Assembly (NCBI GenBank): GCA_900114885.1
Contig: FOUN01000004.1
Span: forward strand, 1-64,000
Length of the DNA stretch: 64,000 bases
Reading direction: 5' to 3'
DNA from: Psychrobacillus psychrodurans
Lineage (GTDB): Bacteria; Bacillota; Bacilli; Bacillales_A; Planococcaceae
Below the pieces are notes generated by a model, which ran no database searches, was not told the DNA's origin, and saw only the letters and a list, made by a program, of their open reading frames with translations. This document shows positions 1 through 64,000 of the stretch, piece after piece (position 1 is the first letter of the stretch; the number at the start of each line of letters is the position of its first letter). Made by a program: the position numbers and the translations under genes.

Positions 1-96
1 ATCAGAAGAAGCAAGCTTCTTCATCATTCGCTCGACTTGCATGTATTAGGCATGCCGCCAGCGTTCGTCCTGAGCCAGGATCAAACTCTCCATAAT
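1..96 (-). rRNA. 16S ribosomal RNA, 5' end only (partial)
   Basis: The complement of about 61-93 reads as the universal 16S 5' sequence (AGAGTTTGATCCTGGCTCAG then GACGAACGCTGGCGGC). The gene runs leftwards and leaves the window at base 1, so only about 96 bases are present. The exact mature 5' end is estimated to within a few bases. Confidence 0.97.
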
Positions 97-391
97 AGTT
101 GGCTTTCGATATGCGGCGCATTTCTTCGTCAACTTCGTTCGTTCAGTCGGTCACGTACGTTAGTACGCTCCCTCTTTCACTCACTTGTTTCCTTGAACTA
201 CTTGCATCTCGAAACCCAACAAATAGAACTAGTTTAAAAGCTCATTTTGTTTTGCTGGCATCATCATTAAATGATGTCAAAATTGTTTTGCTATCATACT
301 AACTAAGTTAGTTGATAAGCTGTATGTCTTAACGTTTTGCATGTTCAGTTTTCAATGTTCATATTGTTCAAGTCGTTTTGGCGACTTTATT
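97..391 (-). other. rRNA operon leader
   Basis: Transcribed leader between the promoter at 392-420 and the 16S gene. The complement around 340-360 reads GAACATTGAAAACTGAACA, resembling the boxA-like leader motif (TTTGAAAACTGAAC) common before Bacillales 16S genes. Short open frames here are not credible genes. From 421 to 890 I see only AT-rich sequence without a recognisable gene. Confidence 0.6.
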
Positions 392-420
392 AGTATAACT
401 TATTTCAGATTTGATGTCAA
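392..420 (-). promoter_or_regulatory. rRNA operon sigma-A promoter
   Basis: On the minus strand TTGACA (420-415) and TATACT (397-392) are separated by exactly 17 bp, pointing at the 16S gene. This is a near-consensus housekeeping promoter at a typical rrn distance. Further upstream promoters (P1) may exist but none was as clear. Confidence 0.75.
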
Positions 421-890
421 ACATTTTTTTGAAGTTTTTCAAGTTGTTTGTATCTCGTTCCGAAGGACAAGTATTAATATACATCGTATAGAAATAAAAA
501 GCAACCCTTTTTATAAAAAAACCTTAAATAACTTATAAACTATTGCACTCCTGCCCCTCTACATATATCAAAACTAGATTACTCATTGTAATTAATTACG
601 GGTTTTTCCCTACTTATAGCTCTTCTATAACTTGTCTAACTAAAATATGAATATATTCTATACTTTAATAAATATTAGTTTGAGTAATAGAAAACTCCTG
701 AATCAATAAAATGAATTGAGGGCTGAATCATATACCGAAGAACTACAGCGCTTTATTTTAACTCATTCTATACTTATAATAAAGAAACAAGAAATCTACC
801 AATATATCCTTTCCAAAATAATAGCAGTTAATAGTAGAAAGTACATAAAAATCCTCAAACTCTATAATGAAATCAAGGGGGGAATTATTG

Positions 891-1610
891 ATGGAATGGC
901 TAAACCACCTTAGTAATTATAATGAAATTATATTTAAATTAATTTTTGCTGCATTATTAAGTTTAATCATTGGTATAGAGAGGGAACTAAAAAAGAAACC
1001 GATTGGTTTAAAGACGAGTATAGTAATCGCTACATTTAGCTGTCTTCTAACCTACATATCCATTGAAGCAGCTTATAAAGCCATTCCCAATGACACAATA
1101 AATATTACGATGGATCCTTTGCGTTTAGCAGCACAAATAGTAAGTGGTATAGGTTTTCTCGGAGCAGGGGTTATATTGCGCAAAGGCAATGATAGTATAA
1201 CTGGCTTAACTACTGCCGCAATGATATGGGGAGCCGGGGGAATTGGAATAGCTGTTGGTGCAGGATTTTATGTTGAATCGGCTATTAGTGTAATTATTGT
1301 AATAGTGGGTATTGAATTGATACCACCCCTTCTTACTAAAATTGGTCCAAAACGATTAAGATCGAAGGAGTTATCACTAACAGTTTTAGTAGGAAATCCA
1401 GAAAGTATTACTAAAGTATATGACTTTTTGCAAGGAAGCGGTGTTTATATAGAAAGCATCCGCATTAAAGACGTTACTTTAGACAATAATACTGTTAAAC
1501 ATGAAATGGATATGCGATTGTCCATAATTACTAATAAAAATACGGCTGAATTCTACGCAACAATAAAAAAACAAAAATTTATTGAAACGGTAGACGTAGA
1601 ATCGATTTAA
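891..1610 (+). CDS. MgtC/SapB-family inner membrane protein
   Basis: 239 residues from the ATG at 891, chosen because a strong ribosome-binding site (AAGGGGGG) lies just upstream; an earlier in-frame start at 867 has none. The N-terminal part holds the hydrophobic MgtC/SapB region with the family's GIERELKKKP and SGIGFLGAGVILR-type motifs, in about five membrane segments. Residues from about 160 form a soluble C-terminal domain with an ACT-like look. MgtC proteins are linked to growth at low Mg2+ and to control of ATP synthase in pathogens; the role in soil bacilli is unclear. It is followed 13 bp later by a cation-efflux gene, probably in one transcript. No M-box Mg2+ riboswitch was recognised upstream. 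Confidence 0.88.
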   Translation: MEWLNHLSNYNEIIFKLIFAALLSLIIGIERELKKKPIGLKTSIVIATFSCLLTYISIEAAYKAIPNDTINITMDPLRLAAQIVSGIGFLGAGVILRKGNDSITGLTTAAMIWGAGGIGIAVGAGFYVESAISVIIVIVGIELIPPLLTKIGPKRLRSKELSLTVLVGNPESITKVYDFLQGSGVYIESIRIKDVTLDNNTVKHEMDMRLSIITNKNTAEFYATIKKQKFIETVDVESI

Positions 1611-1623
1611 AAGGAGCTATCAT

Positions 1624-2613
1624 ATGGGAGAATTATTCAAGTTATTAAAAGATGGGAACAAGCCTTCTTTATTAGCAGCAATTGTAAATACTATTATTGC
1701 TTTATTAAAAGGTGGGGCATTTTTCTTTACTGGAAATGTAGCAATGTTTGCGGAAATGATGCACTCCATTGGAGATGCAGCAAACCAATTCTTTGTTTAC
1801 ATCGGTTCATCATTGTCTAAAAAAGCACCCACGCCAAGATTTCCAAATGGTTTTGGACGTTTAGTAAACCTAGTTTGTTTAGGCGCTGTAATTATTGTTG
1901 GAATATTATCTTATGAGACTATTATTGAGGGTTGGCATCATATTCAACATCCAACCGAATCTACAGGTGTAGCAATAACCCTCAGCGTACTTGCAATTGC
2001 CATTGTGTTAGAGTTTGTAGTTCTTTACAAAGCAGGGAAAGAAATATTGCACGAAGTAGGTGTAAAAGGTACACTCCTTTCGCCACTAACAACAAGTTTT
2101 GCTAACTTAAGCAGAGCTAAACCTGCAACAAAGCTTGTTTTTATGGAGGATTTAGTTGCAACATCAGGAGGTATCTTAGCATTTGTGGCTGTGCTAATTT
2201 CCCACTTCACTGGATTCTTACAAGCAGAAGGTATTGCATCTATTATGATCGGTATAATGATGTTCTATGTAGTAGGAAAAGTATTCCTAGATAACGCTAG
2301 AGGTGCACTAGGGGAAACCGATGAGCAAATGCTTGTTCATATTGCTCATATAGTATCTGAAAATGAACATGTAAAAGATATACAAAAGCTTGAGGTTATT
2401 AAAGAAGGTGAATATCTCCATGTTGAAATAATTATAGAGATAGATCCTAAATATACATTTGCAGAGGTAGACGATATTAGCGACACTATAAAAGAATTGA
2501 TATTAACTCAACAAGGAGTAACGGATATTACAATCTCATTTGATGAGGACGATGGAATCAGAACATGGACTCAACATAAGGATGAACGTACTGTTTTAAA
2601 AACACGTGATTAA
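1624..2613 (+). CDS. Cation diffusion facilitator (CDF) family transporter
   Basis: 329 residues, ATG at 1624 with AAAGGAGCT upstream. The first about 220 residues show the CDF fold: a membrane segment with an acidic/His motif (MFAEMMHSIGDAANQ), later segments, and the second conserved set near LVFMEDLVATSGG. A soluble cytoplasmic domain follows (about 230-310). The family exports divalent metals such as Zn2+, Mn2+, Co2+ or Fe2+ in exchange for protons. HSIGD..N in TM2 and MEDLVA in TM5 replace the usual HxxxD pair of zinc exporters, so substrate cannot be assigned; this subgroup is often annotated only as a cation transporter. It ends at a strong hairpin. Confidence 0.9.
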   Translation: MGELFKLLKDGNKPSLLAAIVNTIIALLKGGAFFFTGNVAMFAEMMHSIGDAANQFFVYIGSSLSKKAPTPRFPNGFGRLVNLVCLGAVIIVGILSYETIIEGWHHIQHPTESTGVAITLSVLAIAIVLEFVVLYKAGKEILHEVGVKGTLLSPLTTSFANLSRAKPATKLVFMEDLVATSGGILAFVAVLISHFTGFLQAEGIASIMIGIMMFYVVGKVFLDNARGALGETDEQMLVHIAHIVSENEHVKDIQKLEVIKEGEYLHVEIIIEIDPKYTFAEVDDISDTIKELILTQQGVTDITISFDEDDGIRTWTQHKDERTVLKTRD

Positions 2614-2642
2614 AGTTTGGAGAGCATTTACAAATAGTAACA

Positions 2643-2675
2643 AAAAACCACATGACGAGTTGTCATGTGGTTTTT
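2643..2675. terminator. Bidirectional intrinsic terminator
   Basis: A perfect 14-bp stem (AAAAACCACATGAC / GTCATGTGGTTTTT) with a 5-base loop and A/T tracts on both sides lies between convergent genes and can serve both. Confidence 0.9.
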
Positions 2676-2687
2676 GGATTCATACTT

Positions 2688-3851
2688 TTAAAGACAAGCT
2701 GTTAAAATTGTTTTAGTGTCTTCTGCATTAAGCTTTTGGAAATTACCATACTCACCATAAACCATTGCTTTTTCAACCATAAGGTCAATTTTGCTATCAT
2801 CTATATTATAATCAGCTAATGTAGATGGCGCGTTTAAAGAATTCCAAAATTCCTCTAAGCGATCGATTCCTTCAAATGCTACTTCTTCTACAGATTTACC
2901 TTCAGGATTCACTTTAAAAACATTTGTTGCAAGCTTAGCAAAACGTTGTGGATTTACTTTTACGTTATGACGCATCCATCTAGGAAAAACGATAGCCAAT
3001 CCACCGCCATGTGGAATATCATAAACAGCTGAGATTGCATGTTCTAGATTATGACTTGCCCAGTCACCGTTATAACCCATTTGCAAGAAGCCATTTAAAC
3101 CTATTGTGCCTGCAAATAATATAGTTTCCCTATACTCATAGTTTGTAAGGTCATTGATAAGTTTTGGCCCTACTTCTATAACTGAACGTAGAGTTCCTTC
3201 TATCATTTCGTCTTGAACAGGAGTATTTGTTGCGTTGTTGTAGTATTGCTCAAACATATGGGACATCATATCTACTATTCCGTAAACTGTTTGATCAAGA
3301 GGAACTGTGAACGTGTTTACAGGATCTAAAATAGAAAATTTAGGATAAACTAAAGGGCTTCCCCAGCCATACTTTTCTAATGTATCTTCATTAGTAATAA
3401 CAGACCCAGAATTCATCTCTGAACCAGTTGCTGCAAGAGTTAATATTGTACCAAAAGGCAGTGCTTCTTGTGGAATCGCTTTGCGTGTAACAAAATCCCA
3501 AGGATCTCCGTCATATTTAGCCGCAGCAGCAATAAGCTTAGTACAATCTATCACTGAGCCCCCACCAACTGCGAGTATTACATCAATACCTTCCTTTTTA
3601 CAAATATCAGCACCCCGTTTTGCAGTTGCCAATCTAGGATTTGGTTCCACACCCGCTAATTCAAATATTTCCATACCTGCTTCTTTTAATTCGACCATTA
3701 CCTGGTCGTATAATCCATTTTTCTTTATACTACCTCCACCGTAAACAACAAGAACTTTCTTTCCGTAGGGAGATAACTCCACTTTAAGCTTGCTTATTTG
3801 ATTTTTACCAAAAATCAATTTCACAGGGTTATAAAATGAAAAAGCGTTCAT
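2688..3851 (-). CDS. yugJ: Iron-containing (group III) alcohol dehydrogenase, YugJ/butanol dehydrogenase type
   Basis: 387 residues, the usual size of NAD(P)H-dependent butanol dehydrogenases. The N-terminal half has a Rossmann-like dinucleotide site ([10 protein letters not shown]). The C-terminal half has the metal-binding signature: DMMSHMFEQ, then [22 protein letters not shown], supplying the Asp/His ligands. It reduces aldehydes to alcohols, or the reverse, in the cytosol. It is last in a leftward run after rocA, rocD and glutamate dehydrogenase, but a terminator at 3887-3914 separates it from the latter, so it is probably read from its own promoter or by readthrough. YugJ and YugK are close paralogues; the choice of symbol rests on the yugI/yugE neighbourhood. 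Confidence 0.85.
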
Positions 3852-3886
3852 CTAACATCCTCCTTTTTCCATACTTTCTTAATAAT

Positions 3887-3914
3887 AAAAAAACCGCTTG
3901 TAAAATACAAGCGG
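3887..3914 (-). terminator. Intrinsic terminator after glutamate dehydrogenase
   Basis: Stem CCGCTTGT/ACAAGCGG (3894-3914) followed on the minus strand by seven T residues (3893-3887), 19 bp after the stop codon. Confidence 0.85.
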
Positions 3915-3932
3915 ATCACCTTACTATTATGT

Positions 3933-5177
3933 TTAAACCCAACCACGGAAACGGGATGCTTCTGCAGTTTTACGTACTCCAACCATATAAGCAGCTAAAC
4001 GCATATCAATATTACGAGTCGTTGCAACTTCGTAAATGTTTTGGAATGCTTCAACCATTTTCTTTACTAGTTTTTCGTCTACTTCATCTTCAGTCCAGTA
4101 GTAACCTTGGTTATTCTGAACCCACTCAAAGTAAGAAACAGTTACTCCACCAGCACTAGCTAAAACGTCAGGGACTAATAGAATTCCTCTATCATAAAGA
4201 ATTTTAGTACCTTCAGTTGTAGTTGGCCCATTTGCTGCCTCTACTACGATATTAGCTTTAATATTATGAGCGTTCTCTGCAGTAATTTGGTTTTCAATAG
4301 CAGCAGGAACTAAAATATCACAATCTAATTCTAATAACTCTTGGTTAGAAATCGTATTTTCAAACAGAGTTGTTACGGTTCCAAAGCTATCACGACGATC
4401 TAATAGATAGTCAATGTCTAAACCATTTGGATCATGTAAAGCTCCGTATGCATCAGAAATAGCAATTACCTTTGCACCTTGATCACTCAAAAACTTAGCT
4501 AGGAAGCTACCTGCATTACCAAAACCTTGGATTACAACACGTGCACCTTGCATGTCAATGTTGCGTCTTTTCGCTGCTTCATTGATAACAATAGTAACAC
4601 CCTGAGCAGTTGCACGGTCACGACCTTGCGAACCACCAAGTACAAGTGGTTTCCCAGTGATGAAGCCAGGTGAATTGAATTGGTCCATACGGCTATATTC
4701 ATCCATCATCCATGCCATGATTTGAGCATTTGTAAATACGTCTGGAGCAGGGATATCTTTTGTCGGTCCAACGATTTGTCCAACTGCACGTACATATCCA
4801 CGGCTTAGACGTTCGATTTCTCCCATTGACATCTCACGTGGATCACAAACAACTCCACCTTTACCTCCACCATAAGGAAGATCAACAATACCAGCTTTTA
4901 AAGTCATCCACATAGATAGGGCTTTCATTTCATCTGGTGTTACACCCGGATGAAAACGAACTCCTCCTTTTGTAGGTCCAACAGCATCATTATGTTGTGA
5001 ACGGTATCCAGTAAATACTTTCACTGTGTTGTCATCCATACGTACAGGAATTCGAACTTCTAACATACGTAGTGGTTCTTTTAATAAGTCATACATTGCT
5101 TCGTCATAACCAAGTTTGTTCAGAGCCTCTTTAATGACAGCCTGGGTTGATGTGAACAGGTTTAAATTTTCAGCCAT
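3933..5177 (-). CDS. NAD-dependent glutamate dehydrogenase (RocG/GudB type)
   Basis: 414 residues from MAENLNLF; an upstream in-frame ATG at 5231 would add a basic 18-residue tail and lacks support, while AAGAGGCG precedes the chosen start. Glu/Leu/Phe/Val dehydrogenase motifs are clear: GPTKGGVRFHPGV and PYGGGKGGV (catalytic Lys region), then the nucleotide-binding GFGNAG at about residue 225. The enzyme oxidatively deaminates glutamate to 2-oxoglutarate and ammonia in the cytosol. Following rocA and rocD it completes arginine/ornithine breakdown, so a catabolic RocG-like role is likely. B. subtilis has two such enzymes (RocG, GudB) and sequence reading alone does not decide between them. 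Confidence 0.93.
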   Translation of the reverse strand: MAENLNLFTSTQAVIKEALNKLGYDEAMYDLLKEPLRMLEVRIPVRMDDNTVKVFTGYRSQHNDAVGPTKGGVRFHPGVTPDEMKALSMWMTLKAGIVDLPYGGGKGGVVCDPREMSMGEIERLSRGYVRAVGQIVGPTKDIPAPDVFTNAQIMAWMMDEYSRMDQFNSPGFITGKPLVLGGSQGRDRATAQGVTIVINEAAKRRNIDMQGARVVIQGFGNAGSFLAKFLSDQGAKVIAISDAYGALHDPNGLDIDYLLDRRDSFGTVTTLFENTISNQELLELDCDILVPAAIENQITAENAHNIKANIVVEAANGPTTTEGTKILYDRGILLVPDVLASAGGVTVSYFEWVQNNQGYYWTEDEVDEKLVKKMVEAFQNIYEVATTRNIDMRLAAYMVGVRKTAEASRFRGWV

Positions 5178-5259
5178 TTTAATTTTTCGCCTCTTTAATT
5201 TAATATTATTTCTTCGGAATAATTGTAACATAGAATTGTTGAAATTTGTCTAAGAATTA

Positions 5260-6453
5260 TTATTTATTGAATACTTTTTGAATTCTTTCGATAGCCCAAT
5301 CTAACTCTTCTTTTGAAATGATTAGAGGTGGAGCAAAACGAATTACTGTATCATGAGTTTCTTTACATAATAATCCTAGTTCTTTTAACTCCTCACAGAA
5401 TGAACGTGCTTCAACTGTTAATTCCATTCCGATAAATAAACCGCGACCACGAACGTCTTTAATAGAAGGATGTTTAATATCTCTCAATGCATCCATAAAA
5501 TAATTACCTAATTCAAGAGAACGATCAGCTAATTTTTCATCCACTAGGACATCTAAAGCTGCTAAAGAAACAGCGCATGCCATAGGGTTACCACCAAATG
5601 TAGATCCATGAGAGCCAGGGTTAAATACACTTAAAATTTCTTTATTTGCAACGATACATGAGATTGGGAATACTCCACCACCTAATGCTTTTCCTAAAAT
5701 ATACATGTCTGGGTCTACTTCTTCCCACTCACATGCAAACATTTTACCAGTACGGCATAAACCAGCTTGGATTTCGTCTGCGATAAATAACACATTATTC
5801 TCACGACATAATTCACGTGCAGCTTTCATGAAACCAGCAGGAGGAATAATAATTCCAGCTTCCCCTTGAATCGGTTCGATTAAGAAAGCAGCTGTATTTG
5901 GTGTAATTGCAGCTTTTAATGCTTCTAAATCACCGTACGGAATTAATTTAATACCAGGAAGCAATGGTCCGAATCCTCGTTTGTACTCAGGGTCAGACGA
6001 AAGTGAAACTGCTCCCATAGTACGGCCGTGGAAGTTTCCATTACAAGCAATTACTTCTGCTTGGTCAGCTTCAACGCCTTTAACATCATATGCCCATCTA
6101 CGAGCTGCTTTAAATGCAGTTTCAACTGCTTCTGCACCAGTATTCATTGGTAATACCATATCTTTTCCTGTTAACTCACTAACTTTTTCATACCAAGGAC
6201 CTAATTGATCATTGTGGAAGGCACGAGAAGTTAAAGTTACACGATCAGCTTGGTCTTTTAACGCTTGAATAATTTTTGGATGGCGATGCCCTTGGTTTAC
6301 TGCCGAATATGCTGATAGCATATCCATGTATTTGTTGCCTTCAGGATCTTTTACCCAAACCCCTTCAGCTTCTGATACTACGATTGGAAGTGGGTTATAG
6401 TTGTTTGCACCAAATTTGTTCGTTTGCTCAATCACTTGTGATGAAATAGTCAT
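5260..6453 (-). CDS. rocD: Ornithine aminotransferase RocD
   Basis: 397 residues. A class-III PLP-dependent aminotransferase with [17 protein letters not shown] (phosphate-binding region), [16 protein letters not shown] (Asp contacting the PLP ring) and [13 protein letters not shown] carrying the Schiff-base lysine. It converts ornithine plus 2-oxoglutarate to glutamate-5-semialdehyde and glutamate. Its product is the substrate of RocA, encoded immediately upstream, and glutamate feeds the dehydrogenase encoded downstream. Spacing of 63 bp to rocA contains a hairpin that may set relative expression. Confidence 0.95.
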
Positions 6454-6481
6454 TCACTCATTACCCCTTTTATTTATAATG

Positions 6482-6509
6482 AAGGCAGACTTTAAATCAA
6501 GTCTGCCTT
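6482..6509 (-). terminator. Hairpin between rocA and rocD (attenuator or processing site)
   Basis: Perfect 11-bp stem AAGGCAGACTT/AAGTCTGCCTT, 6-base loop, immediately after the rocA stop. It has no T-run on either side, so it is more likely an RNA-stability or partial-termination element than a full terminator. Confidence 0.5.
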
Positions 6510-6516
6510 GAAAATC

Positions 6517-8061
6517 TTAAAGCATTTCAGATGTTGTTTTTGCTTGCATATGAAGTTGTACATAATCTGGTCCGCCAGCTTTTGAATCTGTACCAGACAT
6601 ATTGAATCCACCGAATGGTTGGTACCCAACAATAGCACCAGTACATCCACGGTTAAAGTATAAGTTACCAACATGGAAGTCTTCACGCGCTTTTTCTTGG
6701 TTTAAACGGTTGTTTGTAATAACAGCTCCTGTCAAACCATATTCAGTATTATTAGCAATTTCAAGCGCCTCATCGAAATCTTTTGCTTTAGAAATACCGA
6801 CAACTGGTCCGAATATTTCTTCTTGCATAATACGTGCTGTTGGAGATAGATCAGCAATTACAGTTGGTTGGATAAAGAATCCTTTAGAATCATCACCAGT
6901 ACCACCAGTAATCAGACGACCTTCTTCTTTACCAATTTCGATATAACTCATAATTTTTTTGAATGAAGCACCATCAATAACTGGACCAACGAAATGCTCA
7001 TCCTTATCAGGAATACCAACTGTTAAAGCGTTTGTTAATTCTTCTACACGGTTTAATACAGTATCGTAAACATCTTCTACGATTACTGCACGTGAACATG
7101 CAGAACATTTTTGACCACTGAATCCAAACGCGGATTTCACGATAGATTGGGCTGCTAATTCTAAATCAGCTTCTTTATCCACTATAATTGTATCTTTACC
7201 ACCCATTTCAAGAATAGAACGCTTAATCCAAATTTGCCCTGGAGCTAATTTAGAAGATTTTTCAACGATTCCAAGACCTACATCACGTGAACCAGTGAAA
7301 CTGATTAAACGCGTACGTGGGTGTTCTACCATGAAATCACCAATTTCAGCACCAGAACCTGGGATGAAGTTAACTACTCCTGGAAGCATACCCGCTTCTT
7401 CTAATACCTCTACAAATTTATAGGAAACAACTGGAGTTGTAGAAGCCGGCTTTAATAGTACAGTGTTACCTGCTACCATAGCAGCAACAGTAGTACCAGC
7501 CATGATTGCAAATGGGAAGTTCCAAGGTGAAATAACAACAGCAACACCTAGTGGAATATAGTTATATTGGTTATATTCGCCTGGACGACTTTCAACTGGT
7601 GCACCATTTTTTATACGTAACATCTCGCGACCATAATATTCTAAGAAGTCAATTCCTTCAGCAACTTCTACGTCAGCCTCGACCCAAGTTTTCCCTGCTT
7701 CTCTTGACAATAATGCGCTGAATTCAAATTTGCGGCGACGAATGATTGCTGCAGCTTTGAAAAGAACATCTGCACGTATTTCAGGTTTTACTTTTTTCCA
7801 AGTTTTGAATGTTTCATCTGCAATATCCATAGCTTTAGAAGCAATTTCTTTTGATGCTTTTGAAACAGCACCAACTAGTTCTTCTTTTTTTGCTGGATTA
7901 TAAGATTTTATTTTAGCTTCTGTAGTAATACGTTCCCCACCAACGATTAATGGAAAATCATTTCCTAGGTATGCATCAACTACTTTGTAGCCTTCTTGAA
8001 TTGCTTTTTTATTTTCTTCTTTTGAAAAATCTGTGAATGCTTCATGTTTGTAAGGTATCAA
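6517..8061 (-). CDS. rocA: 1-pyrroline-5-carboxylate dehydrogenase RocA
   Basis: 514 residues, matching the 515-residue B. subtilis enzyme. The start codon is TTG, preceded at good spacing by AAAGGAGGA. Aldehyde-dehydrogenase motifs: [12 protein letters not shown] (cofactor site), [18 protein letters not shown] (general-base Glu), [13 protein letters not shown] (catalytic Cys), and [10 protein letters not shown]. It oxidises glutamate-5-semialdehyde/P5C to glutamate with NAD+. First gene of the leftward roc cluster and divergent from the regulator gene at 8199; the 137-bp gap must hold the rocA promoter. No convincing sigma-54 (-24/-12) site could be found there: TTTTGC at 8136-8131 lacks a GG at the required distance. 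Confidence 0.95.
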
Positions 8062-8198
8062 ATGTATATCCTCCTTTAATTTGGGCGCAAAAAAAATTTG
8101 CAGTTTCTTTTAGTTTACATATATAATAATGCAAAAGATTGTTGCGTTTTTCAAGTAAAAAATTCTAAAATGTGAAATATTTTTTTGAGGTGAGCCAT

Positions 8199-9506
8199 TT
8201 GGACGAACAAATAAAAGATTTTCTGCCGTTTTATAAATTTGCAACTGAGCAAGTAGCAGTAGGCATTCACGCTGTCGACTTATCCGGCAAAACGATTATT
8301 TACAACGAAAAAATGAAAGAAATTGAAGGGCTAAATTTAACAGATGTTGTCGACCGTTCCATATTTGAACTATTCCAATTTGAACAACAAGAGAGTACAT
8401 TATTAAAAGTTTTACATAGTGGGGAACCAGTTTTACGTGCTAAACAGACCTACTGGAATCGAAATGGTCAGGAAATAACCACTATTAATGATACATACCC
8501 TATATGGCAAGATGAAAAACTTATAGGGGCAGTTGAATTTTCTCGTGATATAACTGCTTTAGAAAGACTAATTTATCAGCCTTTAAAACGATACAATGAG
8601 GCAATCACCCTTTCTAGCATTACTGCTGTTTCGACGGATATGCAGGAAGTATTAGAACGCTCGGTTAAAGCAGCACATGTAAGAATGCCAGTTCTCTTAG
8701 TTGGAGAAGCTGGTACTGGCAAGGATTTAATAGCTGAAGGTATTCACAATCAGCTTTCGCCTGTAAATAAACAGTTTATCTCTCTTTTTTGCCATAGCTC
8801 AGATAGTTTTTTAATAAACAAATTTCAAAAAGAGCTTTCTGATATCTCGCACTGTACAATATTTTGTGAAAGAATTGATTTATTATCCCTCGATTTACAA
8901 AATGAACTGTTGCAAATTCTTACTTCAAACGAAGCACGACAAAATTTATACATTGCAAGTATTGGCGATGATCCGGTAGATCTTATATCCACTAATAAGT
9001 TAAGCAAGGAATTATATTATTATTTCGCCCAGGTAACAATAAGCATTCCTCCTTTACGTAAACGAACTGAGGATATTTTACCCTTTACGTATGATTACTT
9101 TAATCGATATTTAAATCGCTATGGCTCCACTATTAATGAAATTGATGACGATGTTATCCAAGCTTTTTTAATGTATGAATGGCCAGGAAATCTAAAAGAA
9201 TTGGAATTACTTTTGGATGAAATAAGCTCAATGGTAACTACTGAGCAAATTTTAAAGTTTGATATGTTGCCTCTACACTTTAAGATGAAGGTTCAGGATT
9301 TTAACGAGACTCTAGGAAAAGCAGAGGATTTTGTTATTACTTCTGATAAGGAATTAGTTCCACTTGATGAGTATTTACGTTCTGCAGAAATGTATTATCT
9401 GCAAAAAGCTTTAGATAAATTCGATGGGAATATTACCAAAGCTGCCGAAGCCCTCGGAATGAGCAGACAAAATTTGCAATACAGGATACGTAAGATGAAG
9501 AAGTAA
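8199..9506 (+). CDS. RocR-like PAS/AAA+/Fis regulator with a degenerate sigma-54 activator domain
   Basis: 435 residues from the TTG at 8199, selected because GAGGTGAG sits 4-5 bases upstream; a GTG at 8172 lacks a site. Layout: PAS domain (about 10-120), AAA+ domain (about 150-360), Fis-type helix-turn-helix at the end (NITKAAEALGMSRQNLQYRIRK). It resembles RocR, which activates arginine-catabolism promoters with sigma-54, and is divergent from rocA. The AAA+ domain is unusual: Walker A is intact (GEAGTGKD), but the GAFTGA loop that contacts sigma-54 is missing altogether, Walker B reads TIFCERI instead of LFLDEI, and the arginine of the usual LYYRLN stretch is lost (LYYYFAQ). It probably cannot remodel sigma-54 polymerase. 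Domain identity is firm; mode of action is inference. Confidence 0.88.
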   Translation: MDEQIKDFLPFYKFATEQVAVGIHAVDLSGKTIIYNEKMKEIEGLNLTDVVDRSIFELFQFEQQESTLLKVLHSGEPVLRAKQTYWNRNGQEITTINDTYPIWQDEKLIGAVEFSRDITALERLIYQPLKRYNEAITLSSITAVSTDMQEVLERSVKAAHVRMPVLLVGEAGTGKDLIAEGIHNQLSPVNKQFISLFCHSSDSFLINKFQKELSDISHCTIFCERIDLLSLDLQNELLQILTSNEARQNLYIASIGDDPVDLISTNKLSKELYYYFAQVTISIPPLRKRTEDILPFTYDYFNRYLNRYGSTINEIDDDVIQAFLMYEWPGNLKELELLLDEISSMVTTEQILKFDMLPLHFKMKVQDFNETLGKAEDFVITSDKELVPLDEYLRSAEMYYLQKALDKFDGNITKAAEALGMSRQNLQYRIRKMKK

Positions 9507-9524
9507 GGCTTGGACTTTTTCAGG

Positions 9525-9555
9525 GTTGGTCGTGATTTGCTCTTACCGCTAACCC
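9525..9555 (+). repeat. Dispersed 3'-end repeat, short copy
   Basis: Contains GTTGGTCGTGA (9525-9535), shared with copies after patB, pbpD and the deacetylase gene. Here GGGTT...AACCC can pair as a small hairpin 18 bp after the regulator's stop codon. Confidence 0.5.
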
Positions 9556-9564
9556 AAATCTACG

Positions 9565-9690
9565 TTTACTTGCTTCCACTTGTTATTTACTTGCTCTCCA
9601 TTCTGGTTTACTTGCACTAATGGTTAAAATACTTGCTCTCTAACTTCTAATACTTGCTCATGAGTAGCATATACTTGCTAAACGGATAAA
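9565..9690. repeat. 21-bp periodic array 1 (core TTTACTTGCTC)
   Basis: The core ACTTGC begins at 9568, 9589, 9610, 9631, 9652 and 9673: six copies at exactly 21-bp steps. About eleven bases (TTTACTTGCTC, with AAT or TAT in later copies) are conserved and about ten vary freely between units. It lies between convergent genes (the RocR-like gene and yugI). Translations of both strands meet stop codons, so it is not coding. Confidence 0.85.
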
Positions 9691-9708
9691 TTCCCCAATT
9701 ATCTAAAA

Positions 9709-9755
9709 GCAAAAAAGGGTTTATACAGTGTTTTCATCACTGTATAAACCCTTTT
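9709..9755 (-). terminator. Intrinsic terminator after yugI
   Basis: An 18-bp perfect stem (9713-9730 with 9738-9755), loop TTTTCAT. On the minus strand it is followed by the U-rich complement of the A-run at 9711-9716; the yugI stop codon overlaps the stem. Confidence 0.9.
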
Positions 9756-10128
9756 ATAGTGCCGATTTTTTAATCCAGTCGGCTAATTTTTCTTTCAATG
9801 TATTAAATCCTTCCTCATCATGTTCATCTACGCGATCTTGAAGTGATTTCCGAGGTCTATCATCACGTTTTGGTAGTGTTGGCTTTTCTTGAAGTACTCG
9901 CATTGATAAGCTAATTTTCCCTGCTTCATCGTCAATTTCTAGAATTTTCACCTCTACCTCTTGCCCTACAGTTAAAAATTCTTCCACTTCTTTTACATAC
10001 CCGTATGTTATTTCTGAAATATGCACTAGGCCTTGTGTTTGCTCATCTAAACTAACAAAGGCTCCGTATGGCTGAATCCCTGTAACTTTACCCGTGACAA
10101 CATCTCCTACCTTATAATTTTGAGTCAT
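9754..10128 (-). CDS. yugI: S1 RNA-binding domain protein, general stress protein 13 type (YugI)
   Basis: 124 residues, close to YugI (about 130). Residues 4-75 form a complete S1/OB-fold domain: VGDVVTGKVTGIQPYGAFVSL, GLVHISEI, KILEIDDEAGKISLSMR. The C-terminal tail is charged. S1-domain proteins of this type bind RNA and associate with ribosomes; GSP13 is stress-induced in B. subtilis. It is monocistronic, with its own terminator. Assignment rests on domain, size and the neighbouring yugJ and yugE genes. Confidence 0.88.
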   Translation of the reverse strand: MTQNYKVGDVVTGKVTGIQPYGAFVSLDEQTQGLVHISEITYGYVKEVEEFLTVGQEVEVKILEIDDEAGKISLSMRVLQEKPTLPKRDDRPRKSLQDRVDEHDEEGFNTLKEKLADWIKKSAL

Positions 10129-10203
10129 AATTTCGTTCCTACTTTCTTATATACGTTATAGTCATGTTAAATTATAACATAGTAGGAAGTATAACGGCAA
10201 AAA

Positions 10204-12330
10204 TCACTGTATAGGCATAAAGGGCGGTCGCCATCCATTTTCCGTTTGAATGAGTTGAAAGCTTATAATTGGATTATCATCCGACTTACGTGGATCTGGA
10301 TGTTTGGTTAATGTTACTACCCCGTAACCTTCCGATAACAAAGCAAATTTTATCTCTGTAAATTCAAGCCTAATATCGACTATATTTTGATGTTCTCCAC
10401 TCATGTATTCATCTTTAGGAATTTGAAGCCGTGTATCATCTTTAATATACAGTTCATACTGCGTGTCGTAATCCTTTAACTGTGCAGAGTAATAAAATAA
10501 TCCAACCACCTCTTCAGGTGTAGCTTCTTTTAAAATTGCTTGATCATACGTTTTAGCAAATGCCTTATATAGAGCATGCACACGTTGGACAAATTCATCG
10601 TCCACTAAAGTCCCTTTACTAATAGAATCCTCTACTCCTTGAATTCTCCAAATGTCATCACTGTCTAAACGAAGAACTAAGTCATAGCTCACTTGATCTC
10701 CTTTTTCTTGCCCTATATAGGTCGTTAAATATTTATTATTCTGAATTAAATAGTCTTTATTAAAGTAAAGATTTTTAGAACTTTCTCTAATAATATTCTG
10801 TAGAGTTGGATTCTCTATGAAATCTTGTTTACTATTCTCACTTTTAAATGTACTACTCATTAATTCCCACATTACTTCATGGTTATTTTCACTATCAGCA
10901 TAATGGTATATAAGAGTGATATCCATAGGTCCAACACCATGGAGTACAGAAAAATCAAAGTTCTCATTAAATCTTTCATATAGATCAAGTAGTCTATTCG
11001 AAGCTTCGTTGGATTCTAAACTCATCTCTTCTCCGTCTGGTAATAATGCAAACCAATCTAATTTGGTTGTTTCAAGCGCATCTTCTAAAGCCATATAGTA
11101 ATAATCTCTCAGTTGCTCTATGTCTAACAGTTTATACGTTTCGTTGTATTTCCAATTACTTGCATTCATAGAAATGACAACAGGCTTCATCAAAGAAGCA
11201 ATTGGAGATACGCCCGGAATATTTACTAACGATTCCCATGCTATTCGTGTATCCATATTGAGAACATTGTTTTCATTAAACATTTCGTTTATATCGGAAG
11301 GAAAAAGAATCATTTCTGCAAGATCAAAATAGTAATTTTCAAAACGTGCATGCATAACTGAATCTTCAGTGGAATTTAATAGAGTGAATTCTATTTCCGC
11401 CAAATAGTATCCTAGAACTGAAAAGTCTTGTTCATCTAGTAAATTAACTATTCCATAACCTGGAATTGAACTATATAGAGATAAATAGCGCGATTCATTT
11501 TCATCTAATACTGTGAAAAGATCTCTTGTGAACATGGCCCAATCAGGTACAATTTGAAATGCTGTTCCTTCTTTATTAACTGCCAATTTTAACCCTTGCT
11601 TCGGTAATACCTCAATCATATTTTGTATTTCTTCAGGCATATTATATCGATTTGCAATCAAAACATGCTCACTTAGCCTACCGTCGTGCTCCGCTATTTT
11701 GATATCTGCTCCTTGTTCATAGAGCAGATATTCATAGAAATTAATGAGGTGCTCTGTTTTAGCTATAAAATCGCCAATAAAACTAATACTTTGAACTGCA
11801 TTGAGTTTTCCTTTACTAATGGTATCTTCAACCATTTCAGATGGTAGCTTTAGCCCCTCCAAAGCATTTTTATATCCCTCTTTTATAGGTATGTTATCAT
11901 TTTTCCCTTCCAAAGTTCCAGGACTTATTTGTGCGGAGAAAATACTGTCTGCATATTGAACAAATTCGATGCTAGCAAACTCAACTTCATCCATTTGAAG
12001 CATTTGCTGACGTTTTAACCGTTCTTCTTTATATTTTTTTTCCAAATTCTTAATATCATCTTCACTATTTTCTTGATCACTTGTTGTAACATCATTAGAA
12101 TCATTTAGAAAAGTCGTTCCCAATATCCCAATGACAAACACACTAGCTATGCTTACTGCCCACACAGTAATTCGTTGCCATTTGGATCCTTTACTTTTCT
12201 TTTCAACTGGAGCTATATTATTTTCATTTTCTATTTTCTGTAGAATTTCATCAGTATCTAAAGATGAAGGTAATCGATCATAGGATGATTTTAAAAGATT
12301 TAGGCGTTCTTCTAATTGTTTATCGTCCAT
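10204..12330 (-). CDS. Large membrane-anchored probable anti-sigma factor
   Basis: 708 residues from the second ATG, since GGAGGAG falls six bases before it and inside the alternative start at 12345. About 55 cytoplasmic residues, one transmembrane helix (about 53-75), a charged coiled-coil-like stretch, then about 600 extracellular residues without recognisable enzyme motifs. The start overlaps the end of an ECF sigma gene by 11 bases, the classic sigma/anti-sigma arrangement, so the short cytoplasmic segment probably binds the sigma factor and the outer part senses an envelope signal. No HxxxCxxC zinc anti-sigma motif is present, and the extracellular part is far larger than usual. I do not recognise a named homologue; function is inferred from context. 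Confidence 0.7.
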   Translation of the reverse strand: MDDKQLEERLNLLKSSYDRLPSSLDTDEILQKIENENNIAPVEKKSKGSKWQRITVWAVSIASVFVIGILGTTFLNDSNDVTTSDQENSEDDIKNLEKKYKEERLKRQQMLQMDEVEFASIEFVQYADSIFSAQISPGTLEGKNDNIPIKEGYKNALEGLKLPSEMVEDTISKGKLNAVQSISFIGDFIAKTEHLINFYEYLLYEQGADIKIAEHDGRLSEHVLIANRYNMPEEIQNMIEVLPKQGLKLAVNKEGTAFQIVPDWAMFTRDLFTVLDENESRYLSLYSSIPGYGIVNLLDEQDFSVLGYYLAEIEFTLLNSTEDSVMHARFENYYFDLAEMILFPSDINEMFNENNVLNMDTRIAWESLVNIPGVSPIASLMKPVVISMNASNWKYNETYKLLDIEQLRDYYYMALEDALETTKLDWFALLPDGEEMSLESNEASNRLLDLYERFNENFDFSVLHGVGPMDITLIYHYADSENNHEVMWELMSSTFKSENSKQDFIENPTLQNIIRESSKNLYFNKDYLIQNNKYLTTYIGQEKGDQVSYDLVLRLDSDDIWRIQGVEDSISKGTLVDDEFVQRVHALYKAFAKTYDQAILKEATPEEVVGLFYYSAQLKDYDTQYELYIKDDTRLQIPKDEYMSGEHQNIVDIRLEFTEIKFALLSEGYGVVTLTKHPDPRKSDDNPIISFQLIQTENGWRPPFMPIQ

Positions 12331-12877
12331 GTCTAACTCCTCCATTCAATTGTAATGCTGATTTTAATAATGCCTTAGCTCTCAATTGACGTATTTTTAT
12401 CGTCGATAGGGGTACATTTAATACTTCTGCAATTTGTTCATAGGATAATTCATGAAAGTAAAACATAATGATAGGATGACGATATTTTTCATCGAGTGAT
12501 TGAATGGCTTTATGGAGTTCGCGGTCTTCTTCAAATACTAAAACTCGATCTTCTGCGGATTTTGACATATAAGTTTCTCTGATTCCTGTATTTAGCTTAT
12601 GACTCTTTTCTTTTTCCTTTGTTTCTTTTCTGTAATAATCTCTAGCTGTGTTTAATGTGATTTTGTATAACCACGTGGTAAACCGATCACGCTGAAATTG
12701 ATGTAGAAATCGGTATAGCTTCACGAAAACTTCTTGAGTTACATCCGGAATGTCATGAACCAGAACGCCACACTGAAATGCAAACTTTTCAACGGTCCTG
12801 TGATGTATATGTATAAGTTCTGTATATGCTGCTTTGTCCCCCTGTTGTGCTCGTTCTATTAACTCAAGCTCTAACAT
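12320..12877 (-). CDS. ECF-type (sigma-70 family) RNA polymerase sigma factor
   Basis: 185 residues. Region 2 (about 10-80) includes DIPDVTQEVFVKLYRFLHQF and FTTWLYKITLNTARDYYRK; region 4 (about 125-175) includes LDEKYRHPIIMFYFHELSYEQIAEVLNVPLSTIKIRQLRAKALL. Region 3 is absent, as in the extracytoplasmic-function class. ATG at 12877 follows AGAGGGAGG. It is co-transcribed and overlaps with a membrane protein that is probably its anti-sigma factor. A perfect ECF-type promoter upstream (12909-12937) indicates autoregulation. It is not clearly SigW, SigV, SigM, SigX or SigY by eye. Confidence 0.93.
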   Translation of the reverse strand: MLELELIERAQQGDKAAYTELIHIHHRTVEKFAFQCGVLVHDIPDVTQEVFVKLYRFLHQFQRDRFTTWLYKITLNTARDYYRKETKEKEKSHKLNTGIRETYMSKSAEDRVLVFEEDRELHKAIQSLDEKYRHPIIMFYFHELSYEQIAEVLNVPLSTIKIRQLRAKALLKSALQLNGGVRHGR

Positions 12878-12908
12878 AATCCTCCCTCTTTCTCTTTACT
12901 CTACTGAT

Positions 12909-12937
12909 GATACGAAAGATTGTTCTAGATTGTTTCA
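12909..12937 (-). promoter_or_regulatory. Autoregulatory ECF sigma promoter
   Basis: Minus strand: TGAAAC (12937-12932), 17-bp spacer, CGTATC (12914-12909), followed 31 bp later by the sigma gene start. TGAAAC-N16/17-CGTA is the typical Bacillus ECF promoter. Confidence 0.8.
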
Positions 12938-13005
12938 CAAATCAGTTTACATTTTCTATAAATCCTCGTGTACAATAAGACAGTCCTATTAAAGGAGGAA
13001 TTATC

Positions 13006-14343
13006 GTGACAAACCGAGATCATTTTGGATCTAAAATTGGATTTATATTAGCGGCAGCCGGAAGTGCAATTGGACTAGGTGCGATTTGGAAATTTCCATA
13101 TATGGCGGGTACAAATGGAGGTAGTGTATTCGTAATTTTGTTTATTCTATGTACCTTTCTTATTGGTCTACCTATATTGCTTGCTGAATTTGTAATTGGA
13201 AGAAAAGGCCAAGCAGATGCTGTTAGTGGCTTTAAAAAACTGGCACCTGGAAAACCTTGGTTTTTGATCGGTTGGGCAGGTTTTGCATTTTCTTTTATCA
13301 TATTATCATTCTATAGTGTTGTTGGTGGTTGGATCTTATCTTATTTGTTCCGCTCTGTTACATTTAGTTTAAATGGGAATAATGAAACATTCTTTAATGA
13401 CTTGTTTAATACAGTTATCTCAAATCCATGGGAGGTTGTAATTGCTCAGGCCACTTTCATTCTACTCACTATTTGGATTGTAGCGGGTGGGATCAAGGGT
13501 GGAATTGAGAAAGCCAGTAAATGGATGATGCCAATCCTGCTCATTTTCTTTGTTATTTTAGCAATTCGGTCTCTTACTTTAGATGGCGCTATCGAAGGAA
13601 TCAAGTTTTTATTCGTACCAGATTGGTCATACTTCACATGGGAAACTGCTTTACTTGCTTTAGGTCAGGCTTTCTTCTCTTTAAGTGTTGGTGTTTCTGG
13701 AATGATTACTTATGCATCTTATTTACCGAAAGAAACTAAACTGGCATCGTCGGCAATGAGTGTATCTGTCTTGAATATCGGAATATCTATTATGGCAGGG
13801 CTTGTTATTTTTCCGGCAGTGTTTGCATTAGGCTTTTCCCCCGACGCAGGACCTGGCTTAGCATTTATAATAATTCCAGCAGTATTCGAGCAGATTATTT
13901 TTGGTCAATATTTCTTAATTTTATTTTTCATATTACTTTTATTTGCTACACTAACTTCTTCTATCAGCATGTTAGAAATAATTGTATCAATTGGGATCAA
14001 ATCAAAATATGATAGAAGGAAACGAGCAGCCTGGGTATACGGATTCCTCATCTTCTTAGTTGGAATTCCAAGTGCCTTATCTTTTGGTGTACTATCAGAC
14101 GTCGATATCCTAGGTATGTCCATCTTTGACTTCGCTGACTTCCTTACAAGTAGTATTGGATTACCGTTAGGAGCATTATTTATTTCATTATTTGCTGGTT
14201 TCCATTTTTCTAAGTCCATGCTAATCCATGAGCTTAGAATGAATAATTTTTTATTAAATTCTTGGTATATTATTGTACGTTTTGTCGCTCCGCTTGCAAT
14301 AATCATCGTTTTTATTCAAGGTGCTTTGAAGTTATTAATGTAA
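13006..14343 (+). CDS. Sodium-dependent transporter of the NSS (neurotransmitter:sodium symporter) family
   Basis: 445 residues, GTG start after AAAGGAGG. About 11-12 membrane helices. TM1 carries the NSS signature with the unwound GSAIGLGAIWKFPYMAG stretch that holds Na+ and substrate in LeuT; VGVSGMITYASYLPK in TM6 is also typical. Length fits the bacterial 11-12 TM branch (YocR/YhdH type). Likely substrate is an amino acid, unassigned. It diverges from the ECF sigma operon, with 128 bp between them. Confidence 0.92.
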   Translation: MTNRDHFGSKIGFILAAAGSAIGLGAIWKFPYMAGTNGGSVFVILFILCTFLIGLPILLAEFVIGRKGQADAVSGFKKLAPGKPWFLIGWAGFAFSFIILSFYSVVGGWILSYLFRSVTFSLNGNNETFFNDLFNTVISNPWEVVIAQATFILLTIWIVAGGIKGGIEKASKWMMPILLIFFVILAIRSLTLDGAIEGIKFLFVPDWSYFTWETALLALGQAFFSLSVGVSGMITYASYLPKETKLASSAMSVSVLNIGISIMAGLVIFPAVFALGFSPDAGPGLAFIIIPAVFEQIIFGQYFLILFFILLLFATLTSSISMLEIIVSIGIKSKYDRRKRAAWVYGFLIFLVGIPSALSFGVLSDVDILGMSIFDFADFLTSSIGLPLGALFISLFAGFHFSKSMLIHELRMNNFLLNSWYIIVRFVAPLAIIIVFIQGALKLLM

Positions 14344-14433
14344 AAATTGTACTTTTTCTGACAATAATATCAAAAGTTCTACGAAGAATTGTGTTATAAT
14401 ATAATAATAATTAAGACAGGAGTGGATGGAATC

Positions 14434-14646
14434 ATGAAGAAAGATTTACATGAGCAATTACGTCAATTAAGAGAAGAGCGTAACATTACGCTAGAAACTC
14501 TTGCATTAAAAACAAGAATTGGTACTGGAAAGTTAGAAGCCTATGAATCAGGCGCAGAAACTCCATCAGTACAAACAATATTGAAATTGTCGAATGCACT
14601 TGAAGTTCCAGCTTCTAACTTATTAGACGGTCTTCAAGAAGTTTAA
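14434..14646 (+). CDS. Small XRE-family helix-turn-helix DNA-binding protein
   Basis: 70 residues from MKKDLHEQL; an upstream in-frame start at 14389 is unlikely because CAGGAGTGG precedes the chosen ATG. Nearly the whole protein is one Cro/CI-type HTH: LRQLREERNITLETLALKTRIGTGKLEAYESG, then ETPSVQTILKLSNALEVP. No effector domain. It is a stand-alone gene with its own terminator; the target is unknown. Confidence 0.88.
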   Translation: MKKDLHEQLRQLREERNITLETLALKTRIGTGKLEAYESGAETPSVQTILKLSNALEVPASNLLDGLQEV

Positions 14647-14653
14647 TTTATAA

Positions 14654-14687
14654 AAAAAGCTTTCGGTTTAAAAACCGAAAGCTTTTT
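14654..14687. terminator. Bidirectional terminator between the HTH gene and yugE
   Basis: Stem AAAAAGCTTTCGGTTT/AAACCGAAAGCTTTTT with A and T tracts on both sides, between convergent genes. Confidence 0.9.
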
Positions 14688-14691
14688 CGTT

Positions 14692-14952
14692 TTATATAAT
14701 ACATTTCATTTCATACTTTAACGCTATTAGTTTATAAGATATATCCACACATTTTTCTAAAGGAATCCATTCTTCAAAAGAATGTTCATAAATTTCCTGA
14801 ATTCGTTTTGCCAATTCAGATGGGTGATCAATATTTTGCAAATATGCGACTACGTCTGCAGTTTCTGTTTCATAGGCATTTTCTCCAATGTGAAATGGGT
14901 CCCATTGTTGTAATGTCCAAACTGCTCTTCTATTCATCTCAATTGTGTCCAT
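14692..14952 (-). CDS. yugE: DUF1871-family small protein (YugE-like)
   Basis: 86 residues with AAGGTGA before the ATG. The sequence (TLQQWDPFHIGENAYETETADVVAYLQ...) resembles the B. subtilis YugE/DUF1871 proteins, small soluble helical proteins of unknown function. The location beside patB, as in B. subtilis, supports the call. No catalytic motif is visible. Confidence 0.7.
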   Translation of the reverse strand: MDTIEMNRRAVWTLQQWDPFHIGENAYETETADVVAYLQNIDHPSELAKRIQEIYEHSFEEWIPLEKCVDISYKLIALKYEMKCII

Positions 14953-15027
14953 TTATTTTCACCTTACTAGTTTTATTAGATAGGGTTATAATAACATAAT
15001 AAATACAAATTGAAAGGGGAAATTACT

Positions 15028-16194
15028 TTGTCTATTTTTTCTACTGTTTTTAATCGCCGAAATACATATTCAGCCAAATGGGATATGTTAGAGCAAGTAT
15101 ATTCTATCAACGATGCTTCGGAGGTACTACCTATGTGGGTAGCGGATATGGATTTTGCCATCCCATCCGTTATCATTGATGCGCTACATAAACGAATGGA
15201 ACATCCAGTATTTGGTTATTCCATGGCGCCTGAAGAAACAAAATCATCCCTTACTAATTGGGTAGCTGAAAAGCATCAACTTACTATAAAAAATGAATGG
15301 ATTCTGTTTCTTCATGGGGTCATTCCTGGAATAGCAGAAGCTATTGAAGCATTCACTGAAGTTGGGGATAAAGTTCTTATCCATACGCCGGTATATCCTC
15401 CATTTATGAGTGTACCTACAAATTTAGGTAGAAAAGTAGTCACTAGTCAGTTATTAGAAAAGAATAATTCCTACGAGATGGACTGGGAATCATTTGAAGA
15501 CTGTTTAAAAAATGATGTGAAAGCTTTTATCTTATGTAATCCACATAATCCTGGTGGAAAGGTATGGAGCGAAAAAGACTTAACAAAGATAGCTAAACTT
15601 TGTCAACAATATAATGTTTTAATTTTGTCAGATGAAATTCACTCCGATCTTATTTTCGAACCAAATAAGCATATACCAATGCTTAAAGTGGCGGCAGATC
15701 CAAATAACATCATAACTTTTTTAGCACCTACAAAAACATTTAACCTAGCAGGAATTCAAGCTGCTACTATGGTTGTTCCCGATGAGAAAAAACGGAAGGT
15801 TTTAGAAAATCTTGAGATGAACCGTGGATATATGGGATTAAATATATTTTCTCTTACAGCACTCCAAACAGCATACGAACAGGGGAATCCTTGGCTGGAG
15901 GAACTGTTAGAAGTATTGACAGTAAACATGGATTACGTGGTAGAAAACCTCTCGAGATTAGATGGCATAAAGGTTTCCAAACCAGAGGGTACATATTTAC
16001 TTTGGATCGATTATCGTGGGACTGGCCTTTCAGAAAAAGAAATGATGGATCGCCTTTTATCAGTTGGAAAGCTCGCTCTAGAGCCTGGCTCTAAGTACGG
16101 AGAAGCTGGAAATGGATTCTTACGAATGAATGTGGCCTGTCCACTCTCTACTGTGGAAGATGGAGTTTCCCGCTTCGTAAAATCACTGCAATAG
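15028..16194 (+). CDS. patB: PatB/MalY-family C-S lyase (cystathionine beta-lyase)
   Basis: 388 residues starting at the TTG at 15028, nine bases after AAAGGGGAA; the earlier TTG at 15010 overlaps that site. A fold-type I PLP enzyme: MWVADMDFAIP near the N-terminus, CNPHNPGGKVW, LSDEIHSDLIF (Asp to PLP), and APTKTFNLAG with the Schiff-base lysine. These enzymes cleave cystathionine or related thioethers to a thiol, pyruvate and ammonia. Gene order with yugE matches B. subtilis, where kinB follows; here kinB, kapB and kapD are absent. Confidence 0.92.
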   Translation: MSIFSTVFNRRNTYSAKWDMLEQVYSINDASEVLPMWVADMDFAIPSVIIDALHKRMEHPVFGYSMAPEETKSSLTNWVAEKHQLTIKNEWILFLHGVIPGIAEAIEAFTEVGDKVLIHTPVYPPFMSVPTNLGRKVVTSQLLEKNNSYEMDWESFEDCLKNDVKAFILCNPHNPGGKVWSEKDLTKIAKLCQQYNVLILSDEIHSDLIFEPNKHIPMLKVAADPNNIITFLAPTKTFNLAGIQAATMVVPDEKKRKVLENLEMNRGYMGLNIFSLTALQTAYEQGNPWLEELLEVLTVNMDYVVENLSRLDGIKVSKPEGTYLLWIDYRGTGLSEKEMMDRLLSVGKLALEPGSKYGEAGNGFLRMNVACPLSTVEDGVSRFVKSLQ

Positions 16195-16257
16195 ACATAA
16201 TTTGAATAACAATATCTACTTTAAGAAAAGCGTAAGTGCTCTTTAAAAGAATTAAAC

Positions 16258-16380
16258 TTATTTTTTACTGTCTCCGGAGTGCTTCAGACTGGCATTGTTA
16301 CATCTTTTCGGGGGATTTCAAGAGGTTGGTCGTGATGAATACCACGATCAACCTCTCTTTTTTCGGTAATCTTGTGGAGC
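16258..16380 (+). repeat. Dispersed 3'-end repeat copy containing the patB terminator
   Basis: Contains GTTGGTCGTGA (16325-16335) and TTCGGTAATCTT (16362-16373), both shared with copies near 20836 and 30456, plus a diverged upstream part (TGCTTCAGACTGG...TTGTTAC). A strong hairpin, GAGGTTGGTCGTG with CACGATCAACCTC (16322-16354), followed by a T-run, makes it an intrinsic terminator for patB. Confidence 0.75.
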
Positions 16381-16394
16381 TTATCTATTAAAAC

Positions 16395-16436
16395 ACTAAA
16401 AGACCCTTCATCACGAAAAGTCTTTTAGTATTTCTT
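16395..16436 (-). terminator. Terminator of the cyclophilin lipoprotein operon
   Basis: Ten-bp stem ACTAAAAGAC/GTCTTTTAGT (16395-16429) with a T-rich sequence downstream on the minus strand. Confidence 0.65.
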
Positions 16437-16454
16437 TTATCATTATGGAAACTG

Positions 16455-16658
16455 TCATTTAAGTTTATCTTGTTTTGCTTGCATAATTCTTTCTTCTAAA
16501 ACTTTTGCTTTTTCTGCATCTTTTTTAGATTTTTTTAGCAGCCATCTAAAAACGAGTACGCAAATAACCATTAAAACAACTAATTCTATTACTACAGGTA
16601 TATATTCCGATTTATCTTCTGGAAAATATAAAAAAGCTAGATGTAAAAACGAGAACAT
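16455..16658 (-). CDS. Small single-pass membrane protein
   Basis: 67 residues, ATG preceded by GAGGAG. A short polar start, one strong transmembrane helix (about 20-40, IPVVIELVVLMVICVLVFRWLL), then a lysine- and glutamate-rich helical tail that should lie in the cytosol. It begins 16 bp after the cyclophilin lipoprotein gene and shares its terminator, so it is probably co-transcribed. No family recognised. Confidence 0.65.
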   Translation of the reverse strand: MFSFLHLAFLYFPEDKSEYIPVVIELVVLMVICVLVFRWLLKKSKKDAEKAKVLEERIMQAKQDKLK

Positions 16659-16674
16659 ATTTACACTCCTCTAA

Positions 16675-17412
16675 TTATTTCTGAACAACTTCGATTGAAT
16701 CTATAGTAATATCAACTACTGGCTTATCATTTGCATCAGTCTCAACTGCTGCCATCTGGTCAACTATATCTAAACCTTCAATTACTTGCCCAAATACTGT
16801 ATGTTTTTGATCAAGATGAGGCGTGCCACCCATTTTTTCGTATGCTTCAGCAATTTCCTTTGGCCATCCACCATCGATCATTTGCTGTGCTGTTGCAGGT
16901 GGTTCAGAAGCTTGAACGATGAAGAATTGACTACCATTTGTATTTGGTCCTGCGTTTGCCATTGAAAGAGCTCCTCTTAAATTAAAAAGATTCATGGAAA
17001 ACTCATCCTCAAATTCTGCTCCGTAGATACTTTCTCCACCCATACCAGTACCAGTTGGATCTCCACCCTGAATCATGAAATCTTGGATAATTCGGTGAAA
17101 AATCATTCCATCATAATAACCGTTTTCTGCATGTGTTAAGAAATTCTCCACTGTTTTTGGTGCTAGTTCAGGGAATAATTTTATCTTAATTGGTCCCATT
17201 GATGTATTCATTGTTACTAAAGCTTCGTTTGAAGCAATCTCTTTTGAAAGTTGTGGATACATTATTTTCTCTCCTTCTTGTTGGGTATCAGAATTTACAG
17301 TAGAATCCTCTTTTTCTACCTCTTCCTTCTGTGCATTAGAATCATCTGTTCCACACGCACTTAAAAAGCAAATAGTTGTTGCTATACCTATTAGTAATAA
17401 TATTTTTTTCAT
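16675..17412 (-). CDS. Cyclophilin-type peptidyl-prolyl isomerase, lipoprotein
   Basis: 245 residues. An N-terminal lipoprotein signal ends at the lipobox LSAC (Cys20), followed by an acidic linker (about 25-55). From about 60 the cyclophilin domain: [47 protein letters not shown] (catalytic Arg/Phe region), [19 protein letters not shown]. It isomerises prolyl bonds of exported proteins at the outer membrane face. It occupies the place of kinB-kapB-kapD relative to B. subtilis. Confidence 0.93.
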
Positions 17413-17548
17413 GAATTATTCACCCCAAATTAGTTTACCATAACAATACACCATAATTCAGTGACAAAGTATCTAACTTTCTTCGACACACTAAATGTTC
17501 TATAATAGAAATAGAACAGTTACGCTACCATAGAAAGAAGGGATTTCA

Positions 17549-18784
17549 ATGAGCGTACAAAAACGAAATTTTACGATCATGTGGTTTTCTATCTTTCTAG
17601 TTTCGGCCACTATGACGATGATAATGCCATTTTTATCATTATATATTAATACGATGGGAGATTTCTCCGAGGCTTATGTACAAAAGTGGTCTGGACTAGT
17701 GTTCGGTGCTACATTCGTGTCTGCATTTTTAATGTCACCTATCTGGGGAAGAATCGCAGATAAATACGGGTATAAACCAATTCTTATCATTAATGGATTT
17801 GGGATTGCTCTAAGTGTCTTGCTAATGGGGTTTGTTAATTCTGTTGAAGCCTTCTTTGTCCTCCGTTTATTTATGGGAATCGTTACTGGATTTATCCCAA
17901 CCTCCTTGGCCTTTATAAGCTCCCAAACTCCAAAGAATATCGCTGGAAAAACGATGGGTACATTACAGATGGGAAGTGTTTCTGGTACTCTTTTCGGTCC
18001 TATTATTGGTGGATTTCTAGCAGATACATTCGGTTTCCAATACACATTCATTATTACAGCAACAGCTGTTTCTATTGCGGCGTTAATCGTACTTTTTGGT
18101 ATACATGAGATTCGAAAAGAGAAAAAAGCTGGTGACCACGAATATTCTAGAAAGACTGTTATTTCAAGTATATTTCATCACCGTCTCGTCCTAAATGTTC
18201 TAATGATTTCTTCGTTGATACAAATTGGACTGTTTAGTATTCAACCTCTCTTATCCTTATATGTTTCTCAATTAACTGACTCTAAGGAAGTTGCACTTCT
18301 CGCTGGTGTAACCTTTAGTGCGACCGGAGTCGGAAGTCTATTGTTTGCTAGAACTTGGGGGAAGCTCGGTGATTCGATTGGATATGAGAAGATATTATCC
18401 TTCCTTCTAATTCTTGCCTTTGTGTTTATCATTCCTCAGGCATTCGTGTCAGAACTATGGCAACTAATAATTCTACGGTTCTTATTCGGCATTGCCTCAG
18501 GTGGATTAATACCGATTACTACGGCTTTAATACGAAGAGAAGCCCCGATTGAGGTTCAAGGTGAACTAATGGGCTATAATACAAGTTTCCGCTTTTTAGG
18601 TAATATAATCGGGCCAATGTTTGGAGGCTTTATAAGTGGGTATATCGGTATTTCATCAGTCTTTGTTGTTACCGGTGCATTGTTCTTAATCGCATTTACA
18701 ATCATCTACTTTGCTAGAAAGAAACCTCGAAAAGATTTTGAGGATGTATTGATAGAAGAAGAAATGCATGCAAAATTATCGTGA
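17549..18784 (+). CDS. yuxJ: Major facilitator superfamily efflux transporter (YuxJ-like)
   Basis: 411 residues with 12 predicted membrane helices. MFS signature between TM2 and TM3 (GRIADKYGYKP) and a related repeat in the second half (WGKLGDSIGYEK). The drug:H+ antiporter-1 style motif C (GSVSGTLFGPIIGG) in TM5 suggests export rather than uptake. Placement immediately before pbpD matches B. subtilis yuxJ. Substrate unknown. Confidence 0.85.
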   Translation: MSVQKRNFTIMWFSIFLVSATMTMIMPFLSLYINTMGDFSEAYVQKWSGLVFGATFVSAFLMSPIWGRIADKYGYKPILIINGFGIALSVLLMGFVNSVEAFFVLRLFMGIVTGFIPTSLAFISSQTPKNIAGKTMGTLQMGSVSGTLFGPIIGGFLADTFGFQYTFIITATAVSIAALIVLFGIHEIRKEKKAGDHEYSRKTVISSIFHHRLVLNVLMISSLIQIGLFSIQPLLSLYVSQLTDSKEVALLAGVTFSATGVGSLLFARTWGKLGDSIGYEKILSFLLILAFVFIIPQAFVSELWQLIILRFLFGIASGGLIPITTALIRREAPIEVQGELMGYNTSFRFLGNIIGPMFGGFISGYIGISSVFVVTGALFLIAFTIIYFARKKPRKDFEDVLIEEEMHAKLS

Positions 18785-18786
18785 AG

Positions 18787-18825
18787 ATAGCACACTTTCA
18801 ATACCGAAAGTGTGCTATTCTTTTT
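18787..18825 (+). terminator. Terminator after the MFS gene
   Basis: Stem ATAGCACACTTTC/GAAAGTGTGCTAT, 6-base loop, then TTCTTTTTAT, three bases past the stop codon. Confidence 0.9.
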
Positions 18826-18974
18826 ATTAGAAAAGAATAATATTCTTTTTACTACTGTCCAGCCCCAGCCCCTAGACCATTGGATGGCTTCCAACTTGTG
18901 GTGTCCCTTAATCCAGGACAAACTTAGGTGCTTGCGCTTTTCTTATAAGATTATTGGAATTGGAGTGCAAGTTT

Positions 18975-20828
18975 ATGCGTCAAGCAATCGGATATATTAT
19001 CGTTCTTCTTTGCTTTCCTCTCATTTGGATTTTATATTCGTTTATCCATAGTGAGATTTTAACTGCCTCTGAGTTTAAAGAAGATTTGAAAGGGGCTATT
19101 CCCCTTAATCCACCAGCAATTACTTCGCCTATCGTTCTTTTAGATAAAGATAAGGTAATTTTTTCGGAGGATTATGTCGAGTGGCGAGATCCCTTGCCAT
19201 TAGAATCCATCCCCCTCTTCGTTCAAGAGGTACTGATTCAAAGTGAAGATGTAGAATTTTATAATCATATTGGCTTTGATTTTAGTGCGATTTTTCGTGC
19301 TGTTTTTGCAAATGCAGCAGCGAATTCAAGCGACCAGGGTGCGAGTACAATCACTCAGCAATTAGTAAGGTTACGTTACTTGTCAACAGAAAAAACATAT
19401 GAACGTAAAGTCACTGAACTAGTCTACGCCTACGAGATGGAAAAACAATCTAACAAAGAGGAAATACTAGAAAATTATTTAAACGAAATATACTTTAGCA
19501 ACAAGGTTTATGGAATTGGCGCAGCCGCAACCTATTATTTTGGAAAACCGTTAAATGCATTAACTGAAGCGCAGCAAGTATTTATAAGCGCTATTCCAAA
19601 TAACCCCAGTGTATATAACCCATTGAAAAATTTTGAAGCAACTAAAAAGCGGCAAGAATTGTTGATTGATATTTTAGTGAAAAACGATAAAATTTCTACA
19701 GAGCATGGGAATATGTTAAAAAATGAGCCTATTGTTCTTCAAACAAAAACAAAGACACAATTGTACCCTGTCTATAGTACGTACGTATTAGACGAACTAA
19801 AGTCCTTGATCAGTATTAGCGAGGGATTTCAAGAGAAAATCGAATCGGCTTCCAATGAGCAGCAAGCAGTGTTTCATAAAAATGAATTACAAACTCGCGT
19901 GAATGAAGTAATTTCTCAAGGGCTAGTCGTTCATACCGCATTAGACCCTAACAAACAAAAAGAGGATGTCTCATATATTGATAACCTTTTAAAAAACACT
20001 AAAGACTTACAGGCTGCCTCTGTTGTTATTAATAATGAAACAAGAGAAATTGTTAGCATGTTTGGTGGTAGAGATTATCGAAAGTTTGATTTTAACCGGG
20101 CTAATCAAGCTGTACGACAACCTGGTTCTGCTTTAAAACCATTACTAGTTTATGGTCCTGTTTTTGAAATGACATCTTTAACTCCAAACAATGAAATAAG
20201 TGGCGGTAAATTATGTATTGCGAGTTATTGTCCGCAAAATTATGGGGGGGCCGTATATGGAAATGTCTCCTTAAAACAAGCTTTTCGTTTTAGTCATAAC
20301 ACCCCAGCAGTGCGTCTATTACAAACTGTTGGAATTGAGGAAGCATTTGCGAAGCTAGACCAATTCCAATTCAACCATTTAATAGAGGGTGACCGTACTT
20401 ACCCTGCAGCTCTAGGTGGTTTAACAAATGGAGTAACCACACTTGAGATGGCGGATGCTTACACAAGTTTTATTGACGGAATGTATAAACCCGCTCATGC
20501 TATTCGCAAAGTTACGAATAAGAATGGCGATACTTTATATGAATGGAAAGAAGAAAAGATAGAAGTATGGTCCCCTAAAACTGTAAATATAATGAGAGAT
20601 TTACTTTCAGATGTTGTAGTTAACGGAACTGGCAAAGGGATTAACGTTAGGTCATCTTATGTTGGGGCTAAAACAGGTACAACAAATGACTTTTATGACT
20701 ACTGGATTACAGGTCTTACCGATACTTATACAGCAGCAGTATGGATTGGCTATGATATGCCGCAAAATATGAAGCCAATAGAATCTAAAAAGATTCACCA
20801 TAAAATATTTAACCAAATAATGAATTAA
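18975..20828 (+). CDS. pbpD: Class A penicillin-binding protein (PbpD/PBP4 type)
   Basis: 617 residues from the ATG at 18975, preceded by GGAGTG; an in-frame ATG at 18954 is less likely. One N-terminal membrane anchor. Glycosyltransferase domain (about 60-240): QSEDVEFYNHIGFD with the catalytic Glu, and GASTITQQLVR. Transpeptidase domain (about 330-600): RQPGSALKP with the SxxK serine, SHNTPAV (SxN) and KTGTT. It polymerises and cross-links peptidoglycan outside the cell. Size and position match B. subtilis PbpD (624 residues). Confidence 0.95.
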   Translation: MRQAIGYIIVLLCFPLIWILYSFIHSEILTASEFKEDLKGAIPLNPPAITSPIVLLDKDKVIFSEDYVEWRDPLPLESIPLFVQEVLIQSEDVEFYNHIGFDFSAIFRAVFANAAANSSDQGASTITQQLVRLRYLSTEKTYERKVTELVYAYEMEKQSNKEEILENYLNEIYFSNKVYGIGAAATYYFGKPLNALTEAQQVFISAIPNNPSVYNPLKNFEATKKRQELLIDILVKNDKISTEHGNMLKNEPIVLQTKTKTQLYPVYSTYVLDELKSLISISEGFQEKIESASNEQQAVFHKNELQTRVNEVISQGLVVHTALDPNKQKEDVSYIDNLLKNTKDLQAASVVINNETREIVSMFGGRDYRKFDFNRANQAVRQPGSALKPLLVYGPVFEMTSLTPNNEISGGKLCIASYCPQNYGGAVYGNVSLKQAFRFSHNTPAVRLLQTVGIEEAFAKLDQFQFNHLIEGDRTYPAALGGLTNGVTTLEMADAYTSFIDGMYKPAHAIRKVTNKNGDTLYEWKEEKIEVWSPKTVNIMRDLLSDVVVNGTGKGINVRSSYVGAKTGTTNDFYDYWITGLTDTYTAAVWIGYDMPQNMKPIESKKIHHKIFNQIMN

Positions 20829-20835
20829 GAAAAAC

Positions 20836-20960
20836 CTGTTTCTATCGTTTTCGAAGGGCTTGGGATAGACTTGTTGCTATCTTCTTACCAACTTGTTTTT
20901 TGCAAGTTGGTCGTGACTGACTTTCATTTCTCGGTAATTTTATCTTCGCCATCCTACAAC
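20836..20960 (+). repeat. Dispersed 3'-end repeat, long copy after pbpD
   Basis: The first 45 bases align without gaps to 30456-30500 (both open with CTGTTTCTA and close with GACTTGTTGCTAT). GTTGGTCGTGA follows at 20906-20916, then TCGGTAAT at 20931. A hairpin ACCAACTTG/CAAGTTGGT (20888-20911) is internal. It begins 8 bp after the pbpD stop. Confidence 0.75.
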
Positions 20961-21028
20961 TTTAGGAAAAAGATTAGTGTCTTTTTGGGAAATTAGTGAA
21001 AAGAAAAAAAGCCACTCTTAATGAAAAG

Positions 21029-21215
21029 AAAGAGGCTGGGACAGAACCCCAAAACAGCATTTTTCTCTGTGAGAAAAATGCTGTTTTTTTGCTGTGAACA
21101 AAATTGATTTCCATTCCAGGGACGCTTTCCACGGGCGTGGCCTGAGCCTGTAGTCTCAGGCGTCACGCTATTCCCGTAGGAGCCGCCCCTCCATTCCAAT
21201 CAATTTTATTAAATA
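21029..21215. repeat. Bacillaceae-type intergenic palindromic repeat
   Basis: Starts with AGAGGCTGGGACAGAA and a hairpin with arms CATTTTTCTC/GAGAAAAATG (21058-21084), then a GC-rich block with GATTTCCATTCCAGGGACGC, CCACGGGCGTGG and GAGCCTGTAGTCTCAGGC, ending CCATTCCAATCAA. Both parts resemble repeats I know from many Firmicute genomes. It is far more GC-rich than its surroundings. No gene is present between 20829 and 21378. Confidence 0.7.
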
Positions 21216-21378
21216 TCCATTATTTAATAAAGGTTTCTCCTTGGTCGGCTTTTCTTCACTTCTACTATAAAGAAATAGTAGCACAAACCATGGCCTTGGT
21301 TTGTGCTACTAATGTTAATATGTTTTCACTGCTTATTTAATGAATGCTAACTATTTCTGACACCCACTAATTTTAATC

Positions 21379-21930
21379 TTAAGCAAATCCTACAATTTCT
21401 CGAATAACAAACTGAACTTCATCAGGCATTTTAATAACAAATAAATGGTCTGCTTCATGTTCACTTGGTGCTATTATATCACCTGTATTGGTCTCTGCCT
21501 GCTGCCTAGAAAGTACTTCGTCAAAAGTAGAGGCGGTCCTTAATATACTTGTACTACGCATACTTTCAGAGATTCTCTCTTCCAAAATATGATCTGGTAT
21601 TTCAAAATTCACAAGAATACAAGTAAAACCTTTGCTTTGATAATAATCAATTAGGCTTATACGGCCTTTACGATTTCTATTGGAATTGCAAAGAATTAGA
21701 TGGCAATTAGTCTCATAAACTGCATGATGAACAATCGTCTGTGTAAGTGCATATTTAATAGTATTACTCCCTTGCTGGGGCAATAATGATTGGTAATATG
21801 TATGCAGGAATTCCGCATGATTATCTTGATCAATCACAACTGAGTTGAGAAGCTCTTTTTCTAGCGCTTTCGCAAATGTCGTTTTGCCACTATGCGTTTT
21901 TCCTACAGTTATAATTGCTAATCTGTTCAC
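21379..21930 (-). CDS. P-loop ATPase/kinase-like protein
   Basis: 183 residues. Walker A GKTHSGKTTFAKAL at the N-terminus, then VVIDQD and a lid-like basic segment (NRNRKGR, ERISESMRS). The fold resembles small nucleotide or metabolite kinases and zeta-toxin-like ATP-binding proteins annotated generically as ATP-binding. Substrate unknown. It stands alone between repeat-rich regions, so it may be an accessory gene; no partner antitoxin is visible. Confidence 0.75.
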   Translation of the reverse strand: MNRLAIITVGKTHSGKTTFAKALEKELLNSVVIDQDNHAEFLHTYYQSLLPQQGSNTIKYALTQTIVHHAVYETNCHLILCNSNRNRKGRISLIDYYQSKGFTCILVNFEIPDHILEERISESMRSTSILRTASTFDEVLSRQQAETNTGDIIAPSEHEADHLFVIKMPDEVQFVIREIVGFA

Positions 21931-21989
21931 TAGACCCCTCCCCCATTCTAAATTTCAAGATTACCCTCCAATACTAAAATAGATATAAA

Positions 21990-22175
21990 TCTATGATAAA
22001 AGGTAGTTACTATCGCATTTACATAATCAAGGTAGACACCACACTTAAGTCTTGAGGTGGAGTTTTTAATACAATTCACATTAAGCATGGTGACACTCTC
22101 AGGATGAGTGATATAGATGAGACCTCACAACCGCTATGCGTTGATGACTCTTCTCCCTATGGCGAATTTTCAAAA
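21990..22175. other. Gene-free region with diverged repeat remnant
   Basis: Holds an imperfect inverted repeat (CCACACTTAAG...CTTGAGGTGG) and a segment with CTCAGGATGAGTGA...GATGAGACC that loosely resembles the palindromic repeat at 34095-34275. No coding sequence seen. Confidence 0.35.
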
Positions 22176-22178
22176 AAC

Positions 22179-22739
22179 TTAAAGAAATGGTAGACTCGCA
22201 ACTATCCCATTATATAACTTGATAATTATATAAATAACAAGCGCGATGAAGAGACTCCAAATAATGATTTCAAACATGACTATACCAAGAGTACCGACAA
22301 GACTCATCGAACTGCTTAATTTATAAACTACATAAACAAAGTAGATAAAAGTAGTTAACAAAAATACAATTAGTAATAGTTGTATTGATTGAAATCCAAC
22401 TAGAGAGATAACAGCTCCAACAAAAAAGATTACAAAGCCTCCCCGAGCCTGCGACATAGTTTTCCCTTCATAATCCTTGGAGAAAAATAACATACCAATT
22501 TCATGAATTGTCTCTGCAATTAGTTTCAATGCAGAAAAAACCATAAAATAAATTAATACCAGTATGATCAGCAAAAACAGTTTTAGTTCCAGATCAGACA
22601 GAAATTCTCTCATTCCCCCGTAAACACCAATTACCTTAAAAAGATCTATAACTTTATTCATCGTAAATGTAGCGAAAGATAAACTAAATAATACTATTGT
22701 TATTAGTGGTAAAAAGCCAAAAACATAAGGGTTTTTCAT
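22179..22739 (-). CDS. yufK: DUF5366-family membrane protein (YufK-like)
   Basis: 186 residues with about five strongly hydrophobic helices and short loops; no charged catalytic motif. Size and location just upstream of mrpA match B. subtilis yufK, a membrane protein of unknown function. The call rests on synteny and overall character. Confidence 0.65.
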   Translation of the reverse strand: MKNPYVFGFLPLITIVLFSLSFATFTMNKVIDLFKVIGVYGGMREFLSDLELKLFLLIILVLIYFMVFSALKLIAETIHEIGMLFFSKDYEGKTMSQARGGFVIFFVGAVISLVGFQSIQLLLIVFLLTTFIYFVYVVYKLSSSMSLVGTLGIVMFEIIIWSLFIALVIYIIIKLYNGIVASLPFL

Positions 22740-22979
22740 AAATGCTCCTTTAATTTGCTTACTGTTATATTTTCTTTTTTGTTCGACAATTGTTGAAGCA
22801 AGTGAATTCTTTATGACAATTAAAAATACGATGTTCTACTTATTTAACTAATCCTAAATATCATAACGAAAGAAAGAGACTATATGCAATAGCCTGTATT
22901 ACTTTCCATGCAATCATTGCTTATTTGGGTTATAATTTTAGGGTACATTAAACCTTATTTAATCGAGAGGAGGATTTCC

Positions 22980-25412
22980 TTGTCCCTAATTTTCGCAATT
23001 TTTTTGCCCATAATAATAGCGCTAGTGATTCCTTTTTTGTTCAAGAAAGTTTCTAATATTCATACAGGTTGGTTTGTACTACTTGTTCCACTTGTTTTAG
23101 TATTCTTTTACGGCACCTATATACCAACTGTTATGGATGGTAACACATACATAGAAGAGTTATCTTGGGTTCCATCATTGGATATTTCATTAGTTTCATA
23201 CATAGATGGGCTAAGTTTGCTTTTTTCATTGCTCATTACTGGAATAGGTGCACTAGTTGTTCTTTACTCTATCTTTTATTTGGATAAAGAGAAGGAGAAA
23301 CTAGGTAACTTTTACGTTTACCTATTATTGTTTATGAGTGCAATGCTAGGAGTTGTTCAATCAGATCATCTCATAAGTTTATATTTCTTCTGGGAACTAA
23401 CTTCTATTTCATCCTTCCTACTTATCGGATATTGGTATACAAAGGATCGTTCTCGATTTGGAGCTTTAAAATCGATGATGATCACTGTATTCGGTGGTTT
23501 AATGATGTTGGGTGGATTCGTATTACTTGGAATTATGGGAGAAACGTTCTCAATTCGTGAATTAATCGATCAGGCTCCAATTCTTGTTGGCCATGAGTTC
23601 TTTGTTTGGGCACTTGTTCTCGTATTAATTGGAGCATTTACAAAGTCAGCTCAGTTTCCTTTTTACATTTGGTTACCGGATGCAATGGAAGCACCAACTC
23701 CGGTTAGTGCATATTTGCATTCTGCAACAATGGTTAAAGCAGGCTTATACTTAGTTGCAAGATTCACACCAATATTTGCTTTATCAGAAGTTTGGGTTTG
23801 GCTCGTAACTGGTGTAGGATTACTTACATTATTTTGGGGTTCTGTCTTTGCTGTAAAACAAACAGATTTAAAGGCCATACTAGCTTTCTCAACAGTAAGT
23901 CAGCTTGGTTTAATCATGTCCTTGCTTGGTATTGGTTCTATCTCCTATCACGTTACCGGAACTCTAGTCACTACCTTTACGATCGCTACTTTTGCAGCAA
24001 TATTCCACTTAATGAACCATGCAACGTTTAAAGGTAGCTTGTTTATGATTGCAGGTATTGTTGATCATGAAACGGGTACACGAGATATTCGTAAACTCGG
24101 CGGATTGATGAGCTTGATGCCTATTAGCTTTACTATAGCTATGATTGGCAGCTTTTCTATGGCTGGAATTCCACTATTTAATGGTTTCTTAAGTAAAGAA
24201 ATGTTTTTAGATGCTACTCTTTCCTTGCAGCATTTTAACGTTCATTCTTTGGAATCTTGGTGGATTCTGTTTCCTACTGTTGCTTGGATTGCTAGCGTTT
24301 TCACTTTTGTGTATAGCTTGTACTTCGTATTCCATACATTCCGAGGAAAGCATAAGCCTGAGCTTTTACCTAAAAAAGCACACGAAGCCCCTTGGGGGAT
24401 GCTTGTGTCTCCAAGTATATTAGCAATACTTGTGATAGTAATATTCTTTGTTCCTAACTACTTCAGTAGTTTGTTTATCAAGCCAGCTGTAGCTGCCATT
24501 CAGCCACTTGCATATCAAGTTCCAGCAGATATTGGATTTAAGATTAAAGCATGGCATGGTTTTGACTCACCGGCATTGTATATGACATTAGGCGTCTTTT
24601 TAATCGGTTTCATCTTATATAAAACGATTGACAAATGGGCTCCAGTATATGAAAGAATACCTGCTAAAATATCTCTTAATAGATTTTACAATGGCCTGAT
24701 GAATCTTTCAGACAAAGGCGCAAACCGACTATCTTCCAGTTATATGACTGGATCTATTCGGTCGTATTTAATCTATATGTTCGCAGCGTTAATCATTTTA
24801 TTAGCACTTACAATGTGGATAAAAAATGCATTCGTAATGGATTTAACTAATTTGGCGCCAATTAAATTTTTTGAAGTGTTAATTTCTCTTATATTGATAA
24901 TTAGCACTGTTACTATTTTGGTAACCAAGTCAAGATTAACAGCAATAATTGCTCTTGGAGCAGTTGGATATACAGTCGCTTTATTTTATATCATATTTAA
25001 GGCACCAGATTTAGCATTAACTCAGTTAGTCATTGAAACTGTATCAGTTGCACTATTTTTAGGTGCTTTTTATCATCTTCCTAAGATGAACAAGTATGAA
25101 AAAGGGAAAGAAGATCGCCGTTTCCGATTGAATAATTTCCTAATTGCTTTAGGTGTAGGGATCATGGTTACGTTAATAGCAATCGCTTCTCATTCACAAA
25201 AGTTAGTCGAGTCCATATCTGGATACTACAAGGAAACTGTATATTCAGAAGCTGGTGGTGGAAATATCGTAAATGTAATTCTAGTAGATTACCGTGGCTT
25301 TGATACATTATTTGAAATTGGTGTACTTACTATCGCGTCACTTGGGATTATCGGGATGATTACGGTGCAACTAGCAAAAAAGAAAGGAGATAGAAAAGTT
25401 GAAGACAAATGA
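22980..25412 (+). CDS. mrpA: Na+/H+ antiporter subunit MrpA
   Basis: 810 residues from a TTG at 22980, six bases after GAGAGGAGG; in-frame starts further upstream lack a site. About 20 membrane helices. Related to the proton-pumping NuoL/NuoM subunits of complex I, with the conserved TM5 Glu region (YFFWELTSISSFLLIGYW) and FYIWLPDAMEAPTPVSAYLHSATMVKAGLYL. The C-terminal extension (from about 620), ending in the MbhD/MbhE-like part, is characteristic of MrpA. First gene of a complete seven-gene operon for Na+(Li+)/H+ antiport and alkali and salt tolerance. Confidence 0.96.
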   Translation: MSLIFAIFLPIIIALVIPFLFKKVSNIHTGWFVLLVPLVLVFFYGTYIPTVMDGNTYIEELSWVPSLDISLVSYIDGLSLLFSLLITGIGALVVLYSIFYLDKEKEKLGNFYVYLLLFMSAMLGVVQSDHLISLYFFWELTSISSFLLIGYWYTKDRSRFGALKSMMITVFGGLMMLGGFVLLGIMGETFSIRELIDQAPILVGHEFFVWALVLVLIGAFTKSAQFPFYIWLPDAMEAPTPVSAYLHSATMVKAGLYLVARFTPIFALSEVWVWLVTGVGLLTLFWGSVFAVKQTDLKAILAFSTVSQLGLIMSLLGIGSISYHVTGTLVTTFTIATFAAIFHLMNHATFKGSLFMIAGIVDHETGTRDIRKLGGLMSLMPISFTIAMIGSFSMAGIPLFNGFLSKEMFLDATLSLQHFNVHSLESWWILFPTVAWIASVFTFVYSLYFVFHTFRGKHKPELLPKKAHEAPWGMLVSPSILAILVIVIFFVPNYFSSLFIKPAVAAIQPLAYQVPADIGFKIKAWHGFDSPALYMTLGVFLIGFILYKTIDKWAPVYERIPAKISLNRFYNGLMNLSDKGANRLSSSYMTGSIRSYLIYMFAALIILLALTMWIKNAFVMDLTNLAPIKFFEVLISLILIISTVTILVTKSRLTAIIALGAVGYTVALFYIIFKAPDLALTQLVIETVSVALFLGAFYHLPKMNKYEKGKEDRRFRLNNFLIALGVGIMVTLIAIASHSQKLVESISGYYKETVYSEAGGGNIVNVILVDYRGFDTLFEIGVLTIASLGIIGMITVQLAKKKGDRKVEDK

Positions 25413-25821
25413 TCTAATTATTCAAACGACTACAAAAGTAGTGTTTTTCATCATCTTTCTATTCTCCATCCATATCTTTTTTGCAGGTCACTATACACCT
25501 GGCGGAGGATTTGTAGGCGGATTAGTCATGTCTAGCGCGATTGTTTTGCTAATGCTAGCTTTTGATTTGAAAACGGTACAGGACATGTTACCGGTCAATT
25601 ACACAGTAATTACTGCTATCGGATTAATAATTTCATTGTTGACTGCAGCAGGTTCTATTTTCTTTAATGTTCCATTCTTCACTCATGTATATGATTACTT
25701 TAACTTACCATTACTTGGGGAAACCTCCATCCACACTGCTATGTTTTTTGATACAGGCGTATACCTAGTAGTGGTAGGAGTTACGATGAACATCATCCAA
25801 ATGATAGGAGGAGATGAATAA
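25399..25821 (+). CDS. mrpB: Na+/H+ antiporter subunit MrpB
   Basis: 140 residues, TTG start overlapping the end of mrpA by 14 bases, with AAAGGAGA upstream. Four membrane helices and the MrpB motif HYTPGGGFVGGLVMSSA. An obligatory subunit of the Mrp complex. Confidence 0.94.
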   Translation: MKTNDLIIQTTTKVVFFIIFLFSIHIFFAGHYTPGGGFVGGLVMSSAIVLLMLAFDLKTVQDMLPVNYTVITAIGLIISLLTAAGSIFFNVPFFTHVYDYFNLPLLGETSIHTAMFFDTGVYLVVVGVTMNIIQMIGGDE

Positions 25822-26162
25822 TGGAGATCCTCATGTCCATTTTAATCGGCTTTCTATTTATGGCTGCCGTCTATTTAATACTTTCTAGAAGCTTGTTACG
25901 TATAATTATTGGCACTGGTTTGCTAAGTCATGGTACACATTTACTGTTACTGACAATGGGTGGATTAGGCGGGGAATCTGCTCCAGTCTTAGCAGAAGGA
26001 ATTACCGATTATGCAGATCCATTACCACAGGCTCTTATTTTAACCGCAATTGTAATTAGCTTTGGAGTAACTGCATTTTCGCTTGTGTTAGCTTATCGTG
26101 CATACAAAGTTGTTGGTACTGACAATATGGATTTGATGAAAGGAAATGAAGACAATGATTAA
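25821..26162 (+). CDS. mrpC: Na+/H+ antiporter subunit MrpC
   Basis: 113 residues, start overlapping the mrpB stop by one base. Three membrane helices; NuoK-like, with the conserved region GLLSHGTHLLLLT and DPLPQALILTAIVISFG. Membrane subunit of the Mrp complex. Confidence 0.94.
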   Translation: MEILMSILIGFLFMAAVYLILSRSLLRIIIGTGLLSHGTHLLLLTMGGLGGESAPVLAEGITDYADPLPQALILTAIVISFGVTAFSLVLAYRAYKVVGTDNMDLMKGNEDND

Positions 26163-27642
26163 CTTATTATTACTCCCTGTCCTAATTCCTTTTCTGTTTG
26201 CTGCTGTTCTACTACTTTTCCCTAAAAAAGTGAAAGCTCAGCGAGTTGTAACGATGATAGGTTTGGCCTTTGCTTTAGCTTCTTCTATTGCCTTACTTTA
26301 TAAAGTAAAAGTAAATGGTGTACAAGCACTTACATTAGGTAGCTGGGCACCTCCATTTGGAATTACAATGGTTTCTGATATGTTTTCTGCACTATTGGTT
26401 ACTTCTTCCCTACTCATCGCACTATTTGTTGTGTGGTATAGCTTCACTTCTATAGAAGAGGAACGTGAAAAAGCATTCTATTATCCTGCTATATTATTCA
26501 TGCTTACAGGTGTAAATGGTGCATTTACTACCGGCGATATTTTCAATATGTTTGTATTCTTTGAAGTGTTATTAATGTCCTCTTACGTTTTAATCGTTTT
26601 AGGAGGAGAAAAGATTCAGTTAAAAGAATCAATTAAATACATAATCGTTAATATTGTATCTTCCTCGTTGTTTGTTATAACAGTAGGTTATTTATATTCA
26701 GTAGTTGGAACGCTAAATATGGCAGACATTTCTGTGAAGCTAGCAGAGATAGGACCATCTGGAATTGTAACAGTTATAGCGGTACTTTTTCTCATCGTAT
26801 TTGGGATTAAAGGTGGTATATTTCCTTTATTTTTCTGGTTGCCAGGATCGTATGGAGCACCGCCTATCCCAGTGCTTGCATTATTTGGTGCATTGCTTAC
26901 TAAAGTAGGTGTGTATGCAATTATGCGGACTTATACACTGTTTTTCACAACTGATGTTGGGTATACGCATAACTTGTTAATGATACTATCCATTTTAACT
27001 ATCGTAGTAGGTTGTATTGGAGCTTTAGCCTATTTTAATGTTAAGCAAATTATTATATACAACATCGTCATAGCTGTAGGTGTTATATTGTTTGGAGCCT
27101 CTGTGATGAATGAAAGTGGAATGATGGGGTCTGTCTTTTATTTAATCCATGATATTCTTATTAAAGGCGCACTGTTCCTGCTAATAGGAATTATTATTAA
27201 GATAACAGGAACCTCGGATTTACGTAAAATGGGCGGTCTTATGAAGCGTTATCCCTTGCTCGCTTGGGTCTACTTAATTGTTGCATTTGGACTGGCCGGT
27301 ATTCCTCCCCTAAGTGGTTTCATAGGGAAACTATTAATCGTACAAGGTGGATTTGAAGGAGATCTTTTGTGGCAAAGCATCTTCATTCTAGCTTCCAGTC
27401 TTCTAGTTCTCCTCTCAGCAATTCGTATTTTCATTTACGCATTCTGGGGTGAAGAAAAAGGACAACATCTTATTAGTAAGGAAAAGTACCGTCATTTATT
27501 AGCTCCAGCCATCACATTAGCAAGTCTTACTGTCCTGTATGGTGTTGGTGCAGAGTATTTAGTGCCTTTTATGACTGATGCGACAAATGTACTCCTCGAT
27601 CCCTCTATATATATTGATGCTGTATTCGAAGGGGTGAAATAA
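26155..27642 (+). CDS. mrpD: Na+/H+ antiporter subunit MrpD
   Basis: 495 residues from the ATG at 26155 (AGGAA nine bases upstream, overlapping the mrpC stop); an ATG at 26146 is possible. About 14 helices, NuoM/N-like, with NMFVFFEVLLMSSYVLI (TM5 Glu) and FPLFFWLPGSYGAPPIPVLALFGALLTKVGVYA (TM7 Lys region). Ion-translocating subunit. Confidence 0.95.
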   Translation: MINLLLLPVLIPFLFAAVLLLFPKKVKAQRVVTMIGLAFALASSIALLYKVKVNGVQALTLGSWAPPFGITMVSDMFSALLVTSSLLIALFVVWYSFTSIEEEREKAFYYPAILFMLTGVNGAFTTGDIFNMFVFFEVLLMSSYVLIVLGGEKIQLKESIKYIIVNIVSSSLFVITVGYLYSVVGTLNMADISVKLAEIGPSGIVTVIAVLFLIVFGIKGGIFPLFFWLPGSYGAPPIPVLALFGALLTKVGVYAIMRTYTLFFTTDVGYTHNLLMILSILTIVVGCIGALAYFNVKQIIIYNIVIAVGVILFGASVMNESGMMGSVFYLIHDILIKGALFLLIGIIIKITGTSDLRKMGGLMKRYPLLAWVYLIVAFGLAGIPPLSGFIGKLLIVQGGFEGDLLWQSIFILASSLLVLLSAIRIFIYAFWGEEKGQHLISKEKYRHLLAPAITLASLTVLYGVGAEYLVPFMTDATNVLLDPSIYIDAVFEGVK

Positions 27643-27643
27643 T

Positions 27644-28123
27644 ATGGCTTTCCAAATTTTATTGAATGTATTAATCGGGCTTACTTGGATGTTCTTATCA
27701 GTTTCTTTTAAGCCTACGACATTTATTGTCGGTTATTTACTTGGTTTACTAATGCTCTTCATGCTTCGTAAATCCTTTAGCTCTAGATTTTACATGGATC
27801 GGATATGGGCTGTCATAAAGTTAGCTAGCCTTTTTCTAAAGGAACTTTTGTTGTCCAACCTCTCTGTTTTGAAGTTAATCGTGCAACCAACAATGCCTAT
27901 TCGTCCAGCAATCTTTGCTATGCCGACTGTACTCGAACAAGATTGGGAAATTACCCTTTTATCTAGTTTGATCACTTTAACACCCGGTACAGTAGTTATT
28001 GATATTTCAGATGACAATAAAACACTCTATATCCACTCATTAGATTTTGAAGATATCGATGAAGCAGTAGATTCCATTCGTAATACATTTGAAAAAGCCA
28101 TTTTGGAGGTGAGTAGATCATGA
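27644..28123 (+). CDS. mrpE: Na+/H+ antiporter subunit MrpE
   Basis: 159 residues, one base after mrpD. Two or three N-terminal membrane helices and a cytoplasmic C-terminal part with the MrpE hallmark TLTPGTVVIDISDD and LYIHSLD. Needed for full antiport activity in known Mrp systems. Confidence 0.94.
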   Translation: MAFQILLNVLIGLTWMFLSVSFKPTTFIVGYLLGLLMLFMLRKSFSSRFYMDRIWAVIKLASLFLKELLLSNLSVLKLIVQPTMPIRPAIFAMPTVLEQDWEITLLSSLITLTPGTVVIDISDDNKTLYIHSLDFEDIDEAVDSIRNTFEKAILEVSRS

Positions 28124-28401
28124 TAACCTTTCTATGGATAATAGTAGTGTTAATTAGTTTATCTATCTTAGCCTTTGTTTATCGCTTAGTGAAAGGTCCC
28201 TCTACTCCAGACCGTGTTATTGCACTGGATGCTATAGGAGTAGGACTTATAACGCTGATTGGGCTTATATCCATTCTGTTTGATACAGTCTTTTTCTTAG
28301 AGGTTATCTTGTTACTAGCAGTTCTATCCTTTATTGGAACTGTAGCTTTTTCTAAATTCACGGAGAAGGGAGAAATCATTCAACGTGACCGTAATAGCTA
28401 A
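28120..28401 (+). CDS. mrpF: Na+/H+ antiporter subunit MrpF
   Basis: 93 residues, overlapping mrpE by 4 bases. Three helices with the MrpF motif YRLVKGPSTPDRVIALDAIGV. In B. subtilis MrpF is also linked to cholate efflux. Confidence 0.94.
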   Translation: MITFLWIIVVLISLSILAFVYRLVKGPSTPDRVIALDAIGVGLITLIGLISILFDTVFFLEVILLLAVLSFIGTVAFSKFTEKGEIIQRDRNS

Positions 28402-28747
28402 TACACTTATTATTGCTACCATTACTTTTGGGACCATATTCATCTTAGTTACTGCTATTGGTTTAATACGCCTACCAGATGCATTCTCTCGAGCCCATGC
28501 TGCTTCAAAAAGCGCAACTTTAGGGGTTATGAGTATATTACTAGGGGTATTTCTTCATTTTTGGTTAATTGAAGACCATTTCAATTCCCGTATTTTACTA
28601 GGGATTGTTTTTATATTCATAACGGGGCCTGTTGGAGGTCATATGATGGGTCGTGCAGCTTACCTGTCTGGTGTAAAATTATCCGATAAAACAGTACGAG
28701 ACGATTTAGCCGAAGTGATTAAAAAGAAAAGAGAAAAACTTAAATAG
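28385..28747 (+). CDS. mrpG: Na+/H+ antiporter subunit MrpG
   Basis: 120 residues, GTG start overlapping mrpF by 17 bases. Three helices with the MrpG motif IGLIRLPDAFSRAHAASKSATLGV. Last gene of the operon; a terminator follows. Confidence 0.94.
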   Translation: MTVIANTLIIATITFGTIFILVTAIGLIRLPDAFSRAHAASKSATLGVMSILLGVFLHFWLIEDHFNSRILLGIVFIFITGPVGGHMMGRAAYLSGVKLSDKTVRDDLAEVIKKKREKLK

Positions 28748-28770
28748 GTAACGATAAAAAACAAATCTAA

Positions 28771-28812
28771 AGAGCATGTTTTGAATTTTTTTTCAAAACA
28801 TGCTTTTATTTG
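28771..28812 (+). terminator. mrp operon terminator
   Basis: Stem AGAGCATGTTTTGAA/TTCAAAACATGCTTT followed by TTTATTTG. Confidence 0.85.
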
Positions 28813-28872
28813 ATTGTTTTAGCAAACTTTTATATCAAGCTACACGTCTAATTAATGAAAGGAGATCTAATT

Positions 28873-30345
28873 ATGAAAAAATCACGTTACAAACATCGAA
28901 AACCATGGATTGATGCTGCTTTTATTAGTATGATTGCACTTCTAAGCATAAGCCTCATCTTCCTCAGTTACTCAACAAAGAGTAATGCAAAACAATCTAC
29001 AACCGACAACAAAAAATCTCCAGAAATAACAAAAGAGGAATCGACTATAGAATCGGCTTTTCCAGGAATACTTATTAAAACGGAGGTGTCCAATGATGAA
29101 TATTCCCCTTATTCAATACAATATCCACATAGTAAGGTAGAATCATTTAATACACAGATAAAAAATTACATAGATGAACAACTAGATACTTATTTAATCG
29201 CCATGCAAGAAAATAAACGAATTGGTAGTAAAGCTCCAGGAGAGTTGAACATCGCATTTGAAATATTCCCACACACATCAGGTTCTTATTCATTTGTAAT
29301 GGTTACAGGTACATATATAGGGGGAGCGAATGGATACACAAGTTTTCACACCACGCATCTCCGTACAGCTTCCGGGGAAGTTATAGAGATTGATGATTTA
29401 TTTGGTCATGATGAATCTAAACTTATCAAACTATCATCACTTGTACGAGACAATATTAAGAAAGACCCTAGCCTTAAAGATAAAATACTGGAAGAAGAAA
29501 TGATGCTGGCTACCGAACCAAAATGGAGTAACTTTAAGGAATTTGCGTTAATAGAGGATACACTTGTTATGTATTTTGAAGAGTACGAGATAGCAAATGG
29601 CTCTGCAGGCGCACCTATTATTGCCGTTCCTCTTGCCGAGCTGTCTGAACAACTAGTAGCACCTTTTAAACCAATTGACACAAAAGATGTATTGCCGAAA
29701 CCTTCTGTTGAAGAAGATTCTGAAGAAGTTGAAGTAGAACAAAACAGTAATGATGAGACTTCTACTCAAGTTGACGTACAAATTGGAAATGCAAAGACGA
29801 AACAAGTAGCTTTGACTTTTGATGATGGCCCAGATCCTAAAGTTACACCTAAGATTCTTGCAACTTTAGCAAAGTATGATGCTAAAGCAACCTTCTTCAT
29901 GCTTGGCAGTAGAGTTGAATTCTATCCAGAAATAGCTGTAGATGTATTGGAAGCTGGTCATGAGCTAGGCAACCACACTTGGACTCACGCAAATTTGACC
30001 AATATGACGACGAACCTAATCACGGAAGAAGTCTCTAGAACTAATAACATTATCGAACAGGCCACTGGACAAGAACCTACTGTTTTCCGTCCTCCCTACG
30101 GTGCTTTTAATGATGACTTAATGAACATTTTGAGCCTACCCGTTGTGCTATGGGATGTCGATACACTAGATTGGAAGTACCGTGATGCCAATCATTTATT
30201 AACATCTGTGAAGAGTAGTGTCCATGATGGAAGCACCGTTTTAATGCACGATATTCATTTATCAACTGCCCAAGGTTTAGAAAGTGTGCTTGCATATTTG
30301 ACTAGTGAAGGTTATACATTTGTAACTGTTTCTGAACTTGATTGA
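28873..30345 (+). CDS. Polysaccharide deacetylase with PdaC-like N-terminal domain
   Basis: 490 residues from the ATG at 28873 (AAAGGAGA seven bases before; an earlier ATG at 28855 is less likely). One N-terminal membrane anchor, then a DUF4163/DUF3298-type module (about 65-265; YIGGANGYTSF), an acidic linker, and a NodB deacetylase domain (about 300-490): TFDDGPDPKVT (metal and catalytic Asp), HELGNHTWTHANLT (H-x3-H metal ligands), RPPYG, and LMHDIH (catalytic His). The architecture matches PdaC of B. subtilis, which N-deacetylates peptidoglycan. Acts outside the membrane. Confidence 0.9.
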   Translation: MKKSRYKHRKPWIDAAFISMIALLSISLIFLSYSTKSNAKQSTTDNKKSPEITKEESTIESAFPGILIKTEVSNDEYSPYSIQYPHSKVESFNTQIKNYIDEQLDTYLIAMQENKRIGSKAPGELNIAFEIFPHTSGSYSFVMVTGTYIGGANGYTSFHTTHLRTASGEVIEIDDLFGHDESKLIKLSSLVRDNIKKDPSLKDKILEEEMMLATEPKWSNFKEFALIEDTLVMYFEEYEIANGSAGAPIIAVPLAELSEQLVAPFKPIDTKDVLPKPSVEEDSEEVEVEQNSNDETSTQVDVQIGNAKTKQVALTFDDGPDPKVTPKILATLAKYDAKATFFMLGSRVEFYPEIAVDVLEAGHELGNHTWTHANLTNMTTNLITEEVSRTNNIIEQATGQEPTVFRPPYGAFNDDLMNILSLPVVLWDVDTLDWKYRDANHLLTSVKSSVHDGSTVLMHDIHLSTAQGLESVLAYLTSEGYTFVTVSELD

Positions 30346-30455
30346 CTAATAGAAAGTGACTAAAAATCAGAGCTTGTACTGGTTTCTACTATTTGACCAA
30401 CCATAATAAAAAAGAAAAGACCGAAAAAGGGCACCCTGTCCTTTAAGGTCAAAAG

Positions 30456-30620
30456 CTGTTTCTAGCGCTTTTAGTATGCTTAATACCGACTTGTTGCTAT
30501 ATAAGTATCCATTGAACTTTCAGGGATGCCAGTTGGTTGTGACGTCCGACAAAACTAATCAGCATCCTTTTTCGGTAATCTTATGGCGTCTGTCTATCCA
30601 TCCCACTCCTGCAACTTTTG
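30456..30620 (+). repeat. Dispersed 3'-end repeat, long copy after the deacetylase gene
   Basis: 30456-30500 is homologous to 20836-20880. GTTGGTTGTGA is at 30532-30542 and TTCGGTAATCTT at 30571-30582. GGATGC (30524) can pair with GCATCC (30562) before TTTTT, making a terminator-like hairpin. Between 30346 and 30843 there is no gene; 30690-30720 has a further short repeat (TAACGGAAATCAG) also seen at 34264. Confidence 0.75.
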
Positions 30621-30781
30621 AAAAGGAGTAGAAATAAAATGAAGTAGTAAGTGTTCACAGTATAAAAGAGAAACTGCGAAGCATGAAAATGCGTTGTAAC
30701 GGAAATCAGCTGTAATTCATAATTTAATGTTCTCTGAACCCAGTGCTCGCGGAGCATTTCTATGTACACTTTTATTCTTTT

Positions 30782-30830
30782 AAAAAGCTGCTGTATCCAC
30801 GAAATAACCGTGGACACAACAGCTTTTTTA
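30782..30830. terminator. Intrinsic terminator after the Gly/Tyr/Pro-rich gene
   Basis: Long near-perfect stem AAAGCTGCTGTATCCACG with CGTGGACACAACAGCTTTT (30785-30825), with T and A tracts on both sides. It ends the leftward gene at 30844. Confidence 0.85.
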
Positions 30831-30843
30831 GATACCACTTTTC

Positions 30844-31062
30844 CTAGTAAAAACCACCGTAAAATGGTTGGTAAGGAAATGGCGTATATGGATAATAGTT
30901 TGGATATGGATTCGGGTAAAATGGAAACGGCTGTCTATACCCTCCATAATTTCCAAGAGAAGAACCTAAAAGACCTCCCACAAAACTACCTAACAATGGT
31001 CCCCCAAACGAACCTATAAAAGGACCTCCCCAATAATTACCTCTATTATATCTTCTTGGCAT
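30844..31062 (-). CDS. Small Gly/Pro/Tyr-rich protein, possibly spore- or surface-associated
   Basis: 72 residues, ATG after AAAGGGGGA. The first half is a Gly-rich hydrophobic stretch (GGPFIGSFGGPLLGSFVGGLLGSSLG); the second half is Pro/Tyr/Phe-rich (PNPYPNYYPYTPFPYQPFYGGFY). This composition recalls Bacillus spore-coat and other structural surface proteins. Upstream, CATACACTG on the minus strand resembles the sigma-K -10 element (CATANNNTA) with one mismatch. Function is inferred only from composition. Confidence 0.6.
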   Translation of the reverse strand: MPRRYNRGNYWGGPFIGSFGGPLLGSFVGGLLGSSLGNYGGYRQPFPFYPNPYPNYYPYTPFPYQPFYGGFY

Positions 31063-31121
31063 GTTGCTCCCCCTTTCAACACAGTGTATGCGTTTAGGGA
31101 AGCAACCTATAAGTGTTTCGC

Positions 31122-32627
31122 CTATTCTTCGTCAGCCATTCTTTCTACTAAAGTAGCAAGCGTACGTACCATAACTCCCGTACCGCCTTTTGGACCAAAG
31201 TCATGAGCTGCTTTTGTATCGGATGTACCTGCAATGTCCAGGTGAATCCAAGGAGTCTTCTCTACAAATTCCCCTACAAATCCACCACCGAAAATCATAT
31301 GACCATCTCCACCAGGTGAATTGTTTAAATCTGCTACATCACTTTTGCGAATACGTTTTTTATCGTTTTCAGTTAGTGGCAGTCTCCAAACGAACTCTCC
31401 TGTTTCTAGTGATGATTCCATGAAGGTTTCGAAAAATTCTTCATTATTCGTTAAAGCACCTGTTTTATCGTATCCTAATGCTGTAATAACACCGCCTGTT
31501 AACGTTGCAACATCCACAATATAGTTAGCTCCTTGTTGCTTAGCATATGTTACAGCATCTGCTAAAACTAAGCGTCCTTCTGCATCTGTATTTAAAATTT
31601 CAATAGTTTTCCCACTCATTGATGTAATAACATCATCTGGTTTAAAAGCATTGCCTGAGATCATATTGTCTGTAGAAGCAATAATAGCAATGACATTTTT
31701 ATTTGGACGAAGCTCTCCAATAATTTGCATTGCACCTAAAACAGCTGCTGCTCCCCCCATATCGCCTTTCATTCCAACTATTCCAGTTTTAGTTTTAATA
31801 GAGTAACCACCTGTGTCAAATGTGATACCTTTCCCTACTAATCCTACAACATCAGTCCAATCATCTGTTGCTTGATATTTTAAAGCAATAAGTCTTGGTT
31901 CCTCAACAGAGCCTTGATTTACAGCAAGAAGTGCGCCCATACCAAGCTCTTCAATCTCTTTCTTCCCAAGGATTTCGGTTTCAAATCCGTATGTTTCACC
32001 AAGCTCTCTTGCATATTCACCTAATTGTGTCGAAGTTAATACATTACCAGGTGTGTTAACAAGAATTCTTGCCTCATTTACAGCATCTGCATATATAGTA
32101 CCTACTTCAAAATATGAAACGACTTCATCATCTTCTTCATCCATTAAGAGCTCGATAGAAGGTAAATAATAGTCCGGAACATTCGAAGTAGTTTTATATC
32201 CTTCATATGTAAATGAACCCATCCCAATTCCTTCAGCTGCTAAATAAGCTACATCTGCTACAACTATAGCTTCAGAAGTAAATGAAGGTAGCCATATTGC
32301 TAGTGACTCTGGTTTACTAGTTAGTAATTCTTTACCCACTAGACCAAATGCCTCTCGTACTTTCTCTTGTGTTAATTGTTTTCGATCACCGATCCCAACA
32401 AATAAAACTCTTTTTACTGACTCATGGTTTGAAACTGGAATTTTGACGATTTTCTTTAACTCTGTAGATATATCCCCACTTTTTACCCAGTCCCCAATAT
32501 GCTCTCCAAAGCTATTTAAAAAAGTATCCCATTTTGTTGTATTTTCTACATGCTTAGAAACCCCAACTACAAGTGTTTCAGATTGTACTTCTTCAAATAA
32601 TACTTCATTTGTATTGATAATCATCAT
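31122..32627 (-). CDS. pepA: Leucyl aminopeptidase (M17), PepA/YuiE
   Basis: 501 residues, the usual length; the first or second of two adjacent ATGs may be used after GGGGGA. The N-terminal domain is variable; the catalytic C-terminal domain has GKGITFDTGGYSIKTK (metal-binding Lys/Asp), MKGDMGGAAAV and the family signature NTDAEGRL. A two-metal cytosolic hexamer that removes N-terminal residues. Corresponds to yuiE by position beside yuiD. Confidence 0.95.
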   Translation of the reverse strand: MMIINTNEVLFEEVQSETLVVGVSKHVENTTKWDTFLNSFGEHIGDWVKSGDISTELKKIVKIPVSNHESVKRVLFVGIGDRKQLTQEKVREAFGLVGKELLTSKPESLAIWLPSFTSEAIVVADVAYLAAEGIGMGSFTYEGYKTTSNVPDYYLPSIELLMDEEDDEVVSYFEVGTIYADAVNEARILVNTPGNVLTSTQLGEYARELGETYGFETEILGKKEIEELGMGALLAVNQGSVEEPRLIALKYQATDDWTDVVGLVGKGITFDTGGYSIKTKTGIVGMKGDMGGAAAVLGAMQIIGELRPNKNVIAIIASTDNMISGNAFKPDDVITSMSGKTIEILNTDAEGRLVLADAVTYAKQQGANYIVDVATLTGGVITALGYDKTGALTNNEEFFETFMESSLETGEFVWRLPLTENDKKRIRKSDVADLNNSPGGDGHMIFGGGFVGEFVEKTPWIHLDIAGTSDTKAAHDFGPKGGTGVMVRTLATLVERMADEE

Positions 32628-32745
32628 TTTTCCCCCTACTATTTTCGATATAATTTTATTATATAGGAACCTTACTTATTTTTCGACTAGTAGGAGTATG
32701 TTATACTATCAATAATATAAGTACAAATGAAAGGCGGTGTCTACT

Positions 32746-33222
32746 TTGGCAATCCTCCAAAATACTCCACTTATGGCTGCTCTTTTTTCTATTATATTTG
32801 CACAATTCGTCAAAATTCCTATTCACTTTTTAGTGACGAGAAAATTGGATTGGTCTTTATTCACTTCTACTGGTGGAATGCCTAGTTCTCACTCTGCTGC
32901 TGTTACATCTCTATGTACCGCTATTGCTTTTGAAACCGGGCTTGGTTCCCCCTTGTTTGCAGTAGCTACAGTTTTTGCAGTAATTGTTATGTTCGATGCA
33001 ACAGGTGTCCGTTTTCAGGCAGGTCAGCAAGCAATTATGATCAATCAAATGCGACTCGACTTCCAATTATTTGTAGAGCAAACAAAAGAATGGTCACATA
33101 AGAAAAATGAAGAAAAAATTGAAGAACTTAAAACCTTACTTGGTCATAAACCTATTGAAGTTTTCATGGGCGCCATAACTGGTATACTAATTTCCGTTGT
33201 AATTTATAACTTTATACAATAA
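32746..33222 (+). CDS. yuiD: Divergent PAP2-family membrane protein YuiD
   Basis: 158 residues from TTG at 32746, chosen because AAAGGCGGTG lies just upstream and overlaps the alternative GTG at 32737; this matches the 158 residues of B. subtilis YuiD. Motif GGMPSSHSAAVTSL is the divergent PAP2 (DUF212) phosphatase-like signature; VRFQAGQQA follows. Three to four membrane helices. Substrate unknown. Confidence 0.9.
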   Translation: MAILQNTPLMAALFSIIFAQFVKIPIHFLVTRKLDWSLFTSTGGMPSSHSAAVTSLCTAIAFETGLGSPLFAVATVFAVIVMFDATGVRFQAGQQAIMINQMRLDFQLFVEQTKEWSHKKNEEKIEELKTLLGHKPIEVFMGAITGILISVVIYNFIQ

Positions 33223-33223
33223 G

Positions 33224-33253
33224 AAAAGGATGGCTCAATTGAGCCATCCTTTT
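33224..33253. terminator. Bidirectional terminator between yuiD and yuiB
   Basis: A perfect 30-bp palindrome (AAAAGGATGGCTCAA with its complement) between convergent genes. Confidence 0.9.
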
Positions 33254-33256
33254 CTA

Positions 33257-33580
33257 TTAAAACATTTGATATCCATTTTTTCTTAAATATTTTATGACAA
33301 ATCCTGCAGCAATTGAACCAACAAGCCCACCAGCTAAAATAATAATATCAGCAGCATGAAGAGAAACAATTTTTTCCCCTAAAGCAGAAAAAGCAGACCC
33401 TGGCTTTGTAAAATAATCAAAAAATCCAACTTCATCTATGATTAGCACCACAACAATCGGATAAAGAATTGCCATAAACCATGTCATACGTAGTAACATA
33501 TTCAGTAGGAAGGCGATTCCAAAAAACATGACAAAAAATATAACAACTGAAAGTATCATTTGAACTAACATAAACTCCAT
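33257..33580 (-). CDS. yuiB: Small membrane protein YuiB
   Basis: 107 residues from MEFMLVQM, preceded by GGAGG at nine bases; an upstream start at 33601 is less likely. Three or so membrane helices. Length and position (beside yuiA and yuiD) match B. subtilis YuiB (105). Function unknown. Confidence 0.8.
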   Translation of the reverse strand: MEFMLVQMILSVVIFFVMFFGIAFLLNMLLRMTWFMAILYPIVVVLIIDEVGFFDYFTKPGSAFSALGEKIVSLHAADIIILAGGLVGSIAAGFVIKYLRKNGYQMF

Positions 33581-33675
33581 ATTATATAACCTCCGTAACA
33601 TCTGTAAATAGTTTACCTTAACGGAGGTTAGTATTCAATCAACATATTTGTTTTCACTTTTTTGTCATATCTTGT

Positions 33676-33801
33676 TCACTTTCTTCCTGATCCATTACAG
33701 CAATTACATGTTTCAGATCCACCTAATCGAAGTTGAAAGTAGCCCTCCCCTTTGCAATATGGGCAATGCGCACTTTTTGTCTCAGTTTTCATTCTTGTCA
33801 T
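33676..33801 (-). CDS. yuiA: Tiny CxxC zinc-ribbon-like protein YuiA
   Basis: 41 residues with AAAGGAGA before the ATG. Two CxxC-type motifs in DnaJ-zinc-finger style: CPYCKGEG and CNCCNGSG, separated by 18 residues, which could bind one zinc. Size and location match B. subtilis YuiA, and it probably precedes yuiB in one transcript. Function unknown. Confidence 0.8.
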   Translation of the reverse strand: MTRMKTETKSAHCPYCKGEGYFQLRLGGSETCNCCNGSGRK

Positions 33802-34063
33802 ATTAATCGTCTCCTTTTACACCTTTTTGTAATATTCAGATAATATATCACATACAAAATAATTTGTAAAGAGTTAATATGCTTAACACAAATATACGAT
33901 AATTTAAGTTCAACTGTGAGAATGCTTCTTTATTTTGTAAATACTTACTATTCCTTTATACTTCCACTAGTATACAAGAGAATCTACTTCTTCATCTATT
34001 ATTGGATAAATGCATTTCTCTAAATTTTGCCCCATTTAATTATCCAAGCGATAAATTATTATA
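33802..34063. other. Gene-free region upstream of yuiA
   Basis: AT-rich sequence without coding signal. It contains TTCCACTAGTATA (33962-33974), found again at 46146-46158 upstream of the lysine riboswitch; on the minus strand both give a TATACT -10-like element. Confidence 0.4.
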
Positions 34064-34280
34064 AATCAATTAGTGGAGTACTACACTAATTGATTGTAGA
34101 GAAAGGTGGATACTCCAGCAGGATAAGTGAGACAGGATGAAAAATCCCAAACGAACGCGGAGCGTCGGTGGTGGTTCATCGCTAACCCTGCAGAGGCCAC
34201 AGGATGTTGGTCACGAAGGCGTTGTCACATGACGTAGCGCACTTAGCCTTTGTACTCCACCTATAACGGAAATCAGTCGT
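34064..34280. repeat. Degenerate palindromic repeat region
   Basis: Begins with a perfect 12-bp inverted repeat (AATCAATTAGTG at 34064 with CACTAATTGATT at 34084). A GC-rich block follows with GGTGGATACTCCAGCAGGATAAGTGAGAC, GAACGCGGAGCG and TATAACGGAAATCAG. This order (CTCC..GGA..AGTGAGAC ... CGGAAATCA) resembles a decayed, opposite-orientation relative of the repeat at 21100-21215. No gene is present in 33802-34419. Confidence 0.55.
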
Positions 34281-34375
34281 ATTTTGGGAAGATCCTATTC
34301 CTCAAAACCTTGAAAACTGAATTTATAGAATGGAAAATTTTATATTTTCATTTTATATTTTCATTTTATAGAAAA

Positions 34376-34401
34376 GCCCCCACTTTTAAAAAAGTGAGGG
34401 C
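34376..34401 (-). terminator. yumB terminator
   Basis: Stem GCCCCCACTTTT/AAAAGTGAGGGC (one mismatch) with a T-rich continuation on the minus strand, 19 bp after the stop. Confidence 0.8.
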
Positions 34402-34419
34402 TACAATAGTTTCTTCTAA

Positions 34420-35631
34420 TTATAAACTGAATTTACCTTTTTTCACTACTAGAGGAATTCCGCCGATCATGTAAAGTGCACGATTATCGATTACTTTTTT
34501 CATGATTGATGCTTTTGTACCTGTAAGTTTTCTTCCCATTACATCTCCAATTGCATCATGTTCTCCAAGAGAACAAACAGTTCCTTTTAAACTTGGTATA
34601 AATTCTTCTGTCGGAGTATCATTCATAAGCGCTACAATATTTTTTGCGACAGTCACTGCTTGTTGCATTGCAATTTGAGCTGTTGGTGGGTATGGACGGT
34701 TAACAGCTTCATTGATCATTAGAGCACAATCCCCAACGATGAAGACATCTGGGAATCCAGGAGCTCTCATATCTTTTTCTACTTTAACACGTGCACGCAT
34801 ATTCTCAATACCTGATGATTCGATTAAGCGATTACCACGAACCCCAGCAGCCCATACTACAGTACCAGCTTTAATGAATTCGAATTCTTCTTCGCCTTTT
34901 TTAATTTTAACGCCTTCTGGAGTTGCCTCAACTACTGGAGTTCCAATAGAGAATTCAATCCCTTTAGCTTCTAATTGTCTAACTGCATATTCAACTAACT
35001 CCGGATCAAATCCTGGTAATACCATTGGAGCTGCCTCTACACAAACTACACGAACTTTATCTTTTGGCACATCGTATTCTTTACAAAGTTCGGGAACACG
35101 ATTACCTAATTCACCTAAGAATTCAATACCTGAGAATCCAGCTCCACCTACTACGATTGTTAGACGAGTATCATCTTGTACTTCTTCTGTTGACCATGTT
35201 GCAAATTGATATTCAATATGATCACGAATTTGACGTGCAGCATTTACATTAGCAATTGAAAGTGCATATTTATCTAAGCCAGGGATACCGAATGTTTCAC
35301 CTTCAAAGCCTAAACCAATAACTAAGTAGTCATATGTATACTCACCAGCACTCGTTGTAACTTTTTTAGTATTCACGTCAATAGCATCGACTGTAGCTTT
35401 CACAAAGTTTACTTTACTAGAATTGATTACACTTTTCACATCATAACGAACTTGATCTGGACGTAATGTACCAGCTGAAGCTTCATGTAACCAAGTAGAT
35501 TCGTAATGATAATCATTTTTATTGATTAATGTAATATCGGCTTCATTTGCACCTACTAATTTTTGAAGGTTTACTACTGTAGATAATCCACCATATCCTG
35601 CACCTAATACTAGAATTGTTGGTCTTTTCAC
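34420..35631 (-). CDS. yumB: Type-II NADH dehydrogenase-like flavoprotein YumB
   Basis: 403 residues from the GTG at 35631 (giving [15 protein letters not shown]); the GTG at 35646 overlaps the ribosome-binding site AAAAAGGTGGT. FAD-binding GAGYGG at the N-terminus, a second dinucleotide site [18 protein letters not shown] at about 165, and the FAD-closing VFIVGDCA near 305. The NDH-2 family passes electrons from NADH to quinone without proton pumping at the inner membrane face. Paralogue of yutJ in this window. Confidence 0.92.
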
Positions 35632-35945
35632 GAAGATCGCAACCACCTTTTTATATTTTTTGAGAAAAGTTATGACACATAATATACATCATTAAACTCT
35701 TCATCTTTGTCTAGTGTTCGACAAAAACTCTTACTTCCTATATTAGACCTTTTCTCATATGATTTCAATACAATGTTATTTTATTGTAAAGGTCTGAAAA
35801 TACTGTGATTGAGCCTCAATAGACTTATAATTCAACTGATCAAATTCTTACAAAAAATAAAAGAAAAACCAAAATAAGCGATATTTTTTACTTCTTAAAT
35901 TACTATAATCACTGATTTAGCAGCAGGAATTTCATATAATTTCGT
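35632..35945. other. Gene-free yumB upstream region
   Basis: AT-rich region upstream of yumB. It holds an imperfect TTGTCGAACACTAGACAA inverted repeat (35711-35729 region) and a TATATT -10-like element nearer the gene. No coding sequence; operator identity not established. Confidence 0.35.
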
Positions 35946-35979
35946 TAAAAAAGAACATTTCCTATAACAGAAAATGTTC
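35946..35979 (-). terminator. yutM terminator
   Basis: GAACATTT/AAATGTTC stem followed by a seven-base T-run on the minus strand, directly after the yutM stop. Confidence 0.8.
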
Positions 35980-35988
35980 TTTCATATA

Positions 35989-36351
35989 TTAACAACTTTC
36001 AGGCGTACCCTCTTTTTTAGCTGTTCTGAATGATGTTCCACAACCACAAGAAGCAATAGCATTTGGGTTTTCTATTGTAAACCCGCCCCCCATTAATGAC
36101 TCCTTATAATCGATTGTGGTTCCATTGAGTATCGAGGCATCTTCGGTTGAAACTACGATATCTATTCCGTGCTGATGAAGCTCTATATCTTCTTGCTGTT
36201 TTTCTTTTTCAAATCCCATTCCATAAGAAAGACCGCTGCATCCACCACCATTTACTGAAACACGAAGGGCAGAGCCTTCTTCTCCGTTATGCGTCATCAT
36301 TTCTTTTACACGGTAAGCTGCCGCTTCAGATAAAATAACTACTTCGGTCAT
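35989..36351 (-). CDS. yutM: A-type iron-sulfur carrier (IscA/SufA/ErpA family) YutM
   Basis: 120 residues from MTEVVILSE, with AAGGTGATT upstream; length equals B. subtilis YutM. The three conserved cysteines are GGGCSGLSY (about residue 41) and CGCGTSF near the C-terminus. Carries or inserts Fe-S clusters into targets; works with the Suf system encoded at 52525-57705. Confidence 0.93.
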   Translation of the reverse strand: MTEVVILSEAAAYRVKEMMTHNGEEGSALRVSVNGGGCSGLSYGMGFEKEKQQEDIELHQHGIDIVVSTEDASILNGTTIDYKESLMGGGFTIENPNAIASCGCGTSFRTAKKEGTPESC

Positions 36352-36497
36352 CTGAATCACCTTTCCTTTCTTATTTATATCATATCAATGTTTTTACTAT
36401 CTAGACAAGGAAAACCGCTTGAATATTTACTTAGCTTTCAAGACATTTATCAAGTATAATAGAACTATAACGTGGTTGAGTGAAAAGAGGACTAAAG

Positions 36498-37190
36498 ATG
36501 GAACTGACTCCCTATTATCAAAAAGACATTGAATGCTTACATTGCAAACAAAAGTTCAAAACAACAAAGGTTCGTTCAAAATTCATAAAAGTTGTATCTC
36601 ACAATTCGGATTTTCAGCCTATATATGAAAACAAAGAAGTAAACCCTTTGTTATACAACATTTTTGTTTGTGAGCATTGTGGATTTTCATTTACAGATGA
36701 CTTCACAAAATATTTTGCGCCTGGGGCAAAGGAAATAATCCAAGAACAAATTTCCAATAAATGGACAACTCGATCGCTTGGCAATGAACGAACGATTGAA
36801 GAGGGAATTATGGGATATAAACTAGGAATTCTTTCTGGAACACTGAAAAAAGAAAAATTTGTAACTATGGCAGGTTTTGCAATCCGTATAGCCTGGTTAT
36901 ACCGCATACAGGGTAAGCACGAAGACGAAATTCGATTCATGGAAATCGCTCGGGATCGTTATGCTGATTCCTATTCAAATGATGACTACAATGGCACACA
37001 AATGTCCGAAACTCGAATGCTATATTTAATAGCGGAGTTATCAAGAAAAATCGGTGATATTGAATATGCTACTCGTTACTTCTCTAAAGTAATTGAGAAA
37101 CAAAATACGTCCATAGAACCAACCATTATTGAAATGGCAAAAGACCGTTGGCAAGAGATTCGTGCTCAAAAAGAAAAAGAAGCCCTATAA
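36498..37190 (+). CDS. DUF2225-family protein with two CxxC pairs
   Basis: 230 residues from ATG at 36498 (GAGGA upstream; a GTG at 36480 is less likely). The N-terminal CLHCKQKFKTTKVRSK and VCEHCGFSFTDDF form a probable zinc ribbon; the remaining helices resemble TPR-like repeats (GDIEYATRYFSKVIE). Members are widespread in Firmicutes with unknown function. Divergent from yutM. Confidence 0.85.
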   Translation: MELTPYYQKDIECLHCKQKFKTTKVRSKFIKVVSHNSDFQPIYENKEVNPLLYNIFVCEHCGFSFTDDFTKYFAPGAKEIIQEQISNKWTTRSLGNERTIEEGIMGYKLGILSGTLKKEKFVTMAGFAIRIAWLYRIQGKHEDEIRFMEIARDRYADSYSNDDYNGTQMSETRMLYLIAELSRKIGDIEYATRYFSKVIEKQNTSIEPTIIEMAKDRWQEIRAQKEKEAL

Positions 37191-37206
37191 AAGGCTTCTT
37201 TTTTAT
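37175..37206. terminator. Bidirectional terminator between the DUF2225 gene and yutI
   Basis: AAAAGAAGCC/GGCTTCTTTT stem with flanking A and T runs between convergent genes. Confidence 0.85.
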
Positions 37207-37209
37207 AAT

Positions 37210-37443
37210 TTAAAATACTTGTTCTACTTCCACTACTCCTGGAACCTCTTCCAAAAGTGCACGCTCAATACCAGCTTTAAGTGTAATTGTTGAACTTGGG
37301 CAACTGCCACAAGCCCCTAGAAGGCGTAGTTTTACAATACCATCTTCAATATCGACAAGCTCGCAGTCTCCACCATCTCTAAGTAAAAATGGACGCAATT
37401 TATCTAAAACTTCTTGAACTTGTTCATTCATTGTATCAGTCAT
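37210..37443 (-). CDS. yutI: NifU-like (Nfu) Fe-S scaffold protein YutI
   Basis: 77 residues consisting of just the Nfu C-terminal domain: [26 protein letters not shown] and the cluster-binding [18 protein letters not shown] (CxxC). Binds a [4Fe-4S] cluster between subunits for delivery to target proteins. Shorter than B. subtilis YutI (about 111), which has an N-terminal extension. Confidence 0.92.
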
Positions 37444-37525
37444 TTCTATCGACTCCTTTCGCTATAATCATTATAATGTGAAGGAAGGAAAAAATCCAAT
37501 AAAGAATTCTAAGGAGGTCACCATT

Positions 37526-37849
37526 ATGTCGTTTCAATCTTTAAATATAGAAGTTTATGGAGCAGATGTCGTATGCGCAAGTTGCGTAAATGCACCATCT
37601 TCTAAGGATACATATGAATGGCTACAAGCAGCCATCGACCGTAAATTTCCAAATCACCAAGTTACTTTCAGCTATATCGATATCGAAAAGCCAATTGAGA
37701 ATGAGCGACAACAACTTATTGCCAATCGAATTGCCGACGATGAGTTCTTTTATCCACTTGTGATGGTTAATGATGAAATGATTGGAGAAGGCTATATTCA
37801 ATTAAAACCAGTCTATGCTGCACTTGAGAAATATGGCTATACAGAATGA
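37526..37849 (+). CDS. yuzD: YuzD-family thioredoxin-like protein
   Basis: 107 residues from the ATG at 37526, preceded by AAGGAGGT; a start at 37478 is unlikely. A DUF1462-type thioredoxin-fold protein with a CASC motif in VVCASCVNAPSSKDTYEWL. Divergent from yutI. Function unknown; the fold and Cys pair suggest redox or Fe-S work. Confidence 0.85.
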   Translation: MSFQSLNIEVYGADVVCASCVNAPSSKDTYEWLQAAIDRKFPNHQVTFSYIDIEKPIENERQQLIANRIADDEFFYPLVMVNDEMIGEGYIQLKPVYAALEKYGYTE

Positions 37850-37965
37850 TTCAATATCAAACGTTCTAGCAGCTTTTTCCAGTAGACATGATTGGACCTA
37901 GAATCGAATCACTTTTGAATAGAAATCCATCCACATGCTACTGATTTTATTGTTTCCTAATGCAC

Positions 37966-38008
37966 AAAAAAGTTCGAAACGCTCGGTCTAGAGCATTTCG
38001 AACTTTTT
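37966..38008. terminator. Intrinsic terminator downstream of yuzD
   Basis: Long stem AAAAGTTCGAAACGCTC with GAGCATTTCGAACTTTT (one mismatch), T-run following. Located 117 bp after yuzD with no other gene between. Confidence 0.75.
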
Positions 38009-38130
38009 CAAAGTGTTTCCCTACTTCTTAAAGTAATGTTTATTATCTTTACGCATAACTTCTCCGAGGATTGTATAGTTTATTTCTCACAAAAAATATA
38101 TATCCATTATCATTGTGTCTGTCTATTCCA

Positions 38131-38556
38131 TTATAAAATATCTAATTTTGCAATTATTGCTACAAGGATTTGAAGTGAAGCTTGAATGTTAACCGCCACA
38201 TCAATGTCAGTTGTAGTAACTGTCACATTTCTGGATCCTTCAACAATAGTTCTTTGAGTGTTTCGTTGTCTACTCTTTGTAAATTGCTTAATGTCTTGAA
38301 CCACAGCTCTACTTTGTTCAGAATCTCCGATAGTTGCAATGATAACTGCCACTATAGCTGCTTGAATCGCTATTTGTAAAGAAACAGCCACTTGTGTATC
38401 TGTCGTGTTTACACTAACACCCTCTGAATCCCTAATGATAATTACTTCAAATGAGTTTTGCTCAATTTCAGCATCTTGATCACTCTCTTGCGGATCGACC
38501 GCATTGTTATTATTATCACAATAATCCAGTGCTCTCCATCTTTCTCTATTCTCCAT
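38131..38556 (-). CDS. CotX/CotV-family spore coat protein, copy 1
   Basis: 141 residues from MENRERW, with GAGGTGA upstream. After an acidic N-terminus there are two CotX-type repeats: SVNTTDTQVAVSLQIAIQAAIVAVIIATIGDSEQ and TVTTTDIDVAVNIQASLQILVAIIAKLDIL. These hydrophobic repeats belong to the spore-crust CotX/CotV domain; the protein is incorporated in the outermost spore layer. Lies 39 bp after a paralogue and likely shares its transcript. Confidence 0.88.
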   Translation of the reverse strand: MENRERWRALDYCDNNNNAVDPQESDQDAEIEQNSFEVIIIRDSEGVSVNTTDTQVAVSLQIAIQAAIVAVIIATIGDSEQSRAVVQDIKQFTKSRQRNTQRTIVEGSRNVTVTTTDIDVAVNIQASLQILVAIIAKLDIL

Positions 38557-38595
38557 ATCATTCACCTCTATTCGTTTTAAAGTTAAGAGCATCGA

Positions 38596-39117
38596 TTAAA
38601 GAACATCTAATTTGACAACTAATGCAAGTAATATCTGAAGCATAGCCTCAATATTTACAGCTAAGTCGATATCAGTAGTTGTGATATTTACATCTTTTGA
38701 ATTATCAATATAGATTCTCTGTCTATTTGTTTGTTCAGAATTGAATTGTTGAAATAATTCTTGTGTTATCGTTTGTCCACGGTCACTATCACCGATTGTA
38801 ATACTGATTACTAATGCAATAGCTAACTGCAAGCCTACTTGTAATGAAACTGCTGCTTGAGTATCTGTCGTTTGTACTACGACGTTGCATGAATCTTTAA
38901 TCCATATTAATTCATCAGATTCTTGATCTAAGATTGAAATTTGATCGGCCCCTTGCCCAACTGTTGCATCTAGACTTTCCCTAGTTACCGCATCATTATT
39001 TTCGGAAGTATCTTGAACATTTTCTTCATTTCTATATCTCATATCTTCTGCAGACTCTTGGTTATTTCTTTGCTTACATTTCCTACAATCTGGATTTCCA
39101 CAATTATAACTTGACAT
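38596..39117 (-). CDS. CotX/CotV-family spore coat protein, copy 2
   Basis: 173 residues. A Cys-containing N-terminus (NCGNPDCRKCKQRNN), an acidic linker, then two CotX-type repeats (VQTTDTQAAVSLQVGLQLAIALVISITIGDSD and ITTTDIDLAVNIEAMLQILLALVVKLDVL). Clear tandem paralogue of the gene downstream. Preceded by GGGGGTG and by a sigma-K-like -10 element at 39163-39171, consistent with late mother-cell expression. Confidence 0.9.
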   Translation of the reverse strand: MSSYNCGNPDCRKCKQRNNQESAEDMRYRNEENVQDTSENNDAVTRESLDATVGQGADQISILDQESDELIWIKDSCNVVVQTTDTQAAVSLQVGLQLAIALVISITIGDSDRGQTITQELFQQFNSEQTNRQRIYIDNSKDVNITTTDIDLAVNIEAMLQILLALVVKLDVL

Positions 39118-39162
39118 ATCTACACCCCCTTTTCTTTTCTATATTGCAAGATATGCATTTCC

Positions 39163-39171
39163 TAATCTATG
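39163..39171 (-). promoter_or_regulatory. Sigma-K-like -10 element
   Basis: Minus strand CATAGATTA matches CATANNNTA exactly, 46 bp before the cotX-type gene. The -35 (AC) is present only at a non-ideal distance, so this is tentative. Confidence 0.45.
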
Positions 39172-39202
39172 AGGAACGGCAAAGTTAATTTTTTCAAATA
39201 GA

Positions 39203-39226
39203 AAGACGCCTAATCTTAGGCGTCTT
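39203..39226 (-). terminator. Hairpin after the cotW-like gene
   Basis: Perfect 11-bp stem AAGACGCCTAA/TTAGGCGTCTT with 2-base turn, followed on the minus strand by TCTATTTG. Confidence 0.7.
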
Positions 39227-39255
39227 AGAATAAAAGAATATTCATTTCAACTCTA

Positions 39256-39459
39256 TTACTTGTTTGGTTTTTGTTTAACAAATGCTTCCACTTGCTGGGT
39301 CAACTCTTCTAACAACTCTTTAATTTCTTGTTTTTGTTCATCTAACAAATTTCCCTTTACACTTTCGATATCGACACCATTTTTTCGGAAAGCATTGTTT
39401 ACTAGCAAATCAACGACTTTATTAGAAATTTTCTCTGGTTTCTCAGGTAAATTACTCAT
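39256..39459 (-). CDS. CotW-like spore coat protein
   Basis: 67 residues, ATG after AAAGGAGG. VVDLLVNNAFRKNGV followed by a charged helix (DEQKQEIKELLEELTQQVEAFVKQ) resembles the first half of B. subtilis CotW, encoded there beside cotX and cotV. The shorter length and recall-based comparison keep confidence moderate; the cotX neighbours support it. Confidence 0.65.
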   Translation of the reverse strand: MSNLPEKPEKISNKVVDLLVNNAFRKNGVDIESVKGNLLDEQKQEIKELLEELTQQVEAFVKQKPNK

Positions 39460-39599
39460 ATATATACCTCCTTTACTTAAAAACTATTTCATATCAGCAT
39501 ATGCAACAATCCGCAAAGGGGAAACTGCTCGAATCACGCACTATTTTTAATAGATACAGAATTTCAGTCTTATTTTATCAAGAAGCAAATTTATCAAAA

Positions 39600-39631
39600 T
39601 AAAAAAAGACCCTCTCAATTAAGAGAAGGTC
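39600..39631 (-). terminator. yutJ terminator
   Basis: GACCCTCTC/GAGAAGGTC stem (39608-39631) and a T-run on the minus strand. A second small hairpin (TAGGTA/TACCTA) lies at about 39641-39659. Confidence 0.85.
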
Positions 39632-39675
39632 CCTAAACTATAGGTATAATGATACCTACATAATTACATTATATT

Positions 39676-40743
39676 TTACCCGTTGTGACGCTTATACATC
39701 CAAAGTAAGCCAGATTTCATCAAACGTGCGATCCTTCCAGTAACTGAGATGTCTGCCAAGTATGCAAATCCTTGTTTTTTCCCAAGAGAGCCCATGAACC
39801 CTTTTAGTTTGATTTCGGGCATCTTTTCTGGAAGCGGTGCATCTTTCCAGCGTGCTTGAAGTACTTTGACGATTTGCTCAGCTTGTTCTTCCGCTAATTG
39901 TGCACTTGGCGCTAATGGTAGAGATGCAGCATCCCCAACGACATATACATTCGGATAGCTTGGTAAATCATGATATTGTGTTAAAATAACACGACCTGTT
40001 TTATCTTTTTCACCTGGTAGTGCTCTTACAGGCGCTGCTGGTTGAATACCTGCAGTCCAAACAACTACATCTACAGGAATTACTTCTTCGTGATTGTATA
40101 ATTTGTTCGGCTCTACTTTTGTAATGTTAGAATTACTAACTACGTCTACATTGTTATTATCAAACCATTTTTGTACATAATTACTTAATCTTTCTGGGAA
40201 GTCTCTTAAAACACGCGGACTGCGGTCAAATAACTTGATTGACAAGTCTGGACGGCTTTCACGAAGTTCACTTGCAAGTTCTATTCCGCTAAGTCCCGCT
40301 CCCACAATACCTACAACAGAACCAGAAGCTAGTCCCCCAATTTTATTGTAAGTATCTCTTGAACGCCCTATCGTTTGAATACTATAAGTAAACTCATCTG
40401 CTCCAGGTACGTTATGATATTTGTCCTCACATCCAAGTCCAATTACTAAATCATCATAAGAAATCGCTTGTCCATCAGCTAGTAAGACTTGTTTGCTTTC
40501 TACATCAATTTCTATAATTTCTCCGTAGGTAACTTTTAATTTTTCGTTTTCTGGGAAGGCTACTCGAATACCACTATCCGGAGATGTTCCAGCAGCTAGA
40601 GCATAAAATTCAGTCTTTAAACTATGAAATGGTGTTCTGTCTATTAAAGTAATTTCTACATCATCAGGAATATTATTTGGTAATAAGCGAAGTAATATTC
40701 GCATATTTCCATATCCCCCACCTAACAATACTAATTTTCGCAT
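39676..40743 (-). CDS. yutJ: NADH dehydrogenase-like flavoprotein YutJ
   Basis: 355 residues from MRKLVLLGGGYGN (GGGAGA upstream), the same length as B. subtilis YutJ; a start at 40770 is unlikely. FAD-binding GGGYGN, second dinucleotide site VVGIVGAGLSGIELASEL, FAD-closing VYVVGDAAS. NDH-2-like; shorter C-terminus than YumB, lacking an evident membrane anchor. Physiological acceptor unknown. Confidence 0.9.
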   Translation of the reverse strand: MRKLVLLGGGYGNMRILLRLLPNNIPDDVEITLIDRTPFHSLKTEFYALAAGTSPDSGIRVAFPENEKLKVTYGEIIEIDVESKQVLLADGQAISYDDLVIGLGCEDKYHNVPGADEFTYSIQTIGRSRDTYNKIGGLASGSVVGIVGAGLSGIELASELRESRPDLSIKLFDRSPRVLRDFPERLSNYVQKWFDNNNVDVVSNSNITKVEPNKLYNHEEVIPVDVVVWTAGIQPAAPVRALPGEKDKTGRVILTQYHDLPSYPNVYVVGDAASLPLAPSAQLAEEQAEQIVKVLQARWKDAPLPEKMPEIKLKGFMGSLGKKQGFAYLADISVTGRIARLMKSGLLWMYKRHNG

Positions 40744-40870
40744 AATATTCTCCCTTAAATTTAATGTCATCTCAAATTATAATAGATTGTGATACATTTC
40801 ACAATAGAACATCTTAATTGACGTTTTCTTTAAAAAAGAGTAGCATGACCATGTAGTGAGGTGAACAGCA

Positions 40871-41107
40871 GTGAATCCTATGGTTGAATTTTGTATAAGC
40901 AACCTTGCAAACGGGTCCCAAGAAGCTTTTGATATATTAGAACAGGATTCTAATTTAGATGTGTTAGAGTATGGTTGCTTGAGTTATTGCTCCCTCTGTT
41001 CTGAAACTTTATTTGCCATTGTAAATGGAGAGGTTGTAGAAGCAAATACCCCTAGCGAACTTGTTGCAAACATTTATCAATATATAGAGGACAATCCTCT
41101 ATTTTAA
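40871..41107 (+). CDS. yuzB: DUF1450-family protein YuzB
   Basis: 78 residues, GTG start after GAGGTGA. Sequence closely matches what I know of YuzB (EFCISNLANGSQEAFDILE, DVLEYGCLSYCSLCSETLFAIVNGEVV). Three cysteines near the middle suggest metal or redox chemistry. Divergent from yutJ, as in B. subtilis. Function unknown. Confidence 0.92.
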   Translation: MNPMVEFCISNLANGSQEAFDILEQDSNLDVLEYGCLSYCSLCSETLFAIVNGEVVEANTPSELVANIYQYIEDNPLF

Positions 41108-41137
41108 AAGACTGAGGCTTTGTGCTACAGTCTTTTT
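41106..41137. terminator. yuzB/yutF convergent terminator
   Basis: AAAAGACTG/CAGTCTTTT stem with a T-run; overlaps the yutF stop. Confidence 0.75.
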
Positions 41138-41900
41138 ATTTTGTCCATTCACTTAATGATTCCAAATAATAGGTAGGTTGCTCCGCTTGAAGCTTTACTT
41201 CTGCTGTACTATTTACCCCACTATTCACGTGCACTGTATCAATCCCCATATGAATTCCAGTTAAAATATCTGTTTGATAATTATCTCCGATCATAACCAT
41301 CTCTTCTTTGGTGAAGCCATACTGTTTTTGTATGAACTCTAACATAAATGACTGAGGTTTTCCCATATACAAAGGCTCGACTCCAGTAGAATACTCGACT
41401 AACTTTGTAAAAGCCCCATTACCTGGCAAAAACCCGATTTCTGTAGGGAAAGCATGATCACTATTTGTTGATAGAAACGCTGCTCCAGCTCTAACTGAAA
41501 GACAGGTAGTAGCCAGCTTTTCATAATTAATGTCACGATCAATTCCAAGAACGACAACATCTGCCATACCTTTAGTAATCGAAATACCTCTCGATTTAAG
41601 AGCATCTTCTAATCCAAGTTCACCAATCATAAAAACTTCTTTGTGCGGTATATACTCGCTAATATAATTTGCTGCAGCAATAGAAGATGAAATAATATGT
41701 TCAGTATCTACATGAATATCCATAATAGCTAGTTTTTCTTGCAGCTGCTTTTGCGTCATAGAAGAGTTATTTGTAACAAAAAAAGGCTGGATCTCATTGC
41801 TTTGTAAATAATGTATAAATTCCACAGCTTCAGGAATTGGCGTTTTACCTCTATAGACAGTTCCATCTAAATCAATAAAATATGCTTTATAATTTAACAT
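41136..41900 (-). CDS. yutF: HAD-superfamily (NagD-like) phosphatase YutF
   Basis: 254 residues. HAD motif I FIDLDGTVYRG at the N-terminus, motif II VTNNSS, motif III/IV MGKPQSFML and VMIGDNYQTDILTGIHMG. C2-type cap, so a phosphatase of the NagD/p-nitrophenyl phosphatase group; substrate probably a small metabolite. Overlaps yutE by 14 bases. Confidence 0.93.
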   Translation of the reverse strand: MLNYKAYFIDLDGTVYRGKTPIPEAVEFIHYLQSNEIQPFFVTNNSSMTQKQLQEKLAIMDIHVDTEHIISSSIAAANYISEYIPHKEVFMIGELGLEDALKSRGISITKGMADVVVLGIDRDINYEKLATTCLSVRAGAAFLSTNSDHAFPTEIGFLPGNGAFTKLVEYSTGVEPLYMGKPQSFMLEFIQKQYGFTKEEMVMIGDNYQTDILTGIHMGIDTVHVNSGVNSTAEVKLQAEQPTYYLESLSEWTK

Positions 41901-42348
41901 TAGAATCCTCAGGTAAAAAAGCTGAAACTGGTCCTAATTCGTCTATTAGATATGTTTCTACAGCTTTAGGAAATTCCTTTAAGTATTGTAAATTCTTTAC
42001 GAGAATTCCTTCTAATTGCTTGTGATCTACCGCATAAAATTGACGAACAAGTACTTTTCTAAATTCTATAACCTCTTTTAAAGGGCCGTCCATTTCAACG
42101 GTGATAACTTTTTCATCTGTTAAAATATCGATAATATCATCGTACCCACCTGGATCACGCATAATAAATCCGTCGATCATCGAATTCCCTACATCGATAA
42201 CAGATTCAATAATATTTTGACCAATTCGCTCGAACGCTAATTTGGATACTTCATCTGCTTGCCAATCTTTTTTTGTCTCTATAATGTTTAACAACTGGTT
42301 CATATGTGCCAATGTTAAAGCAATTTTTTTTCTATCTACAAAATACAT
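41887..42348 (-). CDS. yutE: DUF86/HepT-like family protein YutE
   Basis: 153 residues, all-helical; contains ERIGQNIIESVIDVGNSMIDG and VLVRQFYAVDH (the family's RNxxxH-type motif in diverged form). The HepT-like fold is shared with toxins of the MNT/HepT systems, but this chromosomal copy has no nucleotidyltransferase partner and is syntenic with yutE of B. subtilis, so it is probably a housekeeping member. Confidence 0.85.
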   Translation of the reverse strand: MYFVDRKKIALTLAHMNQLLNIIETKKDWQADEVSKLAFERIGQNIIESVIDVGNSMIDGFIMRDPGGYDDIIDILTDEKVITVEMDGPLKEVIEFRKVLVRQFYAVDHKQLEGILVKNLQYLKEFPKAVETYLIDELGPVSAFLPEDSNVKL

Positions 42349-42432
42349 TGAAAAGCCTCCTAATAGTTGCTCAGTTGATATATACTCCTATTCTATAGTA
42401 CCATAATTCTATGGTAGGAAGGAGTGTCACTA

Positions 42433-42699
42433 GTGGAACGATTTTATTTGTACGATGATGTAGAGGATACCAAAACACGATTTGTAGGTTTTACAGGGGA
42501 ATCCCAAAGATATGATTTAGCTATTTCCCAAAGCTCTCGTTTTTTTGGAAAAGTACTTGTGATGGATATACAATATGGACGGGCAGCTATAATCGGTCCC
42601 GATGATGTGGACGAACCAGGCTATCTGGAGCATGTATTTAATAGATCAGAAGAAGAAGCGCTGGAATTAAGAGATTATTTACGCGAGTTATTAAGTTAA
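42433..42699 (+). CDS. DUF3055-family small protein
   Basis: 88 residues from the GTG at 42433, six bases after AAGGAGTG. Sequence begins with MERFYLYDDVEDTKTRFVGF and contains ISQSSRFFGKVLVMDIQYGRAAII. Soluble, acidic; a conserved Bacillales family of unknown function. Confidence 0.8.
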   Translation: MERFYLYDDVEDTKTRFVGFTGESQRYDLAISQSSRFFGKVLVMDIQYGRAAIIGPDDVDEPGYLEHVFNRSEEEALELRDYLRELLS

Positions 42700-42743
42700 T
42701 ATGAGGAGGCTAGTTGTGTTTCCTTACACTTCGGACTTGCAGA

Positions 42744-42888
42744 TAGCCCTAAAAAACTCCAAAACAGCCCTTAAACTATGTCTTAGCTTGTAATTATCAG
42801 CTGATAGCCCATAAACTTACTATATTGGCCCTTAAGCCTCGTGCTATAGCCCATAAATGTGAGAGAAGCGCCCATACATCAAACATCT
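42744..42888. repeat. 21-bp periodic array 2 (core TAGCCCATAAA)
   Basis: GCCC begins at 42746, 42767, (degenerate GCTT at 42786), 42807, 42828, 42849 and 42870: steps of 21 bp except one slipped unit of 19. Core TAGCCC[AT]TAAA about 11 bp, the next 10 bp variable. Lies between convergent genes. Stops in all relevant frames argue against coding. Confidence 0.85.
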
Positions 42889-42900
42889 TCCAACAACAAA

Positions 42901-42940
42901 AAAACCTTAAGCAGATCATAATTGATCTTGCTCAAGGTTT
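42901..42940 (-). terminator. yutD terminator
   Basis: Imperfect stem pairing AAAACCTT..GC..GATC with GATC..GC..AAGGTTTT, overlapping the last codons of yutD, with a long T-run on the minus strand. Confidence 0.75.
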
Positions 42941-43257
42941 TCGTTTACTTCTTTTATAGTTTCTACAGGAACTACTTTCGGGGCTACTCCTATTTTCTTC
43001 ACGACAAAATAGGCACAGCCAAAGTTACAGTATTCATATAAATAATCTTTCATCGTCCCTATTTTCGTATCAAATGTAGCTTTGTGACTACGATCCTCAA
43101 AAAAACCTTTAAGACGAAGCTGACCATAACCCCAATCGCCCATAATATAATCGTATTTAGTTAAGATTTCACTGTAACGATCTAAAAAGGCTTCTTCTTT
43201 AAATGCCTCACGAAAATCTTCTATAATTTCATAAGTAAAGCCTTCTGCAACTATCAT
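42916..43257 (-). CDS. yutD: DUF1027-family protein YutD
   Basis: 113 residues; YDYIMGDWGYGQLRLKGFFEDR and YLYEYCNFGCAYFVVKK are typical of YutD. Conserved in Bacilli, function unknown. Fifteen bases after lipA in the same direction, so probably co-transcribed with it. Confidence 0.9.
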   Translation of the reverse strand: MIVAEGFTYEIIEDFREAFKEEAFLDRYSEILTKYDYIMGDWGYGQLRLKGFFEDRSHKATFDTKIGTMKDYLYEYCNFGCAYFVVKKIGVAPKVVPVETIKEVNENLEQDQL

Positions 43258-43271
43258 TTAATCACCATCCA

Positions 43272-44207
43272 TTAGCTATTTGGAGTAGCTAGAAGTTCCT
43301 CACCTTGCAATTGTCTTTGCTTAGCCGCAGCGTTAACCTGTTCATCTGCGTGATAACTACTTCTAACAAGTGGACCAGCTTCACAATGTGAGAATCCTTT
43401 GCTCATGGCAATTTTGCGCAATTCTCCAAATTCGGCTGGGGTATAGTATTTAAGAACTGGTAAATGCTTTTTGCTAGGTTGTAAGTATTGACCGATCGTC
43501 ATTATATCTACGTTGTTAGCACGAAGGTCATCCATCACTTCTATTATCTCTTCATGTGTTTCCCCTAAACCTAACATTAACGAAGATTTTGTCGGAATAC
43601 TTGGTTGCATTTCTTTTGCTCGACGCAGTAATTCAAGGGATCGATCGTATTTTGCTCTTGCACGAACTCTTGGAGTAAGTCTACGAACGGTTTCAATATT
43701 ATGGTTAAGAATATCAGGTTTTGCATCCATAATATTACGGATATTCTGCTCAATCCCACCCATATCAGAAGGTAAAACTTCTATTGAAGTGAAAGGATTT
43801 TTTCGTCGAATCGCACGGATAGTTTCAGCAAAAACTTCAGATCCACCATCTTTTAAATCATCTCGAGCAACTGCTGTTACTACAACATGTTTTAGATTCA
43901 TAATAACAACCGAATCAGCAACTCTTTCTGGTTCAGCCAAATCCAACTCATTAGGTAGTCCAGTTTTCACTGCACAAAAACGGCATGCACGTGTACAAAT
44001 AGCTCCTAAAATCATAAATGTAGCTGTTCTACGTGAACCCCAACACTCATGTATATTTGGACATTTTGCTTCCTCACATACTGTATTTAGATTATTTTCA
44101 CGCATTAACTTTTTAAGACCTTTGTATTCATCATTCGTATTTAACTTAATTTTTAGCCACTCTGGTTTTCTTTGGTACTCTGTTTTCGTTGGTTTACACG
44201 ATGTCAT
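43272..44207 (-). CDS. lipA: Lipoyl synthase LipA
   Basis: 311 residues. Radical-SAM enzyme with both cluster motifs: [13 protein letters not shown] (auxiliary cluster) and CTRACRFC (SAM cluster). C-terminal [15 protein letters not shown]. It inserts two sulfur atoms into octanoyl groups on lipoyl domains. Relies on the Fe-S assembly genes elsewhere in the window. Confidence 0.97.
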
Positions 44208-44315
44208 TTCATCTCGACCCCATTCTAAATAAACTAACTACACTGTTGTCAATGTAACATATTATTTAATTGCAAACAACCATACAATTACCAGAGACAT
44301 CCAATATTAAAATTG

Positions 44316-45875
44316 CTAAACTACTCTTTTACTTTTAAGACTCCATATAGAGAAAAATAAGATAAGGATGATGACTACCGTTATAAATCCAAAGATAACG
44401 GAACCAGTAAGACCTAATACTAAATATCCAATTGCAGCAATGACTGCACTAACAATTGCATAAGGTAACTGGGTCATTACATGGTCAATTACGTTAACGC
44501 CTGCACCAGTTGCAGACATAATGGTTGTATCAGAAATAGGCGAACAATGGTCTCCAAATACTGCACCTGCTAAAACTGCTGCTAAAACAGGTAGTAGTAA
44601 TTCTGGCTCTACTACCATAATGATGCTTGCACCTATTGGCAGTAAAATCCCAAACGCCCCCCATGATGAACCAGTTGCGAAAGCCATAAATGCTGTTAAA
44701 ACAAATAGTAAGAATGGGATTATCCCTACTGGAATATTATTTTCTGTAACGATTTTAGCTAAAAACTCACCAGTCCCCAGTGCATTGATTAAAAATGAAA
44801 GTGCCCAAGCAAATATTAAAATACAAATAGCCGGTAACATTGAATTAATACCAGAAATAACTGCTTTCCCTAGCAACCCAACATTCGCTTCTGGATTTTG
44901 TTTGAATTGACGAGTGTATAATAGTATTGCTAATATACTCGATACGATTCCACCTATAAATAATGAAAGTGGTACATCTGTGTTCTCAAAAATAACAAAT
45001 AAGTTCATCACTTTACCTGAAGCCTGGTACCCTGTCCAAAACATTGAAGCAAGTGTAACAGCTATTAATGATAAAATCGGTAAAATTAAATCATTCACTT
45101 TTCCATAATTATTTTCCGGGAAATTACCTTGTAAATCACCTGGATTAGATTTATTTGGATCAAAAAGCACTCCTGTTTCTTTTGCACGTTTTTCATGTTT
45201 TTTCATCTCACCTAAGTCATTGTCTGTCCATGCTATAAAAAATACCATTGCAAGAGCAGCAATAACATAGAAATTCATCGGGGCCATTATCAGAAATGCC
45301 TGAAGTGGTGTATAGTCTGTTACTGCATAAGTAGCAAAAATAACACCTAACTGACTTATTAGAAATGCTCCCCAGCTAGAAACTGGAGAAACTACACAAA
45401 TTGGTGCTGATGTAGAGTCTATAAAATAAGCTAACTTTGCACGTGATACTCGATGTGAATCTGTAATTGGACGTGCAATCTGTCCAACAGCAAGTGCATT
45501 AAAATAATCATCTACAAAAATAATAATTCCTAAAAAGACTGTTAATAGCTTAGATCCACGATTTGTTTTAATACGTTTAACAGCCCATGCTGCAAAGGCG
45601 GTACTTCCACCTGATAAGCTGACAATGGCGGTAATTACTCCTAGCATTAATATGAAAGATAATATAAAGATATTGTACACATTCAATCCATTTTCCCAAA
45701 ACGATGTGATAAAGGAATCCCAAAGAATGTTTAATGAGTCAATTGGCGAAAAACTTTCTACTAATAAAGCTGCCGAAACGATTCCGACCCCTAATGATAA
45801 TAAAACTCTCTTCGTAACAAGCACCATTACAATCGCTAGCAGTGGCGGTAAAATCGAAAATATCGTATTTTCCAA
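44316..45875 (-). CDS. NhaC-family antiporter-like protein under lysine riboswitch control, probable lysine transporter
   Basis: 519 residues with about 11-13 helices. NhaC features: GGSTAFAAWAVK, FVDDYFNALAVGQIARPITD, TGSSWGAFGILLPIG, and GAVFGDHCSPISDTTIMSATGAG. By family alone this would be a Na+/H+ antiporter. However, the 311-bp leader contains a lysine riboswitch and terminator, and comparative work has assigned riboswitch-linked NhaC-type genes (LysW) to lysine transport. I therefore infer a lysine importer; the symbol is left empty because the substrate is not shown. No alternative gene in the same transcript is seen. Confidence 0.85.
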   Translation of the reverse strand: MENTIFSILPPLLAIVMVLVTKRVLLSLGVGIVSAALLVESFSPIDSLNILWDSFITSFWENGLNVYNIFILSFILMLGVITAIVSLSGGSTAFAAWAVKRIKTNRGSKLLTVFLGIIIFVDDYFNALAVGQIARPITDSHRVSRAKLAYFIDSTSAPICVVSPVSSWGAFLISQLGVIFATYAVTDYTPLQAFLIMAPMNFYVIAALAMVFFIAWTDNDLGEMKKHEKRAKETGVLFDPNKSNPGDLQGNFPENNYGKVNDLILPILSLIAVTLASMFWTGYQASGKVMNLFVIFENTDVPLSLFIGGIVSSILAILLYTRQFKQNPEANVGLLGKAVISGINSMLPAICILIFAWALSFLINALGTGEFLAKIVTENNIPVGIIPFLLFVLTAFMAFATGSSWGAFGILLPIGASIIMVVEPELLLPVLAAVLAGAVFGDHCSPISDTTIMSATGAGVNVIDHVMTQLPYAIVSAVIAAIGYLVLGLTGSVIFGFITVVIILILFFSIWSLKSKRVV

Positions 45876-45892
45876 AACAAATCCTCCTAAAT

Positions 45893-45930
45893 ATAAAAAG
45901 CCAACCTAATGTATATATAGGTTGGCTTTT
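45893..45930 (-). terminator. Expression-platform terminator of the lysine riboswitch
   Basis: AAAAGCCAACCTA paired with TAGGTTGGCTTTT and a T-run, placed just before the ribosome-binding site of the NhaC-family gene, so termination would turn the gene off. Confidence 0.85.
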
Positions 45931-45954
45931 AGTTAAAATTTTAAGCATAAATTT

Positions 45955-46145
45955 TATACTCTGTAGCTCCCCATTTATACAAGTGTATAAATGACAGTGT
46001 TATTTTTGTTCAAAATAACCCCAACTAGATTTGTCTCGACGATCAGCATCTAATTTCGGCATAACTTCCTTCCGTTTACAATCACAGTTGTCATTCTCCT
46101 GTAAACTACTCTTAAGTCATGCGGCCTCTACCTATTCTTATTCAT
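45955..46145 (-). promoter_or_regulatory. Lysine riboswitch (L-box) aptamer
   Basis: Minus-strand RNA shows the L-box landmarks in order: AGGTAGAGGCCGC, TTAAGAGTA, GGAAGGAAGTTATGCCGAA, GTTGGGGTTATTTT, ACTGTCAT and a closing GGGGAGCTACAGAG. These match the conserved aptamer core. A TATACT -10-like element lies at 46158-46153. High lysine should favour the terminator at 45893-45930. Confidence 0.88.
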
Positions 46146-46186
46146 TTCCACTAGTATAGCAGTAAATACTATAATTTTAAGGTTTT

Positions 46187-46957
46187 TTATTTTTCTGGTA
46201 ATGGTAGTGGAACTTCTATTGATGGAGCTGCATCACCATCGCCACCTGTGTATATATAAGGAACCTGGCCTTGTACAATCCCCATTGCAACAGGTATACT
46301 CTGTTCAACTGTACTCATTTTACTTGCTAGAGGAACGATTATTTGTACATTTACTTTAATGTGAATATTGACTTCTACATACGCATTATTAATACCAAAT
46401 TTTGTAATCGAAGGTACTACATTCGATTGTACATTACCGATGACGTGAAAGCGTATTGGAATTTTCGGGCCTAAATTACCGATAAGGGGAATATTCGTCG
46501 CTTGCCCCATTGGCACGAAAAATACGACTCCACCTTGATCCTCCATCGTTTGTTTATCGTACTCGATGTCATCTAAGTAAGGTAGGCTTGAAAAGTCCCC
46601 CTGCTCAGCCTGCTCCAAATGGGCCTGAACTAATTGATTTGTATCAGCCAATACACGATTAATTATTTCTGTATTAAATCGTGTAGTTACCATTGTGGTA
46701 CTATCTGAAGGAACCTCTTCGATTATGTCATTTACATCGAGCGTATTGGAAATTCTTGAGTTAATCGCTTTATTGATTACCATAGATGCTATTTTATTCG
46801 TTTGAACTTCTGCATATTGTAGATAGGTAGTAGTCAACTGCTCATTAATATAATAGATGAGACCTCCAACTGATAACAAGAAAGCAGTTAAAAAAATAGC
46901 TATTTTACGCTGATTAGTAAAGAAAGCAAATCGTTTTTTTTTCTTTCTATAGAACAA
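46187..46957 (-). CDS. yunB: Sporulation protein YunB
   Basis: 256 residues from the second TTG (seven bases after AGGAGG). Basic N-terminus, one membrane helix (about 22-42), extracytoplasmic domain with INSRISNTLDVNDII and PLIGNLGPKIPIRFHVIG. In B. subtilis yunB is made in the mother cell under sigma-E and its loss impairs sporulation. Strong support for an endospore former. Confidence 0.88.
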   Translation of the reverse strand: MFYRKKKKRFAFFTNQRKIAIFLTAFLLSVGGLIYYINEQLTTTYLQYAEVQTNKIASMVINKAINSRISNTLDVNDIIEEVPSDSTTMVTTRFNTEIINRVLADTNQLVQAHLEQAEQGDFSSLPYLDDIEYDKQTMEDQGGVVFFVPMGQATNIPLIGNLGPKIPIRFHVIGNVQSNVVPSITKFGINNAYVEVNIHIKVNVQIIVPLASKMSTVEQSIPVAMGIVQGQVPYIYTGGDGDAAPSIEVPLPLPEK

Positions 46958-46999
46958 AAACAATCCTCCTAATTACTACATATGTAAGGAGGAGGACTT

Positions 47000-48373
47000 T
47001 CATGACTTATATTCATTTTTTTCTTGCTGTCCATACCATTTCACGATATCACGAATCATCTCCGGCATAAAGTATTGTTTTGGAGCAAACTTTAATGAAG
47101 GAAAAAAGTAACCGAAAGTAAACATATCTAAAGTTGCCAATGTATAGATTTTCTCGATTTCAAGAGGTATTTCATTGACTAACACTGTTCCATCTTCCAG
47201 CTCTTGAAGCTGTTCATATAGGATTGCTCCAAGATAGTTGCCTCTGAACCCTAGCCCCTTTACTTCAAGCTTTGGCCATTTTTCATTTTTTCCCGTACGA
47301 ATAACCTCGAGTAGCTCTGCTCCAGTTAATGTAATAACACACGGATTAATCGGGTGAGGCAAACATTGGTGTAAGTCCCTTGCAGTAATTGACCCTTGAT
47401 GAAGATCCTTTAAGAAGATACCCGCCGGAAACATTGCACAGTTTGCATTAGTAAAGGAAAGTAATGCTTTTCCAAAAAAATGAGATAAATCGGATTCCAT
47501 AAACCATTCCTTCTTTAATCTGGAAGGATTGTAGAAAGCAATACTAGACATTTCAGCTATTCCTTCATTTTCCCAAGCTAACTGCGTATCATTTGCGTTA
47601 GAGGGAACTGGCAGTGTTTCTGTTCGAATTAATACCGCTTTCTTAGATTGGATAACCCTTTTCACATGATCAAACTCCAACGTTACAAGTCCAACATTCA
47701 TACCAAATTTACCTGTCGCTGCTTGCAACGAATTCCCTATTACCTTACCTTCTTCAAAGGCGTGATGTGTATGTGACCCCAAAACTAAGTCTACTTGTGG
47801 AATTTCCAAAGAAATTATTTCATCCTGTGACATGCCTAAGTGAGACATACAAATAAGTACATCCACTTGTGGACGAAGTATAGTACATACCTCTTTCAGA
47901 CGTGGAATCGGATCTTGAACATGCCAACCTAACTTTTCATAATAAATGCCATAATCTGCAGTTGCCGCAACAATTCCTATTTTAATGCCTGTTGGTGTCA
48001 CATGTATTTTATATGGTAATACCCATGTAGGAATATTCCCTTCCAAATCAGTAAAATTGGATACGATCACTTCAAAATTAGCATCTATGTATAACGCTTC
48101 CAAGTCATTATGACTTAAGGTGATTCCCTCGTTGTTCCCAATCGTTACATAATCATATTGAGCGTCATTTAACAGTTGTACATTTCCCTTACCAAGAGTA
48201 CCTTCTGTAAATATATTAGACCGATCCAAATGATCCCCAATATCTAACGTTAAATAGGAAGCTTCTGAACTATGGTTTTTCCGTCTATCATTGAGAAATT
48301 GATGAATAATTGGCCAATTTTCTAGATGACTATGTAAGTCATTTGTATGGTATATATAAATCGTCTCTCTCAT
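47000..48373 (-). CDS. yunD: Bifunctional metallophosphatase/5'-nucleotidase YunD
   Basis: 457 residues. N-terminal calcineurin-like domain: YHTNDLHSHLENW, LDIGDHLDRS, TIGNNEGI, LICMSHLGMS, LVLGSHTHH. C-terminal 5'-nucleotidase domain from about 290 (ITLTGAELLEVI). No signal peptide, so cytosolic as in YunD. Precise nucleotide substrate unknown. Confidence 0.9.
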   Translation of the reverse strand: MRETIYIYHTNDLHSHLENWPIIHQFLNDRRKNHSSEASYLTLDIGDHLDRSNIFTEGTLGKGNVQLLNDAQYDYVTIGNNEGITLSHNDLEALYIDANFEVIVSNFTDLEGNIPTWVLPYKIHVTPTGIKIGIVAATADYGIYYEKLGWHVQDPIPRLKEVCTILRPQVDVLICMSHLGMSQDEIISLEIPQVDLVLGSHTHHAFEEGKVIGNSLQAATGKFGMNVGLVTLEFDHVKRVIQSKKAVLIRTETLPVPSNANDTQLAWENEGIAEMSSIAFYNPSRLKKEWFMESDLSHFFGKALLSFTNANCAMFPAGIFLKDLHQGSITARDLHQCLPHPINPCVITLTGAELLEVIRTGKNEKWPKLEVKGLGFRGNYLGAILYEQLQELEDGTVLVNEIPLEIEKIYTLATLDMFTFGYFFPSLKFAPKQYFMPEMIRDIVKWYGQQEKNEYKS

Positions 48374-48549
48374 TCTTCACCCACCTTAATCAAATAAGAA
48401 TTGGCATATTTGCGTCCAGATTTTTATTGAGCTCGCTCGATAATTTCTTTAAAAATAGTTACATCCGCCAAAGACCATTAGTTTGTGAACCATCACTGTC
48501 ACTTGTATATACTTTGCATACATCTCACTACTTATAGAGATGAATAAAG
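48374..48549. other. Intergenic spacer between yunE and yunD
   Basis: AT-rich, no credible gene or hairpin; contains the yunD upstream region (minus strand) after the yunE end. Confidence 0.3.
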
Positions 48550-49368
48550 TTAAAGTAGTCCATCTAAAATAGAACGTATACCTAATAATAGAAGTACAAT
48601 ACGTAAAGCCAAAACAAGTGTATCAGAATTCAGCTTTTTGTTTAGCTTTGCTCCTATTTTTGCTCCAATATATGCAGCAGGAATTACTGGAATAGTATAC
48701 AACCAAGGTACATTGCCTAATGATATATGCGTAACAGAGTTTACCATTGCTGATAAGAATACCATAAACATAGATGTACCAACTGCTACATGTGGGGGGA
48801 ATAGGAATAATAAAATCATTGCTGGTACGATAATAGAACCTCCGCCTATACCAAATAGACCTGATGCAAATCCAACGCCAAAAGTTAATAATAATGCAAA
48901 CCAAATTGGATATCCGTAAACATATGAATTATTTCCATCATTAAAGGTTTTCTTTTTCCCATTTTCCACAAACCATCGAACTGGCTTTAAACGATCTCGA
49001 ACTAATAACAAAGTGGATAAGATAACAAGTAAAATACCAAAATATAAGTTAAAAGAAGGTAAATCCAAGCCCTTATTCACAAACGCCCCTAATATTGTCC
49101 CAGGAATACTACCAATAAAGAAAATAAACCCACTTCTAAAGTCGACCGTTTTGTTCTTCATATAAGATAGTGTAGAGGACAATCCTGTGAATATCATCAT
49201 AATAACAGATAAGCCCACAACACTCTGAGGTGTAATATTTGGTATCAAGCCAAGAGTCGCTCCAAAAAACAGTGTAGCAGGTACTAGAATAACCCCTCCA
49301 CCAAGACCAACCAAAGCACCGACAATTCCTGAGAAAAGACCACTAACTGCAAGTATAAGCCATTCCAT
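48550..49368 (-). CDS. yunE: TauE/SafE-family sulfite/anion exporter YunE
   Basis: 272 residues with about eight helices in two repeats: GIVGALVGLGGGVILVP and GFASGLFGIGGGSIIVPAM, the family's paired motifs. Exports sulfur-containing anions or similar substrates; specificity unknown. Directly abuts yunF upstream. Confidence 0.9.
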   Translation of the reverse strand: MEWLILAVSGLFSGIVGALVGLGGGVILVPATLFFGATLGLIPNITPQSVVGLSVIMMIFTGLSSTLSYMKNKTVDFRSGFIFFIGSIPGTILGAFVNKGLDLPSFNLYFGILLVILSTLLLVRDRLKPVRWFVENGKKKTFNDGNNSYVYGYPIWFALLLTFGVGFASGLFGIGGGSIIVPAMILLFLFPPHVAVGTSMFMVFLSAMVNSVTHISLGNVPWLYTIPVIPAAYIGAKIGAKLNKKLNSDTLVLALRIVLLLLGIRSILDGLL

Positions 49369-50220
49369 TTAAAAATCTCCTTCAAATAAATCTAATTGTT
49401 TTGGAGCAAGCCCTTCAAAATCTATTCCTAGCATGTGCTGGAATGTTTTTGCATTGCTTGCCGCATGGCCACCAGAGTTATTATTAAATAAGACAATAAC
49501 CTCAGTTGCTTGTTTCTCTAAATCCTCACAAACATTTTTAATAGAAGAAAGTTCTTCATTATTATAATCATATAAGTACCTTACTTCTCTCCACTTAACG
49601 TTATTGCCTGGATTCACCCATCCATATGTATTTCTGCCATGCAGTCTTACGAGTACCTTGTTTGTTGTTGCAATAGGAACTAAAGGTATACTCCCCTCAC
49701 CAGCCTGTGGTTCATCGCAAACACTATGATGAAGATGATTCTCCCTCAAAAACTGGAGTGTGGAAGCTTTGTATTCAGGAGTATACCAGGATTGATGTCG
49801 AAACTCAACAACCACATCGAAATCCTTTAACTCTTCTCTAACTTTCCGTATATATTGTACGCTTTCCTTATTGCATTGGAACCAAGGTGGAAATTGAGCA
49901 AGTATCATCGATAATTTCCCTGCTTCTTTAAATGGCAAAATCGACTGTCGATACAATTCAAACATTTCCTCGAGCGAACTAAAAGGAAAATCTCCACGCA
50001 AATGACCAGTTATTCCCTGATAACACTTCACCACAAATTGAAAATTATCAGGTGTTTCTTTAATCCACTTTAAGCTATTTTTTATTGGTTGAATTGCGTA
50101 AAATGCCGCATCCAATTCCACAATGGGAAAGTGTGAACTATAATCTTGTAATCTTTCCTTACCAGATGACACGTACAAGTCCGGATGATCTCCCCAACCA
50201 GTTAGGCCGATTTGAATCAT
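49369..50220 (-). CDS. yunF: DUF72-family TIM-barrel protein YunF
   Basis: 283 residues: GLTGWGDHPDLY at the start, FPIVELDAAFYAIQ, FVVKCYQGITG, VVEFRHQSWY, YLYDYN, and VLFNNNSGGHAASNAKTFQ. The DUF72 family resembles xylose isomerase-like barrels and has no assigned reaction in Bacillus. Gene abuts yunE. Confidence 0.9.
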   Translation of the reverse strand: MIQIGLTGWGDHPDLYVSSGKERLQDYSSHFPIVELDAAFYAIQPIKNSLKWIKETPDNFQFVVKCYQGITGHLRGDFPFSSLEEMFELYRQSILPFKEAGKLSMILAQFPPWFQCNKESVQYIRKVREELKDFDVVVEFRHQSWYTPEYKASTLQFLRENHLHHSVCDEPQAGEGSIPLVPIATTNKVLVRLHGRNTYGWVNPGNNVKWREVRYLYDYNNEELSSIKNVCEDLEKQATEVIVLFNNNSGGHAASNAKTFQHMLGIDFEGLAPKQLDLFEGDF

Positions 50221-50441
50221 TTCATCACCTCGCTATTTATTCAATAATATCATACCATTCAGTTTACTTCAGATATATAAATACCCTTATTTTCTTATTT
50301 TAGTCGGATATTCGCTGACGAACATTGTATTTAGCCTTGAAAAGATGGATTATAAGCTTTTGTTTCGCTAAAATATACATATGATAATATGAATGACCCA
50401 TTTTGCTTATTTAATTAGAAACAAAGAGAGGAATTAATATC

Positions 50442-51518
50442 GTGAAAGTTGATGTATGTATCGTAGGTGCAGGTCCAGGGGGAGCACTTCTTGCTTATTT
50501 GTTGGCTAGAAAGAATGTTTCCGTTGTATTAATAGAGCGAACAAATCAAATTGGTAAGACGTTTCGTGGAGAGCATTTAAATGAAGAAGGCGAAGAGATT
50601 TTAAAAAAATATAATTTATTTGACGAAGTCGAGAAGCTAGGGCTTTTGAGAATGGAGAAACTTGAGTATTGGCAGAATGGTGAGTTATATAAAACAATTT
50701 TAGCAGATTCAGCTATAGGACATCTCGGCATTCATGTACCACAAGCACATTTGTTACAAGTACTAATAACAGCAGCGGAGCAATACCCAACCTTCCATTT
50801 AATGCTGAGCACGAAAGTAGATAAACTACTACAAGATGAAGAAGGAACATACACCGGCGTCAAAGCTTCACGCAATGAAGAAATAATAATCATTGAAAGT
50901 GAACTTGTTATTGGTGCAGATGGTCGTAATTCGACCGTTCGAAAACAAGCAGATCTAGCTGTAACTATCCGTAAACATGGCTTCGATTTGCTTTGGGCAA
51001 GAATTCCTGCACCAAAAAATTGGGAACCGACTATTAAAATGGCGCTGATTGAAGATAAACAAATATCATTATTTACACAAGTAAATGGATACATTCAGAT
51101 CGGTTGGAATATTGAAGAAGGCTCCTTTGTTTCTCTAAGAAAACAGCCCTTTACGCCATTTATCGAACAACTGATACTTGCGTTTCCAGAACTTGAACAA
51201 ACCGTTCGTGAAAATATCCAATCCTGGAAGGATTTCGTTGTATTAGATGTGTATAGTAGCACTAGTGAAAATTGGGGTAAAAAAGGCCTCGCATTAATCG
51301 GTGATGCAGTTCATACAATGACACCAACAGGAGCTTTTGGATTAAATAGTGCATTAAAGGATGCCGATTTTCTAGCAAATTTAATTGATAAAAATACAAT
51401 TGATCAGCTCAATTTAGCTGATTGTGCAACGACTAGAAAAAAAGAAGTGGCTAAAATTCAAGCAATCCAAATTGAAAAAGAACAATCTTTTGCTTCTCAA
51501 TTTGTTGTCATGATTTAA
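50442..51518 (+). CDS. FAD-dependent monooxygenase (PHBH-like)
   Basis: 358 residues, GTG start after AGAGAGGAA. GAGPGGALLAYLLARK (FAD Rossmann), VIGADGRNSTVRKQAD (DG motif), and ALIGDAVHTMTPTGAFGLNSALKDA (FAD pyrophosphate GD motif) define a group A flavoprotein hydroxylase. Substrate unknown, often an aromatic or quinone-like compound. It interrupts the yun-suf series on the opposite strand. Confidence 0.9.
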   Translation: MKVDVCIVGAGPGGALLAYLLARKNVSVVLIERTNQIGKTFRGEHLNEEGEEILKKYNLFDEVEKLGLLRMEKLEYWQNGELYKTILADSAIGHLGIHVPQAHLLQVLITAAEQYPTFHLMLSTKVDKLLQDEEGTYTGVKASRNEEIIIIESELVIGADGRNSTVRKQADLAVTIRKHGFDLLWARIPAPKNWEPTIKMALIEDKQISLFTQVNGYIQIGWNIEEGSFVSLRKQPFTPFIEQLILAFPELEQTVRENIQSWKDFVVLDVYSSTSENWGKKGLALIGDAVHTMTPTGAFGLNSALKDADFLANLIDKNTIDQLNLADCATTRKKEVAKIQAIQIEKEQSFASQFVVMI

Positions 51519-51530
51519 TTTTTTTTGTTA

Positions 51531-51556
51531 AACCAGTCAAATGACTGGTTTTTTTG
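51531..51556 (+). terminator. Terminator after the monooxygenase gene
   Basis: AACCAGTCA/TGACTGGTT stem followed by seven T residues. Confidence 0.85.
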
Positions 51557-51567
51557 TGTTATTCATC

Positions 51568-52332
51568 TCATTTAAACATCACTTTTCTTGTAGAAAAAAG
51601 GGTATCTTTATATGCCTGTAGGATACCATCTTTTTCTATTTGCTCTTTCATTACTTCCTTATAAGGCAGCTCCACTTCTGTTTCACCATTTAGAGGGGAA
51701 AACGAAAGCGACACAGCTTCTTTACTTTCCCAATGAGCAATGATGGGTTTATCTGTGGCAAAAAGAAATAGCTGTGGAAAGCCGTTTTGGAAAAAGGGAT
51801 GTTTGTTCTTGTTGTCTCCAGGTTCATGCAAACAAATATAAAGGGAAATGAAATCCGAAAACTTCAATAAATCTAAATGATACATCATCGTTTCCTTCAT
51901 ATCTTCGTCTTCTATTATACCCAATTCATCTGAAAGTCGATTCTGTCTTTGCTTTTCTTCTTCCCAAAATTCTTTCACTACTGATTCATCAGCATCCTGA
52001 ATGAAGGAGGAATAATGTAAACTGCATAACAGACCAGCGTAATTACTCATTTCCTCCACCTCATCCAGGCCTTTTTTATAAAAAGAAATTTTGAGATCGG
52101 TAGGATAATCAATAAAAGAGTAAGGCATTTCCTTTTTATCATTCCAAATCGGAGAAGTATCTGGCTCAATCCAACCTCTGTCATGTTCTCCAACTGCAAG
52201 TAACACTTCTTTTTTTCGATTTGGAGAAAAAAAGTAATCCTCTTTACAATTTTGAGCAATATCCTTTGAAACTTTTGCATGATCATTTTGAGCAACCATA
52301 ATATAGCTCTTTTCTCGTTCGAATATAATCAT
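51568..52332 (-). CDS. DUF3891-family protein
   Basis: 254 residues from ATG at 52332 (AAAGGAAA upstream). Begins MIIFEREKSYIMVAQNDHAKVSKDIAQ and contains LLAVGEHDRGWIEPD, HYSSFIQ, LDLLKFSDFISLYICLHEPG. The conserved HD-containing stretches suggest an HD-domain-like fold, but no reaction is known. Confidence 0.85.
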   Translation of the reverse strand: MIIFEREKSYIMVAQNDHAKVSKDIAQNCKEDYFFSPNRKKEVLLAVGEHDRGWIEPDTSPIWNDKKEMPYSFIDYPTDLKISFYKKGLDEVEEMSNYAGLLCSLHYSSFIQDADESVVKEFWEEEKQRQNRLSDELGIIEDEDMKETMMYHLDLLKFSDFISLYICLHEPGDNKNKHPFFQNGFPQLFLFATDKPIIAHWESKEAVSLSFSPLNGETEVELPYKEVMKEQIEKDGILQAYKDTLFSTRKVMFK

Positions 52333-52476
52333 TTTCAATTTTCCTTTCTGTATAGAACTATACAAGTTGTCTTATTTTTAAAGTACCACTTATAAAACTA
52401 TTTCAAACTAATTTTACTAAGTATGGACATTTTTTACCTAGTCCTATCCTATCTCAGTTAAAACAAACAAATAAAA

Positions 52477-52513
52477 AAATACAGCAAGGTGAATTGTACA
52501 CCTTGCTGTATTT
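52477..52513 (-). terminator. suf operon terminator
   Basis: AAATACAGCAAGGTG/CACCTTGCTGTATTT stem with a T-run on the minus strand, 12 bp after sufB. Confidence 0.9.
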
Positions 52514-52524
52514 ATATAAATGGA

Positions 52525-53922
52525 TTAACCGATAGAGCCTTCCATCTCGAACTTGATAAGACGGTTCATTTCTACAGCATACTCCATTGGAAGTTCTTTT
52601 GTAAATGGTTCGATGAAGCCCATTACGATCATTTCTGTTGCTTCTTCTTCGCTAAGACCACGACTCATCAAGTAGAATAATTGTTCTTCAGATACTTTAG
52701 AAACTTTCGCTTCATGCTCTAAAGAAATATTATCGTTCAAGATTTCGTTGTAAGGAATTGTATCAGAAGTAGACTGATTATCCATGATCAATGTATCACA
52801 TTCGATGTTTGCTCGAGCACCAGTAGCTTTACGTCCAAAATGAACGATACCACGGTATGTTACCTTACCGCCTTGTTTCGAAATAGATTTAGAAACAATA
52901 GTGGATGAAGTATTCGGAGCTAAGTGCATCATTTTCGCACCAGCATCTTGATGTTGACCTTTACCAGCAATAGCGATAGAAAGAGTCATACCACGAGCGC
53001 CTTCACCTTTTAGGATAACTGCTGGATATTTCATCGTTAATTTTGATCCGATATTTCCATCAATCCATTCCATCGTTGCATTTGCATCACAAACTGCACG
53101 TTTAGTAACTAAGTTATAAACGTTGTTTGCCCAGTTTTGGATTGTTGTATAACGGCAATAAGCATCTTTTTTAATGATAATTTCAACAACCGCACTATGA
53201 AGTGAGTTTGTTGTGTAAACAGGAGCAGTACATCCTTCAACATAATGTACAGAAGCGCCTTCGTCTACAATAATTAACGTACGTTCGAATTGACCCATAT
53301 TTTCAGAGTTAATTCGGAAGTATGCTTGTAGTGGTGTTTCCACTTTAACACCTGGTGGTACATAGATAAATGATCCACCCGACCATACTGCTGAGTTAAG
53401 TGCAGAAAACTTGTTGTCTGATGAAGGAATTACTGTACCCCAATGCTTTTTGAAAATATCTTCATTTTCACGAAGTGCAGAATCAGTATCTTTAAATACA
53501 ATCCCTAAATCTTGAAGCTCTTGCTTCATATTGTGGTATACAACTTCTGATTCATACTGTGCAGAAACACCTGCAAGATATTTTTGTTCCGCTTCTGGAA
53601 TACCTAATTTATCAAATGTAGCTTTGATTTCATCTGGCACTTCATCCCATGAAGTTTCTGTTTGTTCTGAAGGCTTAACATAATAAGTAATTTCATCAAA
53701 GTTTAATGACCCTAAATCTCCACCCCATTGAGGCATAGGTTTTGAGTAAAAAATTTCTAAAGCTTTTAAGCGATAATCTAGCATCCATTGTGGTTCTGAT
53801 TTCATACGTGATATTTCTTCCACGATTTCTTTCGTTAATCCACGTTTAGAACGGAAAATGGATACGTCTTTATCGTGGAAACCATATTTATAATCACCAA
53901 TTTCAGGCATTTTTTTAGCCAT
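52525..53922 (-). CDS. sufB: Fe-S cluster assembly protein SufB
   Basis: 465 residues, ATG after GGAGG. A SufB/D fold with [21 protein letters not shown] and [22 protein letters not shown]. Forms the SufBC2D scaffold in the cytosol. Last gene of the five-gene leftward operon sufCDSUB, the gene order typical of Bacillales. Confidence 0.97.
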
Positions 53923-53943
53923 CGTATTTCCTCCGTTCGTCTG

Positions 53944-56907
<2,964 letters not shown>

Positions 56908-56925
56908 GCTGATTCGTCCCCTTTC

Positions 56926-57705
56926 TTATGCTTCTTGTCCAACTGTTTCGTCTTCAATTCCTAACTCTTCTTTTACCCATTCGTATCCTTCTGCTTCTAA
57001 TCTTTGAGCAAGTTCAGGACCACCGGATTTAACTACACGTCCTTGCATCATTACATGTACATGGTCTGGCGTGATGTAGTTAAGAAGACGTTGATAGTGA
57101 GTGATTACTAAGCTTCCGAATCCTTCTCCACGCATTTCGTTGATACCTTTAGAAACAACTTTTAATGCATCAATATCAAGACCAGAGTCAATTTCATCTA
57201 AAATAGCAAATTTAGGTTGCAACATCATTAATTGAAGAATCTCATTACGTTTTTTCTCCCCGCCTGAGAATCCTTCATTTAAATAACGTTGTGCCATATC
57301 TAAATCCATTTCTAAAAATTCCATTTTGCTATCAAGCTCGCGAATGAATTTCATTAAAGAGATTTCATCGCCTTCTTCGCGACGTGAATTAATCGCTGAA
57401 CGTAGGAAATCAGCATTTGTAACTCCAGTAATTTCACTTGGATATTGCATCGCCAGGAATAGACCAGCTTGAGCACGTTCGTCTACTTCCATTGCTAAAA
57501 CATCTTCTCCGTCCAATTCAATTGAACCAGATGTAACTTCATATTTTGGATGACCCATAATAGCAGAAGCTAAAGTAGATTTACCTGTACCATTAGGACC
57601 CATTACTGCGTGAATTTCGTTCGTATTAATTGTTAAATTAACACCTTTTAAAATCTCTTTACCGTCTATTTCAACGTGTAAATCTTTAATAACTAAAGTC
57701 GACAT
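56926..57705 (-). CDS. sufC: Fe-S assembly ATPase SufC
   Basis: 259 residues. ABC-ATPase: Walker [11 protein letters not shown], signature GFSGGEKKR, Walker [17 protein letters not shown]-loop VITHY. Soluble ATPase of the SufBCD complex, first gene of the operon; preceded by GGAGG. Confidence 0.97.
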
Positions 57706-57750
57706 TTAATAACCTCCATTAAGTAAATATGAATGTATAACCATTCTAAT

Positions 57751-57765
57751 TTATTATCATTCTAA
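57751..57765 (-). promoter_or_regulatory. Fur/PerR-box-like palindrome at the suf promoter
   Basis: Minus strand TTAGAATGATAATAA matches 12 of 14 fixed positions of the 7-1-7 box TTATAATNATTATAA. It directly adjoins the -10 element. AT-rich context makes chance matches possible. Confidence 0.35.
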
Positions 57766-57793
57766 TCTTAACCCAAACTGAAGTACCTTGCAA
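57765..57793 (-). promoter_or_regulatory. Putative sigma-A promoter of sufCDSUB
   Basis: TTGCAA (57793-57788), 17-bp spacer, TAAGAT (57770-57765), 60 bp before sufC. Confidence 0.55.
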
Positions 57794-57954
57794 ATCTTTT
57801 GGAGCATATTCTATTTAATATTGTAGAATATACAGATTTCCTGTTTTCTCTTGACTTTACAACGAAATTATTAGGTAAATAGTAATCTTTCTTTATTTTC
57901 ATTAAGAATAGTCTAAATGAGAATCGATTTCACTATGAAGCTAGTGAAAACAAA

Positions 57955-57987
57955 AAGAATCCACGAAGAAATTCTCCGTGGACTCTT
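57955..57987 (-). terminator. Terminator of the small gene at 57993
   Basis: GTCCACGGAGAATT with TTCTTCGTGGAT on the minus strand, then TCTTTTTGTTTTC. Confidence 0.75.
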
Positions 57988-57992
57988 GTATA

Positions 57993-58184
57993 TTATCCCC
58001 TAAATGCTTGGGCATCAAGTTTAGCCGCTAATTGCATACATTTTTCATGATCCTCTTGCCGTTTGTTTTCAACTTGCAATCTTAGTTCTTGACTTTGTCT
58101 CAATTCATCATATCCAAAACCATGTACTCCTCTAAATGCGTGGTCCATCTGTTCTGTATAAGGTAAGTCTTCCGAACTGATAAT
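57993..58184 (-). CDS. Small hypothetical protein with apparent ATT start
   Basis: 63 codons open from ATT at 58184 to TAA; reads SSEDLPYTEQMDHAFRGV then a charged helix (YDELRQSQELRLQVENKRQEDHEKCMQLAAKL). The frame has no ATG, GTG or TTG before an internal ATG at codon 12, and an in-frame TGA lies two codons before the ATT. GAGAGGG sits seven bases before the ATT, at normal spacing, and a terminator follows the stop, both arguing for a real gene. Alternatives: start at the internal ATG without a visible site, or a damaged start. No family recognised. Confidence 0.5.
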   Translation of the reverse strand: MISSEDLPYTEQMDHAFRGVHGFGYDELRQSQELRLQVENKRQEDHEKCMQLAAKLDAQAFRG

Positions 58185-58261
58185 GAATCATCCCTCTCTG
58201 TTTTTAAGTTCATCATTTATATACCCAACTATTTGGGTCTTAAACATATTTCTTTAATAAC

Positions 58262-59419
58262 TTATGCAGTTTTTGAAAATTTGTCTACGATAATCGCAAG
58301 TGCTCCATCACCAGTTACATTTGTCGCCGTTCCAAAGCTGTCCTGTGCAATGTATAGTGCAATCATCAATCCAATCATTGCCCCGTTGAATCCAAGCATT
58401 GTTTCCAATAATCCCAGTGCCGCCATAACTGCTCCACCTGGAACTCCAGGAGCTGCAATCATCGTTACACCAAGCATAAATATAAAAGGTGCAAATGAAG
58501 ATAGCATAATATCCTGTCCATTTATAAGCAATACACCGATTGAACAAGAGACAAGTGTAATCGTGCTACCTGACAAGTGGATTGTTGCAAATAGAGGAAT
58601 CGTAAAGTTTGTCACTTTAGCTGAAGCACCAGTTTGTTGTGCCTGCTTTAGAGTCACCGGAATTGTTGCAGCTGATGACTGTGTACCTAAAGCTGTAAAA
58701 TAAGCTGGGGACATTGTTTTTAAGAGTTTCAAAGGGTTTTTCCCAGTTACCGTACCAGCTGCTGTATATTGTAATAAAAGCATGACAAGATGCAGCGCAA
58801 TAATCATGACAAACACGACTCCAAAAACCGATAAAACCTTAGCCACTTGTCCACCGTACGCCATATTCATAAAGATTCCAAAAATATGTATCGGTAATAA
58901 TGGGATAATTACATAAGAGATTACCTTCTCAATAATCTCGCTAAACTCTTCAAATGCATTTTGTAACATGTTTCCTTTTAGTTTGGAAATCCCAATCCCC
59001 ATAATGAATGAGAAAACTAATGCTGTCATTATATCCATCATCGGAGGTATCGGCATTTCAAATAAGCCCCCAATTAAAAATTCTTCCGGATTCTCTAACT
59101 TAACACTCTCTTTACCACCTATAAGCTTAGGCAGTAAATTTGATGCGACAAAAAATGCTATCAAGCCTGCTACAATGGTAGATAAATAGGCAATTCCCGT
59201 AGAAATACCAAGTAATCTACCAGAACCCTTTCCAAGCTTAGCTATCCCTGGAACAATAAACCCAATAATAATGAAAGGAACAATAAACCCTAAAAAGGCA
59301 CTAAAAATACTATTAAAAGTAGCCATTATCTCTACCACTATTTTAGGGACAACTAGTCCCAATAAAACACCAAATACTATCGCTATCACTATTCGCGGCA
59401 ATAACCCAAACCTCTTCAT
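58262..59419 (-). CDS. Dicarboxylate/amino acid:cation (Na+ or H+) symporter, DAACS family
   Basis: 385 residues with about eight helices and two re-entrant loops. GLT-type features: TLKQAQQTGASAKVTNFTIPL, STITLVSCSIGVL and the C-terminal GGAVMAALG and IAQDSFGTATNVTGDGALAIIVDKF, which hold the Na+/substrate sites. Imports C4-dicarboxylates, glutamate or serine-like substrates; not resolved. ATG after GAGGAGG. Not part of the syntenic yun-suf-met backbone, so probably an insertion. Confidence 0.9.
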   Translation of the reverse strand: MKRFGLLPRIVIAIVFGVLLGLVVPKIVVEIMATFNSIFSAFLGFIVPFIIIGFIVPGIAKLGKGSGRLLGISTGIAYLSTIVAGLIAFFVASNLLPKLIGGKESVKLENPEEFLIGGLFEMPIPPMMDIMTALVFSFIMGIGISKLKGNMLQNAFEEFSEIIEKVISYVIIPLLPIHIFGIFMNMAYGGQVAKVLSVFGVVFVMIIALHLVMLLLQYTAAGTVTGKNPLKLLKTMSPAYFTALGTQSSAATIPVTLKQAQQTGASAKVTNFTIPLFATIHLSGSTITLVSCSIGVLLINGQDIMLSSFAPFIFMLGVTMIAAPGVPGGAVMAALGLLETMLGFNGAMIGLMIALYIAQDSFGTATNVTGDGALAIIVDKFSKTA

Positions 59420-59524
59420 AAGATGTCCTCCTCATATGCACAAATGTATTATTAATAACATTTATACACTTTAGCACAGTCACTTATTAAAGTGAATAGG
59501 ATTAGTAGTATACATAATATTCTA

Positions 59525-60484
59525 TTAACATTTTTTTGAACTGTAGTTCGTGTAGTAAGTATTAGAGCCTTTTCCGTATTTTACTAAGTCAGAGCTTGAT
59601 AGGATTCTTTTTGCTTCATACCTGTTGTTTAAAAGTAGAAACTCTCTACATTCTTTATTAGTAATAGTTTCTTTACAGAGCGAAAAATAAGTGGAAACTG
59701 CTTTTTTGTGTGCATATGAATTGTTTTCTTTACAAGTAGGACAATACCAAGTTCGGGCTATTTTCTGCATTCCAATAAATCCGCAGCTTTCACATTTTAC
59801 TCCGAGCTTTAAATCTTTAAGTGAAATTGAGAAATATTCGATAAGAGGAATGGATGGAGGCGAATAGGTACTTCTTAGAATTACTTCTTTTATTTTCTCC
59901 ATTTCTTTTTGACTTAAGGTTGAACTATTTTCGGGGAAATGTCGTAGGTAGGAACGCATTTCATTCCTATACATTATTTTAACGCCGCTGACTGAATGTT
60001 TAACAAAACTATTACGAGACGCAAAGATTACTACACCATGAATTGGGACTGAAATATTATACTGGAGGAAGAACTGAGAAAGTTGATATTTATATTCATT
60101 CAACTGATTTGCGGGGCAAGGATATTTAGTTATTCTTCCATCCTCTTTTCGTTGGATAAGTTGTGATGGATTAGTCGAAAACTCTAATTCCCCAATGATG
60201 TTTTTTACTTCAAGAATTACTACTCCATATGGGGTTATTATCAGGAAGTCTAATTCAAATGCAAATTCCGCAAAGAGAAACACCTTGTGAAAAATATAAC
60301 ATCTATATGGAATTTTCATTTGCTCTAGCACTTTGTAAATAACCTCTTCACCATAATCTCCTGCTTTAATAGCACCTATCTCTTTAGAAATTCTTGTATA
60401 TTGTGGATGTTGCGGAGAAAGTCTTTCTATTAAATCAGACATTCTTGCTACATATTTTGAAGGGGAATACGGTTTAATTATCAA
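59525..60484 (-). CDS. NERD-domain (nuclease-related) protein with zinc-ribbon
   Basis: 319 residues. NERD domain (about 30-160): GAIKAGDYGEEVIYKVL, ELDFLIITPYGVVILEVKNIIGELEF, with the D...ExK nuclease-like core. Near residue 230 a zinc ribbon: CESCGFIG...WYCPTCKEN. NERD proteins are presumed DNA- or RNA-processing; several lie in accessory or defence-type loci. Flanked on its 5' side by the GC-rich array at 60660-61105. Substrate unknown. Confidence 0.85.
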   Translation of the reverse strand: MIIKPYSPSKYVARMSDLIERLSPQHPQYTRISKEIGAIKAGDYGEEVIYKVLEQMKIPYRCYIFHKVFLFAEFAFELDFLIITPYGVVILEVKNIIGELEFSTNPSQLIQRKEDGRITKYPCPANQLNEYKYQLSQFFLQYNISVPIHGVVIFASRNSFVKHSVSGVKIMYRNEMRSYLRHFPENSSTLSQKEMEKIKEVILRSTYSPPSIPLIEYFSISLKDLKLGVKCESCGFIGMQKIARTWYCPTCKENNSYAHKKAVSTYFSLCKETITNKECREFLLLNNRYEAKRILSSSDLVKYGKGSNTYYTNYSSKKC

Positions 60485-60659
60485 ATTATCATCACCTCTT
60501 CAACACAATATCACGAATAGTTAGTCTTTTCTAGACTAAATTTTTTTATTGTGCAGATTGGTGAATAAAGAATGCTTGAAAAGCGGTATTGACTCTTTTT
60601 AGTGCTCAGTTTCTGCTGGACGGATACCAGACTGGCTCCAGCACTTTGACTACTCGATC

Positions 60660-61105
60660 GGGCGATTGCGACTTCTTCTCGGGCGTTCGTCCTACCCCGG
60701 GCGGATAGCAGGTTGGTTCGGGCGCTTAAAATAGTCGAGCGGGCGGTTGCGACTTCCTCTTGGGCGTTCGTCCTACCCCCGGGCGGATAGCAGGTTGGCT
60801 TGGGCGCTTAGAATACTCGAACGGGCGGTTGCGACTTCCTCTCAGGCGTTCGTCCTACCCCCGGGCGGATAGCAGGTTGGTTCGGGCGCTTAAAATAGTC
60901 GAGCGGGCGGTTGCGACTTCCTCTCGGGCGTTCGTCCTCCCCCCGGGCGGATAGCAGGTTGGCCTGGGCACTTAGAATACTCGAACGGGCGGTTGCGACT
61001 TCCTCTCAGGCGTTCGTCCTCCCCCCGGGCGGATAGCAGGTTGGTTCGGGCGCTTAAAGTAGTCGAGCGGGCGGTTGCGACTTCCTTTTGGGCTTTCGCC
61101 ATTCG
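60660..61105. repeat. GC-rich 21-bp periodic array 3 (core GGGCG) with 82-bp higher-order repeat
   Basis: GGGCG (rarely AGGCG or GGGCA) begins at 60660, 60681, 60699, 60720, 60741, 60762, 60781, 60802, 60823, 60844, 60863, 60884, 60905, 60926, 60945, 60966, 60987, 61008, 61027, 61048, 61069, with GGGC at 61090. Steps are 21-21-21-19 (first 18), an 82-bp unit. Every other unit alternates AAATAGTCGAGC and GAATACTCGAAC, giving a 164-bp repeat. 82 is not a multiple of three, so it is not coding. A diverged flank begins near 60612. No gene lies between 60485 and 61158. Confidence 0.95.
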
Positions 61106-61112
61106 CCTGCAC

Positions 61113-61143
61113 AAAAAAAACAGACACCCGAAGATGTCTGTTT
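61113..61143 (-). terminator. metNPQ operon terminator
   Basis: AAACAGACA/TGTCTGTTT stem with eight T residues on the minus strand, 15 bp after metQ. Confidence 0.9.
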
Positions 61144-61158
61144 CCTCAAATAATATTA

Positions 61159-61971
61159 TTATTTTACTGGTACTACCGATCCGCCCCACTCGCTTAGGAT
61201 GAAGTCTTGAATTTCTTCAGATTTCAATGCTTCTACTAAAGCTTTAATCTCTTTATTGTCTTCATCACCTGAGTTTACAGCAATGATATTCACATATGGA
61301 GATTCATTAGATTCTTCAATTGCAATAGAATCTTCTAATGGATTGATACCAGCGTCTATTGCGTAGTTAGAGTTGATCAATACTGCATCGCCTTCTTCGT
61401 TTTCATATAACTGAACCATCAGTGCTGATTCATAGTTAGCGTCAAATTCAAGATTTTTAGGATTATCAACGATGTCTTTCACTTCAGCTTTTGTTTTGTC
61501 AACACCATCTGCTAATTTAATTAGTCCTTTTGCTTCTAACATAGCAAGAATACGACCGTGATCTGCAACAGAGTTACTCATTAGAATTGTTGCACCTTCT
61601 GGAAGCTCTTCAATAGAACCATATTTTTTAGAATATAAACCGATTGGTTCAATATGTATTTCACCAGCGTTAGCAAAATCATATCCAAAATCAGCTTTTT
61701 GTGACTCAAAGTAAGGGATATGTTGGAAATAATTCGCATCCAAGTCACCTGAATCTAAATCTTTGTTTGGTAATACATAATCTTGATACGATTCTACAAC
61801 AAGTTCAATTCCTTGTTCTTCAAGAATTGGTTTAACTTCTTCTAATATAACTGCATGAGGTACGTTCGATGCACCTATTACAAGTTTACTACCCTCTTCT
61901 TCTCCGCACGCTGCAAGTGTTAATGCACTCACTGATAATAAAGCTCCAGCTAATAACTTCTTCATTTTCAA
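61159..61971 (-). CDS. metQ: Methionine ABC transporter substrate-binding lipoprotein MetQ
   Basis: 270 residues. Lipoprotein signal with lipobox LAAC (Cys21). NLPA-family domain: VPHAVILEEVKPILEEQGIELVVE, QHIPYFESQKADFGYD, YGSIEELPEGATILMSNS. Binds methionine on the outer membrane face. Last gene of metNPQ. Confidence 0.95.
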   Translation of the reverse strand: MKMKKLLAGALLSVSALTLAACGEEEGSKLVIGASNVPHAVILEEVKPILEEQGIELVVESYQDYVLPNKDLDSGDLDANYFQHIPYFESQKADFGYDFANAGEIHIEPIGLYSKKYGSIEELPEGATILMSNSVADHGRILAMLEAKGLIKLADGVDKTKAEVKDIVDNPKNLEFDANYESALMVQLYENEEGDAVLINSNYAIDAGINPLEDSIAIEESNESPYVNIIAVNSGDEDNKEIKALVEALKSEEIQDFILSEWGGSVVPVK

Positions 61972-62027
61972 ATCTCTCCCTTTTTACCTATGTTTTCTAT
62001 GTGATCGAGTACTCTCGTTTACACCTA

Positions 62028-62696
62028 TTATCGTTTATCTATTTTTGTAGTAATTAAATCGCCTATCCACTGAATTATAAATACCATGATTAATATTAGT
62101 ATTGTGGCAACAAGTGTTACATCTGTTCTACCTCTTTGGAATCCATCTAAGAATGCTAGCGTTCCTAGTCCCCCAGCACCGATAATACCGGCCATAGCTG
62201 TATAACCAACTAGTGAAATCCCCGTAACCGTAATACCTGATACTAATGCGGGCATAGATTCTGGCAATAGAACCTTCCAAATAACAGTAGAAGTTTTAGC
62301 GCCCATCGATTTAGCTGCTTCTAGTACTCCTTTATCAATTTCTCGTAGAGCGATCAACACCATACGAGCGTAAAATGGAGCAGCTCCAATAACTAAAGCT
62401 GGGAATGCAGCATTTGGCCCACGCATTGTTCCAACTAAAAACTTCGTTAATGGGATTAATAAAATAATCAAAATAATAAATGGAATGGAACGGAATATAT
62501 TAACGAAAGCTCCTGTTAACCAGTTCGCTAACTTGTTCGCCCATGCTTGATGAGGACTAGTTAAGAAAAGTAAAAGACCGAGCACTAGCCCAATAATTGC
62601 TGTCAGTATAGTAGATACTGCAGTCATGTATAATGTTTCAACGGTAGCTTCCCACATTTTTGGCCAATCAACATTAGGAAATAAATCATTAATCAT
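62028..62696 (-). CDS. metP: Methionine ABC transporter permease MetP
   Basis: 222 residues with five helices. EAA loop: EAAKSMGAKTSTVIWKVLLPESMP for contact with MetN. Start overlaps metN by 8 bases. Equivalent to MetI in E. coli. Confidence 0.95.
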   Translation of the reverse strand: MINDLFPNVDWPKMWEATVETLYMTAVSTILTAIIGLVLGLLLFLTSPHQAWANKLANWLTGAFVNIFRSIPFIILIILLIPLTKFLVGTMRGPNAAFPALVIGAAPFYARMVLIALREIDKGVLEAAKSMGAKTSTVIWKVLLPESMPALVSGITVTGISLVGYTAMAGIIGAGGLGTLAFLDGFQRGRTDVTLVATILILIMVFIIQWIGDLITTKIDKR

Positions 62697-63714
62697 TGTT
62701 GATCACCTCTGTATTTACTTTTTGTTCATGTATATAGCGGATGGCCTCATCCACCAATAACGCATCTCCTTCTAGTTGAAGGATTAAGGTACCAAATGCG
62801 CCATTTTGTGTATGCGAAATATTACCTTGGACAATATTGACTTCTAAATCAAATTGCTTAATAAGTCTCGACAATATTGGTTGTTCTGTTTGCTCTCCAA
62901 CAAATACTAGCTTTATCAGCTTGCCATTTGGATATAGCTCTTTTAAATGCTGTATTGTTTGTATTGCTTTATTGGAATCACTTACTTGCGAGACAAAACG
63001 TTTCGTAATAGGTTGTTGCGGGTTTTGGAATACATCTAGTACTTTTCCTTCTTCTACTACATGACCTTTTTCCATTACTGCAACACGACCGCAAATCTTT
63101 TGAATAACCTGCATCTCGTGGGTAATCAAAACAATTGTCAGCCCTAATTTTTCATTGATACTAACTAATAAGTCTAAAATTGAGTCTGTAGTTTCTGGGT
63201 CTAACGCAGAGGTTGCTTCATCACAGAGAAGCACTTCTGGACGATTGGCTAATGCCCGCGCAATTCCGACACGTTGTTTTTGTCCTCCTGATAACTGTGA
63301 AGGATAATAATGTCCGCGACCTTCTAAACCAACTAAATCAATTAGTTCCTCTACTCTTGAAGAACGTTGTGCTTGTGGAACACCAGCAATTTCTAATGGA
63401 AAAGCAATATTTTCCGCAACCGTTCTTGACCATAACAGATTAAAGTGTTGGAAAATCATACTTACCTTTTGTCTTACTTGACGAAGCTTCACTTCATTTA
63501 TCTTAGTAATATCTTGATTGTTGACGATAATTTGACCCGAAGTTGGCTTTTCTAATCCATTCAATAATCGAATAAGTGTACTCTTTCCTGCACCACTGTA
63601 TCCAATGATGCCGAAAATTTCACCTTTCTTTATGTCAAGATTCACCTCTTCAACTGCAACGATTGTACCTTGTTTCGTGCTAAATTTTTTCGAAACATTA
63701 TTTAAACTAATCAT
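62689..63714 (-). CDS. metN: Methionine ABC transporter ATPase MetN
   Basis: 341 residues. Walker A GYSGAGKST, signature LSGGQKQR, Walker B VLLCDEATSALDPET, H-loop LITHE; C-terminal NIL domain (about 265-341) for methionine-dependent regulation. First gene of the operon under the SAM-I riboswitch. Confidence 0.96.
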   Translation of the reverse strand: MISLNNVSKKFSTKQGTIVAVEEVNLDIKKGEIFGIIGYSGAGKSTLIRLLNGLEKPTSGQIIVNNQDITKINEVKLRQVRQKVSMIFQHFNLLWSRTVAENIAFPLEIAGVPQAQRSSRVEELIDLVGLEGRGHYYPSQLSGGQKQRVGIARALANRPEVLLCDEATSALDPETTDSILDLLVSINEKLGLTIVLITHEMQVIQKICGRVAVMEKGHVVEEGKVLDVFQNPQQPITKRFVSQVSDSNKAIQTIQHLKELYPNGKLIKLVFVGEQTEQPILSRLIKQFDLEVNIVQGNISHTQNGAFGTLILQLEGDALLVDEAIRYIHEQKVNTEVINND

Positions 63715-63857
63715 GGGAAACTTGCCACCTTTCTACGAAATGCTCAATTGCCTATCTATCTTCAAGAAATATTGTATGAATTTTTAATCCTGCATTTTAA
63801 AACTACTCAATGAGTCAACAGTTACTATGTAAATACATATACTTCCCATTTCTATCT

Positions 63858-63892
63858 AAAAAAACCCTCCTGCAAAAGAGCAGAAGGGTTTT
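63858..63892 (-). terminator. Expression-platform terminator of the SAM riboswitch
   Basis: AACCCTTCTGC with GCAGGAGGGTT on the minus strand, followed by TTTTTTT; lies 144 bp before metN. Confidence 0.9.
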
Positions 63893-64000
63893 AAGTTATT
63901 TATTTTAATAACGTTCATCCATTCTCTCATTTCCCAAAGCAACAGCTTTGCGTGATTTGGCACCATTTCATTTACATGACGGTTGCCGGGCTTCATAGGG
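63893..64000 (-). promoter_or_regulatory. SAM-I riboswitch (S-box), 5' part cut by the window end
   Basis: Minus-strand RNA reads CCCTATGAAGCCCGGCAACC (S-box core), then ATGGTGCCAAATCACGCAAAGC and TTTGGGAAATGAGAGAATGG. The 5' part with P1 lies beyond base 64000. High SAM stabilises the aptamer and the downstream terminator, shutting off metNPQ. Confidence 0.93.

Follow-up and report, generated by a model that had tools for sequence, protein, structure and literature searches.

Intergenic arrays with a 21-bp pitch and exchangeable cores in Psychrobacillus and other Bacillales

CRISPR arrays consist of a constant repeat and a variable spacer at a fixed pitch, the repeat and the spacer each being about 20 bp or more in length. 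Plasmid iterons are direct repeats that lie about 20–22 bp apart, are bound on one face of the helix, and belong to a single replication origin. REP/BIME elements, which bind gyrase, are described, in the portion of the literature covered here, as high-copy intergenic repeats with palindromic units of 20–40 bp that vary in sequence between bacteria.

Within the open-licence PMC literature, the STAR elements of Staphylococcus (PMC3532100) are the only described repeats that come near to the arrays reported here. In the passages of that source covered here, STAR elements are intergenic direct repeats that occur at many loci and combine a short conserved core with a less conserved spacer. The spacers differ from locus to locus, the number of repeats varies, and no function is known. 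STAR has a single 14-bp core, T(G/A/T)TGTTG(G/T)GGCCC(C/A), which also has a truncated form (TGTTGNGGCCC), and the spacers at the locus described measure 40–44 bp.

Three arrays and their relation to described repeats

The window analysed here is the whole stretch of 64,000 nucleotides from contig FOUN01000004.1 of Psychrobacillus psychrodurans. A first-pass annotation had attributed a 21-bp geometry to three of its intergenic arrays, and this geometry is real, accounting for every step in array 1 and for most steps in arrays 2 and 3. The arrays and their surroundings are as follows.

8172..9506, plus strand: Sigma-54 activator-like gene, flanking array 1 on the left (Pfam)
9567..9678, plus strand: array 1, six [TA]ACTTGC cores, one of the TTTACTTGC family's members genome-wide
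9672..9699, plus strand: end of array 1 in the motif direction, the final core followed by AAACGGATAAATTCCCC, a version of the end signature GRAACGGATAATTWTTCC
9710..9755, bidirectional: terminator-like hairpin adjoining array 1 (limits by eye; sequence and terminator scan)
9754..10128, minus strand: S1-domain protein gene, flanking array 1 on the right (Pfam)
42424..42699, plus strand: SAV0927-like gene, flanking array 2 on the left (Pfam)
42746..42877, minus strand: array 2, TAGCCCATAAA on the plus strand and TTTATGGGCTA on the minus strand, steps of 21 and 19 bp
42895..42945, minus strand: terminator-like hairpin of the YutD-like gene, adjoining array 2 (by eye)
42916..43257, minus strand: YutD-like gene, flanking array 2 on the right (Pfam)
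59525..60484, minus strand: NERD-domain gene, flanking array 3 on the left (Pfam)
60651..61098, plus strand: array 3, CGGGCG-type cores in an 82-bp higher-order unit
61112..61145, minus strand: terminator-like hairpin of the NlpA/MetQ-like gene, adjoining array 3 (by eye)
61159..61971, minus strand: NlpA lipoprotein (MetQ-like) gene, right neighbour of array 3 (Pfam)

The cores of array 1 start at 9567, 9588, 9609, 9630, 9651, and 9672, and its score at lags 21, 42, and 63 is 59, against a mean of 0.7 and a maximum of 7 in 2000 dinucleotide shuffles of the intergenic region. Array 2 has core starts at 42746, 42767, (a degraded core), 42807, 42828, 42849, and 42870, giving steps of 21, 40 (19 + 21), 21, 21, and 21 bp and a score of 15 (mean 0.5, maximum 7, 2000 shuffles of the same kind). 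Its core family is small in this genome and richer in the relative G005. The GGGC cores of array 3, from 60660 to 61090, mostly step by 21 bp, each 82-bp unit holding roughly one step of 18–19 bp (or 40). Because 21- and 19-bp steps are mixed in this way, its strict score at the same lags is at chance (2 versus 1.5, 2000 dinucleotide shuffles). The signal sits instead at 82 bp (110 matches), and TRF reports periods of 82 (5.5 copies) and 164 (2.8 copies).

The core families of these arrays (TTTACTTGC, TTTATGGGCTAT, and CGGGCG) recur at further loci, which bears out the suggestion of a genome-wide family, and one core is found at many loci, each with different spacers. Other Bacillales carry more than 12 further cores. 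Clustering of cores into families was likewise upheld, the TTTACTTGC family alone showing 342 TACTTGC pairs genome-wide against one in the control. The spacers hold little information, with 0.02–0.19 bits at most spacer offsets (419 distinct units).

The arrays had been described as sharing a period but not a sequence. The common pitch stands, while the cores are not wholly unrelated, as several share the layout TTTA-N3-GC (array 3 is without the TTTA). This layout is present in 6 of 23 consensuses (shuffled mean 0.12, maximum 2 in 2000), a post hoc count, since some of the arrays scored had first drawn attention to the layout; at least five of its six letters are matched in 10 of the 23 (2.2 in shuffles, maximum 9). 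Consensuses came from 23 of 27 array entries, the chains in array 3, G029, G003, and G006 being too short. A later count in 121 genomes is a fairer test that includes the genus which suggested the layout and covers spacings of 20–21 bp only.

Like STAR, as far as the covered passages go, the arrays lie between genes as direct repeats, recur at many loci, and have spacers particular to each locus. Unlike STAR, they have a 21-bp pitch and undergo core replacement, neither of which appears in those passages (PMC3532100). STAR cores lie about 40 bp or more apart there, whereas 299 of the 331 exact TACTTGC pairs no more than 24 bp apart step by exactly 21 bp, start to start; 36 pairs that skip one unit step by 42 bp. 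Neither form of the STAR core had a match in 85 loci of this genome (1,642,518 bases, both strands), and the truncated form was absent from 21 array regions. The arrays resemble REP/BIME elements, as described in the covered portion, in being high-copy, intergenic, and variable between bacteria, but they are direct repeats at a 21-bp pitch, and TTTACTTGC, TTTATGGGCTAT, and CTATACGAGAG are non-palindromic. In contrast to plasmid iterons, the same core occurs at tens of chromosomal loci. As in CRISPR, a constant repeat is paired with a variable spacer at a fixed pitch; however, the whole unit is 20–21 bp, so neither repeat nor spacer is of CRISPR length. Conservation of the whole unit between neighbours, as in VNTRs, is seen only within higher-order duplications, and Rfam at its gathering score gave no match on arrays in the window and six loci of this genome.

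Genome-wide period and placement

The predicted autocorrelation peak was found. Intergenic DNA from 1.01 Mb of this Psychrobacillus genome, excluding the window and unselected for arrays, shows a sharp peak at exactly 21 bp. When 56 periods were tested, regular chains of 7-mers occurred only near 21, near multiples of 21, and once near 52. A further frequent step is 19 bp, seen in arrays 2 and 3 and in the CTATACGAGAG family, and this is at odds with strict two-turn phasing.

Called intergenic regions contain 66 of the 73 TACTTGC arrays, the other seven lying at stretch ends or under ORFs placed over arrays by a simple gene caller. By junction, the counts are 10 convergent, 22 tandem, and 3 divergent regions of 35 (background 148, 547, and 175 of 870), in a tally that spans all loci sampled from this genome, partly chosen for arrays, and in which an artefact at L232 inflates the convergent and divergent counts by one each. 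There, the flagged ‘divergent’ and ‘convergent’ regions are halves of one tandem region split by a spurious ORF, which reduces the 11 regions flagged in the larger sample described below to 10. The supposed special tie to convergent junctions was not borne out: array regions are mostly tandem, and array 3 itself lies between two minus-strand genes, beyond the 3' end of the NlpA/MetQ-like gene. A first sample, in whose autocorrelation the array 3 region was left out of the tandem group, had suggested that divergent junctions were empty (lag 21, 3 versus 2.4). A larger sample overturned this, with lag-21 counts of 65 in divergent (shuffle mean 7.8), 54 in convergent (6.9), and 363 in tandem regions (24.0). 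Divergent regions are under-represented among array regions yet present.

Single TACTTGC words are neither avoided nor enriched in coding DNA (154 versus 161.2 expected), and it therefore seems to be the array that matters, rather than the word. The arrays had been judged non-coding, and the 19- and 20-bp steps and a mismatch pattern without evident three-base rhythm agree with this. At least one of six frames is open in 24 of 34 arrays, an uncontrolled count that is uninformative on coding, open frames being frequent in short stretches; open frames leave room for a seven-codon reading.

Constrained cores and core replacement

Cores are constrained and spacers change freely. In orthologous arrays, mismatches affect 35 of 527 core positions (6.6%), 74 of 384 spacer positions (19.3%), and 126 of 726 flanking positions (17.4%), with a neutral expectation under the same filter of 0.157–0.187. 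The core rate is thus about one third of the spacer rate (Fisher p 1.2e-8), and spacers resemble flanking DNA. These rates come from 13 of 18 orthologous pairs, two having been dropped for a partner without a TACTTGC array and three for falling below the alignment score. Homogenisation could account for part of the slower core change.

Where related species have an array at the corresponding position, the core can differ while the pitch is kept. Of 12 Psychrobacillus genomes compared at the metQ locus, which holds array 3, eight have an array following the same terminator, the cores being of four to five different kinds, and the terminator-like hairpin has counterparts, by eye, in the relatives compared. 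Core swaps at a fixed place were also seen between L013 and L164 and, by eye, at the array 2 locus. Several species lack arrays where others have one, so no single array is essential.

Numerous genera of the family carry arrays, as do some other Bacillales, with a pitch of 20–21 bp in genus after genus. Twelve loci taken from families of the class other than this one yielded none among their 118 intergenic regions. Strict chains were likewise absent from four systematic G008 loci (34 regions) and from nine G003 and G012 loci (97 regions), a short G003 array appearing under a laxer score.

What the arrays may be

Landing sites for a DNA-binding protein, one of the roles first proposed, remain the best reading, with the protein itself putative. 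We give an even chance to the view that the arrays are helically phased sites for a sequence-specific protein whose specificity turns over. Such a protein would line up along the helix at a two-turn (21-bp) pitch in the gaps between genes and would read the cores. As its specificity changed between lineages, old arrays would decay and new ones form. The bound array may be architectural, acting as a nucleoid or topological boundary or as a block to read-through between units.

An unlikely alternative is that the arrays are satellite-like repeats, neutral or selfish, that do nothing for the host: slippage and unequal recombination would create arrays at 21 bp, make their cores uniform, and propagate them. 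Higher-order repeats of 82, about 186, 226, and 237 bp indicate that plain tandem amplification also acts, arrays have expanded between species (20 versus 1 pair; 28 versus 10 pairs), and whole arrays are present or absent between species. Yet the exact 21-bp step persists despite unlike spacers, spacers change at the flank rate while cores do not, and slippage leaves a pitch of 20–21 bp in genus after genus unexplained. Among alignment gaps, unit-sized lengths do not dominate: three are of 21 bp and one of 42, and 1-bp gaps are commonest (39).

It is improbable that the arrays are mobile or recombination-made cassettes, inserted or flipped by a core-recognising enzyme. The end signature recurs at array ends (by eye, among the blocks listed of 118 array blocks), and one G004 array is inverted relative to its flanks (L171 versus L168), but no transposase or recombinase was recognised by eye or Pfam among the few neighbouring genes examined. 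Viral spread is unsupported, as viral contigs are at chance, with 11 stretches each at the 21-bp spacing and the 24-bp control spacing. Still less credible are elements of 3' untranslated regions that act in RNA, through an RNA-binding protein or termination. At least one gene's 3' end borders 32 of the 35 TACTTGC regions (tandem or convergent), and orientation to the leading strand is biased two to one; it is nevertheless mixed, with 44 arrays opposite and 21 along, which fits DNA better than RNA. The terminator precedes the array at 26 of 37 gene ends, little above the 22.3 given by random placement in the same regions and not discriminating, and the Rfam result likewise lends RNA no support.

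Under the DNA-binding reading, the arrays may tentatively be regarded as a class of chromosomal element defined by geometry, in which 21-bp-phased cores are replaced at fixed places as the putative protein's specificity changes, a bacterial counterpart of rapidly evolving satellites and the proteins that bind them. The arrays could be used as baits, with scrambled cores, shifted spacings, and a neighbouring species' core as built-in controls. Retention of pitch and place while the sequence turns over would imply a widespread, so far unseen DNA-binding system in Bacillales. The arrays may thus offer a direct handle on how the spaces separating transcription units are arranged, and a bacterial setting in which to test whether a DNA-binding protein and its repeats co-evolve rapidly.

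The 21-bp pitch and its unit

The genome of P. psychrodurans (G000) is a draft of 4.02 Mb in 47 contigs, the window covering the initial 64 kb of contig C44. Its lipoyl synthase shares 98% identity with the counterparts in P. psychrotolerans and P. antarcticus, which marks the genome as Psychrobacillus. The window carries three intergenic arrays of short repeated words (cores), alongside several RNA features:

9567-9678, plus strand: array 1, core TACTTGC, five steps of exactly 21 bp
42746-42877, minus strand: array 2, core TATGGGC, steps of 21, 40, 21, 21 and 21 bp
60651-61098, plus strand: array 3, core CGGGCG, an 82-bp unit with mostly 21-bp steps and one of 18-19 bp
1-96, minus strand: 16S rRNA gene, 5' part
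34196-34262, minus strand: Bacillaceae-1 RNA
45956-46138, minus strand: lysine riboswitch
63924-64000, minus strand: SAM riboswitch, cut by the window end

The lag-21 signal is far over shuffles for arrays 1 and 2; array 3 is not above shuffles at this lag, and has its signal at 82 instead. A second common step of 19 (18-19) bp occurs at 60651-61098 and in CTATACGAGAG arrays, recurring as 21,21,21,19 or 21,21,19. Genes neighbouring the window arrays are ordinary according to Pfam, and those of nine other arrays look ordinary by eye. NERD-domain genes adjoin two large arrays in different genera (window 59525-60484; fetched stretch L141:8367-9323), which could be coincidence.

The first-pass annotation had proposed a genome-wide autocorrelation peak at 21 bp, and this was borne out without the window. 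In a first sample, drawn from the window and 20 further stretches (252 intergenic regions, that of array 3 left out), six-mer matches at lag 21 numbered 53 in convergent regions (1.8 in shuffles), 90 in tandem regions (11.8) and 3 in divergent regions (2.4). A larger sample comprised 51 stretches not picked for arrays (1,014,399 bases; 528 intergenic regions, window excluded). Here, lag-21 scores were 363 versus 24.0 in 320 tandem regions, 54 versus 6.9 in 97 convergent regions and 65 versus 7.8 in 111 divergent regions. Strict chains, defined as three or more copies of the same 7-mer recurring at period P±1, were scanned in this sample for P = 10 to 65. They were found in 11 regions at each of P = 20, 21 and 22 (two of the 11 being halves of a single region), in 8-10 regions at 41-43, in 1-2 at 62-64 and in one at 51-53, with zero regions at the remaining 44 periods. 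Strict arrays therefore occur in about 2% of intergenic regions.

A special tie of the arrays to convergent junctions is not supported, given the lag-21 excess at divergent junctions and the 35 TACTTGC regions in the stretches of this genome that were covered, which comprise 22 tandem, 10 convergent and 3 divergent (547, 148 and 175 among the 870 intergenic regions of these stretches). TACTTGC arrays lean away from divergent junctions, but this is not a rule. A terminator separates gene and array at 26 of 37 gene ends (22.3 under random placement). Relative to the leading strand, the motif has the opposite orientation in 44 cases and the same orientation in 21; orthologues are counted, so the cases are not independent.

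Spacing is tightly held. Among 331 distinct exact TACTTGC neighbours at most 24 bp apart, 299 lie at 21 bp, 25 at 20, 5 at 19, and one each at 22 and 24; pairs with one unit skipped lie at 42 (36), 41 (6) or 43 (0). Across 419 distinct units, in which the 7-mer is invariant by construction, having defined the set, information outside it is 1.06 bits at the preceding T, 0.70 at each of the two following positions and 0.02-0.19 in most of the spacer. Among the blocks listed, GRAACGGATAATTWTTCC often closes the block in the motif direction (by eye). A GC-richer repeated element of about 150 bp is interleaved with TACTTGC arrays at L041:9581-11760, a fetched stretch in which Rfam gave no match; repeated-looking GC-rich elements also occur in relatives' intergenic regions (by eye). 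On contig C8 of G000 (240000-390000) arrays seem dense, and the matches listed there include higher-order units about 186, 226 and 237 bp long.

Orthologous arrays provide a measure of constraint. In the stretches covered of this genome, 32 array clusters gave 18 orthologous pairs in fetched stretches of three relatives (G004, G007, G008), 13 of which were used. Mismatches numbered 35 of 527 aligned sites in cores, 74 of 384 in spacers (offsets 11-17) and 126 of 726 in adjacent DNA, while a neutral core simulated under the same filter gave 0.157-0.187. Spacers therefore drift at the rate of their surroundings and cores do not, although core homogenisation could partly mimic the low core divergence.

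Word families and exchange at fixed places

The family of array 1, TTTACTTGC, was counted as TACTTGC-N0-30-TACTTGC, with 342 matches in G000 against one with the reversed control. Four of 19 Psychrobacillus genomes are rich in such pairs (G000 342, G004 125, G007 67, G008 64), the other 15 having 1-6 each. TACGAGA pairs number 125 in G004, 73 in G007, 29 in G008, 10 in G005 and 4 in G000. CGGGCG pairs, searched in 12 genomes, number 45 in G007, 36 in G004, 19 in G000, 6 each in G002 and G005, and 0-3 in the rest. The dominant word thus varies between species. TATGGGC pairs (G005 36, G012 and G018 16 each, G000 10) make the array 2 family minor in G000 and richer in G005. A further word in G000, CTAGCGATTC, forms 17-19 units at L247:17365-18043.

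The word also differs at the same locus. At the array 3 locus, past a MetQ-like gene and a terminator hairpin that has counterparts in relatives, 12 Psychrobacillus genomes were compared, partly by eye:

G000, G004, G007: CGGGCG-type arrays
G005: TTTATGGGCTAT, eight units, with the gene order of the window
G011: TTTAGGAGCG
G006: TTTACGAGCG
G001: TTTAGGRGCG
G009: GTTGCG
G008: one lone TTTATGGGCTA
G002, G003, G010: no array (partly by eye)

Arrays thus stand in 8 of the 12, with four to five distinct words, some of them near variants. At C8:359500 a TACTTGC array in G000 faces a CTATACGAGAG array at the counterpart in G004. At the array 2 locus, the core is common to G005 and G007 but their spacers differ, two units stand in G004 and one in G008, and G011 and G006 have other words (by eye); none was found in 6 of 13 genomes, the left gene not being found in G009 and G012. 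Both flanks of the array 1 locus were found in 11 genomes, G000 among them, and only G000 carries an array there (by eye). In G004, one array is inverted relative to its flanks (L171:11377-11488 versus L168 near 6329).

Breadth and shared layout

Eighty lipoyl-synthase loci (1101 intergenic regions; periods 12 to 45) were scanned for strict chains, which occurred in 13 regions at P = 20, 12 at 21, 10 at 22, 3-8 at 40-43 and 0-3 at all other periods. Arrays, mostly with different cores, were found at 11 of the 80 loci, in Psychrobacillus, Viridibacillus, Paenisporosarcina, Lysinibacillus, Sporosarcina (three), Bacillus (two), Neobacillus and Ureibacillus. Two arrays occupy matching places in Bacillus sp. 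FJAT-29814 and Neobacillus niacini. No array was found in 12 stretches taken from other families of the class. At L142:7767-8291, in another genus, a TACTTGC-type array yields 72-aa heptad-like ORFs, which are probably spurious.

The cores had been described as unrelated. Exact TTTA-N3-GC is present in 6 of the 23 consensus sequences derived from arrays, against a mean of 0.12 and a maximum of 2 in 2000 shuffles; the count is post hoc, and one genus supplies four of the six. When a pair of TTTANNNGC at a spacing of 20-21 bp was later sought in 121 genomes of the family, there were 2628 matches, versus 664 with the reversed pattern. A threshold of 20 or more matches and of three times the control was reached by 29 of the 121 genomes, in 11 of 19 genera, including 22 of 109 genomes outside Psychrobacillus; the opposite excess was seen in 0 of 121. 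Some 'unrelated' cores therefore share one layout and differ in its middle; many others, including that of array 3, lie outside it.

A putative DNA-protein reading

The nearest described repeats found in the open-access PMC literature are the STAR elements of Staphylococcus; the arrays lack two of the three defining STAR features tested. Within a limited literature search, no bacterial repeat class is known that pitch defines and whose cores are exchangeable.

The sequence patterns fit sites for a putative oligomeric DNA protein with evolving specificity, because the helical register is exact, cores are constrained and spacers indifferent, one word serves many loci, and words are swapped at fixed places. 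Such a protein would read core sites in helical register along the array, and evolution of its specificity would replace the word in situ. This DNA-protein reading does not account for the common 19-bp step or for the higher-order duplications. As the arrays are intergenic and no tie to gene type is apparent, an architectural or boundary role is favoured.
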